64,000 bases of DNA from Rhodospirillaceae bacterium (GTDB lineage: Bacteria > Pseudomonadota > Alphaproteobacteria > Rhodospirillales > Rhodospirillaceae). The DNA lies in assembly GCA_029245025.1 (NCBI GenBank), contig JAQWQC010000025.1, forward strand, positions 1 to 64,000. Reading direction: 5' to 3'. The position numbers were made by a program, and so were the translations under genes. This document shows positions 1 through 64,000 of the stretch, piece after piece. The notes under the pieces were generated by a model. It ran no database searches, was not told the DNA's origin, and worked only from the letters and a program-made list of their open reading frames with translations. How positions within the stretch are numbered: position 1 is the first letter of the stretch; each line of letters opens with the position of its first letter.

Positions 1-366
1 AATCACATCTGCTGCAGCCCGCAGCGCTTTGACATCTATCAACGTTACGCGGTCGGTGGTTGGAAGGGCGATGCACCCCGTTTCTTTAAGTTTCGTGAAA
101 CAGCGACTTACCGTTTCGATGGTAAGACCGAGAAAATCACCAGGAAAGAAAAAAGCCATAATCTGGCGTTCTCCGGAAATACTATATCGGCTAAGCACCA
201 TTGTGCCCTCGGCAACACAATAAAGGTGTTGCACAGGGTCGCCTTCTCTAAACAAGGTTTCATGAGCGTTGAGCGAAATGGTTTCCCCTCGCTGAACTAA
301 GTCCAGCAATACGGGGGGCGCCATAAACATTGGGTGCAGTGCAGAAGGTGATATAGGAGAGGTCAC
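1..366 (-). pseudogene. Crp/Fnr-type regulator with large internal deletion (partial at window edge)
   Basis: Reading the minus strand from a GTG at 366 (in-frame ATGs at 330 and 324) gives the start of a cyclic-nucleotide-binding-like domain, including FREGDPVQHLYCVAEG and FFFPGDFLGL. It passes directly into the recognition helix of an Fnr-type winged helix, LTIETVSRCFTKLK, followed by GCIALP. In normal Fnr/FixK proteins roughly 80-100 residues separate these parts: the rest of the beta-barrel, the dimerisation helix and the start of the HTH. The junction falls on the shared tripeptide LGL, as expected from recombination between short repeats. The reading frame stays open to the window edge. 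The gene begins 10 bases after the radical SAM stop, so the two were probably one operon. Without the dimer helix it is unlikely to work as a regulator, although a small DNA-binding product cannot be excluded. Confidence 0.7.
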
Positions 367-376
367 GATGATAAGC

Positions 377-1315
377 CTATGAGCATGCTGCTCCCCCGAG
401 AACGCAAAACCGAGCGCAATGTGGATGATTTAGAAGCACGTCTCTAGCAGAGCTTGCCAAAGTTGAGCCCATTTCAAATTCATCATCATATGGTAGAAGG
501 GTGCAGGCAATCACAGCTGGTGCGGTCGCCCCTTTTCGCTTCACAACCATGCGAGATGTGGCGCACATAATAGTATTTGGATGGACACCAAGAATACCCC
601 AACACTCTGTGGTTATTTCGGGCACGTCCAAGCTCGCATCCATTTCAGGGAATAACACCAATTCAGTAGGATCTTGTGCATCAATCGAAAGATTAAGGTC
701 GGCAATTAGCTTTGCATAACCTGAACGTGCTGTGGCCTCTTGTTCTTCTATGAATGTGCGACCTGCGATATGGATATTAAAGTTACGATCATTGAGCCAT
801 GCCAGGCCACTTAGCGCTGGATCCCAACTCCGTTCGCCACGTTCGGACTCATGTCCCGCCTTGGTGTAATGATCTAAAGACACGCGCAAGGTGATTTGAT
901 CGCGGAAACGTTCCCCAATCTGTACAAGATCATCCGCGCTCTTGATCATTGGCTTCATGGCATTTGTCAGAACCATCGCTTTAAATCCGCGACTCAAGAC
1001 ATCGTTAAGCATGAGAATGAAGTCTGGATTCATGAAGGGTTCGCCTCCAGTAAAACCGATTTCTGTTGTTCCTAGATTGTTGTTTTGAATTTCATCCAGG
1101 TAAGCGGCGACTTCTTTGGCGGAAATGTAGACGAGTTTGTCATTCTTTGGAGAGGATTCAATGTAACAGTTTTTGCATTTCAGGTTGCAAAGGGTGCCTG
1201 TATTAATCCACAGGGTCCTCAGTGATTTAAGGGAGACGGACGCCCGTAACTTGCCATCTGCAGTAACCAAGGAATCCTGGAACTTGTTTTGAACCAGAGC
1301 GGTGGCAGCGGTCAT
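377..1315 (-). CDS. Radical SAM protein
   Basis: A 312-residue radical SAM enzyme. The [4Fe-4S]/SAM-binding motif CNLKCKNC has Cys43, Cys47 and Cys50, and the GGEP motif lies near residue 90 (GFTGGEPF). The C-terminal part has more cysteines (around CWG, CAT, and HCARFCVLGGAAC at the very end). These could hold an auxiliary cluster in the manner of SPASM/twitch proteins, but the spacing is not canonical. The substrate cannot be told from sequence. Co-orientation with the damaged Crp/Fnr gene 10 bases downstream suggests a former anaerobic or redox-controlled unit. Family assignment is firm; function is open. Confidence 0.85.
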   Translation of the reverse strand: MTAATALVQNKFQDSLVTADGKLRASVSLKSLRTLWINTGTLCNLKCKNCYIESSPKNDKLVYISAKEVAAYLDEIQNNNLGTTEIGFTGGEPFMNPDFILMLNDVLSRGFKAMVLTNAMKPMIKSADDLVQIGERFRDQITLRVSLDHYTKAGHESERGERSWDPALSGLAWLNDRNFNIHIAGRTFIEEQEATARSGYAKLIADLNLSIDAQDPTELVLFPEMDASLDVPEITTECWGILGVHPNTIMCATSRMVVKRKGATAPAVIACTLLPYDDEFEMGSTLASSARDVLLNHPHCARFCVLGGAACS

Positions 1316-1438
1316 TATTTACTCCTGAGTGGCTTGGAATCTCTTTGTGTCCATGAAATGAATTTAAGCTCCGCGCCGGGCGAGTCCATCATAGCACTGG
1401 TTTTCATTGTGGCTGTAGGGCAATAGAAATACATCACC

Positions 1439-1824
1439 GTGAACGTTCTTTTGGTTGATTACTCTCCTGGAACCAGCCTATCAGTTCGAGAGAATTTAAC
1501 TGGTGCTGGGCATTCCGGTGAGGACGCCAAAACGGACAAGAGGGCCTAAGCAAGCTTTCGGCTGGCACCCATGACCTTAATGTCAGTGATATCTGGATGC
1601 CTGAAATGAATGGCATAACCTTACTGAAAGAGATCCGTGGTGCCGGCAATGATGTGCCAGTCGTGGAGATCGCCGGTGACTCCCCAAATGCGCCGCTTAC
1701 TTATATAGCGTCTCTAGCATCCACTTTTGGCCCCAATACGGAGCTCTATAAGCCCCTCGAGAAAGGAGAGCTGCTCAAAACAATTGATGCTGTTATGTCT
1801 AGGGAAGCCATTGCCCTAGGATAG
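1439..1824 (+). pseudogene. Frameshifted response-regulator receiver domain
   Basis: Two frames together make one CheY-like receiver domain. From GTG 1439 the first frame reads VNVLLVDYSPG and then RENLTGAGHSGEDA, and stops at TAA 1548. The second frame, open from 1522, reads NGQEGLSKLSAG, then VSDIWMPEMNGITLLKEIR with the phosphoacceptor-type Asp in SDIW, and a Lys-Pro (YKPLEKGELL) near the end as in receivers. The frames join best at the AAAA run near 1528, where one base appears to be missing. The second acidic residue of the usual DD pair is Tyr (VDY), which also suggests relaxed selection. It would be a single-domain regulator of about 128 residues. A sequencing error in the A-run would restore the gene. 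Confidence 0.7.
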
Positions 1825-1862
1825 AGTTTTAGTCGAGCTATTCTGCTTAATAGGTTACGAGG

Positions 1863-2330
1863 CTAGGCCCGGATCAGTTCCCGGAGAACCTTTTCCATGT
1901 TTACGGCTAGGGCCCAGCGGTCTTGTTCTTTAAGTTGATCCAAAGCCTTTGCAAGAGTTTGCAAGGGATCTTTCACGAGCAACTCTTCGCCCAATTCAGT
2001 CAAAATAAGCCGGTGGACTCGTCGATCATTCCTGTCAGCAACGCGTTCTAGATAGCCTTTACGCACCAGTGCGGCCACGGTCTGCGACGCCGTGCCCTTG
2101 GTTGTGCCTTGGAAATTTGCAAATCCTGTAACAGTGCGCCGGTCAGTTGTGGATTCTTTAAAATAGCGCAACGCAGCCCACTGGGCTGGATTTAGGCCTG
2201 GGGTGTATCCCAAGTTATAGCATGCCTTCCCAACTTGCTCGATTAGGCGGGCTAGGCCGCGGGATGATAATTTTGGATCAGTACGCACAATAGACAAAAC
2301 GCTTTGCAAAACCCCCAGTGAACGTGGCAA
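1863..2330 (-). CDS. MarR-family transcriptional regulator
   Basis: A 155-residue protein with a MarR winged helix: helix-turn-helix around TTKGTASQTVAALVRKGYLER and the wing motif DRNDRRVHRLILTELG (residues about 96-112), which binds DNA as a dimer. The start is uncertain. The longest frame opens at a TTG (2330) immediately after an in-frame stop, and the ATG at 2340 lies in another frame. The true start may be a later non-ATG codon, or the extreme N-terminus may be altered. It is divergent from pyrD. No operator could be assigned. Confidence 0.8.
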   Translation of the reverse strand: MPRSLGVLQSVLSIVRTDPKLSSRGLARLIEQVGKACYNLGYTPGLNPAQWAALRYFKESTTDRRTVTGFANFQGTTKGTASQTVAALVRKGYLERVADRNDRRVHRLILTELGEELLVKDPLQTLAKALDQLKEQDRWALAVNMEKVLRELIRA

Positions 2331-2460
2331 CTATAACCATAAGCCAGAATTCAAATGAACAGAAAAGCTATGGTTTTTCTGATACTTATTCAATCACGAC
2401 CTATGCGGTTATCCAATGACCAAGCCTTATTATCACGAGTTGAAGAGCGGTTAGACGGCG

Positions 2461-3546
2461 ATGCCTGATTTTTACCCATGGTTTAAGCCTGTTTTGTGGA
2501 AACTAGACGCTGAGCGAGCCCATAGACTAGCGCTTTCGGCGCTTCGAGCGGCGCCTGGATGGTGTTTGCCCTTTGCGGGAGAAGATGATGGGCTTGAAAC
2601 AACTGTTTGGGGCCGGTCTTTTTCAAATCCCCTAGGCCTTGCGGCGGGCTTTGACAAGCACGCTCAGGCGACAGTTGCGCTTTATCGTGTGGGATTCGGT
2701 TTCGTCGAAATTGGTGGGGTGACGCTTCACGCTCAACCTGGCAACCCAAAGCCGCGATTATTTCGGTTAACGCGCGATCACGCTATTATCAATCGGATGG
2801 GGCTCAATAGTGTCGGCGCTTACGCCGTCGCACAGAATTTATCAAAACATCGCCGCACGCCATTGCCAGGACCGCTGGCGGTGAATCTGGGTTTAAACAA
2901 GGGCGCTACTGATCCTCCATCCGATTACGGTACCCTCGCAAGGGTATTAGCACCTTACGCCGAGGTTTTGACGATCAATGTATCGTCGCCCAACACACCC
3001 GGTTTGCGAGCTTTGCAGGATCCAAGCAAGCTGATGGCAATTGTGGACGCTGTGCGAGAAGCCTCTGAAACCGCCACTAATACTAGGCATCCAACAATAT
3101 TGGTGAAGATATCACCTGACCTAGACGCCACTGATGTCGCAGACATATGCGAGTTGGCCGTTAGGGAAGGTTTCGATGGCCTAGTGGTTTCCAATACAAC
3201 GGTGGCCCGGCACAGCACATTGCAATCTCCCCAGTCCGCAGAGGTCGGTGGGTTGAGTGGTCAACCACTGTTTGAGCCATCCACTTCGCTTCTGAGATAT
3301 GTCTACTTGCGTACGTCGGGTAAGATTCCGATTATCGGAGTGGGCGGCGTCTCTTCGGCGTCAAACGCTTATGAGAAAATAAAAGCGGGCGCGATCCTTG
3401 TGCAATTGTACTCCTCACTCGTGTTTGAGGGGCCGGCTTTGATCGGCAAAATCAAAGCAGACCTGCGACGTTTACTGCGTGCTGATGGGTATAAATCCAT
3501 TGCGGAAGCCGTTGGCGCTGATCACCGGACGGGAGAGCCCACATGA
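2461..3546 (+). CDS. pyrD: Dihydroorotate dehydrogenase (quinone), class 2
   Basis: Oxidises dihydroorotate to orotate with FMN and passes electrons to the quinone pool (fourth step of pyrimidine synthesis, membrane-associated). Its 361 residues are the usual class 2 length. Visible motifs: the N-terminal membrane-associating helical segment (residues 1-40), NPLGLAAGFDKHAQ (56-69), NRMGLNSVGA (111-120), and NVSSPNTPGLR with Ser175, the catalytic-base serine position of class 2 enzymes. Phosphate-binding glycines (GVGGVSS) lie near the C-terminus. The stop codon overlaps the ATG of the next gene (ATGA), so the two are translationally coupled. Confidence 0.96.
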   Translation: MPDFYPWFKPVLWKLDAERAHRLALSALRAAPGWCLPFAGEDDGLETTVWGRSFSNPLGLAAGFDKHAQATVALYRVGFGFVEIGGVTLHAQPGNPKPRLFRLTRDHAIINRMGLNSVGAYAVAQNLSKHRRTPLPGPLAVNLGLNKGATDPPSDYGTLARVLAPYAEVLTINVSSPNTPGLRALQDPSKLMAIVDAVREASETATNTRHPTILVKISPDLDATDVADICELAVREGFDGLVVSNTTVARHSTLQSPQSAEVGGLSGQPLFEPSTSLLRYVYLRTSGKIPIIGVGGVSSASNAYEKIKAGAILVQLYSSLVFEGPALIGKIKADLRRLLRADGYKSIAEAVGADHRTGEPT

Positions 3547-4409
3547 AAGTGCTCCGGGGCCTGGCCGAAATAACAGACGAGTTTGATGGTTTTATTCTCG
3601 ATCTATGGGGTCTGATTCATGACGGGGTAACTGCATATCCTGGCGTGGTTGATACGTTTAAGTCTCTCGCGAGTGATGGCACTAAGACGATTCTACTATC
3701 CAATGCGCCTCGCCGGAGCCGTTTACTTGTTGATGGTATGACAGCGATGGGGATCGCATCAGACTTATATGGCGATGTTTTTTCCTCTGGTGAAGCGACG
3801 TGGCAGGAGTTGTTATCGCGCACAGACCCATTTTTTGCTGGACTAGGGCAAAGCGCATATCACATTGGTCCAGAGCGGGATGTCAGTGTTCTCGAAGAAA
3901 CCGGTATTCAACGTATTCAAGATATTGGAGCGGCTGACTTTGTTCTAAACACTGGTCCGGTAGAGCTGGATCATAGCGTTGACACCTATGAGCAGATTCT
4001 TGCCCAAGCCATAGCTCGCGATCTTCCTATGGTTTGTGCCAATCCAGATGAAGTTGTTATGCGCCAGGGGCGTCGCGTCGTTTGCGCCGGAGCCATAGCG
4101 CGGCGCTACGAAGCGCTTGGCGGCCAAGCTGTCTATCGTGGAAAACCAGATCCGGCCGTATATCATCTCGCTGCTGCTCGTTTGGGCATCGCGGATCGTA
4201 GCCGGATCGCGGTCATTGGAGATGCATTGGAGACGGACGTGAATGGTGCAAATGAATCTGGTCTTAAAGCCATTTGGTGCACTGGCGGTATTCATGCAGA
4301 AGCTTTGGGCGTGTCTTACGGACAGGATGCAGATCCGAAACGTGCGGCTGCGCTGGCTGATGAATATGGCAGGGTTCCCTGGGCTATTATTCCCGGGTTT
4401 CAGTGGTAA
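3543..4409 (+). CDS. HAD-superfamily phosphatase, TIGR01459 type (subfamily IIA)
   Basis: A 288-residue HAD hydrolase. Motif I FILDLWGLIHDG places the nucleophile at Asp20, motif II is LLSNAPRRS (about 56-64), the motif III lysine is in RGKPDPAVYH, and motif IV is VIGDALETDVNGANESG (about 225-240). The DLWG variant and cap arrangement match the TIGR01459 family, common in alphaproteobacteria and related to 4-nitrophenylphosphatases; the physiological substrate is unknown. It starts inside the pyrD stop codon, which suggests a link to nucleotide metabolism, but that is inference from position only. Confidence 0.88.
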   Translation: MKVLRGLAEITDEFDGFILDLWGLIHDGVTAYPGVVDTFKSLASDGTKTILLSNAPRRSRLLVDGMTAMGIASDLYGDVFSSGEATWQELLSRTDPFFAGLGQSAYHIGPERDVSVLEETGIQRIQDIGAADFVLNTGPVELDHSVDTYEQILAQAIARDLPMVCANPDEVVMRQGRRVVCAGAIARRYEALGGQAVYRGKPDPAVYHLAAARLGIADRSRIAVIGDALETDVNGANESGLKAIWCTGGIHAEALGVSYGQDADPKRAAALADEYGRVPWAIIPGFQW

Positions 4410-4706
4410 ATGGTGATCCCGTTCGTATTTCTAAGAAAACGGCAGGTCCAATAATGACAATAAATGCAATTTGCACAACATGGTGTGTTGTGAAGACGGC
4501 GATGTCTTGATCCAACGCGAGTGCGATGAGGCTCATTTCGGCAATGCCCTGTGCCCTAAGGCCAGGAGGGAAGCTAAGGGGTTAAAGCTAACGACCGGTC
4601 CCAGCAGCAGAGCTCCCATTCTACTTAGAATGAGTGCGGTAGCGATTTTACGTAAGTTTAAAGGGTCCTTTGGAGAAAGATAAGCTGCGACGATCTGATC
4701 CGTCAC
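4387..4706 (-). pseudogene. Remnant of an AbrB-type membrane protein (C-terminal part)
   Basis: The gap between the HAD gene and nadK is not empty. On the minus strand, a frame opening at GTG 4706 (overlapping the nadK stop as GTGA) gives ILSRMGALLLGPVVSF and ends at a TGA after GHRALPK. One base out of frame, the text continues as AQGIAEMSLIALALDQDIAV and TTHHVVQIAFIVIIGPAVF. The second part closely resembles the last membrane segments of AbrB-type proteins (PGG-AEMSLIALAL then a HHVVR-like helix), a family of bacterial membrane proteins formerly annotated as ammonia monooxygenase. The frame change near 4556 and the short length point to a decayed gene. The identity of the N-terminal segment is less certain. 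Confidence 0.5.
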
Positions 4707-5470
4707 GGCGCAAATTGCTCTGCCAGTATCCGTTCTTCGAGATTATGTTCTGGGTCGAACAGTAATGTGATGGACATGCTTTGGTCTTCTTCTACGGTAA
4801 CTTCTGTCACATGCCGGACTTCTGCTCTGTCCGCTACTGCGCTCACTGGACGTTTATCTGATTCTAGAATTTCAAATTTAATGACCGCATTATCAGGTAC
4901 GATTGCGCCACGCCAACGTCGAGGTCGAAAGGCGCTGATTGGAGTAACAGCTAATAGGTTAGCGCCAAGGGGAAGAACCGGTCCGTGAATGGAGAGGTTG
5001 TAAGCCGTGCTCCCAGCTGGCGTACAAACAAGCGCCCCATCGCAAACCAACTCTTCCATGCGGCACCGGCCATTAATAGATACGCGAAGCTTTGCCGCTT
5101 GCCGAGACTCACGCAGCATTGAAACTTCATTGATAGCAAGTGCCTCGGACTCGTTGCCGTCTGAATCGATAGTTGTCATCTTGAGTGGGTTCAGCTCGAC
5201 AGAATCTGCCTTGGCGAGTCGCGCTGGGAGATCGTTCTCCTCATAGTCATTCATGAGGAAGCCGACGCTTCCACGATGCATCCCAAAGACTGGCTTGGAC
5301 AGCGGGAGGAAGGTATGTAGCGTTTCAAGCATGTAGCCATCGCCGCCTAGCGCTACGATAATATCTGCTTCCTCGGGGCTGACCTGGCCATAGCGCTTAT
5401 GCAGGCTGGCCAAAGCATCCTGAGCCGGTTTGCTATCAGTGGCCTCAAAGGCAACGCTGGGTTCGCTCAT
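4703..5470 (-). CDS. nadK: NAD kinase
   Basis: Phosphorylates NAD to NADP with ATP or polyphosphate in the cytoplasm. A 255-residue protein, the short form typical of alphaproteobacteria. Motifs: [12 protein letters not shown] with the GGDG signature at residues 42-45, NEVSMLR near 114, and [15 protein letters not shown] near 153, which binds the NAD ribose and adenine in this family. It lies upstream of and co-oriented with the AbrB-like remnant, and convergent with the pyrD-HAD pair. Family assignment is firm. Confidence 0.95.
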
Positions 5471-5544
5471 AGTCGCACCAAGTATCGATTAAGGATCAAA
5501 GTGTGATGTTCAAGGTGGAGTATATAGGTGGAAGAGGGAGCAGC

Positions 5545-6534
5545 CTACCCGCCTGTTACACTCATATGCCGGGTTACCGCCGGTCGGTTATTGCGGCGAT
5601 CGATGAAGAAATCATGTCCCTTAGGTTTGCGCGTGATGGACTCGTGAATCGCTGCGATGAGCGGCTCATTGCCCTCGCTTTGGCGCAGAGGTGTTCTTAG
5701 GTCTGCCGCATCATCTTGCCCAAGGCACATGTATAGGGTGCCGGTGCAGGTCAACCTTACGCGATTACAGGACTCACAAAAATTATGAGTCATCGGGGTA
5801 ATAAAGCCGATCCGCTTTTCTGTTTCTTGGCATACGGTGTATCTAGCTGGGCCTCCTGTTTGGAAATCCGTTTCCTTCAACGTCCATTTCTTTTGCAGGT
5901 TTGCACGCACTATACTAAGCGGTATGTATTGATCTGTCCGATCACCTTCGATGTCACCCATCGGCATGGTTTCTATAAATGTCAGGTCAAAGTCTTGGTC
6001 GCCACACCAAGAAACCATGTGATCAATATCGTGCTCGTTGACATCGCGCATCGCTACCATATTAATCTTTATAGAGAGCCCAGCTTTTTTTGCTGCCTCT
6101 AAACCGGCCAGCACTTTCGAAAGATCGCCCCATCTTGTGATTTGTCTGAAGCGATCTGCATCGAGCGTGTCCAGGGAGACATTGATACGACGGACACCTG
6201 CCTCCGCCAGTCGACCCGCAAACTCCGCTAAACGTGTGCCGTTGGTCGTGAGGGTTAATTCGTCAAGCGCGCCCGAGTCCAGATGACGTCCGAGGGACTC
6301 TATCAATGACATAACATTCCGGCGGACTAAGGGTTCGCCCCCTGTCAGGCGTAATTTGCGAACGCCCAATTCAATAAAGGTGCTGCAAAGACGATCCAAT
6401 TCCTCAAGCGTTAGGAGGTCGCGTTTAGGCAGAAACTCCATGTCTTCGGCCATGCAATAGACGCATCTTAGATCACACCGGTCGGTGACCGAGACGCGTA
6501 GATAATTTATGTCTCTTCCAAATGGATCAATCAT
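5545..6534 (-). CDS. moaA: GTP 3',8-cyclase (molybdenum cofactor synthesis)
   Basis: First step of molybdopterin synthesis: radical rearrangement of GTP to 3',8-cH2GTP, the substrate of MoaC. A 329-residue protein with the N-terminal cluster motif CDLRCVYC (Cys20, Cys24, Cys27), the LRLTGGEPL motif (about 62-70), and the C-terminal second cluster in [15 protein letters not shown]. The conserved C-terminal Gly-Gly (MSVTGG) is intact; MoaA needs it for activity. No other moa gene is present in the window. It precedes nadK in the same orientation by 74 bases. Confidence 0.96.
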
Positions 6535-6639
6535 GGCGCGGGTTTATCACGGTGAAGGGTCTTCTGTTAATCGCGGGACGGTAATTCCATACTTTATCTA
6601 TGTTTTACTTGCCATATATAGAATTGTAAGGGGTAGGCC

Positions 6640-6861
6640 TCAACCTAATGGCAAATCTTCTGGGATAATCACGTCTAGGTGCACAACCGCGGTATTTATG
6701 ACAATTTTCCCCATATTTTCAAAATTGACTGTCACTTTGGGGCCAACTGCGGATTGAACTTGTCCAAGTCCCCAGTCTTCCTCATTGGGGTTTATTACAA
6801 GTACCCCTGGGACAAATTCTAGATCCATGCCTATGGCTTTTCCTAAACGAAGATGGGCCAA
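6640..6861 (-). CDS. DUF3553 family protein
   Basis: A 73-residue protein with the compact DUF3553 pattern: NPNEEDWGLGQVQS, then KVTVNFENMGKIVIN and a final short VVHLDVI strand. The fold should be a small beta-barrel, recalling the RNA-polymerase-binding domains of CarD and Mfd, but its function is not established. It is transcribed towards moaA with about 100 bases between, and divergently from chpT. Confidence 0.75.
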   Translation of the reverse strand: MAHLRLGKAIGMDLEFVPGVLVINPNEEDWGLGQVQSAVGPKVTVNFENMGKIVINTAVVHLDVIIPEDLPLG

Positions 6862-6940
6862 TGCATCACTTTAGGTGTTTGAGGGGCGATGCATAGTATT
6901 GGTATGATAATTCAATAATTTACGGGGGGCGAGACTCTCT

Positions 6941-7600
6941 ATGTTTAACGAAGTGCAACTCGCACAACTACTGTGCACACGTCTTTGTCATGACCTTGCT
7001 GGGCCTGTTGGCGCTATATCGGCGGGATTAGAGCTCATCGGCGCAGATTCTGATTTGATTGATGGTGAGACACTGTCTCTTCTATCAGGAAGTGCAGAAG
7101 CGGCAGGCCACAAGCTAAAATTTCTCCGGGTCGCGTTTGGATGGTCAGGGGGGCGGGCGATAAATTTTGCCCAACTAGAGAGCATACTCGAAGATTATCT
7201 GATAGCGACATCTGCTATATCAGGCGTGCCGACACTGGATTGGCCTCAGCAGGATAGCTTAGCGCTGCTGAGTCATAAGCTGTCCGATAATGGGGTTCAG
7301 GTGTTGTCTAACATTGCACTCCTGGGTCTGGAGTGTATGCCTAGCTGCCAATCTCTTTCCATTACCGTTGAATCAAATTCGAACGGGCTAGAAGTGATCG
7401 CGCATAACCGAACACTTGAAGGACGCACATCAAAATTACGAGAGGATACCGCGGCAGCGATAGCTAGCCCTGATGAGGTAGAGATGAACGCTCAGAATAT
7501 CCAGATCCATTTAACTCGGCGGTTGGTCTCTCTATCTGGTGGGAAGATCACCATAAATGGCGACACCGAAGGGGCCATAATCACTGTAAATTGGCCATAA
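6941..7600 (+). CDS. chpT: ChpT-type histidine phosphotransferase
   Basis: A 219-residue protein built like ChpT: a first helix with the phosphorylatable histidine in LCTRLCHDLAGPVGAI (His17), followed by a degenerate histidine-kinase ATPase-like domain (ISAGLELIG through SLSGGKITINGD). In Caulobacter, ChpT moves phosphate from the hybrid kinase CckA to CtrA and CpdR. CtrA is encoded about 3.3 kb away in this window, so both the phosphotransferase and its target are present. A purine-rich GGGGGGCGAGA stretch precedes the start. Confidence 0.85.
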   Translation: MFNEVQLAQLLCTRLCHDLAGPVGAISAGLELIGADSDLIDGETLSLLSGSAEAAGHKLKFLRVAFGWSGGRAINFAQLESILEDYLIATSAISGVPTLDWPQQDSLALLSHKLSDNGVQVLSNIALLGLECMPSCQSLSITVESNSNGLEVIAHNRTLEGRTSKLREDTAAAIASPDEVEMNAQNIQIHLTRRLVSLSGGKITINGDTEGAIITVNWP

Positions 7601-7824
7601 AACCTTTTTTGGTCGTTGTTGCGTCCCAATCTTAGCAAGTTCTGTGAATATATTATCGAAGCGCTAGGGTCTATTTCTGCTGCTTTATCGGGATCAGATG
7701 AAACGATAGCTGGTATCTCTTAGAGATTTAGGCCTGTTGAGCCCGAGATTGGTGTGTTCGGGGTTGATAAACCAGATCGTCACGCACCCCAATCTATAGC
7801 GGTCGAAGCTTAGCAAGGCTCACC

Positions 7825-9660
7825 TCAGTCTAAGGCGAAAGAATCAGCGTAATCTTCCTTGAGATCCGCATCTTGCTTCCCTTTCTCGAGAATACAATTT
7901 CCAATGACCAGAAGGTCAAGGCCAGTCGCCATAAAGCAACGGAACGCATCCTCTGGTGTGCAGACGATCGGTTCGCCTCGGACGTTGAAGCTTGTATTGA
8001 CGACGATCGGAACACCTGTCTTTTCTTTGAAAGCCGATATGAGTGCGTGAAAACGCGGGTTGGTTTCTTGGTGTACAGTTTGCACACGCGCTGAGTAATC
8101 AACATGGGTGACGGCAGGAATCGTAGAGCGCAGCGCGTTAACGCGATCGGTGCCTCGCCGTTCTAAGTCTTGGCGGGATAATGGGAGGCAATGGTCGTTC
8201 TCAACAGGCGCGACAATCAACATGTAGGGGCTGTCCCCCTCTAACTCGAACCACTCGTTGAGATCTTCCCGCAGAACTGCGGGTGCGAACGGTCTAAAAC
8301 TTTCGCGGAATTTAACTTTCAGATTGAGTGTGCGTTGTGTTTCTGGATCCGTCGGATTGCCAAGAATAGATCGCGCACCAAGAGCACGGGGGCCAAATTC
8401 CATTCGACCCTGGAACCAGCCAACGCCTTTGTTATCTGCTAATGAAGTGGCGGTGCGGTCTAACAGTTCTGGTTCTTCTACGCGTTCAAAAACTGCGCCC
8501 ACTGTGGCTAGTCTTTTTTCAATTTCCGCTTGTTCAAATTCTGGGCCCAGATAGGTGCCTGCCATGCCATCACCCTGAGCGACTGGCGCGCGTGGACCAT
8601 CGTGATGGAGATGATGTGCGATGAGTGCCGCGCCCAAAGCGCCACCGGCATCCCCAGCAGCAGGTTGAATCCACAGTCGGTCAAAGATTCCTTCCGATTG
8701 AATTTTCCCATTGGCAACGCAATTGAGAGCAACGCCTCCGGCCAGACACAAGTTGGCAGCGCCGGTGTCTTTTTTTATGCCGCGCGCTAGCCGCAGCACC
8801 ACTTCTTCTGTGACGGATTGGATCGATGCCGCAAGGTCCATCTCCCTTTGACCGATCGCTGTCTCTGGGTCGCGAGGCGGTCCGCCAAACAGGCTGTCAA
8901 ACCGGCGATTGGTCATTGTCAGGCCGGTGGCGTAGTTAAAGTAGCTTAGGTCGAGCCGAAATGTGCCGTCGTCTTTGACGTCGATTAGGTTGTCTAAAAT
9001 TGTCTGGGCGTGAACCGGGCGGCCATACGGCGCTAGACCCATGACCTTGTACTCGCCGGAGTTAACGCGAAAACCTGTGTAGTAGGTGAAAGCGGAATAG
9101 AGCAGGCCAAGCGAATGGGGAAAATGGATTTCTTTCTGCATCACGAGGCTATTACCAGTGCCGTGAGCAAGTGATGTGGTTGCCCATTCACCAACGCCGT
9201 CCATAGTTAGGACAGCGGCATTTTCGAATGGTGACGGGTAAAAAGCTGAGGCTGCATGACTCAGATGGTGCTCTGAAAAAATAAGCTTAGATGCCCAGTC
9301 CACTTCGGCATCGAAAGCCTTGAGGTATCGAATAAGATTGTCTTTCTGGAAAAGCTTCTCTTTTACCCATATTGGAATTGCGCGGCGGAAAGAAGAGAAC
9401 CCACGTGGTGCAAAAGCTGCATAGGTCTCCAACAAGCGCTCAAATTTCAGAAACGGCTTTTCGTAGAACGCGACGACATCAATGTCTGCCGGAGAAATAT
9501 TTGCGTGATCAAGGCAGAATTGAATTGAATGAGTGGGCAGAGAGGCATCGTGTTTCTTGCGTGTGAATCGTTCCTCTTGCGCAGCGGCGACAACGCGGCC
9601 GTCAACTATCAGCGCGGCAGCGCTATCATGATATAGGGCGGAAAGACCAAGAATACGCAC
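7825..9660 (-). CDS. Carbamoyltransferase, NodU/CmcH family
   Basis: A 611-residue O-carbamoyltransferase. The N-terminal ASKHA-like domain begins MRILGLSALYHDSAAAL (His11), with AQEERFTRKKHDASLP, SEHHLSHAASAFYPSPF and MDGVGEWATTS. The C-terminal YrdC-like domain carries RMEFGPRALGARSILGNP. Enzymes of this family use carbamoyl phosphate and ATP to carbamoylate a hydroxyl of a secondary metabolite, Nod factor or polysaccharide. It is the last gene of a three-gene set with a DUF5989 micro-protein and an SxtJ-like membrane protein. That trio recurs in bacteria and has members in saxitoxin clusters. The acceptor here is unknown; no biosynthetic cluster adjoins it. Confidence 0.93.
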   Translation of the reverse strand: MRILGLSALYHDSAAALIVDGRVVAAAQEERFTRKKHDASLPTHSIQFCLDHANISPADIDVVAFYEKPFLKFERLLETYAAFAPRGFSSFRRAIPIWVKEKLFQKDNLIRYLKAFDAEVDWASKLIFSEHHLSHAASAFYPSPFENAAVLTMDGVGEWATTSLAHGTGNSLVMQKEIHFPHSLGLLYSAFTYYTGFRVNSGEYKVMGLAPYGRPVHAQTILDNLIDVKDDGTFRLDLSYFNYATGLTMTNRRFDSLFGGPPRDPETAIGQREMDLAASIQSVTEEVVLRLARGIKKDTGAANLCLAGGVALNCVANGKIQSEGIFDRLWIQPAAGDAGGALGAALIAHHLHHDGPRAPVAQGDGMAGTYLGPEFEQAEIEKRLATVGAVFERVEEPELLDRTATSLADNKGVGWFQGRMEFGPRALGARSILGNPTDPETQRTLNLKVKFRESFRPFAPAVLREDLNEWFELEGDSPYMLIVAPVENDHCLPLSRQDLERRGTDRVNALRSTIPAVTHVDYSARVQTVHQETNPRFHALISAFKEKTGVPIVVNTSFNVRGEPIVCTPEDAFRCFMATGLDLLVIGNCILEKGKQDADLKEDYADSFALD

Positions 9661-9680
9661 TAGAACACTCGTTGATCACG

Positions 9681-9830
9681 CTAGAAGATTGTGTATATGA
9701 AGGGGGCAACTGCACTGCCTTGCGCGAGAACTATTAGGCCGCCGAATAACACCAGCATAATTATCATGGGCAGCAGCCAGAATTTCTTGCGTACTTTTAG
9801 GAATTGCCAGAATTCGGTGATAAACGACAT
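9681..9830 (-). CDS. DUF5989 single-span membrane micro-protein
   Basis: A 49-residue protein starting at ATG 9830: MSFITEFWQFLKVRKKFWLL, then one hydrophobic span (PMIIMLVLFGGLIVLAQGSA) and a short aromatic tail ending in YTIF. This is the DUF5989 pattern, a small protein regularly encoded between SxtJ-like and carbamoyltransferase genes. It sits 9 bases after the SxtJ-like stop and 20 bases before the carbamoyltransferase start, so the three form one transcript. A membrane-anchor or scaffold role is inference only. Confidence 0.85.
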   Translation of the reverse strand: MSFITEFWQFLKVRKKFWLLPMIIMLVLFGGLIVLAQGSAVAPFIYTIF

Positions 9831-9839
9831 GAACTGATC

Positions 9840-10268
9840 TCAAAACTGTTGACGTAGTGACCTTGGGTCGGGTCCCGGCGGGTCCCGCTCAATCCAATAA
9901 CTATTTGCGATCGCGTCGTGTTTAAGGCGAAGCGGATCCTTGCCCGTAAGTCTCACATATAATCCGGTTGGGATCACAGAAACTACATAAAGAAGCCCCA
10001 TAATGATCGGGCCGACAATAAGGTGCATCACCCTACCCAAGCCAAGCCAAGTCCAGGCCACTGGCGTTAAGGCCCGGGGGAGGGTTAAAGCCAGTACAGC
10101 CAAACCAGCCGCGATAGCATTAGCCCAAGTGCGCGTCGGTTCGTCATTGAGCAATGGCCACAAGCCGATAGCGGCAAAAGCAATGGCCAAAACAATCCCA
10201 ACTGAACGGTTGGAGGCGCGTGGCGCTTCATCTGTAGTGTTGATGGGTTCATGATGCATGGTTGCCAT
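9840..10268 (-). CDS. SxtJ-like membrane protein
   Basis: A 142-residue protein if started at ATG 10268; the frame extends upstream to 10367, but the extra residues look non-conserved and ATG 10259 is an alternative. It has about four membrane segments (VGIVLAIAFAAIGLWPLL, AIAAGLAVLALTL, LGLGRVMHLIVGPIIMGLLY and following) and ends with DPLRLKHDAIANSYWIERD, typical of SxtJ-family proteins. The function is unknown, but the family pairs almost obligately with DUF5989 and NodU/CmcH-type carbamoyltransferases, as here. First gene of the trio. Confidence 0.8.
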   Translation of the reverse strand: MATMHHEPINTTDEAPRASNRSVGIVLAIAFAAIGLWPLLNDEPTRTWANAIAAGLAVLALTLPRALTPVAWTWLGLGRVMHLIVGPIIMGLLYVVSVIPTGLYVRLTGKDPLRLKHDAIANSYWIERDPPGPDPRSLRQQF

Positions 10269-10379
10269 GACTGGACCTATAGCATTCCAGTCAGGTTCCT
10301 GCAGTAGGAAATGATTGATTTGAGATGTTGTTTTAGGATGGCTAGGTATTTTTAGGCGCACCCCCAAGACTAGATGCTC

Positions 10380-10753
10380 CTAACCGAGGACTCTGTGTCC
10401 TCATAATTTGAGGCAATTTATCACGATTTCTTGTCGGCCTTCCTGTGTCTCCCATGCTCGACCACTGCCCCCAATGAGGCCGCCCAGCAATAGTCCACCG
10501 ATAGCGCCTTCGATGCCATCATCGGCAGCCCCCGCGATTGCACCTACGCCTGCCCCAAGCATGGCGTCACTCCTCTAACATCGCCGCTCGTGTAACTGCG
10601 CTGCTGAGCTAGTTGTTGGCACTCCGCCAGGTCGTATGAGTATGAGGTGTCTTTCGGACCGTCGACAATCGGGTCTTAGTCTGCCCCGGTGTTTGCGCAT
10701 GCAGATGCAATGAGAAGCATCGCAATTACAGCTATCATAGTTGTGTTATTCAT
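10380..10753 (-). pseudogene. Decayed glycine-zipper outer-membrane lipoprotein
   Basis: From ATG 10753 the text reads as a lipoprotein signal (IAVIAMLLIASACAN, lipobox IASAC), then an in-frame TAA, then DPIVDGPKDTSYSYDLAEC and QQLAQQRSYTSGDV. A change of frame follows near 10565, leading into a glycine-zipper segment (LGAGVGAIAGAADDGIEG, then GGLLLGGLIGG) and RQEIVINCLKL. Another stop (TGA) precedes GHRVLG and the final TAG. Intact relatives read YRPIVDGPKD at the first stop and NCMRGRGHRV at the second. Three independent lesions make this a clear pseudogene; relatives are envelope proteins of unknown function. Confidence 0.75.
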
Positions 10754-10854
10754 GAACTATGCCGTTCGTCAGTTTAAGAAACCTACTAAAACTGTCCCAG
10801 TAGTTTGGTTAGACTGTGATCGCTAAGGTAACATTATCGCAACGAAGTGCGCTG

Positions 10855-11571
10855 TTAGCTTGCAGCAGCCTTGGCTAGCGGTAAATCTTCCGCTGCCATG
10901 CTTTCACGCAATGCGTATCCCCGACCCCACACTGTTTCAATGTAGTGTTCGCCACCGGTTGCATTCGCGATTTTCTTTCGCAGTTTGCAAATGAAGACAT
11001 CGATAATTTTTAGTTCAGGTTCATCCATGCCACCGTATAGGTGGTTGAGGAATTGCTCTTTGGTCAATGTCGCGCCTTTGCGTAAGGCCAGTAGTTCGAG
11101 AATGCCGTACTCTTTTCCTGTGAGGTGAACTGGCTTACCTTCAACCTCAGCGGTACGGTCGTCGAGATGGATTGCCAATTTGCCCACTTCCACTTTTGGC
11201 TGGGCGTGTCCTTTGGAACGGCGAATAATAGCTTGGATGCGAGCCATCAACTCTTCACGATTGAATGGCTTGGTTAGATAATCATCTGCACCAATGCCAA
11301 ATCCTTGGACCTTCTTTGTTGGTTCTGTGAGGCCTGACAAAATGAGAACAGGTGTGTTTACTTTCGCGTTGCGAAGCTGGCGTAGCACTTCCAAGCCATC
11401 CATATCTGGCAACATAAGATCCAGAATGACTAGATCATACTCGTATAATTTGCCGATCTCGACACCGTCTTCGCCCATATCGGTGGTATCGACCACCCAA
11501 TCCTCTTTCTTCAACATGGTCTCGATGAATTGTGCCGTCGATTGATCGTCTTCAACCAATAGAATACGCAT
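10855..11571 (-). CDS. ctrA: Cell-cycle response regulator CtrA
   Basis: A 238-residue OmpR-type regulator. The receiver domain begins [20 protein letters not shown] with phosphoacceptor Asp51 ([13 protein letters not shown]), matching Caulobacter CtrA numbering. The winged-helix domain has [16 protein letters not shown], then [20 protein letters not shown] and [11 protein letters not shown], ending in [10 protein letters not shown]. The [14 protein letters not shown] stretch is diagnostic of CtrA rather than other OmpR members. In alphaproteobacteria CtrA controls cell division, motility and, outside Caulobacter, often gene transfer agents. The C-terminus ends in Ala-rich residues, as in Caulobacter CtrA, whose last residues serve as a ClpXP degron. 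Upstream TTAA half-sites suggest autoregulation. Confidence 0.96.
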
Positions 11572-11913
11572 GGCGGCCAGCCCCCTCAGCTCTCACCCCG
11601 GTCTTAATCAATCTTAACTTACCATGCCATACCCGATGAGGCTAGATATCGTGCCGAGTCGCAATACAACCCAGAAAATAGGGAAAAACCGGCCCTTGAT
11701 TCTTTTACCCGGTGTTAACGGCTAGTCCTTGCTAAAGGCTTTCACGACCATAGGTATAAGTTTGCCTCCCTGAGGCGCCTGACCGGGAATCACGCTAGGA
11801 TGCAAAGCCAAACTGAGCTATGGGACAAAGGGTGCGGTGGCGGTCAATATTCCAACATTAATAAATGAACTAGACCGACTGCCTGTTCACTGGGAATTTG
11901 GCCCGATTCTAAA
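11572..11913. other. Intergenic region upstream of ctrA
   Basis: About 340 bases between the ctrA start and the end of the SDR relic. Apart from the TTAA pair and a GTTAAC at about 11714, I see no gene, RNA or clear hairpin. It is long enough to hold the ctrA promoters. Confidence 0.5.
11604..11617 (-). promoter_or_regulatory. Possible CtrA half-site pair upstream of ctrA
   Basis: Two TTAA half-sites (11604-11607 and 11614-11617) lie 33-46 bases upstream of the ctrA start, separated by six bases. The CtrA consensus is TTAA-N7-TTAA, so the spacing is one base short. Autoregulation is well known for ctrA, which makes the position attractive, but the off-consensus spacing keeps confidence low. 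Confidence 0.3.
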
Positions 11914-12368
11914 TTAATCCCCGGGAAAACCGGGTAGTGCGGCATGCCAGGAATTGGGAACGAGTGTTTCATCGTTAATCACGGTGATGGTCTTGCCGAT
12001 GGTGAGAACGTCTTTTAGGCTTGCGACCAGAATTTCAGCGCGATACCCACGATTGATTTGGCCCAGCACGCAGTCGATCTAACGTGCGAGGCGAACGCCG
12101 TATCGTCGTGCTGGTTGTTCTCGAAGTCCGCCCGGGGCGACAGCTGTGTATGCCAGTCCGCCTTGTCTCAAATAATCTTCAGCCTTAGCCGTCCATTGAT
12201 AGGGGCAATTGGAAGTGTGTATATAAATCCGTTTCGCCCAGCGGAGCCGCTCGACATTAAGAAAAATCGATTAACCCCTGCGGCTTTCGCTGCATCAACT
12301 AATGCCTGGTTGCCTTTCTAATCGATATGTTTGCTCCCCAAGGAATGGTCTTTGAGCAAGGTGATTGT
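11914..12368 (-). pseudogene. Relic of an atypical (NAD(P)H-binding, SDR5-like) reductase
   Basis: On the minus strand the text reads LGSKHID, an in-frame TAG, KGNQALVDAAKAAGVNRFFL, MSSGSAGRNG, then after a frame change near 12210 WTAKAEDYLRQGGLAYTAVA and PGGLREQ. A further TAG follows, then NRGYRAEILVASLKD and GKTITVINDETLVPNSW, closing at TAA 11914. This is the middle and C-terminal part of the NmrA-like/SDR5 family; intact relatives read HVDYKGN and RKAEDYLRxSGLxYTIVRPGGL. The N-terminal glycine-rich nucleotide-binding motif is not found upstream. Two stops, a frameshift and a missing start make it dead. Confidence 0.7.
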
Positions 12369-12498
12369 TTATCGTAGCGAGACTTCTCAATTAAACGGGT
12401 TTAGTCACTGCCATGTTGGTTTGGCCGCTATCGGTTGGTTAGAGCTACCCTTTCGATATACTTGAGGCTATCAGCAGCTCGCGTATTACTTAGTCAAA

Positions 12499-13323
12499 AT
12501 GATTTTCAGGCACTGGATGGTAACTATGATGTTTCGCATACTAATCGCTGGCTTGTGTATCTTCATTGGCGCGACCTCCGATGGTTACGGCATGTCTGCC
12601 ACAGCTCAGCAACCGACGGTTCTGGTGACTGGATCTAATCGAGGTATCGGCCTTGAATTTGTAAAGCAGTATGCAGCCAAAGGTTGGCAGGTCATTGCGA
12701 CTACACGTCGGCCAAACCAAGCCAAAGCCTTGCAGGCTGTTGCTAGGTCTGAAGCCAACGTCGCCATTGAGCTGTTAGACGTGACCAATGGCGAGCATCT
12801 TGCGTCTCTGGCTGAGAAGTATCGTGATCAACCGATTGACGTTCTAATCAATAATGCTGGTGTGTCCGGAGATTTTCAGGGTCCGGGTCAAACTTTGGGT
12901 TCGCTGGACTACACGACCGTTGATACGTTTATGAGCGTGAATGCTATTGGTCCATTGCGTGTGACCGAGGCGCTTTACGAGAATGTAAAGTTAGGTGATC
13001 AAAAGAAGGTCATCGCGATCACGGCCCTATTGGGAGTCCATAGTTTTAAGTATGGCAGTTTTTCGGGGGCATATTGGTACAAAGTCAGCAAGGCAGCGAT
13101 GAATGCAGCTATTTACAATCTTGCTCAGGACGCCTTGAAAGATGGGATAACAGTGACGCTCCTGACGCCTGGAGAAGTGGCGGTCGAGAAGGTGGTGGAC
13201 CCCGGACTAAATTTCATATCACCAGAGGTTTCTATCCTAGGGATGATTGATGTGATTGATCATCTCACTCCTGAGGATGCCGGGGCAATCATTCGGTATA
13301 ATGGAAAACGCTACGCGTTTTAG
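12499..13323 (+). CDS. Exported short-chain dehydrogenase/reductase (C-factor-like)
   Basis: A 274-residue classical SDR preceded by an N-terminal hydrophobic stretch (MMFRILIAGLCIFIGATSDG) that looks like a signal peptide, most convincing if translation starts at ATG 12526 or 12529. The core shows TVLVTGSNRGIGLEF (cofactor loop), NNAGVSG (NNAG motif), and YWYKVSKAAM with the Tyr-x-x-x-Lys pair. The C-terminal part lacks extra domains. Resemblance to the CsgA/C-factor branch is by overall pattern. An exported SDR is unusual because NAD(P) is scarce outside the cytoplasm; the segment might be only a membrane anchor. It lies between the SDR relic and the DUF1838 pair. Confidence 0.8.
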   Translation: MIFRHWMVTMMFRILIAGLCIFIGATSDGYGMSATAQQPTVLVTGSNRGIGLEFVKQYAAKGWQVIATTRRPNQAKALQAVARSEANVAIELLDVTNGEHLASLAEKYRDQPIDVLINNAGVSGDFQGPGQTLGSLDYTTVDTFMSVNAIGPLRVTEALYENVKLGDQKKVIAITALLGVHSFKYGSFSGAYWYKVSKAAMNAAIYNLAQDALKDGITVTLLTPGEVAVEKVVDPGLNFISPEVSILGMIDVIDHLTPEDAGAIIRYNGKRYAF

Positions 13324-13423
13324 ATGTGCTCAGAATTGACCATTATGAATTGATCGATATCGGAACGGGTATACCTAAAGCATAACGCGCAGAGTGATTG
13401 CGTGTTGGGGCGTAACCGTATCG

Positions 13424-14392
13424 CTAGCTTGTTGGTGGCTCTGGCTCGTTGTTTTCCATGTAAACGGAGAAGCTAGAGTCGTTGGGTTTACCCCATTGAC
13501 TTGCGGCGGGAGCTTCTAGAAATTCTGGGTAGTTATTTTCCATATAGGCCAGCAGTTTTGGCGGTGCGTTTTCAACCGCCCCTGTCTTGTTCATAAACGA
13601 GCGATAAACAATGTGACCATCTCGTTGTCCCATTAGCATCCAGGGCAGCCAAGGGCCTATCCGCACCCAAGTGCCGACGTAGTCTGCGCTCAAGCTGTCC
13701 GGGTCAGACAGTTCTGACAAAGTGGTCATGCGGTTAAACATTTCCGATGTTTTATTAATCGGACCCGCGCTTTCTCTCGGCCACTTGTCCGGCGTCATGG
13801 GATTGGGAAAGGCGGCGTGGAGTTCGAGCAAGCTAAAAGCTTTGTCGCCTTGAATGATCCAAGGGGGCTTGAAGGGAAATTCAACGATAGTGCCATCAAA
13901 ATCTTGTTTACGGATCGGTGCCACTTCACCCATGACGTTAAGGTTTTGGATCGGCCAGACCTTGACCCTTTCTTCTGTATAGGGATTAACCCATTCGTTT
14001 AGGTATTCTCCTGTTTGCAGGTCTTTGTAAACTGCGAACTCGCGGTTGAAGACTCTATAGACATTGTCGCCTTGGGGTTCGATGCGGTTAACCCCTAGGC
14101 CTTCGACGCCAACAAGCGGCAACATTTTTTCGACGCCGATATTGCCGTATAACGTGCCACCAAACCAGCCACAGGTCTCAATTGTAGGATCGAGATTACC
14201 TGTGAGCTTAATGTAAGCTTTAAGATTTTCAGCAGGGTCCTCAAAATCAACGGTGTTGTGGCCAGCAGCGGTTGCTTCACCCGACAAACCGGGCATCGCC
14301 ATAGCGCCAACACCGGCAGCACCTAATCCCGCGGCAGATTGTAAGAATTGGCGCCTGCCGGCGAGATGATCAACTAGAGATGTGAAAAGCAT
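13424..14392 (-). CDS. DUF1838 protein with Tat signal (paralogue A)
   Basis: A 322-residue protein with a twin-arginine signal (AGRRQFLQSAAGLGAAGVGA, Arg13-Arg14), followed by the DUF1838 body: GNLDPTIETCGWFGGTLYG, YKDLQTGEYLNEWVNPYTEE, and PWLPWMLMGQRDGHIVYRS near the C-terminus. DUF1838 has no established activity. The same landmarks recur in the two other paralogues in this window. It is the last of three co-oriented genes after the S10 peptidase-like protein and paralogue B, 23 bases from the latter. The product should be a folded periplasmic protein, possibly cofactor-bearing, given Tat export. Confidence 0.85.
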   Translation of the reverse strand: MLFTSLVDHLAGRRQFLQSAAGLGAAGVGAMAMPGLSGEATAAGHNTVDFEDPAENLKAYIKLTGNLDPTIETCGWFGGTLYGNIGVEKMLPLVGVEGLGVNRIEPQGDNVYRVFNREFAVYKDLQTGEYLNEWVNPYTEERVKVWPIQNLNVMGEVAPIRKQDFDGTIVEFPFKPPWIIQGDKAFSLLELHAAFPNPMTPDKWPRESAGPINKTSEMFNRMTTLSELSDPDSLSADYVGTWVRIGPWLPWMLMGQRDGHIVYRSFMNKTGAVENAPPKLLAYMENNYPEFLEAPAASQWGKPNDSSFSVYMENNEPEPPTS

Positions 14393-14415
14393 GGGGCGGT
14401 CTCCGATGATAAATT

Positions 14416-15252
14416 TTATGCGTCGGGCATCGCTGTCATGCGACGGGGATATTCAGCTTTGATCCTGGTGTAGAAATCAGAAGGCAAATCTTCGACTGAA
14501 TCGAGTTTAGCGCCAGAAGCATGCCAGATTGTGTGACCCGGTTGGTCGCCCATCTTCATCCAACGTGGCCAAGGCGAAAAGAATGTTGATGTAAATGTGG
14601 AAGGAATTTTACGGACGGACGGATCGGTAAAGTGCTCGCGCCGAGCGAAGTTGGTTTGGCGTTGTTTGCGAGGTGACGGCATGCCTGGTGGATAAACAGT
14701 TTCGTTGTGGAGCCAGACGTATTCCCCTGCGGCCGTCCACCAGAGCCTCAGCGGTTTGTCGGGAATTCTGTCTGCTGCCCAATTGGGTTCAACACCGTTG
14801 ACTGTATAGTTAAAGCCGCGCTCTGGATTGTGGCCCTGAACAGCGGCTGGGACGTCGTTTGTTTTTCCTGTGTAGGGGTTTTGGAATTTATACAACCATT
14901 CGCCTGACTCTAGGTCGGTAATGTAAGAGACTGTGCCGCCTGTGAAGAAATACCTTCCATCTTCAATTTTTTTTGTTTGATAGATTTCCATCCCACGAAA
15001 CGTATAAAGCGGTCGCGGTGCTTCCTCGCCGATGATGCCGAATATCGTGCCGTTGTAGTACCAAGGGCAGTCTTCTGGATCGAGGCTGGCAGACATGCGT
15101 AGCAAGTTGGTTAAGTTGCCTAACGGTGTTTCAAGATCAGGCAGGTCAGCCGCCTGAGCAGTATTTGGCAGGTTGTAGGTAAATCCAGAGAGGCCCATGA
15201 GTCCGAATCCGAGACCAGTTAAGCTATCCCGGCGGGAAATTAAATCTAACAT
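14416..15252 (-). CDS. DUF1838 protein with Tat signal (paralogue B)
   Basis: The frame is open from 15327, but the start at ATG 15252 (278 residues) is preferred. It avoids overlap with the upstream gene and begins MLDLISRRDSLTGLGFGLMG, a twin-arginine signal with Arg7-Arg8. The body carries SASLDPEDCPWYYNGTIFG, ITDLESGEWLYKFQNPYTGK and PWPRWMKMGDQPGHTIWHAS, matching the landmarks of paralogue A. It begins 22 bases after the S10 peptidase-like stop. Function unknown; the periplasmic location is inferred from the Tat signal. Confidence 0.85.
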   Translation of the reverse strand: MLDLISRRDSLTGLGFGLMGLSGFTYNLPNTAQAADLPDLETPLGNLTNLLRMSASLDPEDCPWYYNGTIFGIIGEEAPRPLYTFRGMEIYQTKKIEDGRYFFTGGTVSYITDLESGEWLYKFQNPYTGKTNDVPAAVQGHNPERGFNYTVNGVEPNWAADRIPDKPLRLWWTAAGEYVWLHNETVYPPGMPSPRKQRQTNFARREHFTDPSVRKIPSTFTSTFFSPWPRWMKMGDQPGHTIWHASGAKLDSVEDLPSDFYTRIKAEYPRRMTAMPDA

Positions 15253-15274
15253 CGTATGCCTCTTGCTCCCTCTG

Positions 15275-16801
15275 CTACTTGTTGCCGTCACGAATGAAGC
15301 TCCGCACATCAGCCGCAAGTTTCTCAAGTGACGGCTTGTGAGTGTACATCATGTGTCCTGCTTCATAGTACTCCATGACCACTCGATCCGGGTCGATGCC
15401 ATTGGCAGCCACCGCATTCTCGGTCGCGAAAAATGGTGTCGCCAGATCATAATATCCGTTGGCAAAAAATGCCCTCAGGTCTTTGTTTTCTCTCATGCCG
15501 CGGCCAACATGCGGTGCAACGTTGACATATGACGGCCAACCGCCATCCCGGTCAGACCAGTTCCAATTGCGCCCAGGCTCTCTGTCCAGAACCTTGTAAC
15601 GTTGAGTAAAATCGACTTCGAGCACGCGGGTGAGGTAATCGTTAACTGCTGTGACGAAGGCCGCGTCTACAGCGTAGGCTGATGCGTCATTGTCAAAATA
15701 CTCTCCGGCGTCGTCGAAATCTTTTCCTGTGTATCGGCTGTCAAACCGCCCCACAGTAAGGCCGCGATCTCGCAGCAATTGTTTCATGAAGCGGAAGTCT
15801 CCGATCTGCAGGTTAGTTTGTCGAATATAAGTCTCACTAAGCCCGGTGAATCTCGCCAGTCGTTCAACAATGATTTCTTTTTCATTCGCTGAGATTCTTG
15901 AGCCCTTAAGCAGCGCCACTGAATAATCGTTTAGTGCAAATTGACGAGCTTCTTCGACAAAATTTTCCAGACTATCTGGCTTATTGATTACCGCATCATG
16001 GTACCATGCGGTAGCGGCGTAGGTTGGTAGAACGCTGACGTAGGGAAGGGTGTTACCCATAGCAAATTCAGCGGCATGAAAATCTAGTATCGCTGATACC
16101 ATGATGACGCCGTTCAACGCGACCCCAGTGAAGGTGCGTTGAAGTTCGTTGACGAGTTGTGCTGCTCGCGTTGTGCCGTAGCTTTCTCCGGCGACGTATT
16201 TTGGTGAATTCCATCGACCATTCTTGGTTAAGTAGATGCGCATAAACTCTGCGACAGACCTTGCATCTTCTCTCAGGCCCCAGAAATCCTTGCCCTTGGC
16301 ATCACCAAGTGTGCGTGAATATCCAGTCCCCACAGGGTCGATAAACACCAAGTCGGTTTCGTCTAATATGCTGAGTGGATTGTCTTCTATCAAATAAGGA
16401 GCTGCACCCGCATCCTGCCCATCGCTGGGAACGACAACCCGTTTTGGGCCAAATACACCCATGTGAAGCCAAAGGGATGCTGAGCCTGGCCCTCCATTGA
16501 AAACAAATGTGATCGGTCGAGATGCTGGGTTTCTTGTATTATCTTTAGTGTAGGCAACTGTGAATATGCTGGCGGTGTCATCACCTTTGTCGTCTTTAAG
16601 AAATGTCTCGCTGGCGGTTGCTGTGTATGCGACGCGGTCCTCGTTAAATCGGCCTGTGAAAGATTTTACATAAACCTTTGGCTCTTCTCCGACATCTTTG
16701 CTTTCTTCCTTCTTGTCGGTTGCGCCGTTGTCTTGTGCGAAAGCGGGACCCACTAAGCAGAGAAAAAAGGCGAGGATTAGGAGGTTTAGTCTGGTATTCA
16801 T
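15275..16801 (-). CDS. Exported serine carboxypeptidase-like protein (S10 family)
   Basis: A 508-residue protein with a signal peptide (LNLLILAFFLCLVGPAFAQD, cleavage near residue 22). S10 landmarks: FVFNGGPGSASLWLHMG (oxyanion region, about 99-116), DPVGTGYS (155-162), and the nucleophile in VAGESYGTTRAA (Ser207). The catalytic Asp probably lies around FFANGYYDLATPF, and the His in EAGHMMYTH near the C-terminus. The triad therefore appears intact. Bacterial S10 members are usually annotated as peptidases, though plant S10 relatives also act as acyltransferases. First gene of the unit with two DUF1838 proteins, so it may act on the same extracytoplasmic substrate. Confidence 0.88.
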   Translation of the reverse strand: MNTRLNLLILAFFLCLVGPAFAQDNGATDKKEESKDVGEEPKVYVKSFTGRFNEDRVAYTATASETFLKDDKGDDTASIFTVAYTKDNTRNPASRPITFVFNGGPGSASLWLHMGVFGPKRVVVPSDGQDAGAAPYLIEDNPLSILDETDLVFIDPVGTGYSRTLGDAKGKDFWGLREDARSVAEFMRIYLTKNGRWNSPKYVAGESYGTTRAAQLVNELQRTFTGVALNGVIMVSAILDFHAAEFAMGNTLPYVSVLPTYAATAWYHDAVINKPDSLENFVEEARQFALNDYSVALLKGSRISANEKEIIVERLARFTGLSETYIRQTNLQIGDFRFMKQLLRDRGLTVGRFDSRYTGKDFDDAGEYFDNDASAYAVDAAFVTAVNDYLTRVLEVDFTQRYKVLDREPGRNWNWSDRDGGWPSYVNVAPHVGRGMRENKDLRAFFANGYYDLATPFFATENAVAANGIDPDRVVMEYYEAGHMMYTHKPSLEKLAADVRSFIRDGNK

Positions 16802-17205
16802 GGCTAAAATCCTTGTTGAGTTATCTAGCTAACTCAGTACCACGGCGCTTCGATTTCCCCAACATTGCCGCAGTTTAGCGGTTGGGCTATTCCTCTAAAA
16901 GCTCAAGCTAAAAAATTGTCATATTAAATCCCACTGGACCTGACGTGCTTACTTATAAAAAGATAAGACCATCACTCATTGTGCGATTTATTGAGCGCTC
17001 ACTCATTAGTATGCAACCACCTCACTATACTAATGAAGCAGTTGAGTGAGTTCTTGTTTTGAGTTCGAATCAAGTGACGTATGCAACTAAAGAGACTAAT
17101 TCTATATGCTAGTGCGAATTGCAATTGAGTCTTTTGAACTAAGTATATGTAATGAAAACGTAACCCTAAGACTCATCAAGGGTGTACAGAGCGGGGAATC
17201 AATAA
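16802..17205. other. AT-rich intergenic region between divergent genes
   Basis: About 400 bases between the divergent S10 gene and the methyltransferase-like gene, visibly richer in A and T than its surroundings. It contains the interrupted dyad listed separately. No protein fragment was recognised. It presumably carries both promoters. Confidence 0.5.
16998..17050. repeat. Interrupted inverted repeat upstream of the methyltransferase-like gene
   Basis: The left arm CTCACTCATTAGTA (16998-17011) is matched in reverse complement by TACTAATG (17028-17035) and AGTGAG (17045-17050); the right arm has nine extra bases between its halves. It could be a regulatory operator or an RNA hairpin in the leader, about 155 bases before the gene at 17206. 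Confidence 0.35.
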
Positions 17206-18096
17206 ATGCCTGATGTGAATAATGCAGCGATCGGTATCCAGCAGGCTGCCCAATTGCTGAGCGCCAGCAGCTTCCAAGAAGCGGTGAAGTTGTATGACTC
17301 GATACTTGTTGAGCATCCGGGATTTGCAGAGCGATTTCTCAAAAATTCAGCCAATAAACAACTTCACGATTCACTCGCAAAACACAGTCTTATTCAACAA
17401 TCTCATCAAAATAGTGAAAGCCACGGTTACTCGTTTGATATCGGGCGTTACCTTGTGGGCGGAGGAATTGTGAGGGTGACGAAAGACATTGCAATTGATG
17501 TCAGTGCCTTCAAGGGAACAGTTTTCGGAGGTAGCGAAGCATGGGCTAAACATGTTGAACTAGTTTTTGATCAATATAGGGATACTTTGTTTCGCGGCTG
17601 CACGGATCGGCAGAGCCTGGATTGGTCTCCGACGTATTTTGCCCTATGGGTTTTGAGCGACTTTCAACAAATAGAACCGTTCATACCTTCATCGACCCAA
17701 AAAGTTGCAGATATTGGATGCGGCATGGGTGGGATCAACGCGTTTATTGCTCAGACTACAGATACTCAGAAATCGTTTACTCTTTATGAGACTGAGGCTG
17801 ATGCATTGAATGGGGCGCATAAGTTTTTATCTAAGAACTCCGTTGCGAGTTTGGATGGCTCCGATGATGGTCGCCCTTTTGATCTTATTATTTCCATGCG
17901 TTCTTGCTGCTATTTGTACAGCTACAAGGAATACGAGCCCATATTCCAACAGACAAGATCGGGATCAAGTATCATCGTAGATGTGAGTATAGATAAGTAT
18001 GAAGAAACGCTCAGTTTCTTTTCTGCGTTCTGCAACTATAAAATTCCGCTATATACGGGTGATGCAAATTATCACCGCTATGTATTTATCAGGTAG
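17206..18096 (+). CDS. Putative SAM-dependent methyltransferase with TPR-like N-terminus
   Basis: A 296-residue protein. Residues 10-45 (QAAQLLSASSFQEAVKLYDS) read like one tetratricopeptide-type helix pair. A class I methyltransferase signature follows in the middle: VADIGCGMGGINAFIAQTTD, with the acidic residue ending the second strand in LYETEADALNG and FDLIISMRSCCYLYSY as the motif IV-like region. The C-terminal part contains the final strands. The substrate is unknown. The gene stands alone, is AT-richer than its neighbours and is flanked by two gene-poor gaps, which suggests horizontal acquisition. A putative sugar or small-molecule methyltransferase is a reasonable guess only. Confidence 0.65.
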   Translation: MPDVNNAAIGIQQAAQLLSASSFQEAVKLYDSILVEHPGFAERFLKNSANKQLHDSLAKHSLIQQSHQNSESHGYSFDIGRYLVGGGIVRVTKDIAIDVSAFKGTVFGGSEAWAKHVELVFDQYRDTLFRGCTDRQSLDWSPTYFALWVLSDFQQIEPFIPSSTQKVADIGCGMGGINAFIAQTTDTQKSFTLYETEADALNGAHKFLSKNSVASLDGSDDGRPFDLIISMRSCCYLYSYKEYEPIFQQTRSGSSIIVDVSIDKYEETLSFFSAFCNYKIPLYTGDANYHRYVFIR

Positions 18097-18587
18097 TTGG
18101 AGCATATGGCCGGTGGTGTATGCGGCGGCAGAATGTCTCGGGTTGGGCTCCGGGTGATGCTCAGCGGCAAAACACCCATCATTACCTGTTTGGATTGACC
18201 AGCGGAGAGGAAGCGACAGACGCGAACAAGCCGGTTAGTGCTGTTGGTTGCATCAGGACCCCGAAAGACCTGATTTGCCGTTTATATGGCCTGCCTGCAT
18301 TCCAGTGCCTCATTTATCGCAGGAGCTCTGTATTGGTCGCGCCCTAGCGGCTGAGGGCTGGCTTCTTGAGGTTGGGACGCCAATCGTAGCTCACCCGCTC
18401 AGGGTGCCCATTCAGCAACGCCTCAATGATCTTATACATAGGTCATGCTGCCAGCGCTTTACGCCGATTTCATGCAATAGGAGCTGCCGTTTTGGTAAGT
18501 CCGATAAAGCTTCGTGGTCGGAATAAGGGGCAATTAAATGCCTGAAGCCGTGGGCGGTCTCCCTTGACAAGGGGCTAAGTTCTAATT
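18097..18587. other. Gene-poor region, probably decayed sequence
   Basis: About 490 bases after the methyltransferase-like gene. Short open frames exist on both strands (for instance 18120-18347 and 18248-18526 on the plus strand). One short plus-strand stretch near 18440-18540 (ALRRFHAIGAAVLVSPIKLR) looks protein-like, but no family could be recognised. No RNA gene or repeat was seen. I regard it as degraded coding sequence of unknown origin. Confidence 0.4.
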
Positions 18588-19718
18588 TTATTCAGCGGCC
18601 GCTTTGGTTGCGATATCTGGTTGCGTGACGGGCGCCGCCTCTATAGCCCAGCCCTTTGTATTTCGGCGTGCTGGGCTGGGAATGGCAAAAGCCTTTTCTT
18701 CACGGAGTTCGTCCACTTTTGTGGAGTCAATGCGCCAGCCACGACTTTCCCAGTCTTGTATGAATTCGCGATACCGAGTGATCACGCCGTCTGATTTAAC
18801 AAGCACCTCTTCTGTTGAGGACTGTGGTGTGTAGAACGGCTCGATCCGCTCAATTACGACTTTGTCCTGCATCATCACAGCTGTATTGCGCTCATTGATG
18901 GTCGCATCCATTTCTGGATCGGCCCGGAAATTGCGCGCCTGGAGGAAGTAACGCTTCAGTGTTTTCTCATCGACTGGTGTCGAGAATCCGTATTGGTGCG
19001 CCCAGGCATGCGGGCCAAAATGTAATTTAGTCCATGCGCTTGATGGACCGTGGTTGCCTGCACCAGCTTCCATCTCGCCTTCACCCTTGAGACCCTTCAT
19101 TTTTGAGTTGGGAAGGTCAGGTGAGATAAAAGTTGTCATGGTGCCACAGCCCCAATCTTCTTCTAATACCGCAAAGTCTGGCACGTGATAGTCGTCTCTA
19201 TCACCCTGGTATCCCATGGACGGGTGGACAAATTCCGTGTGGGCTGGGTCTAAGGTGTTCTCGACAGCCCGCTGAAAGTTTGCCGTCCACTCATATACTT
19301 GCGTAGTTACCCGCCAGCCATCTTGTCCGTACTCTGGCAAATCCATGATTGGCGGACGTTCCGCTTCCGGCAGATCGCCGAGGAAGGCAAAAACCAGGCC
19401 GTACTCTTCTTGAACCGGGTAGCTGTCTACTTTTGCACGAGCGGGGATCTTTGCATTTGGACCGAGAGATGGAATTCTCGTACACAGCCCGTCATCACCT
19501 TTGAATTGCCAGCCGTGATAAGGGCATTCAATGTTGTCGCCCTTTACTTTTCCGTGGGCGAGCGAAGCGCCTCGGTGGACGCAGAGGTTGGACAAGCAAT
19601 GGGCTTGGCCATCTGAGTCGCGAAACAGCACGTAATCAAATCCGAGCATGCGCACGTGGACTGGTGTGTTTTGGACGTTTTCGCTGAGTTCAGCTACGTA
19701 CCAGAAATTCATAAACAT
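18588..19718 (-). CDS. Rieske non-heme iron oxygenase, alpha subunit
   Basis: A 376-residue ring-hydroxylating-type oxygenase. The N-terminal Rieske centre is CVHRG (about residue 47) and CPYHGW (about 65), i.e. C-x-H and C-x2-H ligands of the [2Fe-2S] cluster. The mononuclear iron site is in ENTLDPAHTEFVHPS (around 153-167), with an Asp and two His nearby as in VanA/PaO-type oxygenases. No ferredoxin or reductase gene is adjacent, so electrons must come from elsewhere. The substrate cannot be told: aromatic acids, steroids or tetrapyrroles are all used by this branch. Confidence 0.9.
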   Translation of the reverse strand: MFMNFWYVAELSENVQNTPVHVRMLGFDYVLFRDSDGQAHCLSNLCVHRGASLAHGKVKGDNIECPYHGWQFKGDDGLCTRIPSLGPNAKIPARAKVDSYPVQEEYGLVFAFLGDLPEAERPPIMDLPEYGQDGWRVTTQVYEWTANFQRAVENTLDPAHTEFVHPSMGYQGDRDDYHVPDFAVLEEDWGCGTMTTFISPDLPNSKMKGLKGEGEMEAGAGNHGPSSAWTKLHFGPHAWAHQYGFSTPVDEKTLKRYFLQARNFRADPEMDATINERNTAVMMQDKVVIERIEPFYTPQSSTEEVLVKSDGVITRYREFIQDWESRGWRIDSTKVDELREEKAFAIPSPARRNTKGWAIEAAPVTQPDIATKAAAE

Positions 19719-19931
19719 TTTGACGGTCCCCTATGCGGCGGCAAGTGCAGCTCTCAAGCAAGTATGAAAACTCTAGTGGTCACTCATAGCGCCAGTTTTG
19801 TGGGCCTGAAAGGACGATTGAACCTCTGACCGCATTTTGGCTGCCGCGTATCTTTTACGGAGCCGAGCCAATTACAGATCAGCTTGGAATATTGAGCAAT
19901 CTTAGTCCAATTGGACCGACACATAAGAAAC

Positions 19932-20261
19932 TTAGCCAAAGGTTTGGTCAAAGCCACGTTTGCGCGGGCCAAGTCCAATAAAACGAATGTTCTCGTAAAG
20001 GAAGATGCCTGGCGCCTCGTCTCTGTAGTCACGCATGGCTTGGCGGCGCAGCGCAAGGCTGTCATCCCAGTTGGTCTCCATCCATGCCTCTTCAATGACT
20101 GGCTGAATTTCTTCGTCGCAATACCACGGATCTGTCTTGCGGCAGGAGTTGATGTTGGTCATCTGGATGGAGTCGGGGATGGGGTATGAACTCCATTGCA
20201 ATGTGAACGCATCAGACTCAGTCTGGCCTCCGACGAAATCTAAAAGGAAAGTTATGGCCAC
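19932..20261 (-). pseudogene. C-terminal relic of a family 5 ABC-transporter solute-binding protein
   Basis: A 109-codon open stretch reads SYPIPDSIQMTNINSC, DPWYCDEEIQPVIEEAWMET, RRQAMRDYRDEAPGIFLYE and GLGPRKRGFDQTFG, then stops. This is the typical C-terminal end of peptide/nickel-type (SBP_bac_5) periplasmic binding proteins, which are normally about 500 residues. The N-terminal four fifths are absent, because the preceding gene on this strand (TPR-glycosyltransferase) ends only 27 bases upstream. No permease or ATPase of such a transporter is in the window. Confidence 0.7.
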
Positions 20262-20288
20262 CTAGAGAGTTGGGTGATGGTTGCATTC

Positions 20289-22217
20289 CTATCGCGATTC
20301 CAGAAGCGCGGTTAGGTCTGCCGCCACTTGCGCGATGGTTTTGTTCCAATTGTGCCAATCGGTCTGCCGGTAAACAGTCATGGAATCATACCAGGGACTT
20401 GAGGAACCTTCTTTGAACCAGTGCCACGGCAAGCCACCTGAGCCTAGACGGGGGAGGATTGTCCAAGTTGGGACTCCAAGCGAGCCAGCCAGGTGCGCGG
20501 CGGTGTTGCTGTTAGAGATCACGAGGTCCATAGCTGCGACTTGGGCTGCGTAATTATCCATGTCTTTGAGTGGGTCAATATTTGGATCGGTGTTTATAAC
20601 TTGCCCTGCCACCGCTGTCGCATTTTCGACCTCTTGATGATTGTCGCCATATTGCAATGACACGAATGATGCATTGATGGTTCTAAGAATGGGGACCCAC
20701 TCAACCAGCGGAATAGTTTTGATCCAAGCATCGGTTGGACGGCCACTCCGCCATGCAATGCCAATAATCAGCTTATCTGGTTCAGTAGCGCGGTATTGTT
20801 GAAAGATGAGCTGCTTCAACTCCGTATTGCAGACTAAATAGGAGGAGCCGTCGTTAAATGAATCTAAATCTGGCCGCAGATGCTGGCAGACCGTTCCGGC
20901 TGCGATCTGATAGTCGAGGTGCAGTTTTTTGAGTGTGCCGTTTTCAGCATTTGTTTTTGGGACTACTGTCGCCGTTGGGAAAGACCTCTCGAATAGCGGA
21001 ACCAGACGAGGTTCACATTGAATGACGACATGTTTGGCGGCTGAAATCAAATCAGGAATCATGCTGGCGTATACAATCTCGTCGCCAACGCCCTGCTCGC
21101 TCCAAACTAAGATTGTTTTCTCCGCCAGGTCTTCTCCGCGCCAAGCCGGGAGGTCTTGATGACGCTTTTGCCCATGGCTTGAAGACTGCCGAAAACGCCA
21201 ATCGTAGTCTTTAAATCCTTGAGCGATTAATCCCTCGGTTAATAGGGCCTGGCACCGAGCCATGTGCGGTTTCGCCTGATCAGGGTTTAATGCAATAGCT
21301 TCATCCAAATAGACGAGAGCGGCGTCTATGCCCTGAGTGGCGTGCGCTAGGTGGGCGAGATTGCTCCGCGCGGCTTCGAGTTTCGGGTCATATATTAGAG
21401 CTTGTTTATATGACTCTTCCGCGTCTACTGTCCGACCCAAAGTTCGAAATGAAACACCCCGATTGTTCCAAGCATCTGCGTTGGTTGGTGCTAATTTAAG
21501 TGCTTCTTCGAATTTTTCTAATGCGGCCTCAAATTGACCCGTTTTGTTTAGGCCTAACCCAAGTGAAAGGCGGCTCGACACATCGTTAGGGTTAAGCGTC
21601 AGGTAATGTTCTAGGGGTGGAATACTGTCTTTGAAGCGTTCAGCCTTTTGCAGGGCAAGTCCCAAGTTTCTCCATGCAGAAGGAAGGTGGGGATGGGTCT
21701 TAACAAGGGACTCGTAGTGATTAATCGCACCTTGTAGGTCGCCAGCCTCCTTGAGAGCTTCGCCGAGATTGACACGAGCCGCGTCTGAGTTTGGCTCGAG
21801 TTTGAGCGCTTTTTCGAAGCATGCACGCGCTTTGACGGCATATCCCTGCCGTAAGCGGCAATCGCCAAGAGTATTTAGTCCTGCGGCTGCGAGTTTATTT
21901 TTGCGTGCAAGTGGTTCCAAAGCCGCAGCAGCGTCATCAACTCGTCCCAACGCTAAATTGGCCAGCGCCAAGCTATTTGCGATGCCAGGGTCGGATTTTC
22001 TCGCTCTAATAGCTTCGGTAAGCAGTGGCAGCGCATCTTGTGACTGACCCAAATGATACCTGCTCATGCCCGAGATGTGTAAAGCATCCGGGTTGCGTGC
22101 TTGGTATTCAAGGATGCGGTCAGCGAGGGTGGCAGACTCCGCGAATCGTCCGGCATTGAAGTGGGCGCCGGCTGCTTGAAGGGCTTTTGTCAGGTCGTCA
22201 GGGAGCGAGTGTGCCAT
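20289..22217 (-). CDS. TPR-repeat protein with C-terminal glycosyltransferase-like domain
   Basis: A 642-residue protein. Residues 1-330 are about nine tetratricopeptide repeats (for example RFAESATLADRILEYQ, YAVKARACFEKALKLEPNSD, QFEAALEKFEEALKLAPTNA). The C-terminal 300 residues resemble the GT-B-like domain attached to TPRs in bacterial proteins annotated near O-GlcNAc transferase or GT9: ILVWSEQGVGDEIVYASMIP, IGIAWRSGRP, and DLVISNSNTAAHLAGSLGVP. Such proteins are often linked to flagellar or surface glycosylation, but no flagellin gene is present here. The catalytic role is inferred from the domain layout. Confidence 0.85.
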   Translation of the reverse strand: MAHSLPDDLTKALQAAGAHFNAGRFAESATLADRILEYQARNPDALHISGMSRYHLGQSQDALPLLTEAIRARKSDPGIANSLALANLALGRVDDAAAALEPLARKNKLAAAGLNTLGDCRLRQGYAVKARACFEKALKLEPNSDAARVNLGEALKEAGDLQGAINHYESLVKTHPHLPSAWRNLGLALQKAERFKDSIPPLEHYLTLNPNDVSSRLSLGLGLNKTGQFEAALEKFEEALKLAPTNADAWNNRGVSFRTLGRTVDAEESYKQALIYDPKLEAARSNLAHLAHATQGIDAALVYLDEAIALNPDQAKPHMARCQALLTEGLIAQGFKDYDWRFRQSSSHGQKRHQDLPAWRGEDLAEKTILVWSEQGVGDEIVYASMIPDLISAAKHVVIQCEPRLVPLFERSFPTATVVPKTNAENGTLKKLHLDYQIAAGTVCQHLRPDLDSFNDGSSYLVCNTELKQLIFQQYRATEPDKLIIGIAWRSGRPTDAWIKTIPLVEWVPILRTINASFVSLQYGDNHQEVENATAVAGQVINTDPNIDPLKDMDNYAAQVAAMDLVISNSNTAAHLAGSLGVPTWTILPRLGSGGLPWHWFKEGSSSPWYDSMTVYRQTDWHNWNKTIAQVAADLTALLESR

Positions 22218-22443
22218 ACAAACGTTTCATTTAGCGTGGTCTCAGACAGCGGAAGATGATGGTAGCGCGTCTCGTCAATCTTAAACAGCGTCAGAATGAA
22301 AATCGCACGATTGAATCGCGGTATCTAAGAATACCTTTGTAGGGGCCAGTGCGACGTATTTTCCTCAAATGCTTGGCAGAGATGGTTGTATCGTTATGGT
22401 TGACGATCGCTAAGACCGGAAGATGTTAGGTGGGAGTTATATT

Positions 22444-23271
22444 ATGGCGATTACAGTGCGACGGCTATATGTCGATGGGCCCTTTGGGCAAGTGCACATC
22501 AGAGAGGCGCGTCCCGCGGCTGGCGATACAACAAGAACGCCGCTGATTTGTTTTCACCAGAGTCCCGTATCAGGCGCGCAATATCGTCCTTTCCAAGACG
22601 AGATGGCGACGGATCGAATTGTCTGGTGCCCTGACACGCCCGGCTTTGGCGGTTCCGATGCGCCGCAGAATGTTGTGTCAATCGGTGACTACGCTAATGT
22701 TATGGCAACTGTGGTTGAGGCTCTTGGTTATGGTGGCGAGGGTCGCGGCGCCATAGATGTATTCGGCGGTCATACAGGAAGTGTCATCGGTACGGAGTTA
22801 GCGGTGACAAGGCCTGAGTTGGTGCGGAACGTTATATTCCCGTCTGTCGCGCTGTTCTCCAACGAGCAAAAGACAATGATGATGCAGCGATTTGGTGGAC
22901 CGCCAGAATATTTTACGGACCCAGACTTTGTTGCCAACTCTTACAAGCAAACCGTTTTGGATGGCCCTCAAGAGATTGATCCAGAGCGCCGGTTAGAGTT
23001 ATTCACTGAACGACTGCGATCGGGGATGAAGGCGTGGTACGCGCCAGAAGCGGTGATGAGCTATGACGCCGAAGAGCAGCTCAAGAAATTAACACAGCCG
23101 GCTCTTGTTCTGGTTCTAGATGACATGCTTGCAGAAAATACGCGTCTGGCTGTTTCGCTGATTCCCGACGCAAAGATCGTCGAGTTACTGCATATTTCTC
23201 ATGCTCTTGCGTGGGATCGCCATGCACCAGAGATTGCAAAAGTCATTCGAGCGTTCTGCGACGAGACCTAA
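22444..23271 (+). CDS. Alpha/beta hydrolase with histidine at the nucleophile position (paralogue 1)
   Basis: A start at ATG 22444 gives 275 residues; the longer start at 22423 adds seven unlike residues. The fold is clear: LICFHQSPVSGAQY (oxyanion loop), WCPDTPGFGGSD, the nucleophile-elbow region DVFGGHTGSVIG, and HISHALAWDRHAPE, where the catalytic His would lie. At the elbow, G-x-Nuc-x-G reads G-G-H-T-G, so His110 (this start) sits where Ser is expected. The same replacement is found in the two hydrolases at 58.4-60.2 kb. Substrate unknown. It is followed by DUF1838 paralogue C in the same orientation after 134 bases. Confidence 0.85.
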   Translation: MAITVRRLYVDGPFGQVHIREARPAAGDTTRTPLICFHQSPVSGAQYRPFQDEMATDRIVWCPDTPGFGGSDAPQNVVSIGDYANVMATVVEALGYGGEGRGAIDVFGGHTGSVIGTELAVTRPELVRNVIFPSVALFSNEQKTMMMQRFGGPPEYFTDPDFVANSYKQTVLDGPQEIDPERRLELFTERLRSGMKAWYAPEAVMSYDAEEQLKKLTQPALVLVLDDMLAENTRLAVSLIPDAKIVELLHISHALAWDRHAPEIAKVIRAFCDET

Positions 23272-23405
23272 CTGTGGGCCTCACGCGCCATTACGTCGAC
23301 GGACTTGAAGATTGTACGTAGGGGTATGCCGTCCGCTGCCTGGGATAATGGCGTGATACCCAATATCGTTCTGCGCGACCTTAGTTTTGAAGTGAAGGGG
23401 CAGTA

Positions 23406-24260
23406 ATGGCTGATGTGACACGACGCAATACATTGCTTGGAGGTGCGGCTATAGCAGCATTACCGTCAGCAAAGTCCGTTTCTGCGGAACTGCCATCCCA
23501 TCCAGCACAGCAGAACGAAGCCTATGTAAAAATTCTAGGCCGTACGGATGAGGGGCGGGTCACGAAAAAAACGCGTGGTATTGTCATGGCAGTGTTGCCC
23601 GATGCCGTTGTCCCGCTCTATGGCTTCCGCAATAGCGAGTCAGCGTGGTGGCGCAAAATTGATGATGCCAGTTGGGTTCGGTTTCCGTCTGTGTTGTCAT
23701 TCTTTACAGATCTGGAAACAAATACATTCATCGATACGTATAAGAGTCCCTTCAACGGTGAGACTGTCACATTGACTCCAAGTTTCATTCGTCACAAGGA
23801 AGGGGAGTTGTTTACGCCAACGGGCTACTACTACGGCAGCATGAAGCGAAGGTTCCCAGATCGATACCCAGATAAGCCTTTGCAGATCAACTGGACGCTT
23901 GACGGTGATGACATCCGTTTGCAACGGTCTTCGAATTTTCCGCCTATGATTCCGCAGCCATCATTGGAATCCGTATCTTATTTCTCAAGTGCGTCAGAGG
24001 TGTTCGATCCAAGCGTGCACGACGCTCACTATCGCTCCGCCGGATGGAATATTTTTTCCGGCATACGGGCGCCCTACCAAGCTCTAGGGATATTGCCGGG
24101 GCATGCGATCTGGCATTTCGATGCTGTTAAGCTCGATAGCGTAAACGCGTGCGATGCTGATTACTTGGAGCGCGCTCGCGCCTATACACCACTCTTTGAT
24201 CAGTCACCCGAACTGGATGAGGGCCCCTCATTTTTTGAGCGATTGATGGCGAACCGCTAG
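23406..24260 (+). CDS. DUF1838 protein with Tat signal (paralogue C)
   Basis: A 284-residue protein. MADVTRRNTLLGGAAIAALP is a twin-arginine signal (Arg6-Arg7). The DUF1838 landmarks are present: FFTDLETNTFIDTYKSPFNG, RYPDKPLQINW, and ALGILPGHAIWHFDAVKLDS near the C-terminus. It is more divergent than paralogues A and B are from each other. Downstream of a hydrolase lacking the serine nucleophile, it again pairs DUF1838 with a hydrolase, as A and B pair with the S10 peptidase-like protein. Confidence 0.83.
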   Translation: MADVTRRNTLLGGAAIAALPSAKSVSAELPSHPAQQNEAYVKILGRTDEGRVTKKTRGIVMAVLPDAVVPLYGFRNSESAWWRKIDDASWVRFPSVLSFFTDLETNTFIDTYKSPFNGETVTLTPSFIRHKEGELFTPTGYYYGSMKRRFPDRYPDKPLQINWTLDGDDIRLQRSSNFPPMIPQPSLESVSYFSSASEVFDPSVHDAHYRSAGWNIFSGIRAPYQALGILPGHAIWHFDAVKLDSVNACDADYLERARAYTPLFDQSPELDEGPSFFERLMANR

Positions 24261-24294
24261 ACTTTCGTACGACAGCTCACTTCCCCGGTGTGAT

Positions 24295-25728
24295 TTATTC
24301 AGCTGCGGCAGCGGCCGTAGTTTCCCAGTTTAGGAATCGCTCCCCGAGCAATCGACCCATTGTCAGGCAGCCCCCCACACTGGAGCCACCAAGATACGCA
24401 TTGCCCCAAATACCTAATCCCAGCATTTCACCACCGGCATAGAGGTTGGGAATTGCATTGTCATTCGCATCGAGAACGCGCAATTCGTTGTCGCAAGCGA
24501 TTCCACCAAAGCTGACGACCGATATGGCGTAGTGCTTGATTGCGTAGAATGGACCCTTCTCAATTGGGGCGGGTGTGTGTTTACGTCCCCACTGATCTGA
24601 ATTTACGACGCGCCCTTTATTGAATTGGTCGATTGTTGCTTTCAGGTTTTCAGCAGGGAGGCCGCACTTGTTAGCCAAACCTTCAACGGTATCCGCGCGG
24701 CAATAATCAGGATGAGACTCAAATGCTCGCTCAATTTTCTCTGCGTCCCAGTTTAAGAATAGCTGTGGTGCTTGATCCAGAATGCCCTGGTCATAGACTA
24801 GCCAACAGCTCCAGTCAGTTTGGTTCATGATTGTCCGTTCTCGGAAATCTTGGCTTTCCTCTTCTTCGTTGATGAAACGGCGACCTTCGTTGTTCACCAA
24901 AATTTCCCACGGCGCGCGCATGGCCGGGAAGGTGGAGGTATGAATCCAATGATCATCGGGCTTATCGACGTCGACCGTTCCACCGAACGTCATAATTAAG
25001 TTATCGGCTAACTGTATCTGGGCGCCGAGTTTGCGAGCCAGCTGAATGCCATCGCCTTTGGAGTGCTCATAGGTGTAGACCCGCTTTGGACGATTGTGAA
25101 ATTCTTTCCAGAGTTCGTCGTTGTTGGAATATCCACCACAAGCCAACAATGTTGATGACGCGAGAATTTCTTCGCGATCGTTTTTCTCTGTTTGTACAAC
25201 TATACCTTCGACTGCTCCATCGGCGCCGACAATGAGGTCTGTCATCCGTGTATTGAGACGCAGTTCAACATTGCAGCTTTCGAGAGCTTCATTAAATGCC
25301 GTCTCAAGAACAGCTACGTACGCCTTGCCTGCAGTGATCGGCGTGGTGATACGTGCGGTGGAATAGGGTTCGTGGCCTTGCCCAATAACCGGGTTATCAT
25401 CTGGGTGCTCAAGGCCAATCGACATAATCCAATCAAGCGTATCAGCGGAGTTCTCTTGCCATAGCCGCAATTTATCGTAATCGCCGGTGCCGTGGTTAAT
25501 CTGGATGCAGTCCTGAAAATGCTTATCAGGCGTGTCCTCGATCCCTTTCTTTTTCTGCAAAGCAGAGCCAGCTGCACTCATGGAACCGGAGGATAAATGC
25601 AAAGTGCCGCCCACTTTATTTGCGACGTCCACCACCAGGACTTTCGCGCCACGCTCTGACGCTTTGATGGCTGCTGGTATGCCAGTTGTACCGGCGCCAA
25701 CGATCACAATATCCCAATGATTGGACAT
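24295..25728 (-). CDS. FAD-dependent oxidoreductase, fumarate reductase/ketosteroid dehydrogenase type
   Basis: A 477-residue flavoprotein. The N-terminal dinucleotide-binding motif is DIVIVGAGTTGIPAAIKASE (Gly10-x-Gly12-x2-Gly15), followed by KVLVVDVANKVGGTLHLSSG and a C-terminal FAD-contact region, LYAGGEMLGLGIWGNAYLGG. The layout (flavin domain, inserted capping domain around residues 230-350, flavin domain) is that of soluble fumarate reductases, 3-ketosteroid delta-1-dehydrogenases and tricarballylate dehydrogenases. No heme or covalent-flavin motif is seen. The substrate is probably an organic acid or ring ketone, but this is not decidable. Convergent with DUF1838 paralogue C. Confidence 0.88.
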   Translation of the reverse strand: MSNHWDIVIVGAGTTGIPAAIKASERGAKVLVVDVANKVGGTLHLSSGSMSAAGSALQKKKGIEDTPDKHFQDCIQINHGTGDYDKLRLWQENSADTLDWIMSIGLEHPDDNPVIGQGHEPYSTARITTPITAGKAYVAVLETAFNEALESCNVELRLNTRMTDLIVGADGAVEGIVVQTEKNDREEILASSTLLACGGYSNNDELWKEFHNRPKRVYTYEHSKGDGIQLARKLGAQIQLADNLIMTFGGTVDVDKPDDHWIHTSTFPAMRAPWEILVNNEGRRFINEEEESQDFRERTIMNQTDWSCWLVYDQGILDQAPQLFLNWDAEKIERAFESHPDYCRADTVEGLANKCGLPAENLKATIDQFNKGRVVNSDQWGRKHTPAPIEKGPFYAIKHYAISVVSFGGIACDNELRVLDANDNAIPNLYAGGEMLGLGIWGNAYLGGSSVGGCLTMGRLLGERFLNWETTAAAAAE

Positions 25729-25750
25729 GCCGTGTTTCCCTTGTGTGATA

Positions 25751-25963
25751 TTATTTTTTCTGGCTGGTAAGGTACTGAGTGATTATTTCCAAAGCCAGGA
25801 TTATTGGCATGACTCGAAACGTCAATTTAGCGTTCTGTTGGGAATTATCCCAGGCTAGGACGTCGGGGATATACTGCTCTGCCTGGGCGAGATACGCCGG
25901 TGGTAAGTCATTAAAACTCTTGAGTTTGCTGCCAACACAGTGCCAAACAAAAGAGCTTTTCAT
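25751..25963 (-). CDS. Small hypothetical protein or fragment
   Basis: A 70-residue open frame in the gap between the flavoprotein and the exported 606-residue protein. The sequence (LPPAYLAQAEQYIPDVLAWD, then LTFRVMPIILALEIITQYL) has a protein-like composition but no recognisable family. There is no good Shine-Dalgarno sequence before its ATG. It ends 22 bases upstream of the flavoprotein start on the same strand. It may be a small leader gene or a relic. Confidence 0.3.
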   Translation of the reverse strand: MKSSFVWHCVGSKLKSFNDLPPAYLAQAEQYIPDVLAWDNSQQNAKLTFRVMPIILALEIITQYLTSQKK

Positions 25964-25983
25964 ATTTTTGGAGCGTATCTGTT

Positions 25984-27804
25984 ATGAAACAAGTATTGGC
26001 CGTATGCGCAGCGTTCGCATGTATTGCAGGCTTTAATATCGCCGAGGCAGATAACCGAAAGGTCGGCGTACTGTATGTTGTTCATGGCGGGTCGGAGAGC
26101 ACCGACATTGAGAGTTTGTGGGATAGCTCAATGCAAATCTTCGCCTATGACCCTCATTCCGCAATATACCAACGGGTGATCTGGAATGAAGAGGCATGGC
26201 CTACGGTCGCTTCGTTCGGAGATGGCCAGAGCTATAGCAATGTGGCGTCTCAGTTGGACAAGTACACTTTTCAAGATGATCGCATAGGTCACGACCCCAA
26301 CGCACAGCGCACCCAAAAACAAATGGAAGATATGACGGCTGCGCTCAAAGCGCGTGAAGTGGATCTGGGTGTCACATTCTTTATCGACAAGGCTCAATGG
26401 ATCGGTTCGCTGGAGCAGACAAAGTTTTTGCCCGATCCCCGTCGGCTATATGAGCCACAGGTGGAGGGCGGCTCACGCTTAACCTATTGCGGTAGTGAAC
26501 CTGATGGAGGGCCTTGGGCGGGCTGTGATCCTGAGCGATATAACATTGACGGTCCGGCTGAGCGCCTTTTGACCAAGGGCGTCGACGAAATCATCATTAT
26601 CGACATGACAACTGCGGCTGTGCGTTTTTGGAAAAGCTATGACGTGGTCCGTGTAACGCGCGATGTTGTGAATCGTCACAATGCTAAGCATGGAACGGAC
26701 ATTCCTGTCACATGGGTAAATGATCCGACAGACTTGATGCGAGAGTCTTATCCTCTTGAGCCAGAGAATTGGACCCGCAGCCTGGGAACGCCGATCAAAG
26801 ACAGTGTTGTGCCCTTAGCGGGCCGTCCTAATCCAGTGACGGAAGACCCTGCTTTTGCTGCTCTGTACATCAGCGGAATCGAGAAACGTCTTAATCCAGC
26901 CGCGGCCGACAAGGACACGGCAGTGATGATCATCAATCATTCAATCCGGGATGGGAACGAGACCTACGACCCCAAGGTCAACGATACGGTCGCGCTGAAT
27001 GACATGCTTAAAGCGGAGGTGTTGCGCACTCATCCTGATATCGACCCAGATAATATCATCGGCACATGGATGGGGCTTCGGGTTGAGAATCCAAACATTA
27101 AACTTGGCGGACGTGTGCGGTCTAACCTAGAGCGGTCCCGTGAAATGCGGGCCGAGAACCTTGGTCACAGGTGGCTGTATGAAACCGATAAGGCTCCCCC
27201 CGGCGGTGATCAAAAGTATTTCTATTGGGGTGGTCTGGAATATCTCAAAGATCGCGGCGTGAAGCACATTGTAATTGTCTTTACGCAGGTGGTAATCGAC
27301 TCCGTGCTAACTCTCGTGGAAGTGCCAAATCAAATCGGCAAAGAAATAGGCACCAAGACGTGGCTGTATGAGGCCGCGGGTGACTTTGACCGATACCCCA
27401 ATCATGGCCACCCCTTCGCTGACTATTGGGGCCGCCAAGCCGACACCATGTGCCGCCCTGTCGGCGCGCCTGTTGATGCGCCAGGGTCCGAGCCCTGCTG
27501 TTTTGTTATGGGCGGCTGTGGCACGTCTCAGCCCTATCCACCATTGCGTCAGACGCCGATTGATCAAGCCATGCAGGACACAGACCCTCATTTGGTACGC
27601 GATCTTTCTGCTTATGGTCACCTTGGGTATGACCCTGCCCAAGGTCCTCCAAGTGATGAACGGCCCGTGCAAAATCAATATACGGGCACCTGGGCAGTCT
27701 GGGATCCAATCAATGAGGATCCACGCATGGGAGAGTTTTTGGCTGATAAAGTCGTCCGCCACATGGAGATGAGCCAGGCAAAGGTTCAAAAAGCGTCACG
27801 ATAG
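25984..27804 (+). CDS. Exported 606-residue protein, possibly ferrochelatase/CbiX-like fold
   Basis: Begins with a signal peptide (MKQVLAVCAAFACIAGFNIA, cleavage near EADNR). After it, RKVGVLYVVHGGSES resembles the first strand and loop of ferrochelatase and CbiX-type chelatases. In the second half, KHIVIVFTQVVIDSVLTLVE resembles their second domain (VPISFVSDHVETLxE-like). The likeness is weak and the protein is about twice as long as a normal ferrochelatase. A cysteine-rich insert (MCRPVGAPVDAPGSEPCCFV and GGCGTSQ) may bind metal or form disulfides. It leads a three-gene run with a hydrolase and a CpcT-like protein. Activity unknown; a periplasmic location is likely. Confidence 0.55.
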   Translation: MKQVLAVCAAFACIAGFNIAEADNRKVGVLYVVHGGSESTDIESLWDSSMQIFAYDPHSAIYQRVIWNEEAWPTVASFGDGQSYSNVASQLDKYTFQDDRIGHDPNAQRTQKQMEDMTAALKAREVDLGVTFFIDKAQWIGSLEQTKFLPDPRRLYEPQVEGGSRLTYCGSEPDGGPWAGCDPERYNIDGPAERLLTKGVDEIIIIDMTTAAVRFWKSYDVVRVTRDVVNRHNAKHGTDIPVTWVNDPTDLMRESYPLEPENWTRSLGTPIKDSVVPLAGRPNPVTEDPAFAALYISGIEKRLNPAAADKDTAVMIINHSIRDGNETYDPKVNDTVALNDMLKAEVLRTHPDIDPDNIIGTWMGLRVENPNIKLGGRVRSNLERSREMRAENLGHRWLYETDKAPPGGDQKYFYWGGLEYLKDRGVKHIVIVFTQVVIDSVLTLVEVPNQIGKEIGTKTWLYEAAGDFDRYPNHGHPFADYWGRQADTMCRPVGAPVDAPGSEPCCFVMGGCGTSQPYPPLRQTPIDQAMQDTDPHLVRDLSAYGHLGYDPAQGPPSDERPVQNQYTGTWAVWDPINEDPRMGEFLADKVVRHMEMSQAKVQKASR

Positions 27805-27822
27805 GGTGATGGTTTGATCATA

Positions 27823-28788
27823 ATGATCAAATTACTCCTGCTGCTTACATTCCTGTTGCCGACCGCTTCTTTGGGTGCGGACGCCTATAAACTTAACTCC
27901 GGTCCCCTCGACGTTGTTGTAGCTGATCATGTCGTTATTGATCAGGGTGATCGAGCGCTAGCCTTACGCCTAGCCTATCCGTCTTCCGGCGGTCCGTATC
28001 CGGTCGTCGTGCTCTCTCATGGGGGTGGATGTATTGGCGGGAGTTACAGCGTCGTCGGCGATCATTGGGCATCTCATGGGTACGTGGTGATTCAACCGAC
28101 CCACCCGGATTCAAAATCAACCGGGTTTGATATGGCGAATGTTGAGCCGCGTATGATGGAAGGGATTATTCGCCAACGTATGAGCGACATGTCTTTGGTG
28201 CTCGATCACCTCAGCGATATCGAGGCTGAAACGCCAGCGGTGGCCGGAAAGATCGACTACGAGACTTTCGTTGCGGCGGGGCATTCCATGGGTGCGGCTA
28301 CGACCTTGTCCGTGACAGGTATGGTCATTGAGAATCCGTTCACCAAACAGAAGATCGAATCCCCTGAAAATCGTTTTAAAGCCGCGTTGCTGCTCAGTGA
28401 GCCAGGTCATAACCCGACTTTGCCCCAAGAGCCGTGGCGCTCGATCACCATTCCCACATTTGTGTATACCGGAACCGATGATTATGGATCGTTGTCTCGC
28501 GACAACTCTAACATTCCGTTTCAGTATAACTTGGTGAGCGAGACTCCCGATGACGCTACGGACAAACACTATTTGTGGATTGATGGTGTAGACCACTATC
28601 TCAGCGGTGGGTGGTGCCGTGCGCCCCTTGAAGAGCCATATGATCGTGAGGCTATCGCTATTCTAAATGGTGTCAGTACGGCGTTTTTGGATGCCTATGC
28701 GAAATTCGATCAAGCCGCATTGGCCTTTCTAAGGTCTAACAATCTGCCAGACTCCGCTGGATCGCGCTCAAAATTGAGCCAGCCCTAA
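27823..28788 (+). CDS. Exported alpha/beta hydrolase (PAF-acetylhydrolase/chlorophyllase-like)
   Basis: 321 residues from ATG 27823 (a TTG at 27814 is also in frame). Signal peptide MIKLLLLLTFLLPTASLGAD. The hydrolase core shows VVVLSHGGGCIGGSYSVVGD (oxyanion region), the nucleophile elbow FVAAGHSMGAATTLS with a conventional Ser, Asp in YTGTDDYG, and His in IDGVDHYLSGG. The fold and the HGGG loop resemble the PAF-acetylhydrolase/dienelactone hydrolase/chlorophyllase group. It starts 18 bases after the 606-residue gene, so the two are co-transcribed. Unlike three other hydrolases in this window it keeps the normal catalytic serine. Confidence 0.85.
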   Translation: MIKLLLLLTFLLPTASLGADAYKLNSGPLDVVVADHVVIDQGDRALALRLAYPSSGGPYPVVVLSHGGGCIGGSYSVVGDHWASHGYVVIQPTHPDSKSTGFDMANVEPRMMEGIIRQRMSDMSLVLDHLSDIEAETPAVAGKIDYETFVAAGHSMGAATTLSVTGMVIENPFTKQKIESPENRFKAALLLSEPGHNPTLPQEPWRSITIPTFVYTGTDDYGSLSRDNSNIPFQYNLVSETPDDATDKHYLWIDGVDHYLSGGWCRAPLEEPYDREAIAILNGVSTAFLDAYAKFDQAALAFLRSNNLPDSAGSRSKLSQP

Positions 28789-28855
28789 TAGCTTGAAGCA
28801 TCTTTCCCTTTTTGCACCTTCCGCTTACGCTTGCTGAAGCAAAGGGGGGCGGATC

Positions 28856-29887
28856 ATGCGATATATAATTCTGGCGCTTGCATTGTTGTTGGCAACGCCG
28901 GTTTCAGCGACAAACTCAAAACCTGAGTTGGCTAAAGTCTTAGAGGACCTGTTGGCTTGGTTGCCGGGCGAGTACACGTCTATTCCACAGGTATACCTGG
29001 AGCGCGCGTTGGGCGCTCCTCCCGATGGCGAGCACGAAATTTACTACCGCGTGTTTGCAGAGATTGACGCACCTCATCTAGCTGAGCATGTGATCTACAC
29101 ACAGATCCGGCTTGATGGAGATGACGGGACAATTTTCCCTGGTCAACAGCAAGCCTTTCTAATTTCAATGGATGAAGAGAACAGCCGGGTATCGATCTCG
29201 GGCCGCCGTATTAAAGATCCGGAAAAGTATGTCGATGCCCATCTTCATCCTGAGATGTGGTCGACAATCGCACCGGACCCAGATTTTGGAGGCAACTGCA
29301 CCTTCAATTGGCGCCGTCATGGCAAACAGTTACGCGGGCTTCTCGGAGACCACGGTCAATGCACCATGGTGTCGAAGAGAAGCGATCAGGAAATGACCTG
29401 GGATGCGGAGTGGATTCTCAATCCCGATCAGCTCTGGATATATGACAATGGAACACTGGCGGACGGAACCCTCTTTGCTGGGCGCGAGGACCGGACACAC
29501 CTGCGGCTGTCGAAGGCGCAACGCTATGAATGTTTTACGTCGTTACGGTTTTCAGACGGTTCTACTCAGGTGATCAATCCGTTTTTCATGCATGACCGGG
29601 GTGATGTTTTCACGTTTGAGACCGACGAAGCAGAACCGAGGGAGCTTCACATAGAATTTCTAAACTCTCTTTGGCCGTCTAACTCAGGTCGCAACTACGT
29701 TGATCTCTTGCGCTTGACTCTGCACGACGGTCAGCCTGGCGCATACGAAGAGAGTGAAGTAATAGGATTTGCTTGGGCGGAACCGTCTAGCAATCGGGTC
29801 GGATTCACAACTGAATGGGCAAGTGCGAGGTGCAAAGTCGCCGCGCCCGACGACCCCCGATTGAAAGCGGCGATGATGGGGGAATAG
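28856..29887 (+). CDS. Exported protein, possibly CpcT/CpeT-like
   Basis: A 343-residue protein with a signal peptide (MRYIILALALLLATPVSA). After it the pattern LLAWLPGEYTSIPQVYLE, then EHVIYTQIRLDGDD, GNCTFNWRRHGKQLRGLLG, and MTWDAEWILNPDQLWIYDNG resembles the CpcT/CpeT beta-barrel family. That family includes phycobiliprotein lyases but also many uncharacterised proteobacterial members. A C-terminal beta-rich extension of about 120 residues is unrecognised. It follows the GHSMG hydrolase by 67 bases in the same orientation. Family assignment is tentative. Confidence 0.5.
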   Translation: MRYIILALALLLATPVSATNSKPELAKVLEDLLAWLPGEYTSIPQVYLERALGAPPDGEHEIYYRVFAEIDAPHLAEHVIYTQIRLDGDDGTIFPGQQQAFLISMDEENSRVSISGRRIKDPEKYVDAHLHPEMWSTIAPDPDFGGNCTFNWRRHGKQLRGLLGDHGQCTMVSKRSDQEMTWDAEWILNPDQLWIYDNGTLADGTLFAGREDRTHLRLSKAQRYECFTSLRFSDGSTQVINPFFMHDRGDVFTFETDEAEPRELHIEFLNSLWPSNSGRNYVDLLRLTLHDGQPGAYEESEVIGFAWAEPSSNRVGFTTEWASARCKVAAPDDPRLKAAMMGE

Positions 29888-29890
29888 GGA

Positions 29891-31324
29891 CTAAACTGCT
29901 GTCCCGCCAACCGTGAGGGCATCTAGTTTTAGCGTCGGCTGACCAACACCCACGGGTACGCCTTGCCCATCCTTTCCGCACGTGCCGATGCCCGGATCGA
30001 GCATCATGTCGTTACCGATCATAGAAACCTTGGTGAGGCAGTCCGGGCCATTGCCAATTAATGTCGCACCCTTAACCGGTGCCCCGATTTTGCCGTTCTC
30101 AATGAGGTAGGCTTCTGTTGCTGAGAACACGAACTTACCAGAGGTGATGTCAACTTGACCGCCCCCGAAGTTGACTGCGTAAAGCCCTTTATCCACAGAC
30201 TTAATAATTTCTGCAGGATCATGATCCCCGTTCGCCATGTAAGTATTGGTCATGCGCGGCATCGGATGGTGTGAGTATGATTGACGGCGACCGTTTCCGG
30301 TTGGCCTAACACCCATCAATCGCGCGTTAAGGCGATCTTGCAGGAAGCCGACAAGAATGCCGTCTTCAATCAGGGTGGTTTTCGATGTGGGCGTACCCTC
30401 ATCATCGACGGTCAGGGAGCCTCGCCGATCAACAATGGTACCGTCATCAATGACGGTGACGCCTTTTGCAGCCACGCGCTTCCCGACCAGATCATAGAAG
30501 GCCGAAGTTTGTTTGCGGTTAAAGTCACCTTCTAAGCCATGACCTACGGCCTCGTGAAGCAGGATTCCTGGCCATCCGGGTCCTAGAACAACAGGCATTT
30601 CGCCGCCAGGGGTGTCGACGCTTTCTAAATTTACCAACGCTTGTCGTAGGGCTTCATCGACAGCGCCGCTCCAAGTGTCCTCGTCAAGGAATTGGCTGTA
30701 GCTCGTTCGACCACCTGTGCCGTACGATCCCATCTCCAAGCGGTCACCCTCGCCAACGACAATGGAAACGTTCAACCGAATTAGAGGGCGAATGTCGCTG
30801 ACCGAAATGCCGCTGGCGCGCATGATTTGCACCGCTTGCCAAGATGCCGCCATGGACGCTGAGACCTGTTTAACTTTGCTGTTCTTGTCGCGGGCATAGC
30901 TATCGATGGCCTCTAGAGTCTTCACCTTAGTTTCGTAAGGAATCAGCGGGAGTGGATTCTCATCTGTATAAATGGCGCGGTTTGTGCCGGTCGGTGGGCC
31001 AGCCAGGGTCCCGCGATGACCTGCTTTGACCGCCTGTACGGTTTCAGCCGCGCGGGCGATGGCTGCCTCAGTCATTGTCGTAGAATGGGCAAAGCCAGTT
31101 GTCTCGCCGACTAACGCGCGCAAACCAAAACCTTGTTCAGTGTCGAAGGATGCTGATCGGATGCGTCCGTCGTCAAAGCTCAAACTCTCAGATTGGCTGT
31201 ATTCAAAATACAATTCACCATCGTCGCAGCCTGACAAAGTATCGGATACTGTTTTCTCCACAGAATACTTGTCAATGCCGGTGCTGGAGAAAAAGAGATC
31301 GTCAGTTACAGAGAGGTCGCTCAT
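29891..31324 (-). CDS. tldD: Metalloprotease TldD
   Basis: A 477-residue TldD, the zinc-protease partner of TldE/PmbA that degrades unfolded peptides and matures microcin B17-like products and CcdA in enterobacteria. The metal-binding motif is ILLHEAVGHGLEGD (HExxxH type, around residue 254), followed by YDLVGKRVAAKGVTVIDDG and the C-terminal IGNDMMLDPGIGTCGKDGQG-type segment with the conserved glycine-rich ending. No tldE is in the window. It precedes ctaA on the chromosome, but ctaA is transcribed first on this strand (27-base gap), so they may share a transcript. Confidence 0.95.
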   Translation of the reverse strand: MSDLSVTDDLFFSSTGIDKYSVEKTVSDTLSGCDDGELYFEYSQSESLSFDDGRIRSASFDTEQGFGLRALVGETTGFAHSTTMTEAAIARAAETVQAVKAGHRGTLAGPPTGTNRAIYTDENPLPLIPYETKVKTLEAIDSYARDKNSKVKQVSASMAASWQAVQIMRASGISVSDIRPLIRLNVSIVVGEGDRLEMGSYGTGGRTSYSQFLDEDTWSGAVDEALRQALVNLESVDTPGGEMPVVLGPGWPGILLHEAVGHGLEGDFNRKQTSAFYDLVGKRVAAKGVTVIDDGTIVDRRGSLTVDDEGTPTSKTTLIEDGILVGFLQDRLNARLMGVRPTGNGRRQSYSHHPMPRMTNTYMANGDHDPAEIIKSVDKGLYAVNFGGGQVDITSGKFVFSATEAYLIENGKIGAPVKGATLIGNGPDCLTKVSMIGNDMMLDPGIGTCGKDGQGVPVGVGQPTLKLDALTVGGTAV

Positions 31325-31351
31325 ATGAAGGCGGTATCCTTGAGTTCAGAG

Positions 31352-32440
31352 TTAGGCGGCGCCGACAGCCTGTGACTTCGAGACGCAGTTGTGTGATTTA
31401 GGTGTGTGAACCAGTTGGGCGATGGTCACACTCAAAGTGAAGAGGATCAAGGCGCCAGTTTGATGCAGAAGAGCGAGCCATAACGGGACCACCAGGAGAA
31501 GTGTCCCGATTCCAAGTCCAGCCTGGACAACAGCCATGGCGGCGAAAGCATTGGCAAGGGATTTAACATGATCGGAAGCTGTGCCCGACCGGATCCGCCA
31601 CCATGTTGCGCCAATCAGGACAACGAGCGTTATACCTAAAACTCGGTGATTGAACTGAACAGTCATGATGTTCTCGAACCAATTTAGGTGCCAGGGTGTG
31701 AGGTCATACAATCCGTCCGGAATGATCTGACCATCCATCAATGGAAAGGTGTTGTAAATCAGTCCGGCATTCAGTCCGGCAACAAAAGCCCCTGACACAA
31801 CAACAAGCAAGATCGCAAGGGCAGCACCAAGAGCAAGGCGCGCGGCAACGGGTTGTGGGTCGGGCTCGTCCGGTGGCGGATCGTTGGCGCTTTTGACGCC
31901 CAGGGCGACCCAGATCAACAGACCATAAACAATAAAGGCCAGCACAAGGTGCGCCGCGAGACGGTACTGGCTAACATCAGGACGATCTACAAGCCCGCTC
32001 GCGACCATGAACCATCCGAGGAAGCCTTGGGCGCCACCAAGAATCAGTAGTCCACCCAACGTCCACGCGAACCGTCCGCGGGTACGCCCTGTTGCAACAA
32101 ACCAGAGGAATGGCAGGGTAAAAACGACACCAATCAACCGACCCCAAAGACGATGGGCATACTCGAGCCAATAAATGCCTTTGAAATCCTCGACCGTCAT
32201 CCAGGAGTTCACTTTCTGGTATTCCGGATATTGCATGTAGTTCTCAAACTCAGCAGTCCATTCTGCCTCGTTGAGGGGTGGCAGAATGGTCAGAGGTTGC
32301 CACTGGACCATCGAGAGGCCAGATTCCGTCAACCGCGTTGCACCGCCCAATACAATCATAATGAAGACCATGCCAGCACAGATCAGCAGCCAAAGCCGAA
32401 TGCGGTAGGCATCTTGCGCGGAGAGAGAAGGAGTAGTCAT
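31352..32440 (-). CDS. ctaA: Heme A synthase (COX15 type)
   Basis: A 362-residue membrane protein converting heme O to heme A for cytochrome c oxidases. About eight membrane segments are visible: MVFIMIVLGGATRLTESGLS with the conserved TRLTxSGLSM motif, then LEYAHRLWGRLIGVVFTLPF (conserved His), AHLVLAFIVYGLLIWVALG (His), FNHRVLGITLVVLIGATWW (His), and LLHQTGALILFTLSVTIAQL (His). These histidines form the two heme sites. It implies an aa3-type oxidase elsewhere in the genome. Confidence 0.95.
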   Translation of the reverse strand: MTTPSLSAQDAYRIRLWLLICAGMVFIMIVLGGATRLTESGLSMVQWQPLTILPPLNEAEWTAEFENYMQYPEYQKVNSWMTVEDFKGIYWLEYAHRLWGRLIGVVFTLPFLWFVATGRTRGRFAWTLGGLLILGGAQGFLGWFMVASGLVDRPDVSQYRLAAHLVLAFIVYGLLIWVALGVKSANDPPPDEPDPQPVAARLALGAALAILLVVVSGAFVAGLNAGLIYNTFPLMDGQIIPDGLYDLTPWHLNWFENIMTVQFNHRVLGITLVVLIGATWWRIRSGTASDHVKSLANAFAAMAVVQAGLGIGTLLLVVPLWLALLHQTGALILFTLSVTIAQLVHTPKSHNCVSKSQAVGAA

Positions 32441-32622
32441 ATGATGGTCCGTAGGCCTTAAGGTTCAGAACGTACTGGTCATTTAGGCGATCGCTGGCCG
32501 CGCAACAAGTCCGCAGCTCTACAGCCTTTGTTGGGGCGGCTGCGGGAATGGGGTTACACCCTTGTTGGACCCCGTGTATCACTGCGGTAATTGACCTCAG
32601 GTAAGTCGAGTCTGCGAACGCT

Positions 32623-33405
32623 ATGCTACACGCACCATTATCCGAGAATGCACTTGTGTATACAGTTGTGGTCCCGGTTCTCAATGAGGCGGGAAATATC
32701 CAGCCCCTGCTTGATGAGATCTACGCCGCCATGGCCGATCTCCCAGGCGACGGCTTATATCGGATAATCTATGTTGACGACGGATCCACGGATGGAACGT
32801 CTGGAGAGCTGAACGCGGCAGCAGACTCAAATTCGAACCTTCATGTTTTACGCCATAACGACGTATACGGGCAAAGCCAAGCGTTGATTACGGGTGTTGA
32901 TCATGCCCGCTCGGAATGGATCATAACGCTGGATGGAGATGGCCAGAACGATCCGGCGGATATTCGAAAATTGATCGAGGCACGGGACGATACCGTGGCG
33001 AATGAGCCAGGATACGCTGATCGTTTTCTTTATGTTGGCCACCGTCGCCTCCGCAACGACAGCCTCGGCCGGCGATACCAATCCTGGTTGGCCAACGATA
33101 TTCGCGGCTGGATTTTGGGCGATCACACGCCCGATAGCGGGTGTGGGCTAAAATTGTTCCGCCGGGATGTATTTCTTCAGCTGCCACGCTTTAACGCGCT
33201 ACACCGATTTTTGCCAGCATTGGTTATTCGATCTGGTGGTCGAGTGGTTTCGGTCGAAGTATCTCATCGCCCGCGATTGCGCGGGTCTTCTAAGTACGGA
33301 TTTTGGAGGCGGTTGGCGATCGGTATCGTCGATCTTTTGGGTGTAGTATGGCTAATAGCACGTCATAGGCACCCAGAGGTTTCTGAACAAAAGGTCGCAA
33401 AATGA
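32623..33405 (+). CDS. Family 2 glycosyltransferase (dolichol-phosphate mannosyltransferase-like)
   Basis: A 260-residue GT2 enzyme: YTVVVPVLNEAGNIQPLLDE, YVDDGSTDGTSGEL, and the DxD-like TLDGDGQNDPADI, then DSGCGLKLFRRDVFL and VSHRPRLRGSSKYGFWRR. It resembles the undecaprenyl-phosphate sugar transferases (ArnC/DPM1-like) that charge a lipid carrier for lipid A or glycan modification. A short hydrophobic C-terminal segment could touch the membrane. It overlaps the start of a broken LAB_N gene (ATGA), the normal partner in an arn-like operon. The expected third partner, a GT39/ArnT transferase, is absent. Confidence 0.88.
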   Translation: MLHAPLSENALVYTVVVPVLNEAGNIQPLLDEIYAAMADLPGDGLYRIIYVDDGSTDGTSGELNAAADSNSNLHVLRHNDVYGQSQALITGVDHARSEWIITLDGDGQNDPADIRKLIEARDDTVANEPGYADRFLYVGHRRLRNDSLGRRYQSWLANDIRGWILGDHTPDSGCGLKLFRRDVFLQLPRFNALHRFLPALVIRSGGRVVSVEVSHRPRLRGSSKYGFWRRLAIGIVDLLGVVWLIARHRHPEVSEQKVAK

Positions 33406-33670
33406 GCTGGTTTGTTCCCTGGTCTGCAACTACGTATATCTTACAGGCTTTTGGACTGCTCGGGCAGGCCGTGTTCTGTTCTCAATTTCTTGTCCAGTGT
33501 CTTGCCAGTGAATGCCTCGGATAGAGCGTCATCCCGTTAGCTTTTTGGTATCTCAACCTTATCGGCGGAGTGTTTACCTTTTCTATGCCGTCTATATTGA
33601 AGAGCCGGTGTTCATAATCGTGCAGTTTGGCGGCATCGTAATATATTCGCGGAATCCCTTGTTTATTTAA
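33402..33670 (+). pseudogene. Broken lipid A biosynthesis N-terminal domain (LAB_N) protein
   Basis: The ATG overlaps the stop of the GT2 gene. The frame reads LQAFGLLGQAVFCSQFLVQC and ASECLG, hits a TAG where relatives have Arg or Lys (ASExxxRSVIP), then continues in the same frame SVIPLAFWYLNLIGGVFTF. It shifts by one base near 33580 to FYAVYIEEPVFIIVQFGGIV and ends at TAA 33670. Intact LAB_N proteins are about 90-100 residues with three membrane helices and lie between a GT2 and an ArnT-like gene. One stop and one frameshift make this non-functional unless both are sequence errors. Confidence 0.75.
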
Positions 33671-33838
33671 CAGGATCATCGCGCGACCCAGGGATTGATG
33701 GCTCCTGACCGTGACGATTGACTATCTCGCGCTTTAGCTAAACCCGCAAACCCTAGCGACCTGGGCATTTATTTGCCTTGGGACGGCAATTTTTTCGCTG
33801 ACTGGCTGTTGACGCCCGCTCTTTGAGTCATTATCTAG

Positions 33839-33865
33839 CTGGCACTCGTTTAGGGGGAGTGCCAG
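33839..33865. promoter_or_regulatory. CIRCE element (HrcA operator) upstream of groES
   Basis: A perfect 9-base inverted repeat, CTGGCACTC and GAGTGCCAG, separated by nine bases. This is the CIRCE layout (consensus TTAGCACTC-N9-GAGTGCTAA), 70 bases before the groES ATG. It binds the HrcA repressor in many bacteria, so groESL is probably heat-inducible through HrcA. hrcA itself is not in the window. Confidence 0.95.
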
Positions 33866-33934
33866 GGATTGGTGTAACCTCCTGATTTAAAATTGATTTA
33901 TGACGCATACCAAAGACCTAAAAGGAGGTTTTAA

Positions 33935-34225
33935 ATGAAATTTCGGCCGCTGCACGACCGAGTGCTGGTCAAGCGCCTCGACTCAGATACCAAATCTGCT
34001 GGAGGCATCATTATCCCCGATACTGCACAAGAAAAGCCCATGGAAGGCAAAGTTATTTCCGTAGGCGGCGGTGCGCGTGGGGAAGACGGCAAGGTGCAAA
34101 AACTCGACGTTAAAAAGGGCGATCGTATCTTGTTCGGAAAGTGGTCCGGTACGGAGGTCAAGGTTGATGGGGATGACCTGTTGATCATGAAAGAATCCGA
34201 CATCATGGGCATCATCGAGAAATAG
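33935..34225 (+). CDS. groES: Co-chaperonin GroES
   Basis: A 96-residue heptameric lid of the GroEL chaperonin: [20 protein letters not shown], the mobile-loop region [20 protein letters not shown], and [16 protein letters not shown] near-perfect Shine-Dalgarno sequence, AAAGGAGG (33921-33928), lies six bases before the ATG, unusually strong compared with neighbouring genes. The CIRCE element is upstream and groEL follows after 44 bases. Confidence 0.98.
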
Positions 34226-34254
34226 TCACGCCCAGCGAGACAAACTCAAGTTAA

Positions 34255-35925
<1,671 letters not shown>

Positions 35926-35951
35926 GCCCACCCGCGCTCTATACTTTCGGG

Positions 35952-35984
35952 AAAGGGCCGTGTCTTGTGATGCGGCCCTTTTTT
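35952..35984 (+). terminator. Rho-independent terminator after groEL
   Basis: AAAGGGCCG, a 12-base loop, CGGCCCTTT and a continuing T-run form a GC-rich stem with a poly-U tail 27 bases after the groEL stop. Confidence 0.9.
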
Positions 35985-36047
35985 ATATGCACTCTTTTTT
36001 TTAAGTTGGGGCTTGCCGGCATGTATGGGCAGTCCTGGAGTTAACTG

Positions 36048-36587
36048 ATGCCGTCAAAGTCATTCATTAAAGTCGTTGGGTTAATCTCGCTGCTCTCGCT
36101 CGGTCCCGCGTCGATCTACTTTCTGTATAAGCGGACGGGCGGGTTGGAATCGCGTGATGAGTTAGCCTTTCATCGTAATATTAGATTCGAGTTTATGGCG
36201 GGAACCGACATAGTTGACCCACGCCCGTTAACGGACTGGTCGTGGGAGCGGGTATGTGCTTTTGGCGATGGTCTCTCCCAGGCCGAAGTTGATGCGTTGG
36301 TTGGATTTTCCTACGACAATTTTAGCCAACTCACCTGGCGCGATTTGGAAGACCATTGGACTTTGTTATTCATCGACTCGGAGCGCGAAACCAACTGGGG
36401 TTTGCACCGTCCGGTAACACCGATACGCATTCCGACAGAAGGTATTGCGGGCTTTAGGTCAGAAAATGGCGCGCTCGGTTCTTGTGCCGATCGCGACACT
36501 GCGCGCCTTGCGTTGGAACGTCGTCCGGCGTCTTTAGGCCGGACCCCAATTGTTGCCCGCTTGGTTGACCACGCATCTGCGAACTAA
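36048..36587 (+). CDS. Hypothetical membrane-anchored protein
   Basis: A 179-residue protein with one N-terminal hydrophobic segment (VVGLISLLSLGPASIYFLYK) and a soluble remainder, presumably periplasmic. Residues 60-130 are rich in Trp and acidic residues (TDWSWERVCAFGDGLSQAEV, WRDLEDHWTLLFID) and two cysteines (in RVCAFG and GSCADRD) may pair. I recognise no family. It follows the groEL terminator and is convergent with the DinG-like helicase, so it is probably a monocistron. Confidence 0.65.
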   Translation: MPSKSFIKVVGLISLLSLGPASIYFLYKRTGGLESRDELAFHRNIRFEFMAGTDIVDPRPLTDWSWERVCAFGDGLSQAEVDALVGFSYDNFSQLTWRDLEDHWTLLFIDSERETNWGLHRPVTPIRIPTEGIAGFRSENGALGSCADRDTARLALERRPASLGRTPIVARLVDHASAN

Positions 36588-36597
36588 ATCTCTCGGC

Positions 36598-39372
36598 CTA
36601 TTCCTTGGTTTGGTTGTTCAAGAACGCTTTCGTTCCTGCAACGGCTTCTGCCAAACTGACGCGCTCTACTGGAGTGCCTTCTGGAAAAGCGCCCAGCAGT
36701 CGAGATGGCATCATGGAGTCTAACAGCACAAACACGCCCTTGTCACCGTCCCGCCGGATAAGGCGGCCAAATGCCTGTTTCAGCCGCAGTCTGGTAATGC
36801 GGTCGTCGTAGGCGCGGGTGCCGAAGGCTTCGCGGCGGGCACGATGAAGGATGTCGGGCCTGGGCCAAGGCACTCGGTCAAAAACCATCAGTTGCAGAGA
36901 TCGTCCCGGCACGTCCACGCCGTCGCGCATGGCGTCTGTACCAAGCAGGCAAGCTTTTTCCTCGGCCCGGAATATGTCGACCAGTGAGGCTGTCGGAAGT
37001 GGATCGACATGTTGTGCATAAAGCGGCAGCCCAGCCCCTTCGATAACAGGCGCAATCTGATCAAAGGTCGCTTTCAAGCGCGAGATTGCCGTAAACAAAC
37101 CGAGCGCACCTCCATCTGCCGCAAGGAAGAGATCGCGATATGCATTTGCGACTTGAACAAAGGCGTCTTTGCGAAGATCGTTAACAATATAGACGCGCGT
37201 ATTTTCTGCGTAATTGAAGGGTGATGTGAGAACTGACCTAACGGGGGTGCTAGCAATATGAAACGAACCAACCTGTTGGTCGGCGCTTTCCCAATCTGTA
37301 ACGTTGTCACCAGTGCCGTCGCGCAATGTGGCGGACGTAATAGCAACTCCTTGGGCCGGGTCGAGCACAGCGCGGGCAAAAGGTAAGGTGGGGTCAACCC
37401 AATGGCGATGTAAGCCAATATCAGTGTCCCGCCCGTCAATGCGGTCAACACCAAGCCAATCGACAAACTCTTTGGGTGTTTCGCTGGAAAGCGCTTTGAT
37501 CATATCCTGCCAAGCGGTTAGGGGCATAACCGCGCGGCGTTCGAGGCTGCGGCACAGGCTCTCGATCCGGGTGCGTGATGCAGTATCCAACTCATCTGCC
37601 GGGCGTTCCAGCTGCTGGGATAGCGCTTTCACCAATTGTTTCACTGGTTCGACCAGGCGGGTGAGGGCTGTGTCTAGGGTGGCGGCCGCGTCCATAAGCC
37701 CGTCGACGGGTTCGACCGCATCGGTCTGTAGGCTGTAGGGCGATTCTGGGTCATCTCGGGTGTACACCTGGGTGCGCACCAATCTGAGAAAAGCCTCAGC
37801 AGGACCGCGAGGCTGGCCCTCTTCCAGCCGGGTGAGCCAACCCGGCGCTGGCAGGGATCGCGCTCCTTGCAGAATACCATCTAAGGCCATGGCCATGGCA
37901 TCGCCATCTGCATCCAATTCGCTGAGCAGGTCGTCGATCCGGCGTTTCAAACCGCGAGATCGTGTCGGTCGACCACCAGCCTCAGCCCCCACCAACCAGC
38001 GCCGTAGATCTGCGGTCTCCGCTGCACTGAGGTGTGCGGAGAAGGCACTGTCGGCTGCGCCAAACAAGTGGTGTCCTTCATCAAAGACGTAGCGGGTTGG
38101 TTGAGTGCCGTCGTCTAATCCGCCCATCGCGGCTTGCACCATGACCAGAGCGTGATTGGCGACAACGATATCGGCGGTCCGGGCTTTGCGTACCGTCTTC
38201 TCAACAAAGCAGGTGCGATAGTGAGGGCAGGCGGTAAAGACACATTCACCGCGCCGGTCTGCGAGGGACAACACTCTGCCGGTCCCGAACAGGTCTGCCA
38301 GCCATGATGGAAAGTCACCGCCGACCATATCGCCTGATTTGGTTGCGACAATCCAACGAGCGATCAACGCTAAAGGAATGGCTGCGCTCGGGTCTGTGCC
38401 CGAACGGTTCAACGCTTCTTCGTAGTTAAGCAAACAGAAGTAATTCTCGCGACCTTTCCGGACAACCACACGATGGGCTTTCGCCTCCTCATCCGGAAAG
38501 AGACGGTCTAACTCTTGATCCAATTGTCTTTGGAGGTTGCGTGTGAATGTTGAAACCCAGACGGCGCCATGATTTTTTTCTGCCCAGACACTTGCGGGTG
38601 CAAGATACCCAAGGGTCTTGCCGATGCCCGTGCCTGCTTCAGCTAAAACCAAATTCGGTTCGTCAGGTGCGGGCTTGGCTTTAAAAGCGTGGCTGACAAC
38701 TGCAGCATAAGTGGCCTGAGACTCCCGATCTTCGGACTTATCACCCAGTAAAGTAGTGAGGCGCTCTCGACTCTCGGTTTCAGAGACCGCATCGTTACCT
38801 GGCGGCGGAGGAGGGGCATGATCTTCAAAGGGGGTGAGGCGGGTCCAAACCCGTAAGGGCGACAGTCCGATTCCACCTCCTTCTGGGTCCGCACCGATAG
38901 CAGCTAGAACCGATGGTCCCCAACTCCATCCTGCCCGCTCGAGAACATGAGTGATGGCCCGCGCCTGGCGAATGTCGCCGCCATCCCAAGACATAACTTC
39001 ATCAAGCAGGGCGCGTGTGGCCTCAATGAGAGCAACAGCATCATCAACCATGGTGACAGGCGGTTTGGTGCCAGTGGCTGCAGCTAGGCCGCGCACGGTT
39101 GGCAGGCTGAACTGGCCCGGGCGGACAAAGGCATAGAGTTCAAGCACGTCAAACCCGGAGACGGGTTTTAGACCGAGCCGCGCCGCAGTGGCCCGTCCAT
39201 GGCATTGGATTACTGGGTGTTCGACCGCACTCTTGGCTGTTCCTGCCGTGAATTCGGTTACTTCGCCATCGGGAAACATCAATAGGCCGTCCCTGGCACG
39301 GGTGACCAGCACAGGAGCAGAGGGTATTTGCACGGAGCGCGCGCCGGTCATGAGGGCGTCGGGCCGTTGCAC
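36598..39372 (-). CDS. ATP-dependent helicase, DinG/XPD type
   Basis: A 924-residue superfamily 2 helicase. The N-terminal 200 residues are a family-specific extension without an intact exonuclease motif. The helicase core has Walker A in VLAEAGTGIGKTLGYLAPA, an iron-sulfur cluster region with four cysteines (GECVFTACPHYRTCF plus the Cys in YFCLLNYE), DEAH box DEGHHLF, and C-terminal motifs V/VI in LLGTDAMRDGVDVPGRSLQL and RLKQAFGRLIRRDGDKG. It unwinds DNA (R-loops, D-loops, G-quadruplexes in E. coli DinG). It stands alone, convergent with the hypothetical membrane protein and divergent from lysK. Confidence 0.92.
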   Translation of the reverse strand: MQRPDALMTGARSVQIPSAPVLVTRARDGLLMFPDGEVTEFTAGTAKSAVEHPVIQCHGRATAARLGLKPVSGFDVLELYAFVRPGQFSLPTVRGLAAATGTKPPVTMVDDAVALIEATRALLDEVMSWDGGDIRQARAITHVLERAGWSWGPSVLAAIGADPEGGGIGLSPLRVWTRLTPFEDHAPPPPPGNDAVSETESRERLTTLLGDKSEDRESQATYAAVVSHAFKAKPAPDEPNLVLAEAGTGIGKTLGYLAPASVWAEKNHGAVWVSTFTRNLQRQLDQELDRLFPDEEAKAHRVVVRKGRENYFCLLNYEEALNRSGTDPSAAIPLALIARWIVATKSGDMVGGDFPSWLADLFGTGRVLSLADRRGECVFTACPHYRTCFVEKTVRKARTADIVVANHALVMVQAAMGGLDDGTQPTRYVFDEGHHLFGAADSAFSAHLSAAETADLRRWLVGAEAGGRPTRSRGLKRRIDDLLSELDADGDAMAMALDGILQGARSLPAPGWLTRLEEGQPRGPAEAFLRLVRTQVYTRDDPESPYSLQTDAVEPVDGLMDAAATLDTALTRLVEPVKQLVKALSQQLERPADELDTASRTRIESLCRSLERRAVMPLTAWQDMIKALSSETPKEFVDWLGVDRIDGRDTDIGLHRHWVDPTLPFARAVLDPAQGVAITSATLRDGTGDNVTDWESADQQVGSFHIASTPVRSVLTSPFNYAENTRVYIVNDLRKDAFVQVANAYRDLFLAADGGALGLFTAISRLKATFDQIAPVIEGAGLPLYAQHVDPLPTASLVDIFRAEEKACLLGTDAMRDGVDVPGRSLQLMVFDRVPWPRPDILHRARREAFGTRAYDDRITRLRLKQAFGRLIRRDGDKGVFVLLDSMMPSRLLGAFPEGTPVERVSLAEAVAGTKAFLNNQTKE

Positions 39373-39551
39373 AGTTGGGAGGGTCTAATGTGGGTCAAAA
39401 CTAATTAGGCTGTTGAGTAAAGATACCTTGGTATAGCGCTAGCGGAGTCGCCCAATCCAGCTTAAACCAAATGCACAGGTGACTTGCTTGGGCTTGACCC
39501 TAAAAACGCGGGCTCATAGGGTGCGCCGCCCTAGGTAACCGGACCATTGAT

Positions 39552-41153
39552 ATGACTGACGAAATCGCTATCGCACGTGAAAGCAAGGCTTGGCCATTTG
39601 CCGAAGCCCGCGCTTTGGTTGATGGGCGCCTTAAGAGCGGTGTTAGCGATAAGGGTTACGTGCTTTTTGAGACCGGATATGGGCCATCAGGTCTCCCCCA
39701 TATCGGTACATTTGCTGAAGTAGTGCGAACCACAATGGTACGCAATGCATTTCAAGCCTTGTCGCCAGAATTACCCACACGCTTGTTTGCCTTTTCAGAT
39801 GATATGGACGGCCTCCGCAAGGTCCCTGACAACATCCCCAATAAGGAGATGCTTGGAGAGCATCTGGGTAAGCCGCTCACTCAAATTCCGGATCCATTCG
39901 GCACGCATGAGAGTTTTGGACATCACAACAATGACCGGCTTAAGGGTTTCTTGGACTCTTTCGGATTCAATTACGAATTCAAAAGTTCAACGGACTCATA
40001 TAAGTCCGGCGAGTTCGATACGGCCCTCCTGCGGGTACTGCAAGAGTACGACAAGGTTATCAATGTAATCTTGCCGACCTTAGGGCCGGAACGTCGCACA
40101 ACTTACTCACCGTTTTTGCCCGTGTGTCCTAAAACGGGGCGTGTGCTCCAAGTGCCGGTCGTCGAGCGCAACGTAGATGCTGGCACGATTGTTTATCAGG
40201 ATGAAGACGGCGCCAAGGTTGAGGTGCCAGTGACGGGCGGGCATTGCAAACTGCAGTGGAAATGCGATTGGGCCATGCGCTGGCACGCATTTGATGTCGA
40301 TTATGAGATGTCTGGTAAGGACCTGATTGATTCAGTGCGGCTCTCTGGAAAGATATGTCGGGTGCTCGGGTCTCCACCGCCACAGAACCTGACTTATGAA
40401 TTGTTTCTGGATGACCAAGGTCAGAAAATCTCAAAATCCAAGGGTAATGGTTTATCGGTGGAAGAATGGCTGACTTATGCGCCTGTCGAGAGCCTCGCCT
40501 TGTTCATGTTTCAAAAGCCCACAGCTGCTAAGCGTTTGTACTTTGATACGATTCCCAAGTCTGTAGACGAGTACCTTTCTCATCTCAAATCGTTTCCAGG
40601 GCAGGACGCAAAAGACCAGTTCAGTAACCCAACATGGCATATCCACAATGGAAACCCGCCAGCTGAAGAGGGGCGCTTGAGCTTCGGGATTCTTCTTAAT
40701 CTGGCAAGCGTGTGTAACTCAGATGATCCCGCTGCGTTGTGGCATTACATCAGCCGGTACGCGCCGGATGCCAGCCCGGAAACAGACCCTTTGTTGGATA
40801 CTTTGGTTTCTTACGCCATTGCCTATTTCAATGATTTCGTGTTGCCGCAAAAGACCTATCGTTTGCCTGCGGATGCTGAACGCCCTGCACTTGAATCATT
40901 AAAGACCAGATTGGAAGAATGTGGCCAAGGCGCTTCTGCGGAGGACTTGCAGTCCCTGGTCTATGAAATTGGCAAAGCGAACGAGGAGACCTTCCCTGGC
41001 CTGCGCGACTGGTTCAAAGCTTTATACCAAATTCTTCTTGGACAAGACCAAGGGCCTCGCATGGGATCTTTTATTGCGCTATACGGTGTTGAAGAAACAT
41101 TGGTGCTTATCAACCGAGCGCTTGCTGGGGAAAACCTGGCAGCACCGGCATAA
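39552..41153 (+). CDS. lysK: Lysine--tRNA ligase, class I
   Basis: A 533-residue class I LysRS, the archaeal-type enzyme also found in alphaproteobacteria and spirochaetes in place of the class II LysS. Signature sequences are the HIGH-like [14 protein letters not shown] (about residues 44-58) and the KMSKS-like [13 protein letters not shown] (about 295). The C-terminal helical anticodon-binding region follows. No class II enzyme is seen in the window. It charges tRNA-Lys with lysine. The gene is monocistronic and convergent with the beta-oxidation operon, only three bases from its last stop codon. Confidence 0.96.
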
Positions 41154-41156
41154 GAG

Positions 41157-41690
41157 CTATCTGACGGCTGATGCTTCCATTACGGCTTCGTCAGCATCTC
41201 TGATGAGAGCAAGCGCTTCCGTGATCGGGGGCAGTTCTCCCTCATGTCCAAACATTTTTAGAAGCCGGTCGAAAGGGATGCGACCAGCCTCGTCGAGAAA
41301 GGCGGCTTTGAGGATCGCAACCGAATAGATGGTATCTCCGGCGATCAGTTTATGTTCCAGGTATATCCATTTCTCATCAAGACCAATCACGCGCGTGGTG
41401 ACGTCGATCTTTTTGAATGGTGGCACGGCTCGACGGAAGCGAATGGAGCCCGATCCCAATACAGGCCTCAGCTTGTTGGCGCGTATATCTTTCCATGCTC
41501 CGTTGCGAATCATGTGATCAACACGGCTGAGATCCATAAAGCTGAAGTAACGGGAGTTGGTTAGGTGCATGTTGCCGTCGAGGTCGGTCGGCATGACCCG
41601 AAACGTCAGATGGGTTTCTTCCATCATCGCACATCGGGTACGGCGATGCGCCGTCAGCATCATCCAGAGCAGGCGAAAGAGGAGATTCAT
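41157..41690 (-). CDS. Thioesterase-like (hot-dog fold) protein
   Basis: A 177-residue protein with a 4HBT-type hot-dog fold: FRVMPTDLDGNMHLTNSRYF with the DxxxHxxN-like active-site pattern (Asp39, Asn44-Met-His46), then SGSIRFRRAVPPFKKIDVTT and a long central helix. Relatives include acyl-CoA thioesterases and the THEM6 group. It is the last gene of the beta-oxidation operon, 12 bases after the acyl-CoA dehydrogenase, so hydrolysis of acyl-CoA to free acid is likely. Confidence 0.85.
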   Translation of the reverse strand: MNLLFRLLWMMLTAHRRTRCAMMEETHLTFRVMPTDLDGNMHLTNSRYFSFMDLSRVDHMIRNGAWKDIRANKLRPVLGSGSIRFRRAVPPFKKIDVTTRVIGLDEKWIYLEHKLIAGDTIYSVAILKAAFLDEAGRIPFDRLLKMFGHEGELPPITEALALIRDADEAVMEASAVR

Positions 41691-41702
41691 GATGATGCGT
41701 CG

Positions 41703-43505
41703 CTAGGCCGCGACACTCGCACCAAACAGCTCTTCTTCCATATCCATGATCGAGTCTCCACCGGTCATGATTTTCGCAAACAAACTGCTGGTTTCAGGCA
41801 GGACCCGTTCGTAATAGAATCGCGCTGTCTTCAGTTTGCCAGCGTAAAAACCCGACTCATCGCTGTCCTTTTTCTCTATAGCGATCTTGGCAGACCGGGC
41901 CCACATAAATGCGAGCGCTACGTAGCCAAATAGGTTGAGGTAATCCATCGCCCCTGCTGCGGCTTCGTTAGGATTGCTGAGGCCTTTTTGCGCCAAGACC
42001 CCTGTGGCTTGTTGTAGGCGCCCGAAGGCTTTCGCTAGCCCCATGATCATGGGCTGGAGGTCAGCATCATCCGCAGTGGTTTCGATGAACTCCTGGACCG
42101 GATGGAAGAACGCACGCAGGTAGCGCCCGTAATGCATTCCCATTTTGCGCCCCACCAAATCTAATGCCTGAATGCCATTGGTGCCTTCGTATAGCTGCGT
42201 AATGCGGGCATCACGGACGAATTGCTCCATGCCATGTTCATGAATGTAACCGTGGCCTCCGAAAATTTGTACACCGAGATTGGTGGTCAGAAAACCACTG
42301 TCCGTGCCAAAGGATTTAACAATTGGTGTCAGCACTTGAACGAGATCATCTGCTCGTTGTTTGGCGGCGGGGTCTTCTGATTTTTCGGCTTGATCAAGGC
42401 TGATGCCTGTCCAAATTGATAACGCCCGCATGCCCTCTGTCAGAGATTTCATTGTCAGCAGGTTCTTACGCACATCGGGGTGTACCAAGATAGAGTCTGC
42501 AGGTTTGTCCGGTGCTTCAGCACCCTTCAATGCGCGACCCTGCAGACGTTCCTTGGCGTAAGTCAAAGCACCTTGGTATGCAGCTTCGCCAAGGCCTAGT
42601 CCTTGAATGCCCACACCAAGCCGAGCAGCGTTCATCATGGTAAACATTGCGCGCATTCCCTTGTGGGGCTGCCCAACCAGCCAGCCCGTTGCGTCGTCAA
42701 AGTTCATAACGCAGGTCGCGGAGGCTTTGATGCCCATTTTGTGCTCGATGGATCCGCAGGCCACACCATTGCGCGGACCGACTGTTGCGTCTTCTTTCGG
42801 CAGGAATTTTGGCACAACAAACAAACTGATGCCTTTTGTACCCGGGGGGGCATCGGGGAGGCGGGCTAAAACTAAGTGAACAATATTTTCAGTGAGATCA
42901 TGCTCCCCGGCTGAGATAAATATTTTTGTGCCGGTGATTTTGTAGCTGCTGTCATCCTGGGGGTCTGCCTTGGTGCGGATTAGACCCAAGTCGGTGCCGC
43001 ACTGTGGCTCTGTCAGGCACATGGTCCCGGACCACGTACCTTTAACAAACTTTGGCAGGTACAACGCTTTCTGCTCGTCGTTGCCGTGGAGGTTGATGGC
43101 ATTGTAGGCCCCCTCGGTCAGCCCGGGGTACATACCAAAGGCCATATTGCTAGAGCAGATCATTTCTTGAATGAGAAAGTGCAGTGCCGCGGGCGCCCCC
43201 TGACCGCCAAAGTCGGGATCGGCTGAGAGCCCGGTCCAGCCTCCCTGGGCGAATTGGTCGTAGGCTTCTTTGAACCCATTCGGAGTGCGTACAACGCCGT
43301 TCTCTAGCGTGCAGCCTTCGTTATCACCGCTTAAATTGAGAGGCTGCAAAACCTCCGCTGTAAACTTACTGGCTTCTTCAAGGACGGCATCAACGACATC
43401 CGGCGTGAAATCTTCGTAGCTCGGTATGTCTGCCAGTGCATCTCCTCCGAGTAGCTCATGGTAGACGAAGCGCATGTCGCGTAAGGGCGCAGTATAAGCG
43501 GCCAT
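41703..43505 (-). CDS. Acyl-CoA dehydrogenase (long form)
   Basis: A 600-residue FAD-dependent acyl-CoA dehydrogenase of the large class found in alphaproteobacterial fatty-acid operons. Landmarks: CLTEPQCGTDLGLIRTKADP (flavin/substrate contact), KITGTKIFISAGEHDLTENI, GFLTTNLGVQIFGGHGYIHE, and ITQLYEGTNGIQALDLVGRK, where the Glu of YEGT is the expected catalytic base. A C-terminal extension of about 130 residues follows the core. It performs the first oxidation (acyl-CoA to trans-2-enoyl-CoA), passing electrons to electron-transfer flavoprotein. It is 12 bases from the bifunctional enzyme upstream. Confidence 0.94.
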   Translation of the reverse strand: MAAYTAPLRDMRFVYHELLGGDALADIPSYEDFTPDVVDAVLEEASKFTAEVLQPLNLSGDNEGCTLENGVVRTPNGFKEAYDQFAQGGWTGLSADPDFGGQGAPAALHFLIQEMICSSNMAFGMYPGLTEGAYNAINLHGNDEQKALYLPKFVKGTWSGTMCLTEPQCGTDLGLIRTKADPQDDSSYKITGTKIFISAGEHDLTENIVHLVLARLPDAPPGTKGISLFVVPKFLPKEDATVGPRNGVACGSIEHKMGIKASATCVMNFDDATGWLVGQPHKGMRAMFTMMNAARLGVGIQGLGLGEAAYQGALTYAKERLQGRALKGAEAPDKPADSILVHPDVRKNLLTMKSLTEGMRALSIWTGISLDQAEKSEDPAAKQRADDLVQVLTPIVKSFGTDSGFLTTNLGVQIFGGHGYIHEHGMEQFVRDARITQLYEGTNGIQALDLVGRKMGMHYGRYLRAFFHPVQEFIETTADDADLQPMIMGLAKAFGRLQQATGVLAQKGLSNPNEAAAGAMDYLNLFGYVALAFMWARSAKIAIEKKDSDESGFYAGKLKTARFYYERVLPETSSLFAKIMTGGDSIMDMEEELFGASVAA

Positions 43506-43517
43506 GGTTCAGTTCTC

Positions 43518-45854
43518 CTAGTTACGTAGCGGCTTGCCGGTGTCGAGCATGTGTTCCATGCGCGCCAACGTGCCTTCGGTGCGAGCTAGCGTCATAAACG
43601 TGGTCCGCTCGAGTTTGAGAAATTCTTTTTCGGTCATGGTTTCTGTCATATCCGTGTCACCGCCGGTCAGGGCGGTGGCTAATGCGCCAGCGACCACCTG
43701 ATCATGTGGCGTTGCCATACCCTTAAGGGCGAGGTCATGTAAGGCAAGCTGCAATGCCGCTTCACCCGTCGGACCGGGTAAGACCAGCTCTTGTTCTTCT
43801 GGAGGGGTGTAGTATTCAGCCAGTGTGAGTGCTTTGGCTTTGGCATCAGCAAGCAGCCGGTCACGGTTCATGGTGATCGCGTCGCCATCCCGGAACAACC
43901 CCATTTCCATCGCCTCGGCGGCGGACTTAGCTACTTGTGCCGTGCCAATCATCTCAAACGCTTTTGCTACAGCAGGCATCGGACCGCGGGGTAAACGTGG
44001 GTGGTTCTGTAGCCGAAGCAAAACTTCTTTGCAGCCACCCCAGCCTGGGATGATACCTACGCCCACCTCTACGAGCCCAGTGTAGGTTTCTGCATGGGCT
44101 TGCACTGCATCCGCATGGAGTAGAATTTCGCATCCGCCACCAAGGGCCATGCCTGAAGGCGCGGCCACCACCGGGAAGGGGGCCTGCTTGAGTGACATAT
44201 AGGTTTTTTGGCCGTCCTCGATTTGGCTTTCGATTTCACCCCATAGGGCAATATTGGCGGCGAACAGGAACAATCCTAAATTCGCGCCAACGGAGAAGTT
44301 GCTACCCTCGTTGTAGATCACCAAAGCTTTCTGAGCGCTATCGCCTTTGATGTGCTTAATCGTTTTTTTGTAGAGCGCCATAATGTCTGGATCGAGGCTG
44401 TTCATCTTCGAGGTAAACTCAAAGCAAAGCACACCGTCACCTATATCCCAGACTGAAGCTGAACCATTCTTAAGCACCGGTTTGGAGGCTAGTTTAATGT
44501 CAGAGAGTCGCAACACCCCATCTGGTATAGGAACATCTTTATAAGACCCGTCGACGGTGAGGTGTTGCCGCACGCCGTTTTCAACGCGATAGAACCCACC
44601 TTTTTCTGCTGCGAGTGCAAGCATTGGCGGGACGCCAATAGACTCAGCGTCCAGTTTGTCCGCTAACCATTTCGCGTTAATGGCATCAATCAGTTCGAAC
44701 GGACCCTGCTTCCAACCATATCCATCTTTCATGCCCGCATCGACATCAACTACGGTATTGGCGATTTCGGGTACGAGCGCTGCCGCATAGGGCAGAGCAT
44801 GACAGGCGAGATACCATGCAAACTTGCCGCCCTTATCTTCGTGTTGAACCAACGCTTGTAGGCCACCGGCTTTGGAGGCTTTGAGGCTGTCCAGTGTTGC
44901 TTTTTGCGATGGCGCATATTCACCGCTGGTTAGGCCGATACTTTCTTTGACCCGCTTGCCGCTTTCTTTATTGAGGCGATAGAAGCCACACGGTCCCTTG
45001 CGTCCTATCCAACCGTTTTCCAGCATTTTCTTGACGACTGGCGGTTCAGAATGGATCTCCCGATAGGGGTCATCGTCTGGCAGGCGTTCCAACATGGATG
45101 CTGCCACGTGAGGCATGAGGTCGAGTCCAACCAAATCTAATGTGCCGAAGAACCCTGATTTAGGAATCCCGAATGGTCGACTGCCTATCGCATCTGCTTC
45201 ATCGACGGTTAGGCCGAGGTCCAGCGCGCCTGCGAGCCCGAGTTGGAACCAGTACGTGCCGATCCGATTGGCTACGAAGCCCGGCGTGTCCTTGGCGTGG
45301 ATAACACCCTTGCCAAGCTTAATGTCGCCAAATGACTCTATTGCTTTGATCGCTTCAGGACGCGTTTTATCCGACGACACGAGTTCCAATAGCCGCATGT
45401 AGCGCGGCGGGTTGAAGAAGTGTGTGATCATGAAGTCGGGAAGCAAGCCGTCGTCCATGCCACCTGTCAGGTCTTTCAGTGGGATCGTCGATGTATTTGA
45501 TGACAATACCGCGCCGTCTTTTTTTACCTTGGCGATCTTAGCGTAGAGATCTTGTTTGATGTCGAGGCGTTCAATAACGGCTTCTACGATCCAGTCACAA
45601 TCTGACAACCAGTCCATGTGGTCTTCGATGTTGCCGGGGGTGACTAGCTTTGCAGTCCGTTTTGACATAAACGGCGCGGGTTCCGTCTTAAGCATCTTTC
45701 TTATCGCGGATTCAGCGATGGCGTTTCGGTTGTCGCCATCTTTCGGTACGATATCAAGGAGCATGACAGGGATACCCGCGTTGGCAATGTGAGCGGCTAT
45801 GCCCGCACCCATGACGCCAGCGCCGATCACCGCGGTTTTGCGGATGTCGGTCAT
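43518..45854 (-). CDS. Bifunctional 3-hydroxyacyl-CoA dehydrogenase / enoyl-CoA hydratase
   Basis: The start at ATG 45854 (778 residues) is preferred to the longer frame from 45902 because it begins MTDIRKTAVIGAGVMGAGIA and overlaps the thiolase stop by one base (TAATG). The N-terminal dehydrogenase has the NAD loop GAGVMGAGIA, NTSTIPLKDLT, the catalytic-His region MITHFFNPPRYMRLLELVSS, and DTPGFVANRIG. The C-terminal hydratase has GSNFSVGANLGLFLFAAN, GGGCEILLHADAVQ and EVGVGIIPGWGGCKE with the two Glu regions. Dehydrogenase-first order is as in Bacillus FadN, the reverse of E. coli FadB. It performs the hydration and second oxidation steps. Confidence 0.93.
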   Translation of the reverse strand: MTDIRKTAVIGAGVMGAGIAAHIANAGIPVMLLDIVPKDGDNRNAIAESAIRKMLKTEPAPFMSKRTAKLVTPGNIEDHMDWLSDCDWIVEAVIERLDIKQDLYAKIAKVKKDGAVLSSNTSTIPLKDLTGGMDDGLLPDFMITHFFNPPRYMRLLELVSSDKTRPEAIKAIESFGDIKLGKGVIHAKDTPGFVANRIGTYWFQLGLAGALDLGLTVDEADAIGSRPFGIPKSGFFGTLDLVGLDLMPHVAASMLERLPDDDPYREIHSEPPVVKKMLENGWIGRKGPCGFYRLNKESGKRVKESIGLTSGEYAPSQKATLDSLKASKAGGLQALVQHEDKGGKFAWYLACHALPYAAALVPEIANTVVDVDAGMKDGYGWKQGPFELIDAINAKWLADKLDAESIGVPPMLALAAEKGGFYRVENGVRQHLTVDGSYKDVPIPDGVLRLSDIKLASKPVLKNGSASVWDIGDGVLCFEFTSKMNSLDPDIMALYKKTIKHIKGDSAQKALVIYNEGSNFSVGANLGLFLFAANIALWGEIESQIEDGQKTYMSLKQAPFPVVAAPSGMALGGGCEILLHADAVQAHAETYTGLVEVGVGIIPGWGGCKEVLLRLQNHPRLPRGPMPAVAKAFEMIGTAQVAKSAAEAMEMGLFRDGDAITMNRDRLLADAKAKALTLAEYYTPPEEQELVLPGPTGEAALQLALHDLALKGMATPHDQVVAGALATALTGGDTDMTETMTEKEFLKLERTTFMTLARTEGTLARMEHMLDTGKPLRN

Positions 45855-46990
45855 TACAGCGCCTCCAGAACTGTCGCGATGCCCTGGCCGCCACCAATGC
45901 ACTGGGTCGCGAGAGCATATTTCTTTCTTTCGCGCTGCATGATCTGTGCCGCTTTGCCGGTGATGCGAGCGCCGGTTGCGCCAAGCGGGTGACCAAGGGC
46001 GATGGCGCCTCCGTCGATATTGGTCTTGCTGAGGTCAATATTGAGGGCATGAACTACTGCCAGCGACTGAGCTGCGAAGGCTTCGTTGAGTTCGATGACG
46101 TCGATGTCATCGAGTTTCAGACCTGCCCGGTCCAGGGCTTTATTGGTTGCATTGACGGGGCCGATCCCCATAATTTCTGGGTCACATCCGGCAACAGCAA
46201 TGGACTTAATACGCGCTAAAGGCGTCAGGCCGTGTTTCTTCGCATAGGCTTCGCTGGTTACAAGTACGGCAGCGGAACCATCCGTGAGAGGTGAGGAGGT
46301 TCCGGCCGTGACCGATCCGGCTTGATCGAACGCCGGGTTGAGGTCAGCGAGAACCTCCATAGTGGTTTCTGGTCGGATGCAGCCATCTTTGACAACGACC
46401 CCAACCTTTGTATCAATAGGAACGATTTCGTCATCAAATTTCCCCGCAGACTGGGCTGCCGTCGCCCGCTTATGACTTTCAACCGCAAAGTCATCTTGTT
46501 TATCTCGTGAGATTTTATATTGCTTTGCCAAATTCTCGGCGGTCTCGCCCATGCCCATATAGGCGGCGTGTCCTGCTTTCACGAGCGTTGGGTTGAGCAT
46601 GGGGTTAAATCCGGGCATGGGAATGCGTGTCATGCTTTCGATACCTGCACAGATGAAAGCTTCGCCGGCGCCTATGGCAATCGAGCCCGCTGCTGTGTGG
46701 ATGGCTTGCATTGAAGAGCCGCAGAATCGGTTAATGGTGGTGCCCGCCACACTGTTCGGCAATCCAGCCAAGAATACGATGTTGCGTGCTACATTGAGGC
46801 CTTGCTCACCCTCCGGGAAAGCACATCCCAGGACCAGATCCTCTAGAGTATTAGGGTCAACGCCTGACCGCTCGACTAGGGCCTTGACAACGACTGCGGC
46901 CAATTCATCTGGTCGTGTTCTAGCCAAGCGCCCTTTGTTAGCGAGCGTCAGAGGTGAGCGGGCATACCCAGCAATTACTGCATCTGTCAT
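45854..46990 (-). CDS. Acetyl-CoA acyltransferase (thiolase)
   Basis: A 378-residue thiolase cleaving 3-ketoacyl-CoA in the last beta-oxidation step. Nucleophile Cys90 in TTINRFCGSSMQAIH, NEAFAAQSLAVVHAL, catalytic His in GGAIALGHPLGATGAR, and the second Cys in ATQCIGGGQGIA near the end. Translationally coupled to the bifunctional enzyme (TAATG) and 11 bases downstream of the MerR-type regulator. Confidence 0.95.
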   Translation of the reverse strand: MTDAVIAGYARSPLTLANKGRLARTRPDELAAVVVKALVERSGVDPNTLEDLVLGCAFPEGEQGLNVARNIVFLAGLPNSVAGTTINRFCGSSMQAIHTAAGSIAIGAGEAFICAGIESMTRIPMPGFNPMLNPTLVKAGHAAYMGMGETAENLAKQYKISRDKQDDFAVESHKRATAAQSAGKFDDEIVPIDTKVGVVVKDGCIRPETTMEVLADLNPAFDQAGSVTAGTSSPLTDGSAAVLVTSEAYAKKHGLTPLARIKSIAVAGCDPEIMGIGPVNATNKALDRAGLKLDDIDVIELNEAFAAQSLAVVHALNIDLSKTNIDGGAIALGHPLGATGARITGKAAQIMQRERKKYALATQCIGGGQGIATVLEAL

Positions 46991-47001
46991 GAATCCATCC
47001 G

Positions 47002-47475
47002 TTATTTCTGTTTTTTGTTCTGATGTTTGAGTCTGATCGAAGGTGCAGGGGAGTCAGGGTCAACCCCCTTGCTCTTTAGGTTTTGAATAGCGTCCTGTTC
47101 AATCTGTTCGAGTTTCTTTAGAGAGACTTCAATATCTTTCAGTTTGGCGCGCAGGTCATCTGCGCGTTCTCGAGCTTTGTGGCGAATGTGAAGAACCTGG
47201 CTGATGTGCTCGGCGTCAGCATCATAAAGCTCTAAATATTCTTGGATTTCATCAAGAGAGAAGCCTAGTCTCTTGCCGCGGAGAATGATCTGTAGGCGTG
47301 CCCGGTCACTATGAGTGTAGACGCGGGTTGATCCGGCCAGTTGAGGTTGCAGCAAGCCACGACCTTCATAAAAGCGGACAGTGCGGGCAGTGACGCCTGC
47401 ATCTTCAGCAAGCTGGTTGGTGCTATAGAGCCTATCCCCGGCCTCTTTCTGAATGACCGCTGATGACGCACTCAT
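47002..47475 (-). CDS. MerR-family regulator of the fatty-acid/branched-chain catabolism type
   Basis: A 157-residue MerR protein: helix-turn-helix and wing in STNQLAEDAGVTARTVRFYE and GRGLLQPQLAGSTRVYTHSD, then LGFSLDEIQEYLELY and a long coiled coil (residues about 90-140). No metal-binding cysteines are present, so this is not a metal sensor. The pattern matches MerR regulators such as LiuR/PsrA-like controllers that bind acyl-CoA-linked operons. It overlaps the upstream acyl-CoA ligase gene by four bases (ATGA), so it is encoded inside the operon it probably controls; a palindrome upstream of the ligase gene is a candidate operator. Confidence 0.88.
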   Translation of the reverse strand: MSASSAVIQKEAGDRLYSTNQLAEDAGVTARTVRFYEGRGLLQPQLAGSTRVYTHSDRARLQIILRGKRLGFSLDEIQEYLELYDADAEHISQVLHIRHKARERADDLRAKLKDIEVSLKKLEQIEQDAIQNLKSKGVDPDSPAPSIRLKHQNKKQK

Positions 47476-49190
47476 GCCACGCTCTCCTCGGCTGGGGTGT
47501 TGTCCTGAGCTTCTTCCTCGGCCTTCAGTTCTTTCTTAGATAGTTTGCCGATCATGGTTTTGGGGAGCTGGTCTCGAAACTCGTAGGAGTCTGGCTGTTG
47601 AATTGCTGACAGCTTGTCTTTTAAAAATGTATTGAGCCCGTCTTCAGTCAGAGTCTCATCTTCTTTCAAACGAATGAACGCTTTTGGCGCCTGACCGCGA
47701 TATTTGTCTTCGACCCCGATTACGGTGACTTCGGCTACCGCTGGGTGTTCGTAAATGGCTTCTTCGACCATGCGCGGGTAAATTTTATAGCCACCGGCGA
47801 TAATGATGTCTTTCAATCGGTCGACGAGGAAAACGTAGCCATCTTCGTCCATATAGCCGACGTCGCCGGTGCGAAAGACGGCACCTTGCATAACTTTTGC
47901 AGTCTCTTCGGGATTATCCCAGTAGCCTTTCATAACCTGTGGTCCACAAATGCAAACTTCGCCGCGTTCACCGGTAGGCATCAGTCTCCCCGGCTCCTCC
48001 AATGAATGAATTTCTACGGTGGTGCTTGGCATGGGGATGCCAACAGACCCTGCTTTGTTTACACCGATAGTGGGGTTGGTGGTTGCAACAGGAGAGGTTT
48101 CACTAAGACCGTAGCCTTCAACAACCACGCATCCGGAAATGCGCTCAAATTCTTTCTTCACTTCTACCGGCAGTGGAGCTCCACCGGATATGCAGACTTT
48201 AATCGAAGACAAGTCGTACTCTTTGATCTTTGGATATGTATTGATCGCGGTAAAGATCGTTGGCACAGCCGGAAAGAAAGTTGGTTTCTTATGTGCAATC
48301 GCGCGCAAGCATGTTTTCAAGTCGAAGCGCGGCAACATAATAATTTGAGCGCCGTACCGTAGTCCTGCCATCAGGGCAACGGTCATGGCAAATACATGAA
48401 AGAACGGAAGGGCAGCGAGAAATTTTTCTTCGCCGATCTTGCTATTGTCGTACCAGGCTGCAACTTGGATCGCATTGGCGCTGACATTCGCATGGGTCAG
48501 CATGGCGGCTTTGGGAATTCCCGTGGTGCCTCCGGTATACTGCAGCACTGCCAAATCTTCGTCTGGTATGATCTTAACCGGCGCAAATCCGCCGTCGTTT
48601 CCAATCAGGTCTTCGAATAAGACCAGGCGATCATCGTCTTCAACGCGGGCTAGAGTTTTGCGCCGGAAGATGTTGAATAGTACCGCTTTACGCCATGGCA
48701 ACACCTCGGTCATGGAACACAACAGCAGTTTTTCTATGCCATTCTGTTCTAATGTCTCGTGCGCCTTTGGGTACATGGCCTCCAGATCCATGGTGACCAA
48801 CATGTGCGGTCGTGAATCCTTGACCAATTCATCCAGTTCACGCTGGGCGTAAAGTGGATTGATGTTGACGACCACGCCACCAACCAAAAGCACGGCATGA
48901 AAAAGGACGATGTAGTAGGGGGTGTTGGGCAGCATCAAAGCAACGCGGTCACCTTTTTTGATGCCCAGCTCTTGCAGACCTTTCGCTGCCGCACGGACCA
49001 TGGTGCCGGTCTCGCGATAGGTCCATGTGCGGCCTAGGAATTCCATGCAAATACGTTCGGGATAGGCTGCGACGCTGCGGTCAAATGCCGCATGCGCGGG
49101 TTCGGGCACGATCGGCATGTCCCAGTCGGCAAATGCAGGATAGCTATCAAGCCAAGGTTTCTGAACTGGTGAGATGGTCGTGGTGTTCAT
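47472..49190 (-). CDS. fadD: Long-chain fatty-acid--CoA ligase
   Basis: A 572-residue adenylate-forming enzyme activating fatty acids with ATP and CoA. P-loop LQYTGGTTGIPKAAMLTHAN (near 218), GGAPLPVEVKKEF, VVEGYGLSETSPVATTNPTI, and the hinge region FRTGDVGYMDEDGYVFLVDR followed by LKDIIIAGGYKIYP; the C-terminal Lys is in QLPKTMIGKLSKKEL. First gene of the beta-oxidation operon, downstream of a perfect 14-base palindrome. Confidence 0.95.
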   Translation of the reverse strand: MNTTTISPVQKPWLDSYPAFADWDMPIVPEPAHAAFDRSVAAYPERICMEFLGRTWTYRETGTMVRAAAKGLQELGIKKGDRVALMLPNTPYYIVLFHAVLLVGGVVVNINPLYAQRELDELVKDSRPHMLVTMDLEAMYPKAHETLEQNGIEKLLLCSMTEVLPWRKAVLFNIFRRKTLARVEDDDRLVLFEDLIGNDGGFAPVKIIPDEDLAVLQYTGGTTGIPKAAMLTHANVSANAIQVAAWYDNSKIGEEKFLAALPFFHVFAMTVALMAGLRYGAQIIMLPRFDLKTCLRAIAHKKPTFFPAVPTIFTAINTYPKIKEYDLSSIKVCISGGAPLPVEVKKEFERISGCVVVEGYGLSETSPVATTNPTIGVNKAGSVGIPMPSTTVEIHSLEEPGRLMPTGERGEVCICGPQVMKGYWDNPEETAKVMQGAVFRTGDVGYMDEDGYVFLVDRLKDIIIAGGYKIYPRMVEEAIYEHPAVAEVTVIGVEDKYRGQAPKAFIRLKEDETLTEDGLNTFLKDKLSAIQQPDSYEFRDQLPKTMIGKLSKKELKAEEEAQDNTPAEESVA

Positions 49191-49276
49191 CGAGGTTCTC
49201 TGGCTTTGTGGGTGGTTTTAGGCTCCACGCCCTCTCTTACCCTAAGGGTTCCAATAACTAGTACAAGTAAAAATAG

Positions 49277-49290
49277 TGACGTTAACGTCA
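49277..49290. promoter_or_regulatory. Perfect palindrome TGACGTTAACGTCA, candidate operator of the fatty-acid operon
   Basis: Fourteen bases of perfect dyad symmetry lie 87 bases upstream of the fadD start. The core ACGTTAACGT resembles the known LiuR-type (MerR-family) operator with inverted ACGT half-sites, and the operon encodes such a regulator as its second gene. A TATTTT immediately downstream on the minus strand could be a -10 box. Confidence 0.65.
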
Positions 49291-49396
49291 TATTTCTGTT
49301 AAGTGGTTAGCAAAATCAAATTATTCCTATTGGAAACAATTAGTTATGGGCTTCGAGAATTCGCCTCAGAGTCGCTGCGAGAGGCTTAGATAAACC

Positions 49397-49705
49397 CTAT
49401 TCGTCCAACAGACTGCTCAATTTGAGGGCGACTCCCTTAGATCCGAAGATCTTGAGCTTCCCCATGGTGAACGCGACCATTGGATTAAGGTCGCCTTTGA
49501 TCAGCTTTTCCAAATTCCCAGACGAGAGCACCAAGGTTGTTTCTGCATCTTCGTCATTAGGGTTAGGGGTGACAACAAGGTCATCACCTGTGGCGTCGAT
49601 CAAAATCTTACCCTCTTCTTCGAGTTCGAACAGCACGCTGTGATTCAGGTCTGCTAGGTCCATTGCACGAGATCGCACAGCGTCCACGATTTGGTCGAAA
49701 TTCAT
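49397..49705 (-). CDS. SCP2 sterol-carrier-domain protein
   Basis: A 102-residue stand-alone SCP2 domain: HSVLFELEEEGKILIDATGD, a central TTLVLSSGNLEKLIKGDLNP, and VAFTMGKLKIFGSKGVALKL, the conserved MGKLKIxGD-like strand. SCP2 domains bind lipids or acyl-CoA in a hydrophobic tunnel. It sits just upstream of the fatty-acid operon on the same strand, in keeping with a lipid-binding role, but the operon palindrome lies between them, so they are probably transcribed separately. Confidence 0.9.
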   Translation of the reverse strand: MNFDQIVDAVRSRAMDLADLNHSVLFELEEEGKILIDATGDDLVVTPNPNDEDAETTLVLSSGNLEKLIKGDLNPMVAFTMGKLKIFGSKGVALKLSSLLDE

Positions 49706-49818
49706 TGAGGTGTTCCTCGCTTCCTATTCTCTGTGGTCGCCTTAGCGTCCAAGATGGTATTCAAGCTTAAGATACGCAAAACGCGTCAGGCCATGAAAAA
49801 GTAAAGACGAGAGAACCT

Positions 49819-51027
49819 ATGCGGGTTTTGAAGTGGTTCGCAGTAAGCATTGGCGCATTAATCGCTTTGCCCTTTGTAGCATTTGCTGTCCTCTACGTGA
49901 CGGACCCGACTTTCTACGGTCGAATAGCGACAATCTTTACAATCGATCCCGTGAAAGATGTTGCGTGGTATGAACCACTAGAGCGTGTGCCTGGGGTCGA
50001 AGGTCCGCCACTGCCGCGAGCGAGTGAAAACTCTCGCACTGTCTCAGAGGATGCTTGGCTTCAAGCCCGGGCCTATGCCGAGGAAACGGGTTCTGTCGCG
50101 TTGTTGGTATGGCATCGCGGAGCGATTCAATACGAACATTATGGCGATGGCTTCGATCGTACGTCACGCACTGATCCTGCATCCATGCATAAGTCAGTAA
50201 TGGCATTGCTCATTGGGGCGGCGATTGCCGACGACACGCTACCCTCTGTCGACGAACCTGCATCGACCTACCTTACGGAATGGGCCGGTGATGATCGCGC
50301 TAAAGTAACAATCAAACATCTCTTACAAATGACCAGCGGTATGTACCGTGACCCGTTTAGTCCGAGCCCGTTCGGCACGACCATGAAACTTAACCTCGGT
50401 ACAGAAATCACGGACCTCACTTTATCTCAACCCGCGCGCCGGCCACCTGGTGAAGAGTTCGATTACAACAACTTCAACCCGCAGGCATTGTCTATCCTTC
50501 TGGAGCGTGCGACCGGTCAGCGTTATGCGCAAATCTTGTCTGAAAAGCTGTGGTCGAAATTAGGAACAGGTGACGCCTACGTGTGGCTGGACCATGAAGG
50601 CGGTTTGCCCCGGACCTATTGTTGCCTCCATGCCACGGCAGAAGATTGGTTGCGTGTAGGATTGCTGCATCTCAATCGGGGTATCGTTGATGGTGCACAG
50701 GTCATCCCTCAAGCTTGGATGCAACAAATTGTCACCGGTTCCGATGTCGGGCCGAATTACGGTTATCAAACTTGGCTCGGGACTCCCTACAAAGCACAAC
50801 GCGACTACGGTCCATATATCGACGCTTATGTGCGGCACGATGAACCTTATGTGGCTGATGATGTAATTTACTTCGATGGTGCGGGTGGTCAGCGGGTCTA
50901 TGTTATCCCGTCCTATAACATGGTTATCGTGCGTACCGGCACGGGTGGAATCGATTTTGCGGCGGGGTCATTCTTGTGGGAAGATTCCCGTCTCCCTAAC
51001 ATTCTTATGCGCGGTGTGTCTGAATAG
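49819..51027 (+). CDS. Serine hydrolase of the class C beta-lactamase fold (paralogue 1)
   Basis: A 402-residue protein with an N-terminal signal anchor (WFAVSIGALIALPFVAFAVL). SxxK motif in DPASMHKSVMALLIG (Ser and Lys of SMHK), Tyr motif FDYNNFNPQALSILLE (YNN), and a C-terminal FDGAGGQRVYVIPSYNMVIV, standing in for the KTG-like strand. This fold covers penicillin-binding proteins, beta-lactamases and esterases; the 6-aminohexanoate-dimer hydrolase/EstB-like branch is a plausible relative. It faces the periplasm. The next gene is a clear tandem duplicate. Confidence 0.88.
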   Translation: MRVLKWFAVSIGALIALPFVAFAVLYVTDPTFYGRIATIFTIDPVKDVAWYEPLERVPGVEGPPLPRASENSRTVSEDAWLQARAYAEETGSVALLVWHRGAIQYEHYGDGFDRTSRTDPASMHKSVMALLIGAAIADDTLPSVDEPASTYLTEWAGDDRAKVTIKHLLQMTSGMYRDPFSPSPFGTTMKLNLGTEITDLTLSQPARRPPGEEFDYNNFNPQALSILLERATGQRYAQILSEKLWSKLGTGDAYVWLDHEGGLPRTYCCLHATAEDWLRVGLLHLNRGIVDGAQVIPQAWMQQIVTGSDVGPNYGYQTWLGTPYKAQRDYGPYIDAYVRHDEPYVADDVIYFDGAGGQRVYVIPSYNMVIVRTGTGGIDFAAGSFLWEDSRLPNILMRGVSE

Positions 51028-51070
51028 AGAGCAAGGCCGCTAATGCCTACGTCTTATAAGGAGTTTTGTT

Positions 51071-52297
51071 GTGATCATTGTGAAGCGTATCGCGAAAGGC
51101 ATTGCCATTCTCGTTGGTGTTGTTTTGCTCGCCGGCGTCGTTTTTATCGCGTCCGACTGGCGTTTCTATAAGCGTCTCGCGACGTTCGACCGTATGAAGA
51201 GCATGACAGACATGGCTTGGTATGAGCCGGTTGTTGAAGTGAAACCCGGAACGCCGCCCGAGATTTCGCGCGCAACCGCTGACACGCGCACCTTGTCTGC
51301 AGAACTGGTTGATGCCCTGGAGTCCTATGCGGAAGAAAATGGATCCATGTCGCTGTTGGTCTGGCACAAAGGCGCTTTACAGATGGAGTGGTACGGGGAG
51401 GGGTTTGATCAATATTCCTATATGGAATCCGCGTCCATGCATAAATCGGTTATGGCATTGCTCTACGGTATCGCCATCGACCAAGGGTATATCCCGTCGG
51501 TTGATGAACCGGCATCGACATACCTTACAGAATGGAAAGATGATGCGCGGTCTAAGATTACAATCCGCAATATGTTGCAAATGGCCCATGGGCTTGCCCG
51601 AGCCTCCGGAGGCTTTAACCCTCTTGGCGACAATATGAAACTAGGTATGGGAACGGACTGGGGTGGCATTGCACTCAAGTCTCTGGCTGAAGACCCACCA
51701 AATACTGTTTTTGCCTACAGCAATTTAAATTCTCAACTGTTGGGTCTGATTCTTCAGCGCGCGACCGGCATGCCCTACGCAGAATTCTTGCAAAAGAGCC
51801 TGTGGTCCAAAGTGGGCGAGAGCAGCGCCAGGGTCTGGTTGGATCGCCCAGGTGGTTTGGCCAAAACGTCGGGTTCCTTGTTTACGCCGCCTCGCAATTG
51901 GCTGCGGTTAGGGCTTTTGCATCTCAACAAAGGCCGTGTTGGCGACGAACAGGTTGTTCCTGAGGCCTGGATTGAACAAGTGATAACGCCGTCACCGAAT
52001 AACCCGAACTATGGATTTCAGACCTGGCTTGGCACGGAGTACCGGCCCAAAGTTGATTATGGCAAGGGTGTTGCTGCCCATGTACCACACTCAGAGTCCT
52101 TTGAGGCGAGGGATGTTGTGTATTTCGATGGGGCTAATGGTCAGAGGGTCTATGTCATACCTTCGGAAGATCTCGTCATCGTGCGAATGGGTGAAGGCGG
52201 GCTTGACTTCCAAACAGGCGCTTTTCGGTGGGATGAGCCAAAACTGCCAAATCTCATCATTCGGGGGCTGCGTCAGGCCGCTAATGAGGGGGCATAG
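51071..52297 (+). CDS. Serine hydrolase of the class C beta-lactamase fold (paralogue 2)
   Basis: A 408-residue protein starting at GTG 51071, with a signal anchor (KGIAILVGVVLLAGVVFIAS). SxxK is in ESASMHKSVMALLYGIAIDQ, the Tyr motif in FAYSNLNSQLLGLILQ (YSN), and the C-terminal strand in FDGANGQRVYVIPSEDLVIV. It aligns with paralogue 1 throughout, including PSVDEPASTYLTEW and LRLGLLHLN, so the pair arose by tandem duplication 43 bases apart and is probably co-transcribed. Confidence 0.88.
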   Translation: MIIVKRIAKGIAILVGVVLLAGVVFIASDWRFYKRLATFDRMKSMTDMAWYEPVVEVKPGTPPEISRATADTRTLSAELVDALESYAEENGSMSLLVWHKGALQMEWYGEGFDQYSYMESASMHKSVMALLYGIAIDQGYIPSVDEPASTYLTEWKDDARSKITIRNMLQMAHGLARASGGFNPLGDNMKLGMGTDWGGIALKSLAEDPPNTVFAYSNLNSQLLGLILQRATGMPYAEFLQKSLWSKVGESSARVWLDRPGGLAKTSGSLFTPPRNWLRLGLLHLNKGRVGDEQVVPEAWIEQVITPSPNNPNYGFQTWLGTEYRPKVDYGKGVAAHVPHSESFEARDVVYFDGANGQRVYVIPSEDLVIVRMGEGGLDFQTGAFRWDEPKLPNLIIRGLRQAANEGA

Positions 52298-52420
52298 GCT
52301 AGCCGTTGGATGTCTGATTTTGTGGTGACGGTTTAGAGGGTCTGTGATGTATCGCGATGATGTCACAATGGTCTTCAACAAAATTATCACTAAGTCCGAT
52401 GAGGCGTCCTCAGTGCCCTC

Positions 52421-52843
52421 ATGACTTTGCACCTTCTTAAATTGGCTGTTGGGATTGAACACGTTGACCAACTCAAGGAGCGTCAAGAACGTTTCAAAAA
52501 TGACGTGGGTCATTACCAGCACACTACACGCATGTTTCCCAAGCGGGAGGCAGAGTTGCTCGACGGTGGTTCCATGTTCTGGGTGATGAAGCGGCTTGTG
52601 TCAGTGCGCCAGAAAATTATCGCCCTGCATCGAGAGAAAGATCCTGAGGGGCGGGGCTATTGTATCATCGAGCTTGCCCCTGAGCACATCTTGGTCGCGC
52701 CCCAACGTAAACGACCGTTTCAGGGGTGGCGCTATCTTAAACCCGAGGATGCGCCAAAAGATATGACATCTATGGACGGTTACATTGACCCTGATATGCC
52801 CTCCGATATGAGGGCCGAGCTCAGCCGTATTGGACTTATCTAA
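52421..52843 (+). CDS. DUF1489 family protein
   Basis: A 140-residue protein typical of alphaproteobacteria: LHLLKLAVGIEHVDQLKERQ, TTRMFPKREAELLDGGSMFW, the central IELAPEHILVAPQRKRPFQGW, and RYLKPEDAPKDM near the end. Conserved Trp and Arg residues suggest a nucleic-acid or RNA role, but no function is established. Monocistronic, convergent with the SDR at 52.8 kb. Confidence 0.88.
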   Translation: MTLHLLKLAVGIEHVDQLKERQERFKNDVGHYQHTTRMFPKREAELLDGGSMFWVMKRLVSVRQKIIALHREKDPEGRGYCIIELAPEHILVAPQRKRPFQGWRYLKPEDAPKDMTSMDGYIDPDMPSDMRAELSRIGLI

Positions 52844-52845
52844 AC

Positions 52846-53700
52846 TTACATGATTTCTGGGTGGTCGTGTTGGGATTGGAGGCAGCCTGCGAAAGCCGTC
52901 GCCGCATCTATGTCTTGATCCCAGAGCTTCGCAATGACACGTCGACCTGTTAGTCCGTTGGTTTCATCTGTGCACATCCACACGGCCGGTGGAACGATGA
53001 CATCGCCGGGCAAAATTTTATCACCGCGCGTACCGACGTCTCCCGGGACCATTGTCTCGGGAATAAAACCTGTGTCCGATGCGCCACCAGGCAGCAGGAT
53101 GTTGACGTCGACGTTGTGCTCTGCAAGTTCCCGCGCCCAGACAATATGTGCCGTTTCCAGGCCCGATTTGGATGCGCCGTAAGGGGACAGCCCGTTACCG
53201 ATCATAGTGGTCAGGCTGGTAGATATGCTGAACACTTTGCCAAATTTGCGCTCGATCATGTGAGGCACGGTTGCTTTCGTCATGAGAAACGAACCGGTGA
53301 GATTCGTGTCAATGACCGAATGCCATGCTTCGACCGGTACGTCCCAGAATTTGGTCGTGTTGCCGCCTTGATAATCAATGCGGTACTCGCGACTGCCGCG
53401 CCCCGCATTGTTGATCAGCACATCCACTTGACCGAATGCATTCAACGTTTCTTCCACAGTCCGCTGGCAATCATCCCAATCTCGCACATCAGCCTGAATG
53501 GCGACGCAGTGACCAGGCTCTGCTATCGCTTCAGCTTTAGCAATAAGGTCGCCTCTCTCTTCAGGTGGGCGTGTCCCGGTGATGGCAATTTTTGCGCCGC
53601 CCGCTAATAACTTTTCTGCGATGAACCAGCCAAACCCAGCGGTGCCACCCGTGATCAGAACCACTCGGTCCTTGAGCGAGGAATGGAAGAGGTTAGACAT
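52846..53700 (-). CDS. Short-chain dehydrogenase/reductase
   Basis: A 284-residue cytoplasmic SDR: VVLITGGTAGFGWFIAEKLL (TGxxxGxG cofactor loop), NNAGRGSREY (NNAG), an active-site Ser in VFSISTSLTTMIG and YGASKSGLETAHI with Tyr-x-x-x-Lys. The Gly-rich ITGTRPPEERGD after the second strand suggests a preference for NADP. The substrate is unknown. Alone on this strand between two convergent or unrelated genes. Confidence 0.9.
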   Translation of the reverse strand: MSNLFHSSLKDRVVLITGGTAGFGWFIAEKLLAGGAKIAITGTRPPEERGDLIAKAEAIAEPGHCVAIQADVRDWDDCQRTVEETLNAFGQVDVLINNAGRGSREYRIDYQGGNTTKFWDVPVEAWHSVIDTNLTGSFLMTKATVPHMIERKFGKVFSISTSLTTMIGNGLSPYGASKSGLETAHIVWARELAEHNVDVNILLPGGASDTGFIPETMVPGDVGTRGDKILPGDVIVPPAVWMCTDETNGLTGRRVIAKLWDQDIDAATAFAGCLQSQHDHPEIM

Positions 53701-53762
53701 GGCGGTGCTCCTTGCAAGGTCTTTTCATTGCGAGCAGTTGAGTAATGTCGCGTATCTCGTTG

Positions 53763-54179
53763 TCAGGCAGTTTCATCTTCTGTTTCCAATCGCATCCGAC
53801 GCTCTGTCAGCGTCTCATCCTCATATAACCAAAAATCTGGACCCCTTACGGATCTCCAATCTTTACCGAACCTCGTATTGAGCAGGCTCAGCGTGACCTG
53901 ATTGAGAGAGGTTGCCTCTCCATCGAACTCCACCTCTCGATCGCTTGCAACCTGACAGGACACTGTCTCGTCTCGAATGAAGGTGAGTTCAGATCCCGCT
54001 GGGATATCGACCATGGAGAATCGGAATACCGGTTTCCGCGCACGAACACGTTTCAGGCTCTCGACGTCCTCCTGGTCCTCAACGATGTCCGAGGTCGGGG
54101 TGACGTCCTTCAGAGACCATCCCTCTAGGATTGCTTTTACCCGCTCTGGGTTGGTGAGGATGTAGACGATTTCGGTCAT
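53763..54179 (-). pseudogene. GIY-YIG/DUF4357 protein with the nuclease domain deleted
   Basis: A 138-residue open frame begins MTEIVYILTNP, the start of a GIY-YIG domain, and then reads ERVKAILEGWSLKDVTP, which in full-length relatives comes after the catalytic domain. About 60 residues that would carry the second catalytic motifs (KIGxT, RxxxL, Glu) are missing, joined in frame. The C-terminal region is intact: PRGxELTF-like segment (PAGSELTFIRDETVSC), FDGEATSLNQVTLSLLN and GPDFWLYEDETLTERR, the DUF4357 pattern. It may still be translated as a small DUF4357 protein, but it cannot be a nuclease. A low-confidence hairpin lies just upstream. Confidence 0.6.
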
Positions 54180-54199
54180 GTTATTACTCTACTCAAATA

Positions 54200-54219
54200 G
54201 GGGGGCCTGGAAACCCCCC
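54200..54219 (-). terminator. GC stem-loop downstream of the EamA gene
   Basis: Six G and six C residues flank an 8-base loop. On the minus strand it follows the EamA stop by about 110 bases. There is no clear T-run, so terminator function is doubtful. Confidence 0.3.
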
Positions 54220-54330
54220 AGACGACCGGGAACCTTTAGACCTCATTATGTTTCAGTGACTTAAAGGGTCCCATATTCAATCCCAGTCTACAAAACCATC
54301 TCACCTTTAAGAGACGGAATTGCAGGTCGA

Positions 54331-55221
54331 TTAAAGAAGCGGCGGTAGAATGATTAACGGTACGCCGAACACCATAAACCCAATGCCAATCAGTTTCGGT
54401 GTCGTCAGTGGTTCGCCCAAGAAAATACGGCCCAGCAGCAACGCTGAAAGAAGTCCAATCACGCGCTTGAGCGACTCTACCACCCCGATCAGTGTCAGTT
54501 GATAAGCGACCAGCTGGGTTGCATAGGCCACGCCAGCAGCGATAGACGCCAGGGCGGCGGGCGTGATGCCCACACGTGAAATGGTTAAGGGCTTCCGTTG
54601 TGTTGCCGCCAAGTATGCGATCAACACCGCTGACATTATGCAAACTTGAATGAAGCCGTGGCTCTCCGGTGACGATAACGCCATGCTTGCTTTGTCCAAT
54701 GGCGCCGTGGCCGACCACAATACCGCTACGATGAGCATCAAACGCGCGCCTCTATCCGTAGCGAAGCGTTTGATCACAGTGATCGGATTGGGGTTTTCTG
54801 CCGGTAGGTAGAGCGACATCAAACCGATTACAGCCAGAACAATACCCAAGCCTTGTTGGGGTGTTGGAATTTCATCCAAGGCGACGGCGGCGAAAACGGC
54901 GGTGATCACCGGGACCAACCCGAGCACTGGGACCGTAAGACTGAGCGAACTGACACGCAGCGCCATCAAGAAAAATAGATTGGCCAAAATACCCGCCGCA
55001 GCTGTCACCAGCCCTATGGGCCAGTATCCGTCCAATATGGTGAGTGACCCTGTATAGGCGACCCAGGCACCCAATAAGGGCACTTCACCCACCAAGAACA
55101 GGGTCAGCAGAACGACCGGCGGAAAATGGTCTGCTGCCGCTTTTCGAAAGTAGTCACTGGCGGCAAATCCGGCCGCACAAACCAGTGTGAAAATGAGGGC
55201 AGGGAGGGAGACTGCGAGCAT
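54331..55221 (-). CDS. EamA/DMT-type membrane transporter
   Basis: A 296-residue protein with about ten hydrophobic helices and the two EamA repeats: LPALIFTLVCAAGFAASDYF starts the first, and TRKPLTISRVGI-like residues precede the second (RVGITPAALASIAAGVAYAT). It ends IGIGFMVFGVPLIILPPLL. Such permeases export small metabolites in the drug/metabolite transporter superfamily. Substrate unknown. Divergent from the decayed Gly/Tyr-rich gene. Confidence 0.88.
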   Translation of the reverse strand: MLAVSLPALIFTLVCAAGFAASDYFRKAAADHFPPVVLLTLFLVGEVPLLGAWVAYTGSLTILDGYWPIGLVTAAAGILANLFFLMALRVSSLSLTVPVLGLVPVITAVFAAVALDEIPTPQQGLGIVLAVIGLMSLYLPAENPNPITVIKRFATDRGARLMLIVAVLWSATAPLDKASMALSSPESHGFIQVCIMSAVLIAYLAATQRKPLTISRVGITPAALASIAAGVAYATQLVAYQLTLIGVVESLKRVIGLLSALLLGRIFLGEPLTTPKLIGIGFMVFGVPLIILPPLL

Positions 55222-55350
55222 GCTACGTCCCGGTTACGGCCTCACGGCCTTGTGATTGTTGTGGAATACCTTCTGCCATATTGCTGCCTTGGCATTGGGG
55301 TTTGTGACGAAGCTGAACATTCGCATCGAACGTTTACACGGGAGGCACCG

Positions 55351-55977
55351 ATGAAGCTAGGGACCTTGAGCTTAACCATCGCGATTACGGTTCTGACAGC
55401 GGCTGGGACATCTGCGGCAGCGGAGAATAAACACTCGTCCATTCTTGGTGAGATTATTTACGCAATCGGCGATACCATCGCTGAACAAGCTTACTACTAT
55501 GATCAATACTATGGCGCAGGATCTAGCCTTTATGTGTCAGGTTCGATCTAGGGCAGCCCGCCACGGCTTGGCGGGTTTTATGGCCGTGGCGGTTACGGTC
55601 GCGGTTATGGCAAGGGTTACGGTCCGGATTATGGCAGAGGTCCGCAATGGGATCATTATCGCCACCCCTACCCTCGCTATGGCTTCAAGCCTTATCGCAG
55701 AGGTGGCTATTATCGACCATAGGGTCCTTATGGTCGTGGATATGGTTGAGGATACGGCCGCTAATGCTACCCCAACCCCAACATAATTCCCTATGCTGGA
55801 TATGGATATGGAAAAGATCGCGGCCGCGATCATGGTCCCCGTCTGCAGATCTTAGGGGCGACCTATCGCTCTGTTGATGGCAGGCCATGCAATGCCTTTA
55901 GCTACGCCCACCGCAAGTGTGACGGCGATAAGTCTTGCACCGTGAATGTGACCAACAAAATTTGCGGGAATAAGTAA
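55351..55977 (+). pseudogene. Secreted Gly/Tyr-rich protein interrupted by four in-frame stops
   Basis: One reading frame of 209 codons from ATG 55351 to TAA 55977 keeps register throughout but is broken by four internal stops: TAG after VSGSI, TAG after GGYYRP, TGA after GPYGRGYG, and TAA after GYGR. The pieces read as one protein: signal peptide LSLTIAITVLTAAGTSAAAE, a Gly/Tyr/Arg-rich middle (GGFYGRGGYGRGYGKGYGPD), and a cysteine-containing C-terminal module (ILGATYRSVDGRPCNAF, then RKCDGDKSCTVNVTNKICG) resembling short lectin-like modules. With no indels in 627 bases, decay is recent or readthrough occurs. The first 66 codons alone could still make a small exported peptide. Confidence 0.65.
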
Positions 55978-56142
55978 TACACAGTCAATACGCCGGAGCG
56001 GTCCCGTAGCAAATTGCGCTGCCGCTAAGGCCGAGTTTTCAGCAGCACCACTGCATTAGGCGGCGGCGGCCAAAAAATCAGACAAGATTGTCACATAGCC
56101 GCCGTTGACCTGGGGCGTTCTGGGCCCCATGTTCCGGGCGTT

Positions 56143-57129
56143 ATGGAAGCCATCAAAACCCGCCTCAACACGATTTGGAAGGCCGTCAAGCGGCTGGTTG
56201 CACGCGATGCTGAAGATACGCCTTCGCCATTACCACTGCGTATAGCGGCGGCTGTCGTTGCCATATTCGTCATTTACTATGGTGTCGGTATGGCCTGGTA
56301 CAACACCATCGCCGACGACATCGAGTTCCAGCCGACAGAAGAGTACGCGGTGCAAAGTGGGGCCAAAGCCGTTGCCACGGCGGCAGCTTTGGTCGATCGC
56401 GAAGCGCGCCGTTGGTCGCCAAATAAGCCTTGGCTGCATCCGGCCTATGGTCTCGACAACATGCCCAATTATCAGCTCGGTGTTTTGTACTCGGCCTCTC
56501 GCTTTGCGATCGAGTTAGGCGATGCATTGGGCCGCACCCGTGGGTCATCAGCCATTGATCCAGATCTCGACCGCGCTGCGGGTTTGCTCAAATACGACGG
56601 CACGATTTGGTACTGGGGGGCAGGTAATTTTGTTCCCACTGCCACTGCGGATTCCCAGTACCGTGAAGGTGTTGACGCGCTGATGTCTTATAACGCTCGC
56701 CTGGCCAGCGGTGATGCGACCTACGAGCGCCGCGCCGATAACCTGATTGATCTCCTCAACCGTGTGGCGTCTGACCTTGGCTCTGCGTCTGCTGCGCTAG
56801 ATGAACGTACCTTGCTGTCCAACGCCGGATATTTTGATACTCGTGCCGATGATCTGTTCTACAATATCAAAGGACGGCTGTACGGCTATGCCTTGATACT
56901 CCGTGATGTCGGCGATGATTTCGGAGCCGTGATTGGTGAAAAACAGTCTAGCGGCCTGTGGGAGCAGATGCTGACAAGTTTGCGTACGGCGGCAGAAATG
57001 GACCCGCTGGTTGTCGCGAATGGCAAGCAAGACGGCATGTTTGTTCCGTCGCACCTGTCGGCTCAAGGGTTCTACTTGTTGCGCGCCCGCACTCAGCTCA
57101 AAGAGCTCACCGACGCCCTCACCAAATAG
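56143..57129 (+). CDS. DUF2333 family protein
   Basis: A 328-residue protein with one transmembrane segment ([20 protein letters not shown]) near residues 34-54 and a soluble periplasmic part: [40 protein letters not shown] and [20 protein letters not shown]. This matches DUF2333, a family of alphaproteobacterial inner-membrane proteins of unknown function. It precedes msrB by ten bases, so the two are probably co-transcribed. Confidence 0.88.
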
Positions 57130-57139
57130 GCAGATTGTT

Positions 57140-57541
57140 ATGTCCGACAAGATCGAAAAGTTAGAAGAAGACTGGAAGGCTGAGCTTACTCCCGAGCAGT
57201 ATCATGTGCTTCGAGAGAAGGGCACCGAGCGGGCCTGGACCGGCGTCTACAACGACTTCAAAGGCGATGGCCAATTCCATTGCGCCGGGTGCCACGCCCC
57301 TTTGTTTGATGCAGGAACCAAGTTTGATTCTGGGTCCGGTTGGCCGAGCTTCTATGACATGGTCAATCCAGAGGCCGTCAAAGAAATTAGTGACAACAGC
57401 CATGGCATGATCCGCACTGAAGTGGTTTGCGCCAAGTGCGATGGTCATCTGGGTCATGTATTTCCCGATGGACCTAACCCCACGGGACTACGCTATTGCA
57501 TCAATTCTCTTTCGATCGTTCACGAGAACGACAAAGCTTAA
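57140..57541 (+). CDS. msrB: Peptide-methionine (R)-S-oxide reductase
   Basis: A start at ATG 57140 gives 133 residues; the frame extends upstream inside DUF2333, but [20 protein letters not shown] is the family start. Structural zinc Cys48, Cys51 (CAGC) and Cys97, Cys100 (CAKC); motif GSGWPSFYD; catalytic Cys120 in LRYCINSLS. It repairs the R-epimer of methionine sulfoxide with thioredoxin. It is followed with zero spacing (TAA-GTG) by the DUF427 gene. Confidence 0.96.
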
Positions 57542-58018
57542 GTGTCTACGCGCCAAACAGAATCTGTTTGGGATTACCCGCGCCCTCCGGCGCTTGAGCC
57601 TGATAGTCGCCATGTTCGGGTCGAGTTCGCAGGAGAAACAATCGCGTCCAGTAACGCGGTCTATCGGCTATTGGAAACCAGTCACCCGCCCACGTTCTAT
57701 ATTCCTGCGGATGATGTGAACTTTAACTTCCTCGTCGGTAGCAACAAACAATCGTTCTGTGAGTGGAAGGGGGCGGCCGCGTACTGGACAGTGAAGGTCG
57801 GTCTGCAAGTTGCTGACAACGCCTGTTGGAGTTATCCCAAACCGACCAAGCGGTTCGCGGTCATCAAAGACTATGTCTCGTTCTATCCCAGCCGTATGCA
57901 CACCTGTTATGTGGGGGATGAAAAAGTCGACGCCCAAGAGGGCGATTTCTATGGTGGTTGGATCACCTCAGAGATCAAAGGACCTTTCAAAGGCGGTCCC
58001 GACACCTGGGGGTGGTAG
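57542..58018 (+). CDS. DUF427 family protein
   Basis: A 158-residue protein starting at GTG directly after the msrB stop. DUF427 pattern: ESVWDYPRPPALEPDSRHVR, AGETIASSNAVYRLLETSHP, TFYIPADDV, CEWKGAAAYWTVKVG and CWSYPKPTKRFAVIKDYVSF. The family is a small beta-rich fold of unknown function. Its immediate coupling with msrB suggests a role in oxidative stress, an inference from position only. Confidence 0.85.
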   Translation: MSTRQTESVWDYPRPPALEPDSRHVRVEFAGETIASSNAVYRLLETSHPPTFYIPADDVNFNFLVGSNKQSFCEWKGAAAYWTVKVGLQVADNACWSYPKPTKRFAVIKDYVSFYPSRMHTCYVGDEKVDAQEGDFYGGWITSEIKGPFKGGPDTWGW

Positions 58019-58032
58019 CGAAGATCAGCCCG

Positions 58033-58335
58033 CTACTGTCTTCCGACCCATAATGAATCTGCTTCGGCCCCGGGGTAGATGCCTTTACGAATCATCGCAT
58101 CCGTAAAAGACACTCCAGCGGCTAAAACACCCAGCCTGACCTGATCTTTCCCCGGTGCGGGAAGATCTACCTTGTGAACCAGCGAGAGTACATCGGGGCC
58201 ACCAAACTCAGAGATCACAACCTGCCTGTATCCTGATTTAGGGGTATCTGAGTCAGCTGCCGGTGAGCCGCTTACCAGGTTTGCCGTAAACAAGATAAGA
58301 AAAGTGGTCGAATAGATTGATTTGTGATTAAGCAT
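58033..58335 (-). pseudogene. N-terminal fragment of an exported zinc-type (MDR) quinone reductase
   Basis: From ATG 58335 (the frame opens at 58386) the product has a signal-like segment (HKSIYSTTFLILFTANLVSG) and then the start of an MDR reductase: YRQVVISEFGGPDVLSLVHK, LPAPGKDQVRLGVLAAGVSF, TDAMIRKGIYPGAEADSLWV, ending at a stop soon after. Intact relatives continue for about 220 residues past GKLPFVPGYD-like text. The NAD-binding Rossmann domain is missing entirely, because the convergent DUF427 gene ends 15 bases beyond. Truncated remnant. Confidence 0.6.
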
Positions 58336-58396
58336 TTGAATGCCCGTTCTTAAATGAACACTATTGTATCCCCGAATCAACATCACACTATTCGGG

Positions 58397-59185
58397 CTAC
58401 CCCTCGCTCAAAAACTCATCCACCACTTTGGCAATTTCTTCCGGTGCTTCGTAAAACAGGAACGCGCCGACATCGGGCATGACCACCCGGCGTGAGTCTT
58501 TGATGACGTCCAATAGTTTCTCTTGGCCGGTGACAAAGGTATCTAGCTCGCCTTGCATCAGCAGCACTGGGCAAGTCAACTTGGCGCAGGCCTCGGCCTT
58601 GTTCCACTTTAGAATCGGATCGTGGGCATCGTAGGGCCGCATGCGTTCTTTCATATTCACCAGAAATACCCGGTGCATCAGACTCATGGGGGTATTTGGA
58701 CCTGCTAGTGTGGCGTAGATATTCCACATCTTGTTGAGGAAAGCGCCGTCCGCTGTGATTTCCGGCTGAGCCGTATCTGTGCGGTGCTTGAGCAGTTCTT
58801 CCAGTTCTTCGGGGCTGCGGTGTCCGGTTCCAGAGGCAATGACATGAGTCACGCGCTCCGGCTGTTGGGCGGCGATGTCGACACAGATGGATCCGCCACC
58901 GTGGTGACCGAGCATGGCGGCTTTGTCGATGCCAAGCGCATCCATGGCTTGAATAACAGTGCGCGTGTAGTCGGTCATTTCCGGCTCGTGTGTGGGGTCG
59001 TCGGTCATGCCGTGCCCCAGCCATTCAATGGCCCACACGGTGTATTTGTCTTCCAAGAATGCCGCCATGTCCTTGTATTCTTCAGCGGTCTGGGTGGATT
59101 GATGGAGCACCACGAGGTTTGGCCCGTTGCCCGTTTTCCAATAGTGCATTTGCCCCATATCTGAGTCGACGTAGCCGCGTTTCAT
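58397..59185 (-). CDS. Alpha/beta hydrolase without Ser nucleophile (paralogue 2)
   Basis: A 262-residue protein with the hydrolase fold: LVVLHQSTQTAEEYKDMAAF, AIEWLGHGMTDDP, elbow AAMLGHHGGGSICVDI with His95 where Ser is expected (G-H-H-G-G), Asp in MQGELDTFVTG, and PDVGAFLFYEAPEEIAK at the end, where the usual catalytic His is replaced by Ala. Both nucleophile and base positions are therefore non-canonical. Co-oriented with paralogue 3, 172 bases apart. Catalysis by a different mechanism, or a non-catalytic role, is likely. Confidence 0.85.
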   Translation of the reverse strand: MKRGYVDSDMGQMHYWKTGNGPNLVVLHQSTQTAEEYKDMAAFLEDKYTVWAIEWLGHGMTDDPTHEPEMTDYTRTVIQAMDALGIDKAAMLGHHGGGSICVDIAAQQPERVTHVIASGTGHRSPEELEELLKHRTDTAQPEITADGAFLNKMWNIYATLAGPNTPMSLMHRVFLVNMKERMRPYDAHDPILKWNKAEACAKLTCPVLLMQGELDTFVTGQEKLLDVIKDSRRVVMPDVGAFLFYEAPEEIAKVVDEFLSEG

Positions 59186-59357
59186 GGCGTTTTCTCCCTG
59201 TCTTTACTCCGGTGGGAAACATTCTGCCACGAATGGGATACGAAGTAAGGGGCGTAATTTGGGTTCGTTTGTATTTTTGTGTTGCATGGGCGCGTTTGCG
59301 CGAACGCACGTGCATGGGCTCGTTCCTCGCAAGTTCGAGAAAAGTTTTTGAGGGGAG

Positions 59358-60185
59358 CTAATCCGCCGTGTCAGGCCAGATGTCTTCGTCGAGAAACGGC
59401 CTCACAAACGCTGCTGTTTCTTCTGTGTGGTAGTCCAGGAACCCGTGACCCCAATCCATCAGCTCAATAATTTTGCCGTTGGTCAGATGTTCCTTGATGC
59501 GCCGGGTGTAGACCACCAAGTCATCGTTGGTGTTGATCACCAGAATCGGTTGTTTCACGTCAGGAATGTTCGCTGGGTAGGTGTAGGAGAATGCAGCAGC
59601 ATGGCCCCAGTGCTTGTGTTCGCCGCCCCGAATATGATCCGGGTAGGCATGCATGATGTCTGCCGGGGTTTGTTCTGGGCCGCGCCAACGCCACAGTCCC
59701 GCCCAGGAATGGAGGAGGTGAGAGCCATCTTCGACGGGCATGTCTGGACTACCCATTTCGGAATTCTGTTTGGCTAAATCCGCCTCGGTATAGATCGGCG
59801 CTGAAATTAGGACGAGGTGCTTGATCCGATCGGGTTGTTGATGCGCCAACTCGACGCAGGTCTTTGAGCCTGTGTGATAACCCATGATATCGGCCTCTTG
59901 AATCTCCAGGGCATCCATCACATCTGTCATGGCTTGTGCGAACGTGCTGATCGTCGGTTGCTCCGGTGGAAAGTCAGACATGCCATAGCCCGGCGTATCT
60001 GGCGCGACAATGAAGCGGTCTTTGCCCATTTCAGCCAACCAGTTTTCATAGACAACGCCAGACGACGGGCTGAGGTGGAAGCAAAGCATGGTGCGCTTGT
60101 CACCGCCGGGGTTACCGGCCATGCGCAGATGAATTTGACCGTTTCGGCCTTGAATGTAGGTGCGTCGCAAAGGGACTTTTGTCAT
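59358..60185 (-). CDS. Alpha/beta hydrolase with His at the nucleophile position (paralogue 3)
   Basis: A 275-residue alpha/beta hydrolase: MLCFHLSPSSGVVYENWLAE (oxyanion loop), VAPDTPGYGMSDFPPEQPT, elbow ADIMGYHTGSKTCVELAHQ with His104 at the nucleophile place (G-Y-H-T-G), Asp in VINTNDDLVVY, and the catalytic His in MDWGHGFLDYHTEE. It resembles paralogue 1 at 22.4 kb most closely (shared FHxSPxSG, APDTPGxG and GxHTGS). Co-oriented with paralogue 2 downstream. Substrate unknown. Confidence 0.85.
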   Translation of the reverse strand: MTKVPLRRTYIQGRNGQIHLRMAGNPGGDKRTMLCFHLSPSSGVVYENWLAEMGKDRFIVAPDTPGYGMSDFPPEQPTISTFAQAMTDVMDALEIQEADIMGYHTGSKTCVELAHQQPDRIKHLVLISAPIYTEADLAKQNSEMGSPDMPVEDGSHLLHSWAGLWRWRGPEQTPADIMHAYPDHIRGGEHKHWGHAAAFSYTYPANIPDVKQPILVINTNDDLVVYTRRIKEHLTNGKIIELMDWGHGFLDYHTEETAAFVRPFLDEDIWPDTAD

Positions 60186-60277
60186 GGGGCTGGTTCCTTA
60201 AAAAAAGCACTTGGGCAGCATACGCTGAAGTACGGTATCTCTGTCCAGGCCTAGTCGTCGTTGCTAAGGTGAAGCCC

Positions 60278-60718
60278 ATGACAAATAGAATTCTTTCTGT
60301 GATATTTATGTGTGCCTCCAGTCCAGTTCTGGCGATCTCGGATGATGCTAATCCATGGCTGGCCATTGAGAATGCCACCTGCGTCGCTCATCGCACGATT
60401 GATTATCAATCCCTCGTGGGTGTACCAGTGGAGGTCGAAAAAGCGGAGTGGACCGGTGCATCAAACGGACTGCCCACCCACTGCCGCGTGGCAGGTCAGG
60501 TTGGGGGAGACTCTTTTAAATTCAGGTTGCCTATAAACTGGAACGGTACACTCAGCTTGGGAGATTGCGCGACGCCTCACTCCCAAGGGGCGCTAAATCA
60601 AGGCGCAGCGACTGTGTTTGGCCTGGTATCCGCGCAGACGGCGGTTCTGTTGTCAGCGGTTGCGGCTCGTCATTACGGCTCGCCGATAACGCAGCAGGTT
60701 TGGGCTGCTTGCCATTAG
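60278..60718 (+). pseudogene. Truncated tannase/feruloyl esterase-like fragment
   Basis: ATG 60278 gives 146 residues with a signal peptide (TNRILSVIFMCASSPVLAIS) and the first part of a tannase/feruloyl esterase: NATCVAHRTIDYQSLVGV, NGLPTHCRVAGQVGGDSFKF and LPINWNGTLSLGDC. Family members are about 500 residues and place the GCSxGG nucleophile and catalytic triad much later; all of that is missing here, and the gene ends at a TAG before the convergent SQR gene. Non-functional fragment. Confidence 0.65.
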
Positions 60719-60855
60719 ACCTTTGATTGCTGCTCTCGAATGCTGAGGTGATCAGCCTGAGCATCCTTCGTCATAAATTTCGTGGATATGGGCCTAAATC
60801 TTAAATGGGTCTGACTGCATGTATTGGTTCTACTTTGCCTTGATGATTACTTACC

Positions 60856-62115
60856 CTATTGCCGCAAAGCGTCTTCAGGGGCTGCGTAACTGGTGTTGTG
60901 CTCTGGAAAGGCTTCATGTCCCTTGAGCATATAGTTCCAGTACATCATGGGTAGGCCGGTTTTCTTGATCCACCAGTACGAGCGCCTCTCTGCGCGCGGG
61001 TCGAGCGGGAAGGTCGGCGTGACTTTGCCGCCATAGGAAAATTCGGCCATTAGTACCTTGCCGTAAGAGGTCGTCAGCGGGCAGGAGCCGTAACCGTCAT
61101 AACCCTCATCGACACTGCCGCCGTTGATCAATGCCAAGAGATTGCGGACCACCACGGGGGCTTGCTTGCGCACAGCCGCAGCGGTTTTGGAGTTGGGAGT
61201 TGAGCACGCGTCGCCCAGTCCAAATACGTTTGGATACTTTGTGGACTGCATCGAGTGTTGATGCACGTCGACCCAGCCGCTTTCGTTTGATACGGCTGAA
61301 TTTTTTAAAACCTCAGCTGGCCCCTGAGGTGGCGCCGCGTGGAGCATATCGAAATTCATCTCCACGGTTTTGCCTTCGTCATCACCGCCGACTACGGTAA
61401 AGGTTGCGCGTTTGTTGGTGCCGTCGATCTTGGTCAGGTTGTGATGAAAGTGTTTTTGAATGCCGTAGTCGTCGGCAATCTTTGACAATTCGCGAGCAAA
61501 GAAGGGGACGCCGAACATTGACGGACCCTGGGGCAGGAAGTGTAGGTTGCAGTCTTGGAGAACGCCGCCTTTACGCAAATAATCTGCCGCAAGATAGGCA
61601 ATCTTCTGCGGTGCGCCCGGGCACTTGATCGGCATCGCCGGTTGGCTGAATAGGGCTGTGCCGCCACGGGGGAAAGCTTTCAATGTTTCCCAGGTGTACT
61701 CTACGTGGTCCGCCGCATAGTTAGAGCACACGCCATTTGATCCTAGGTTTTCCGCCAGACCTTCGATGCCGTTCCAGTTACAGACCAAGCCTGGGCAGAC
61801 CACGAGAAAGTCGTAGCTCACCTCTCCGCCGCGACTGAGGCCTACTTTTTTTGCATCTGGATCAATGTTCGCTGCCGCGTATTTGATCCACGTCACGTCG
61901 GTGGGGATCAAGCTGGCTTCATCCCGGCGCGTCTTGTTCAAGCTGTATGCACCGCCGCCGACCAGTGTGAACGCCGGCTGATAGTAATGATCCGTCGATG
62001 GCTCAATGATGGCGATATCCAGTTCGCCATCATGAGTGTGGTTTTGTAGCGACGCGGCGACCGTGATGCCGGCGCTACCGCCTCCAACAATAAGAATCTG
62101 ATGATGAGCCGCCAT
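60856..62115 (-). CDS. Sulfide:quinone oxidoreductase-like flavoprotein
   Basis: A 419-residue FAD enzyme: ILIVGGGSAGITVAASLQNH (FAD loop), FLVVCPGLVCNW, IKCPGAPQKIAYLAADYLRK with Cys165, FGLGDACSTPNSKTAAAVRK, and YDGYGSCPLTTSYGKVLMAE with a Cys near 356. The pair of cysteines (in IKCxGAPQK and SCP) matches the two active cysteines of type II SQR (SQRDL-like), which oxidises sulfide to sulfane sulfur and reduces quinone. A rhodanese or persulfide dioxygenase partner is not in the window. Divergent from the tannase fragment. Confidence 0.87.
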   Translation of the reverse strand: MAAHHQILIVGGGSAGITVAASLQNHTHDGELDIAIIEPSTDHYYQPAFTLVGGGAYSLNKTRRDEASLIPTDVTWIKYAAANIDPDAKKVGLSRGGEVSYDFLVVCPGLVCNWNGIEGLAENLGSNGVCSNYAADHVEYTWETLKAFPRGGTALFSQPAMPIKCPGAPQKIAYLAADYLRKGGVLQDCNLHFLPQGPSMFGVPFFARELSKIADDYGIQKHFHHNLTKIDGTNKRATFTVVGGDDEGKTVEMNFDMLHAAPPQGPAEVLKNSAVSNESGWVDVHQHSMQSTKYPNVFGLGDACSTPNSKTAAAVRKQAPVVVRNLLALINGGSVDEGYDGYGSCPLTTSYGKVLMAEFSYGGKVTPTFPLDPRAERRSYWWIKKTGLPMMYWNYMLKGHEAFPEHNTSYAAPEDALRQ

Positions 62116-62138
62116 GATGCATTTCCCCTTTGAGACTT

Positions 62139-63521
62139 TTATTCGGCTGGATGATGCTCTTGGCGTTCAACCAATTTGCGCCCGCCTGCCAAACGGTCTG
62201 AGGTTATTTTAAAGATAATCGGGCTAAGTAGTAGCAGTGCCAGCAAATTTGGCACAGCCATCAAGGCATTCATAATGTCGGCCATGAGCCAGATGATTTC
62301 CAAGCCTGTGAGCGCGCCCACGGGGATTGCAGCACACCACAGCACACGAAAGGGTGTGATTGCCTTCGGACCGAACAGGTATTCGGCACAACGCTCACCA
62401 TAGTAGCTCCAGCCTAAAATGGTAGTGAAGGCAAAAACCATGAGAGCGAACACTACGATGTAGTTGCCGTAAGGCAGGGCCGTGTCGAAGGCTAACGCTG
62501 TCATCGTCGCGCCGTTCTCGCCACTGGTCCAGGCTCCTGTCACGATGATGACCAAAGCCGTCATGGTGCAAACAAGAATAGTATCGATGAATGTCCCTAG
62601 CATGCCAATGGCACCTTGACGAACAGGGTCGTTGGTCTTTGCGGCGGCGTGCGCGATGGGGGCAGAGCCGAGACCTGCTTCGTTTGAGAAAATTCCGCGG
62701 GCGACCCCAAAGCGGATGGCTGCCATTACGGCAGCACCGGCGAAGCCACCCGTTGCAGCAGTTCCGGTGAAGGCGTCTGTGACAATCATAGCAAGAGCGG
62801 CTGGAATGTCGCCGAGGTGCATTGCCAAGATGATGAGGCTCGCGCTGACATAGAACACCACCATGATCGGGACTAACTTGCCAGCTACCTGCGCGATACG
62901 TTGAATGCCGCCGATCAAAACCATTGCCGTCAAGGTGAGGACAACAAAAGCAGTGATCCACATAGGCACACCAAGGTTTGATTCAACTACATCTGAAATT
63001 GAGTTTGCTTGGACTGTATTTCCAGCTCCAAGACCGGCGGCGATGGCGAGGAGGGCAAAGGTTGTGCCGAGCCAGGCCCATTTCGGACCGAGGCCGTTCT
63101 TGATGTAGTACATCGGGCCGCCGACATAGCGGCCATCCTCGTCGATCTCACGGAAATGGACGGCCATAACGGCTTCACCGTACTTCGTGGCCATGCCAAC
63201 GAAAGCGGTCATCCACATCCAGAAAATAGCACCAGGTCCGCCGAGGAAGATTGCTGTCGCAACACCAGCGATATTACCCGTCCCGACAGTTGCCGAGAGC
63301 GCCGTCATCAACGCTTTAAAGGGAGAAATTTCTCCATCGCCACTAGCATCTTCGCTGGCGTCTTTACTGAATAGGACACGTAGCGCCTCTGGCAGGCGCC
63401 GGATCGACATGCCTTTCAGTCCGATGGTGAGATAGAGGCCAATGCCCAGCAGTGGAAACATCATGATAAGCCAGACCCAACCGCTGATCACATCCAAAAC
63501 GCCAGCAAAGTTATCCATCAA
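62139..63521 (-). CDS. AGCS-family amino acid:cation symporter
   Basis: A 460-residue membrane protein with about ten to eleven helices. Family signatures: LSATVGTGNIAGVATAIFLGGPGAIFWMW split across helices near residues 75-103, KYGEAVMAVHFREIDEDG, GGPMYYIKNGLG, and GRGIFSNEAGLGSAPIAHAA-like residues (RGIFSNEAGLGSAPIAHAAA). It takes up alanine or glycine with sodium. Co-oriented with the SQR gene, 23 bases apart, though a functional link is not obvious. Confidence 0.93.
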   Translation of the reverse strand: MMDNFAGVLDVISGWVWLIMMFPLLGIGLYLTIGLKGMSIRRLPEALRVLFSKDASEDASGDGEISPFKALMTALSATVGTGNIAGVATAIFLGGPGAIFWMWMTAFVGMATKYGEAVMAVHFREIDEDGRYVGGPMYYIKNGLGPKWAWLGTTFALLAIAAGLGAGNTVQANSISDVVESNLGVPMWITAFVVLTLTAMVLIGGIQRIAQVAGKLVPIMVVFYVSASLIILAMHLGDIPAALAMIVTDAFTGTAATGGFAGAAVMAAIRFGVARGIFSNEAGLGSAPIAHAAAKTNDPVRQGAIGMLGTFIDTILVCTMTALVIIVTGAWTSGENGATMTALAFDTALPYGNYIVVFALMVFAFTTILGWSYYGERCAEYLFGPKAITPFRVLWCAAIPVGALTGLEIIWLMADIMNALMAVPNLLALLLLSPIIFKITSDRLAGGRKLVERQEHHPAE

Positions 63522-63596
63522 TCGATCCCCTGTTTTTCCCCGAACCCGAGCCGGGCTGAACTAACCATACCGGTCTCGGGCCTGAGTCTCAAAGGG

Positions 63597-64000
63597 CTAT
63601 GCGGGACCGCTGTCTGATGGCGGATATCGGTGGGTTTTGCCGTTGATGTCTTCAACACGGGTCAGACCATCATCTGTGGTTGTCAGGTAAGACGGCCCGA
63701 CAGGCACCTTGCCGTATCCCCCGGGGATATCGAGCATATAAGTAGGAAGGGCAAGGCCTGAAACATTGCCCAGGAGGTGTTTCATTAGGGCTTGGCCAGC
63801 TTCAATCGGCACCCGGAAATGGCTGGTGCCAGGGGCCAGATCCGGGTGGTGCAGATAGTAAGGAGTTATGCGTGCGCGGACCATGGCGCGAAACAAATCT
63901 TCTAATGAGGCGGCCTGGTCATTGACCCCTTTTAGCAACACGGTCTGCCCGACCAGGGGAATGCCAGCCCCAGCCAGTCGATCACACGCGGCAACTGCGT
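63597..64000 (-). CDS. KamA-family radical SAM protein (EpmB/lysine 2,3-aminomutase type), partial
   Basis: Only the C-terminal 133 residues are in the window, because the gene continues beyond the right edge. The text AGAGIPLVGQTVLLKGVND, ARITPYYLHHPDLAPGTSHF, and LALPTYMLDIPGGYGKVPVG is characteristic of lysine 2,3-aminomutases. The C-terminal ending is short, as in EpmB (YjeK), which makes (R)-beta-lysine for EF-P modification. The radical SAM CxxxCxxC motif lies outside. EpmA or EF-P genes may lie beyond the edge. Confidence 0.85.
   Translation of the reverse strand, partial: AVAACDRLAGAGIPLVGQTVLLKGVNDQAASLEDLFRAMVRARITPYYLHHPDLAPGTSHFRVPIEAGQALMKHLLGNVSGLALPTYMLDIPGGYGKVPVGPSYLTTTDDGLTRVEDINGKTHRYPPSDSGPA

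Follow-up and report, generated by a model that had tools for sequence, protein, structure and literature searches.

The model we propose for three genes of the window, that is, the whole stretch of 64,000 nucleotides that was analysed, is that they encode members of a large, uncharacterised family of the alpha/beta-hydrolase fold in which the Ser of the nucleophile elbow has become His, and in which this His would form with an Asp an acid-base dyad whose chemistry is likely non-covalent (a reading to which we give a probability of roughly 0.4). P0001 (22423..23271, forward strand) combines an FHQSPVSG loop, a G-G-H-T-G elbow with its His encoded by CAT (22771..22773, forward strand), a beta-7 Asp and a retained C-terminal His (ISHALAWD). 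P0003 (59358..60185, reverse strand) has an FHLSPSSG loop, a G-Y-H-T-G elbow with His104 encoded by CAC (59874..59876, reverse strand), Asp221 and His247. In the case of P0002 (58397..59185, reverse strand), the elbow reads G-H-H-G-G (His codon CAC, 58901..58903, reverse strand) and the Asp after strand 7 is present as in the two others, whereas the HxSPxS loop of P0001 and P0003 gives way to LHQSTQTA and the catalytic beta-8 His, found in both of them, is missing, Ala (VGAFL) standing at the C-terminal site where P0003 has His (WGHGF). The three elbow His residues, the FHxSPxSG-type loops common to two copies and the absence of the catalytic His from the 58.4 kb copy had been claimed in an earlier note on this DNA and are borne out by these codons and residues. 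Ser, Cys or Asp occurs at none of the three elbows, and all three proteins exceed the cut-off of the Pfam family Abhydrolase_1. The normal hydrolase offered at 27.8 kb as a control, P0004 (27814..28788, forward strand), does possess a GHSMG elbow, but it is a weak control because the Pfam families whose cut-offs it passes (PAF-AH, chlorophyllase and PETase-like) are others than those of P0001-P0003; better controls are available in the Ser-type relatives that the genome encodes at other places.

The elbow His occupies exactly the nucleophile position. The predicted models of P0003 and P0002 display the canonical alpha/beta-hydrolase fold with its strand-5/helix elbow, and in the printed profile alignment the His is matched with the Ser of PDB 8ynv and with an Ala of 8ynw, which we take as residue 102 since the Foldseek title of that entry reads 'S102A mutant'; these structure comparisons rest on titles, tables and printed alignments of solved structures. 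Profile alignment and predicted fold thus agree that there is no Ser or Thr one place off, and the existence of a genuine subfamily with an elbow His, as first suspected, stands. The neighbouring Thr was considered as a displaced nucleophile and rejected: it aligns with the residue following the Ser, it begins the helix, and P0002 has Gly there.

The family extends far beyond the window, with members also in culturable bacteria such as Sphingobium chungbukense and Novosphingobium resinovorum SA1. The three copies noticed at the outset are present but understate its number, the genome itself containing 48 family segments and about 40 copies of the His-elbow family. At least 567 related stretches, some perhaps outside the His family, were found by tblastn (E up to 1e-3), of which 80 were retained for analysis; the copy numbers per genome are bounded by the candidates scored (60, 44, 39, 9 or 7). 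With more than 150 aligned profile positions as the threshold for the domain tables, 34 of the genome's own 47 aligned domains have preserved the elbow His (L015, with a GLHTG elbow and a match in two parts, being left out of these 47), as have, all genomes pooled, 186 of 214 distinct domains, i.e. 224 less ten exact duplicates from overlapping stretches of G069, G298 and G139; this share is not a population estimate, because 29 of the 30 rows of the collection profile have an elbow His. In some paralogues of this genome the elbow residue is Phe, Tyr, Ala or Gln, and in L016 it is Ser. The elbow His is conserved across many species, and jointly with it the beta-7 acid (D or E, 182 of the 186 distinct His-elbow domains), His19 of strand 2 (183/186), the adjacent Thr105 (175/186) and His37 of the oxyanion loop. 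The beta-8 His is found in 105 of the 186, the acid being kept in all 105, and the C-terminal window is devoid of any His in 47 (12 of these windows being incomplete). A cluster of three His (elbow, DGSHL and YGHxA) was rejected as a family rule, His156 and His195 being present in 133 and 122 of the 186 domains and P0001 possessing neither. Of the loci, A4 (62 rows) and A6 (53 rows) each cover a subset.

Against five orthologues, dN/dS amounts to 0.03-0.09 for P0003 and 0.02-0.18 for P0002, and both genes are under purifying selection; this, together with the conservation, contradicts a sequencing error or a pseudogene for these two. Because the His change is conserved in many species, the His-elbow proteins probably perform a chemistry that Ser enzymes do not. 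The unusual chemistry put forward in the earlier note is thereby made likely, by the purifying selection and the retained acid, except for the type of reaction.

The family shows tandem pairs, two-domain fusions and lineage-specific expansion. The P0003-P0002 gene order is retained in five other loci (L041-L045), and 34 distinct two-domain ORFs were found, the plasmid records H1 and H2 being unannotated stretches whose genes were read as ORFs. In a tree with a small, chosen Ser outgroup, a clade of 206 of the 216 tips (support 0.81) includes every His tip but L035, plus the Ser paralogue L016; the support falls to 0.40 once L035 is added to the His clade, and the monophyly of the His-elbow family would thus be only moderately supported.

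In the mechanism that we envisage, the imidazole of the elbow His would reach the place usually occupied by the beta-8 His and pair with the beta-7 Asp, so that the Ser-His-Asp triad would be reduced to a dyad of elbow His and Asp, which would serve as general base and acid; such a dyad would be the reason why the beta-7 acid is kept even in the absence of the beta-8 His. The HxSPxS loop and the NH of Thr105 would form the oxyanion hole and stabilise an enolate. The likeliest class of reaction would be that of a non-covalent lyase, a decarboxylase, a C-C hydrolase or a ring opening, with substrates that would be intermediates delivered by flavin, Rieske or VOC enzymes, and the paralogues would serve one substrate each, some of them acting as paired domains. 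Against this dyad, the 105 domains that retain the beta-8 His include P0001 and P0003, and in members of their kind it is not needed because that His is kept. The other elbow residues of some own-genome paralogues, the modest number of VOC cases (9 of 125 sequences) and the genomes in which Rieske or DUF1838 genes and the family do not go together weigh against our model as well. A wider version, which we regard as possible but doubtful, would see here a new catalytic class in which the elbow His and the beta-7 Asp, with the beta-8 His in P0003-like members, form either a stand-alone dyad for acid-base catalysis or a metal site of the 2-His-1-carboxylate type, and which would have radiated to about 40 paralogues per genome, many of them paired or fused, as one of the chief catabolic means of attacking recalcitrant dissolved organic compounds.

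Other readings of the same residues have to be weighed against the elbow-His/Asp dyad. The proteins could be non-catalytic binding or receptor proteins, either pseudoenzymes, of which the Ndr family gives an example, or ligand sensors, an unlikely reading overall, which may apply above all to members or second domains devoid of the elbow His: indeed, the His is found in the first but not the second domain of 9 of the 34 two-domain ORFs and in neither domain of 3, Phe, Tyr, Ala and Gln also occur at the elbow, and P0003 gives a weak match to Ndr (PF03096). That match, on the other hand, remains under the Pfam gathering score (22.6 vs 23.3 bits), and the elbow His is accompanied by the beta-7 acid, His19 and Thr105 almost throughout, as in a catalytic site. 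Less probable again is covalent catalysis by a hydrolase or an acyltransferase whose new nucleophile, the elbow His, would form an acyl-imidazole at the exact site where Ser, Cys or Asp act, helped in P0001 and P0003 by the acid and the beta-8 His; the 47 domains whose C-terminal window, incomplete in 12, offers no His as a base argue against it, as does the rarity of acyl-imidazoles as enzyme intermediates for esters.

We consider it improbable that the enzymes are metal-dependent, with a putative 2-His-1-carboxylate site made of the elbow His, the beta-8 His and the beta-7 Asp (His104, His247 and Asp221 in P0003). The invariable presence of the acid beside the beta-8 His (105/105) speaks for such a site, and the Tat-like N-termini that a simple motif test assigns to 15 of the 178 family ORFs (five duplicate ORFs included) would fit the export of a folded, cofactor-loaded protein, but the full set of residues is found in just 105 of the 186 domains and is absent from P0002. 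HOD and QDO are cofactor-free dioxygenases which cleave rings in an O2-dependent manner and keep the Ser beside a His/Asp dyad; an oxygenase of their kind would share the fold and suit the ring-oxidation-type neighbours present at some loci, yet the retention of Ser in the known enzymes makes it very unlikely here. As for decayed or artefactual Ser hydrolases, the loss of the beta-8 His from one copy (P0002) would agree with decay, but the dN/dS values and the His of 186 of the 214 domains leave that reading hardly any credit.

Several features separate the family from the known systems closest to it. The arylesterase/haloperoxidase group (1zoi, 1a88, 1va4) and the enol-lactonase 2xua, at 15-19% identity in those rows, have a Ser nucleophile where His stands here; P0001 and P0003 differ from them by the HxSPxS loop, and many family members by the missing beta-8 His. 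The meta-cleavage product C-C hydrolases (BphD, DxnB2, CarC, CumD, HsaD) are among the closest known, but their Ser is absent here, and P0002 scores far under the NCBIfam equivalog cut-offs for HsaD (48.7/400 bits) and BphD (45/462 bits). Serine-less carboxy-lyases of the fold, of which tomato MKS1 is an example, offer another likeness. They are described as catalysing through an acid-His dyad (PMC11878206), and the His-elbow family, judged by sequence, would resemble them in catalysing within this fold without a Ser, through such a dyad; however, their dyad His is apparently that of beta-8, whereas the His of the present family belongs to the elbow, and P0002 is devoid of a beta-8 His. As nucleophiles of the fold a 2024 survey gives Ser, Asp and Cys, alongside dyads that lack Ser, and its section 2.7 contains no elbow His (PMC11878206); among the matches listed from the open-licence PMC literature there is no alpha/beta hydrolase with a GxHxG motif or a His nucleophile. 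SAR202, an aquatic bacterium, offers a parallel in that a single catabolic enzyme family can number tens of paralogues there; the expanded families are FMN monooxygenases, racemases of the enolase type and Rieske oxygenases, and the word hydrolase is absent from the text (PMC6946804).

The alpha/beta-hydrolase fold is among the best studied of enzyme folds, and a conserved family that has retained the acid but lost the Ser, and in many members the customary catalytic His as well, allows a direct test of how the scaffold shifts from hydrolysis to other reactions. Furthermore, in Alphaproteobacteria, the nearest relatives of the host suggesting an aquatic bacterium, the family has expanded along with DUF1838 and, in a looser way, with Rieske genes; this would indicate as yet unassigned reactions in the degradation of dissolved organic matter, and it gives DUF1838 a first genomic context. 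P0001 is adjoined by a DUF1838 gene (23406..24260, forward strand; PF08894 5.9e-6, 26.7 bits vs a cut-off of 25) with a Tat-like N-terminus recognised by eye, followed by a FAD_binding_2 flavoprotein gene (24295..25728, reverse strand). Two other DUF1838 genes (13424..14392, PF08894 1.6e-40, and 14416..15327, 1.1e-19) and a vanillate O-demethylase-like Rieske oxygenase gene (18588..19718; PF00355 2.2e-23, PF19112 2.9e-18) lie on the reverse strand. DUF1838 co-expands with the His-elbow family in this taxon, but it was rejected as an obligate partner: G069, G200 and G298, which gave 9, 9 and 5 family matches with a ceiling of 9 scored per genome, are expanded yet have no DUF1838. As to Rieske genes, genome G664 contains 34 of them and zero family matches. 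Catabolic-type neighbours occur at part of the loci, most neighbour clusters being named from just one to three members; the FAD_binding_2 BLAST cluster is found near His-elbow genes in 8 loci, 5 of which are a single syntenic locus in related genomes, and a VOC neighbour or VOC fusion, with seeds chosen by eye for adjoining family genes, is found in 9 of the 125 sequences scanned (the window and L009-L132).

The mechanism we propose for the His-elbow alpha/beta hydrolases, read from their sequences, is acid-base catalysis that needs no cofactor and is carried out by the elbow His together with the beta-7 Asp; we consider it the most likely one. The elbow His (His104 in P0003) and Asp221 would form an acid-base dyad working without a cofactor, the oxyanion would be stabilised by the HxSPxS loop and the NH of Thr105, and the reaction would be that of a lyase, a decarboxylase, a C-C hydrolase or a ring-opening enzyme in the catabolism of cyclic compounds. 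The data establish the predicted fold, the place of the His, its conservation and the selection on P0002 and P0003; the dyad, the reaction and the substrate are deduced from these.

The three proteins of the window, P0001 (22423-23271, +), P0002 (58397-59185, -) and P0003 (59358-60185, -), all exceed the Pfam cut-off for Abhydrolase_1. As the earlier note had proposed, each carries a His at the elbow (G-G-H-T-G, G-H-H-G-G and G-Y-H-T-G, respectively), two of them share an F-H-x-S-P-x-S-G loop, and the 58.4 kb copy, P0002, lacks the catalytic His. The loop is common to P0001 and P0003, with L-H-Q-S-T in P0002, and in P0002 an Ala occupies the beta-8 position where P0001 and P0003 keep the His. 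The GHSMG protein at 27.8 kb, put forward there as a control, is real but belongs to another Pfam set. A 606-residue ORF at 25984-27804 matches no Pfam or NCBIfam model at E up to 0.01.

The main argument for the putative dyad is the retention of the acid. The alignment of the window proteins with loci L009-L132 comprises 224 domains in 186 ORFs; the elbow of the 214 distinct domains is His in 186, Ser in 6 and another residue in 22, a His share that is no population estimate, the collecting profile having His in 29 of 30 rows. Among the 186 distinct His-elbow domains, Asp/Glu63 is invariant, His19 (strand 2) and His37 (oxyanion loop) are each kept in 183, the beta-7 Asp/Glu221 in 182 and Thr105 in 175, and the beta-8 His247 in only 105. 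No His at all is found at positions 236-262 in 47 of them, 44 of which retain the acid (33 of 35 once 12 truncated windows are removed); in the bacterium's own genome the same holds for 18 of 34 domains, with the acid in 17. Of the 22 domains whose elbow is neither His nor Ser, 11 retain the acid and 13 retain His19 (Fisher values, ignoring relatedness, 1.3e-9 and 5.4e-8). The role of the acid in Ser hydrolases is to orient the beta-8 His; because it survives the loss of that residue, these counts suggest that its present partner is the elbow His.

Other roles may be envisaged for the same residues. The elbow His could act covalently in catalysis, or the conserved positions could reflect a metal site; the proteins could also be cofactor-free oxygenases, or have a binding role. 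We consider each of these less likely than acid-base catalysis by the elbow His and the Asp. Section 2.7 of a 2024 survey of alpha/beta hydrolases names Ser, Asp and Cys together with Ser-less dyads, but His at the nucleophile position is absent from the residues listed there (PMC11878206). No His-elbow alpha/beta hydrolase appears among the matches listed from the open-licence PMC literature, and PDB sequence searches returned distant relatives only. The fold is already known; what would be new is the His at the nucleophile position.

Searched with P0003, the own genome (36 contigs, 3.09 Mb) gives 51 matches; searched with the profile, it gives 48 segments with E no higher than 3.5e-31, after which the best hit reaches only 3.2e-21. 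The 47 strong domains (>100 bits) lie in 40 ORFs, their elbow residue being His in 34, Tyr in 3, Trp, Gly and Ala in 2 each, and Thr, Phe, Gln and Ser in 1 each; a further ORF, in L015, has a GLHTG elbow and falls outside the 47 by the length filter. A tblastn scan of genome contigs (E up to 1e-3) found at least 567 stretches with a relative, 80 of which were kept for comparison; to judge by the record titles, their sources are alphaproteobacterial MAGs of marine and freshwater origin, MAGs of Gammaproteobacteria, and isolates including Sphingomonas, Sphingobium, Novosphingobium, Hyphomonas, Parvularcula, Glacieibacterium and Nonomuraea. Among 59 genomes of the taxonomic family, 19 have 5 to 34 matches, 4 have a single one and the other 36 have none. 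Elsewhere the His-elbow family is rare: it occurs in 13 of 289 genomes of the class sample (E up to 1e-45) and 5 of 349 of the phylum sample (E up to 1e-40), own genome included in both, only a small number of candidates having been scored in each genome. A Ser-elbow paralogue (GSSLG; L016:4561-5391), which is gapped where the alignment has the beta-8 His, is nested inside the His-elbow family, a weakly supported placement.

Selection has preserved two of the window copies: in comparisons with five orthologues, P0003 has a dN/dS of 0.03-0.09 and P0002 one of 0.02-0.18 (dS 0.6-1.8), and the order P0003-P0002 is conserved in L041-L045. Two family domains are present in 34 of 173 distinct family ORFs, both elbows being His in 22, the first only in 9 and neither in 3, so that nine fusions have lost the His in one partner; 33 same-strand neighbour pairs lie at most 150 bp apart in 117 loci, several being one locus across related genomes. 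Some members of the family therefore probably work as paired subunits. A simple motif test finds Tat-like N-termini in 15 of 178 family ORFs, duplicates included (e.g. L022, L032, L033, L029, L025), and in five of the 40 ORFs of the own genome; by eye they also occur in some DUF1838 proteins, which suggests periplasmic export of these proteins.

DUF1838 genes lie in the window at 13424-14392, 14416-15327 and 23406-24260, and near family genes in 8 loci; the own genome, with 40 matches, shows a huge expansion. In the 59-genome sample, where genera repeat, yet G664 of genus g2 lacks both families, DUF1838 is present in exactly the 19 genomes with at least 5 His-elbow matches (3 to 45 matches each) and in none of the remaining 40. 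Outside the taxonomic family it occurs in 5 of 16 carriers of His-elbow genes and in none of the 18 genomes lacking a match. The link is non-obligatory, because DUF1838 was not found in the expanded genomes G069, G200 and G298. These belong to f48, a second alphaproteobacterial family with its own DUF1838-free expansion of His-elbow genes, largely in the form of open frames that hold two domains and span roughly 565-670 residues. Rieske genes are commoner in the 19 genomes, with a median of 11 and a range of 1-16, the median of the 40 being 1 (medians by hand); G664, with 34 Rieske matches, is a strong exception.

Other neighbours within 3 kb were grouped in BLAST clusters, each named from one to three members. 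FAD_binding_2 flavoproteins and NAD_binding_10 proteins are each found in 8 loci, both clusters being partly plain synteny. A family of about 230 residues adjoins His-elbow genes in 8 loci (L023:6172-6858, L042:6832-7545, L053:8037-8768, L067, L087, L090, L092, L101), and the two members scanned, from L023 and L053, match no Pfam or NCBIfam model. In seven loci a VOC protein shares the strand of a family gene and lies 5-154 bp from it, and in an eighth the two overlap; including a fusion in L037, these cases amount to 9 of 125 sequences, the search seeds having been chosen by eye. In that fusion (L037:4321-6066, -; own genome), a single ORF joins an N-terminal VOC/glyoxalase-like region to a His-elbow domain (GYHSG). 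L023 also contains an HsaA-like monooxygenase (313 of 450 bits). One ORF that looks like a transporter sits between a pair of family genes (E 4e-60 to 3e-77) on each of two Novosphingobium megaplasmids. A protein of ~400 residues that ends in a methyltransferase domain (e.g. L110:1956-3188, L163:13203-14384 and L164:15929-17110) lies near the family in 9 loci, three of them in the own genome, and its homologues are also present on two Novosphingobium megaplasmids.
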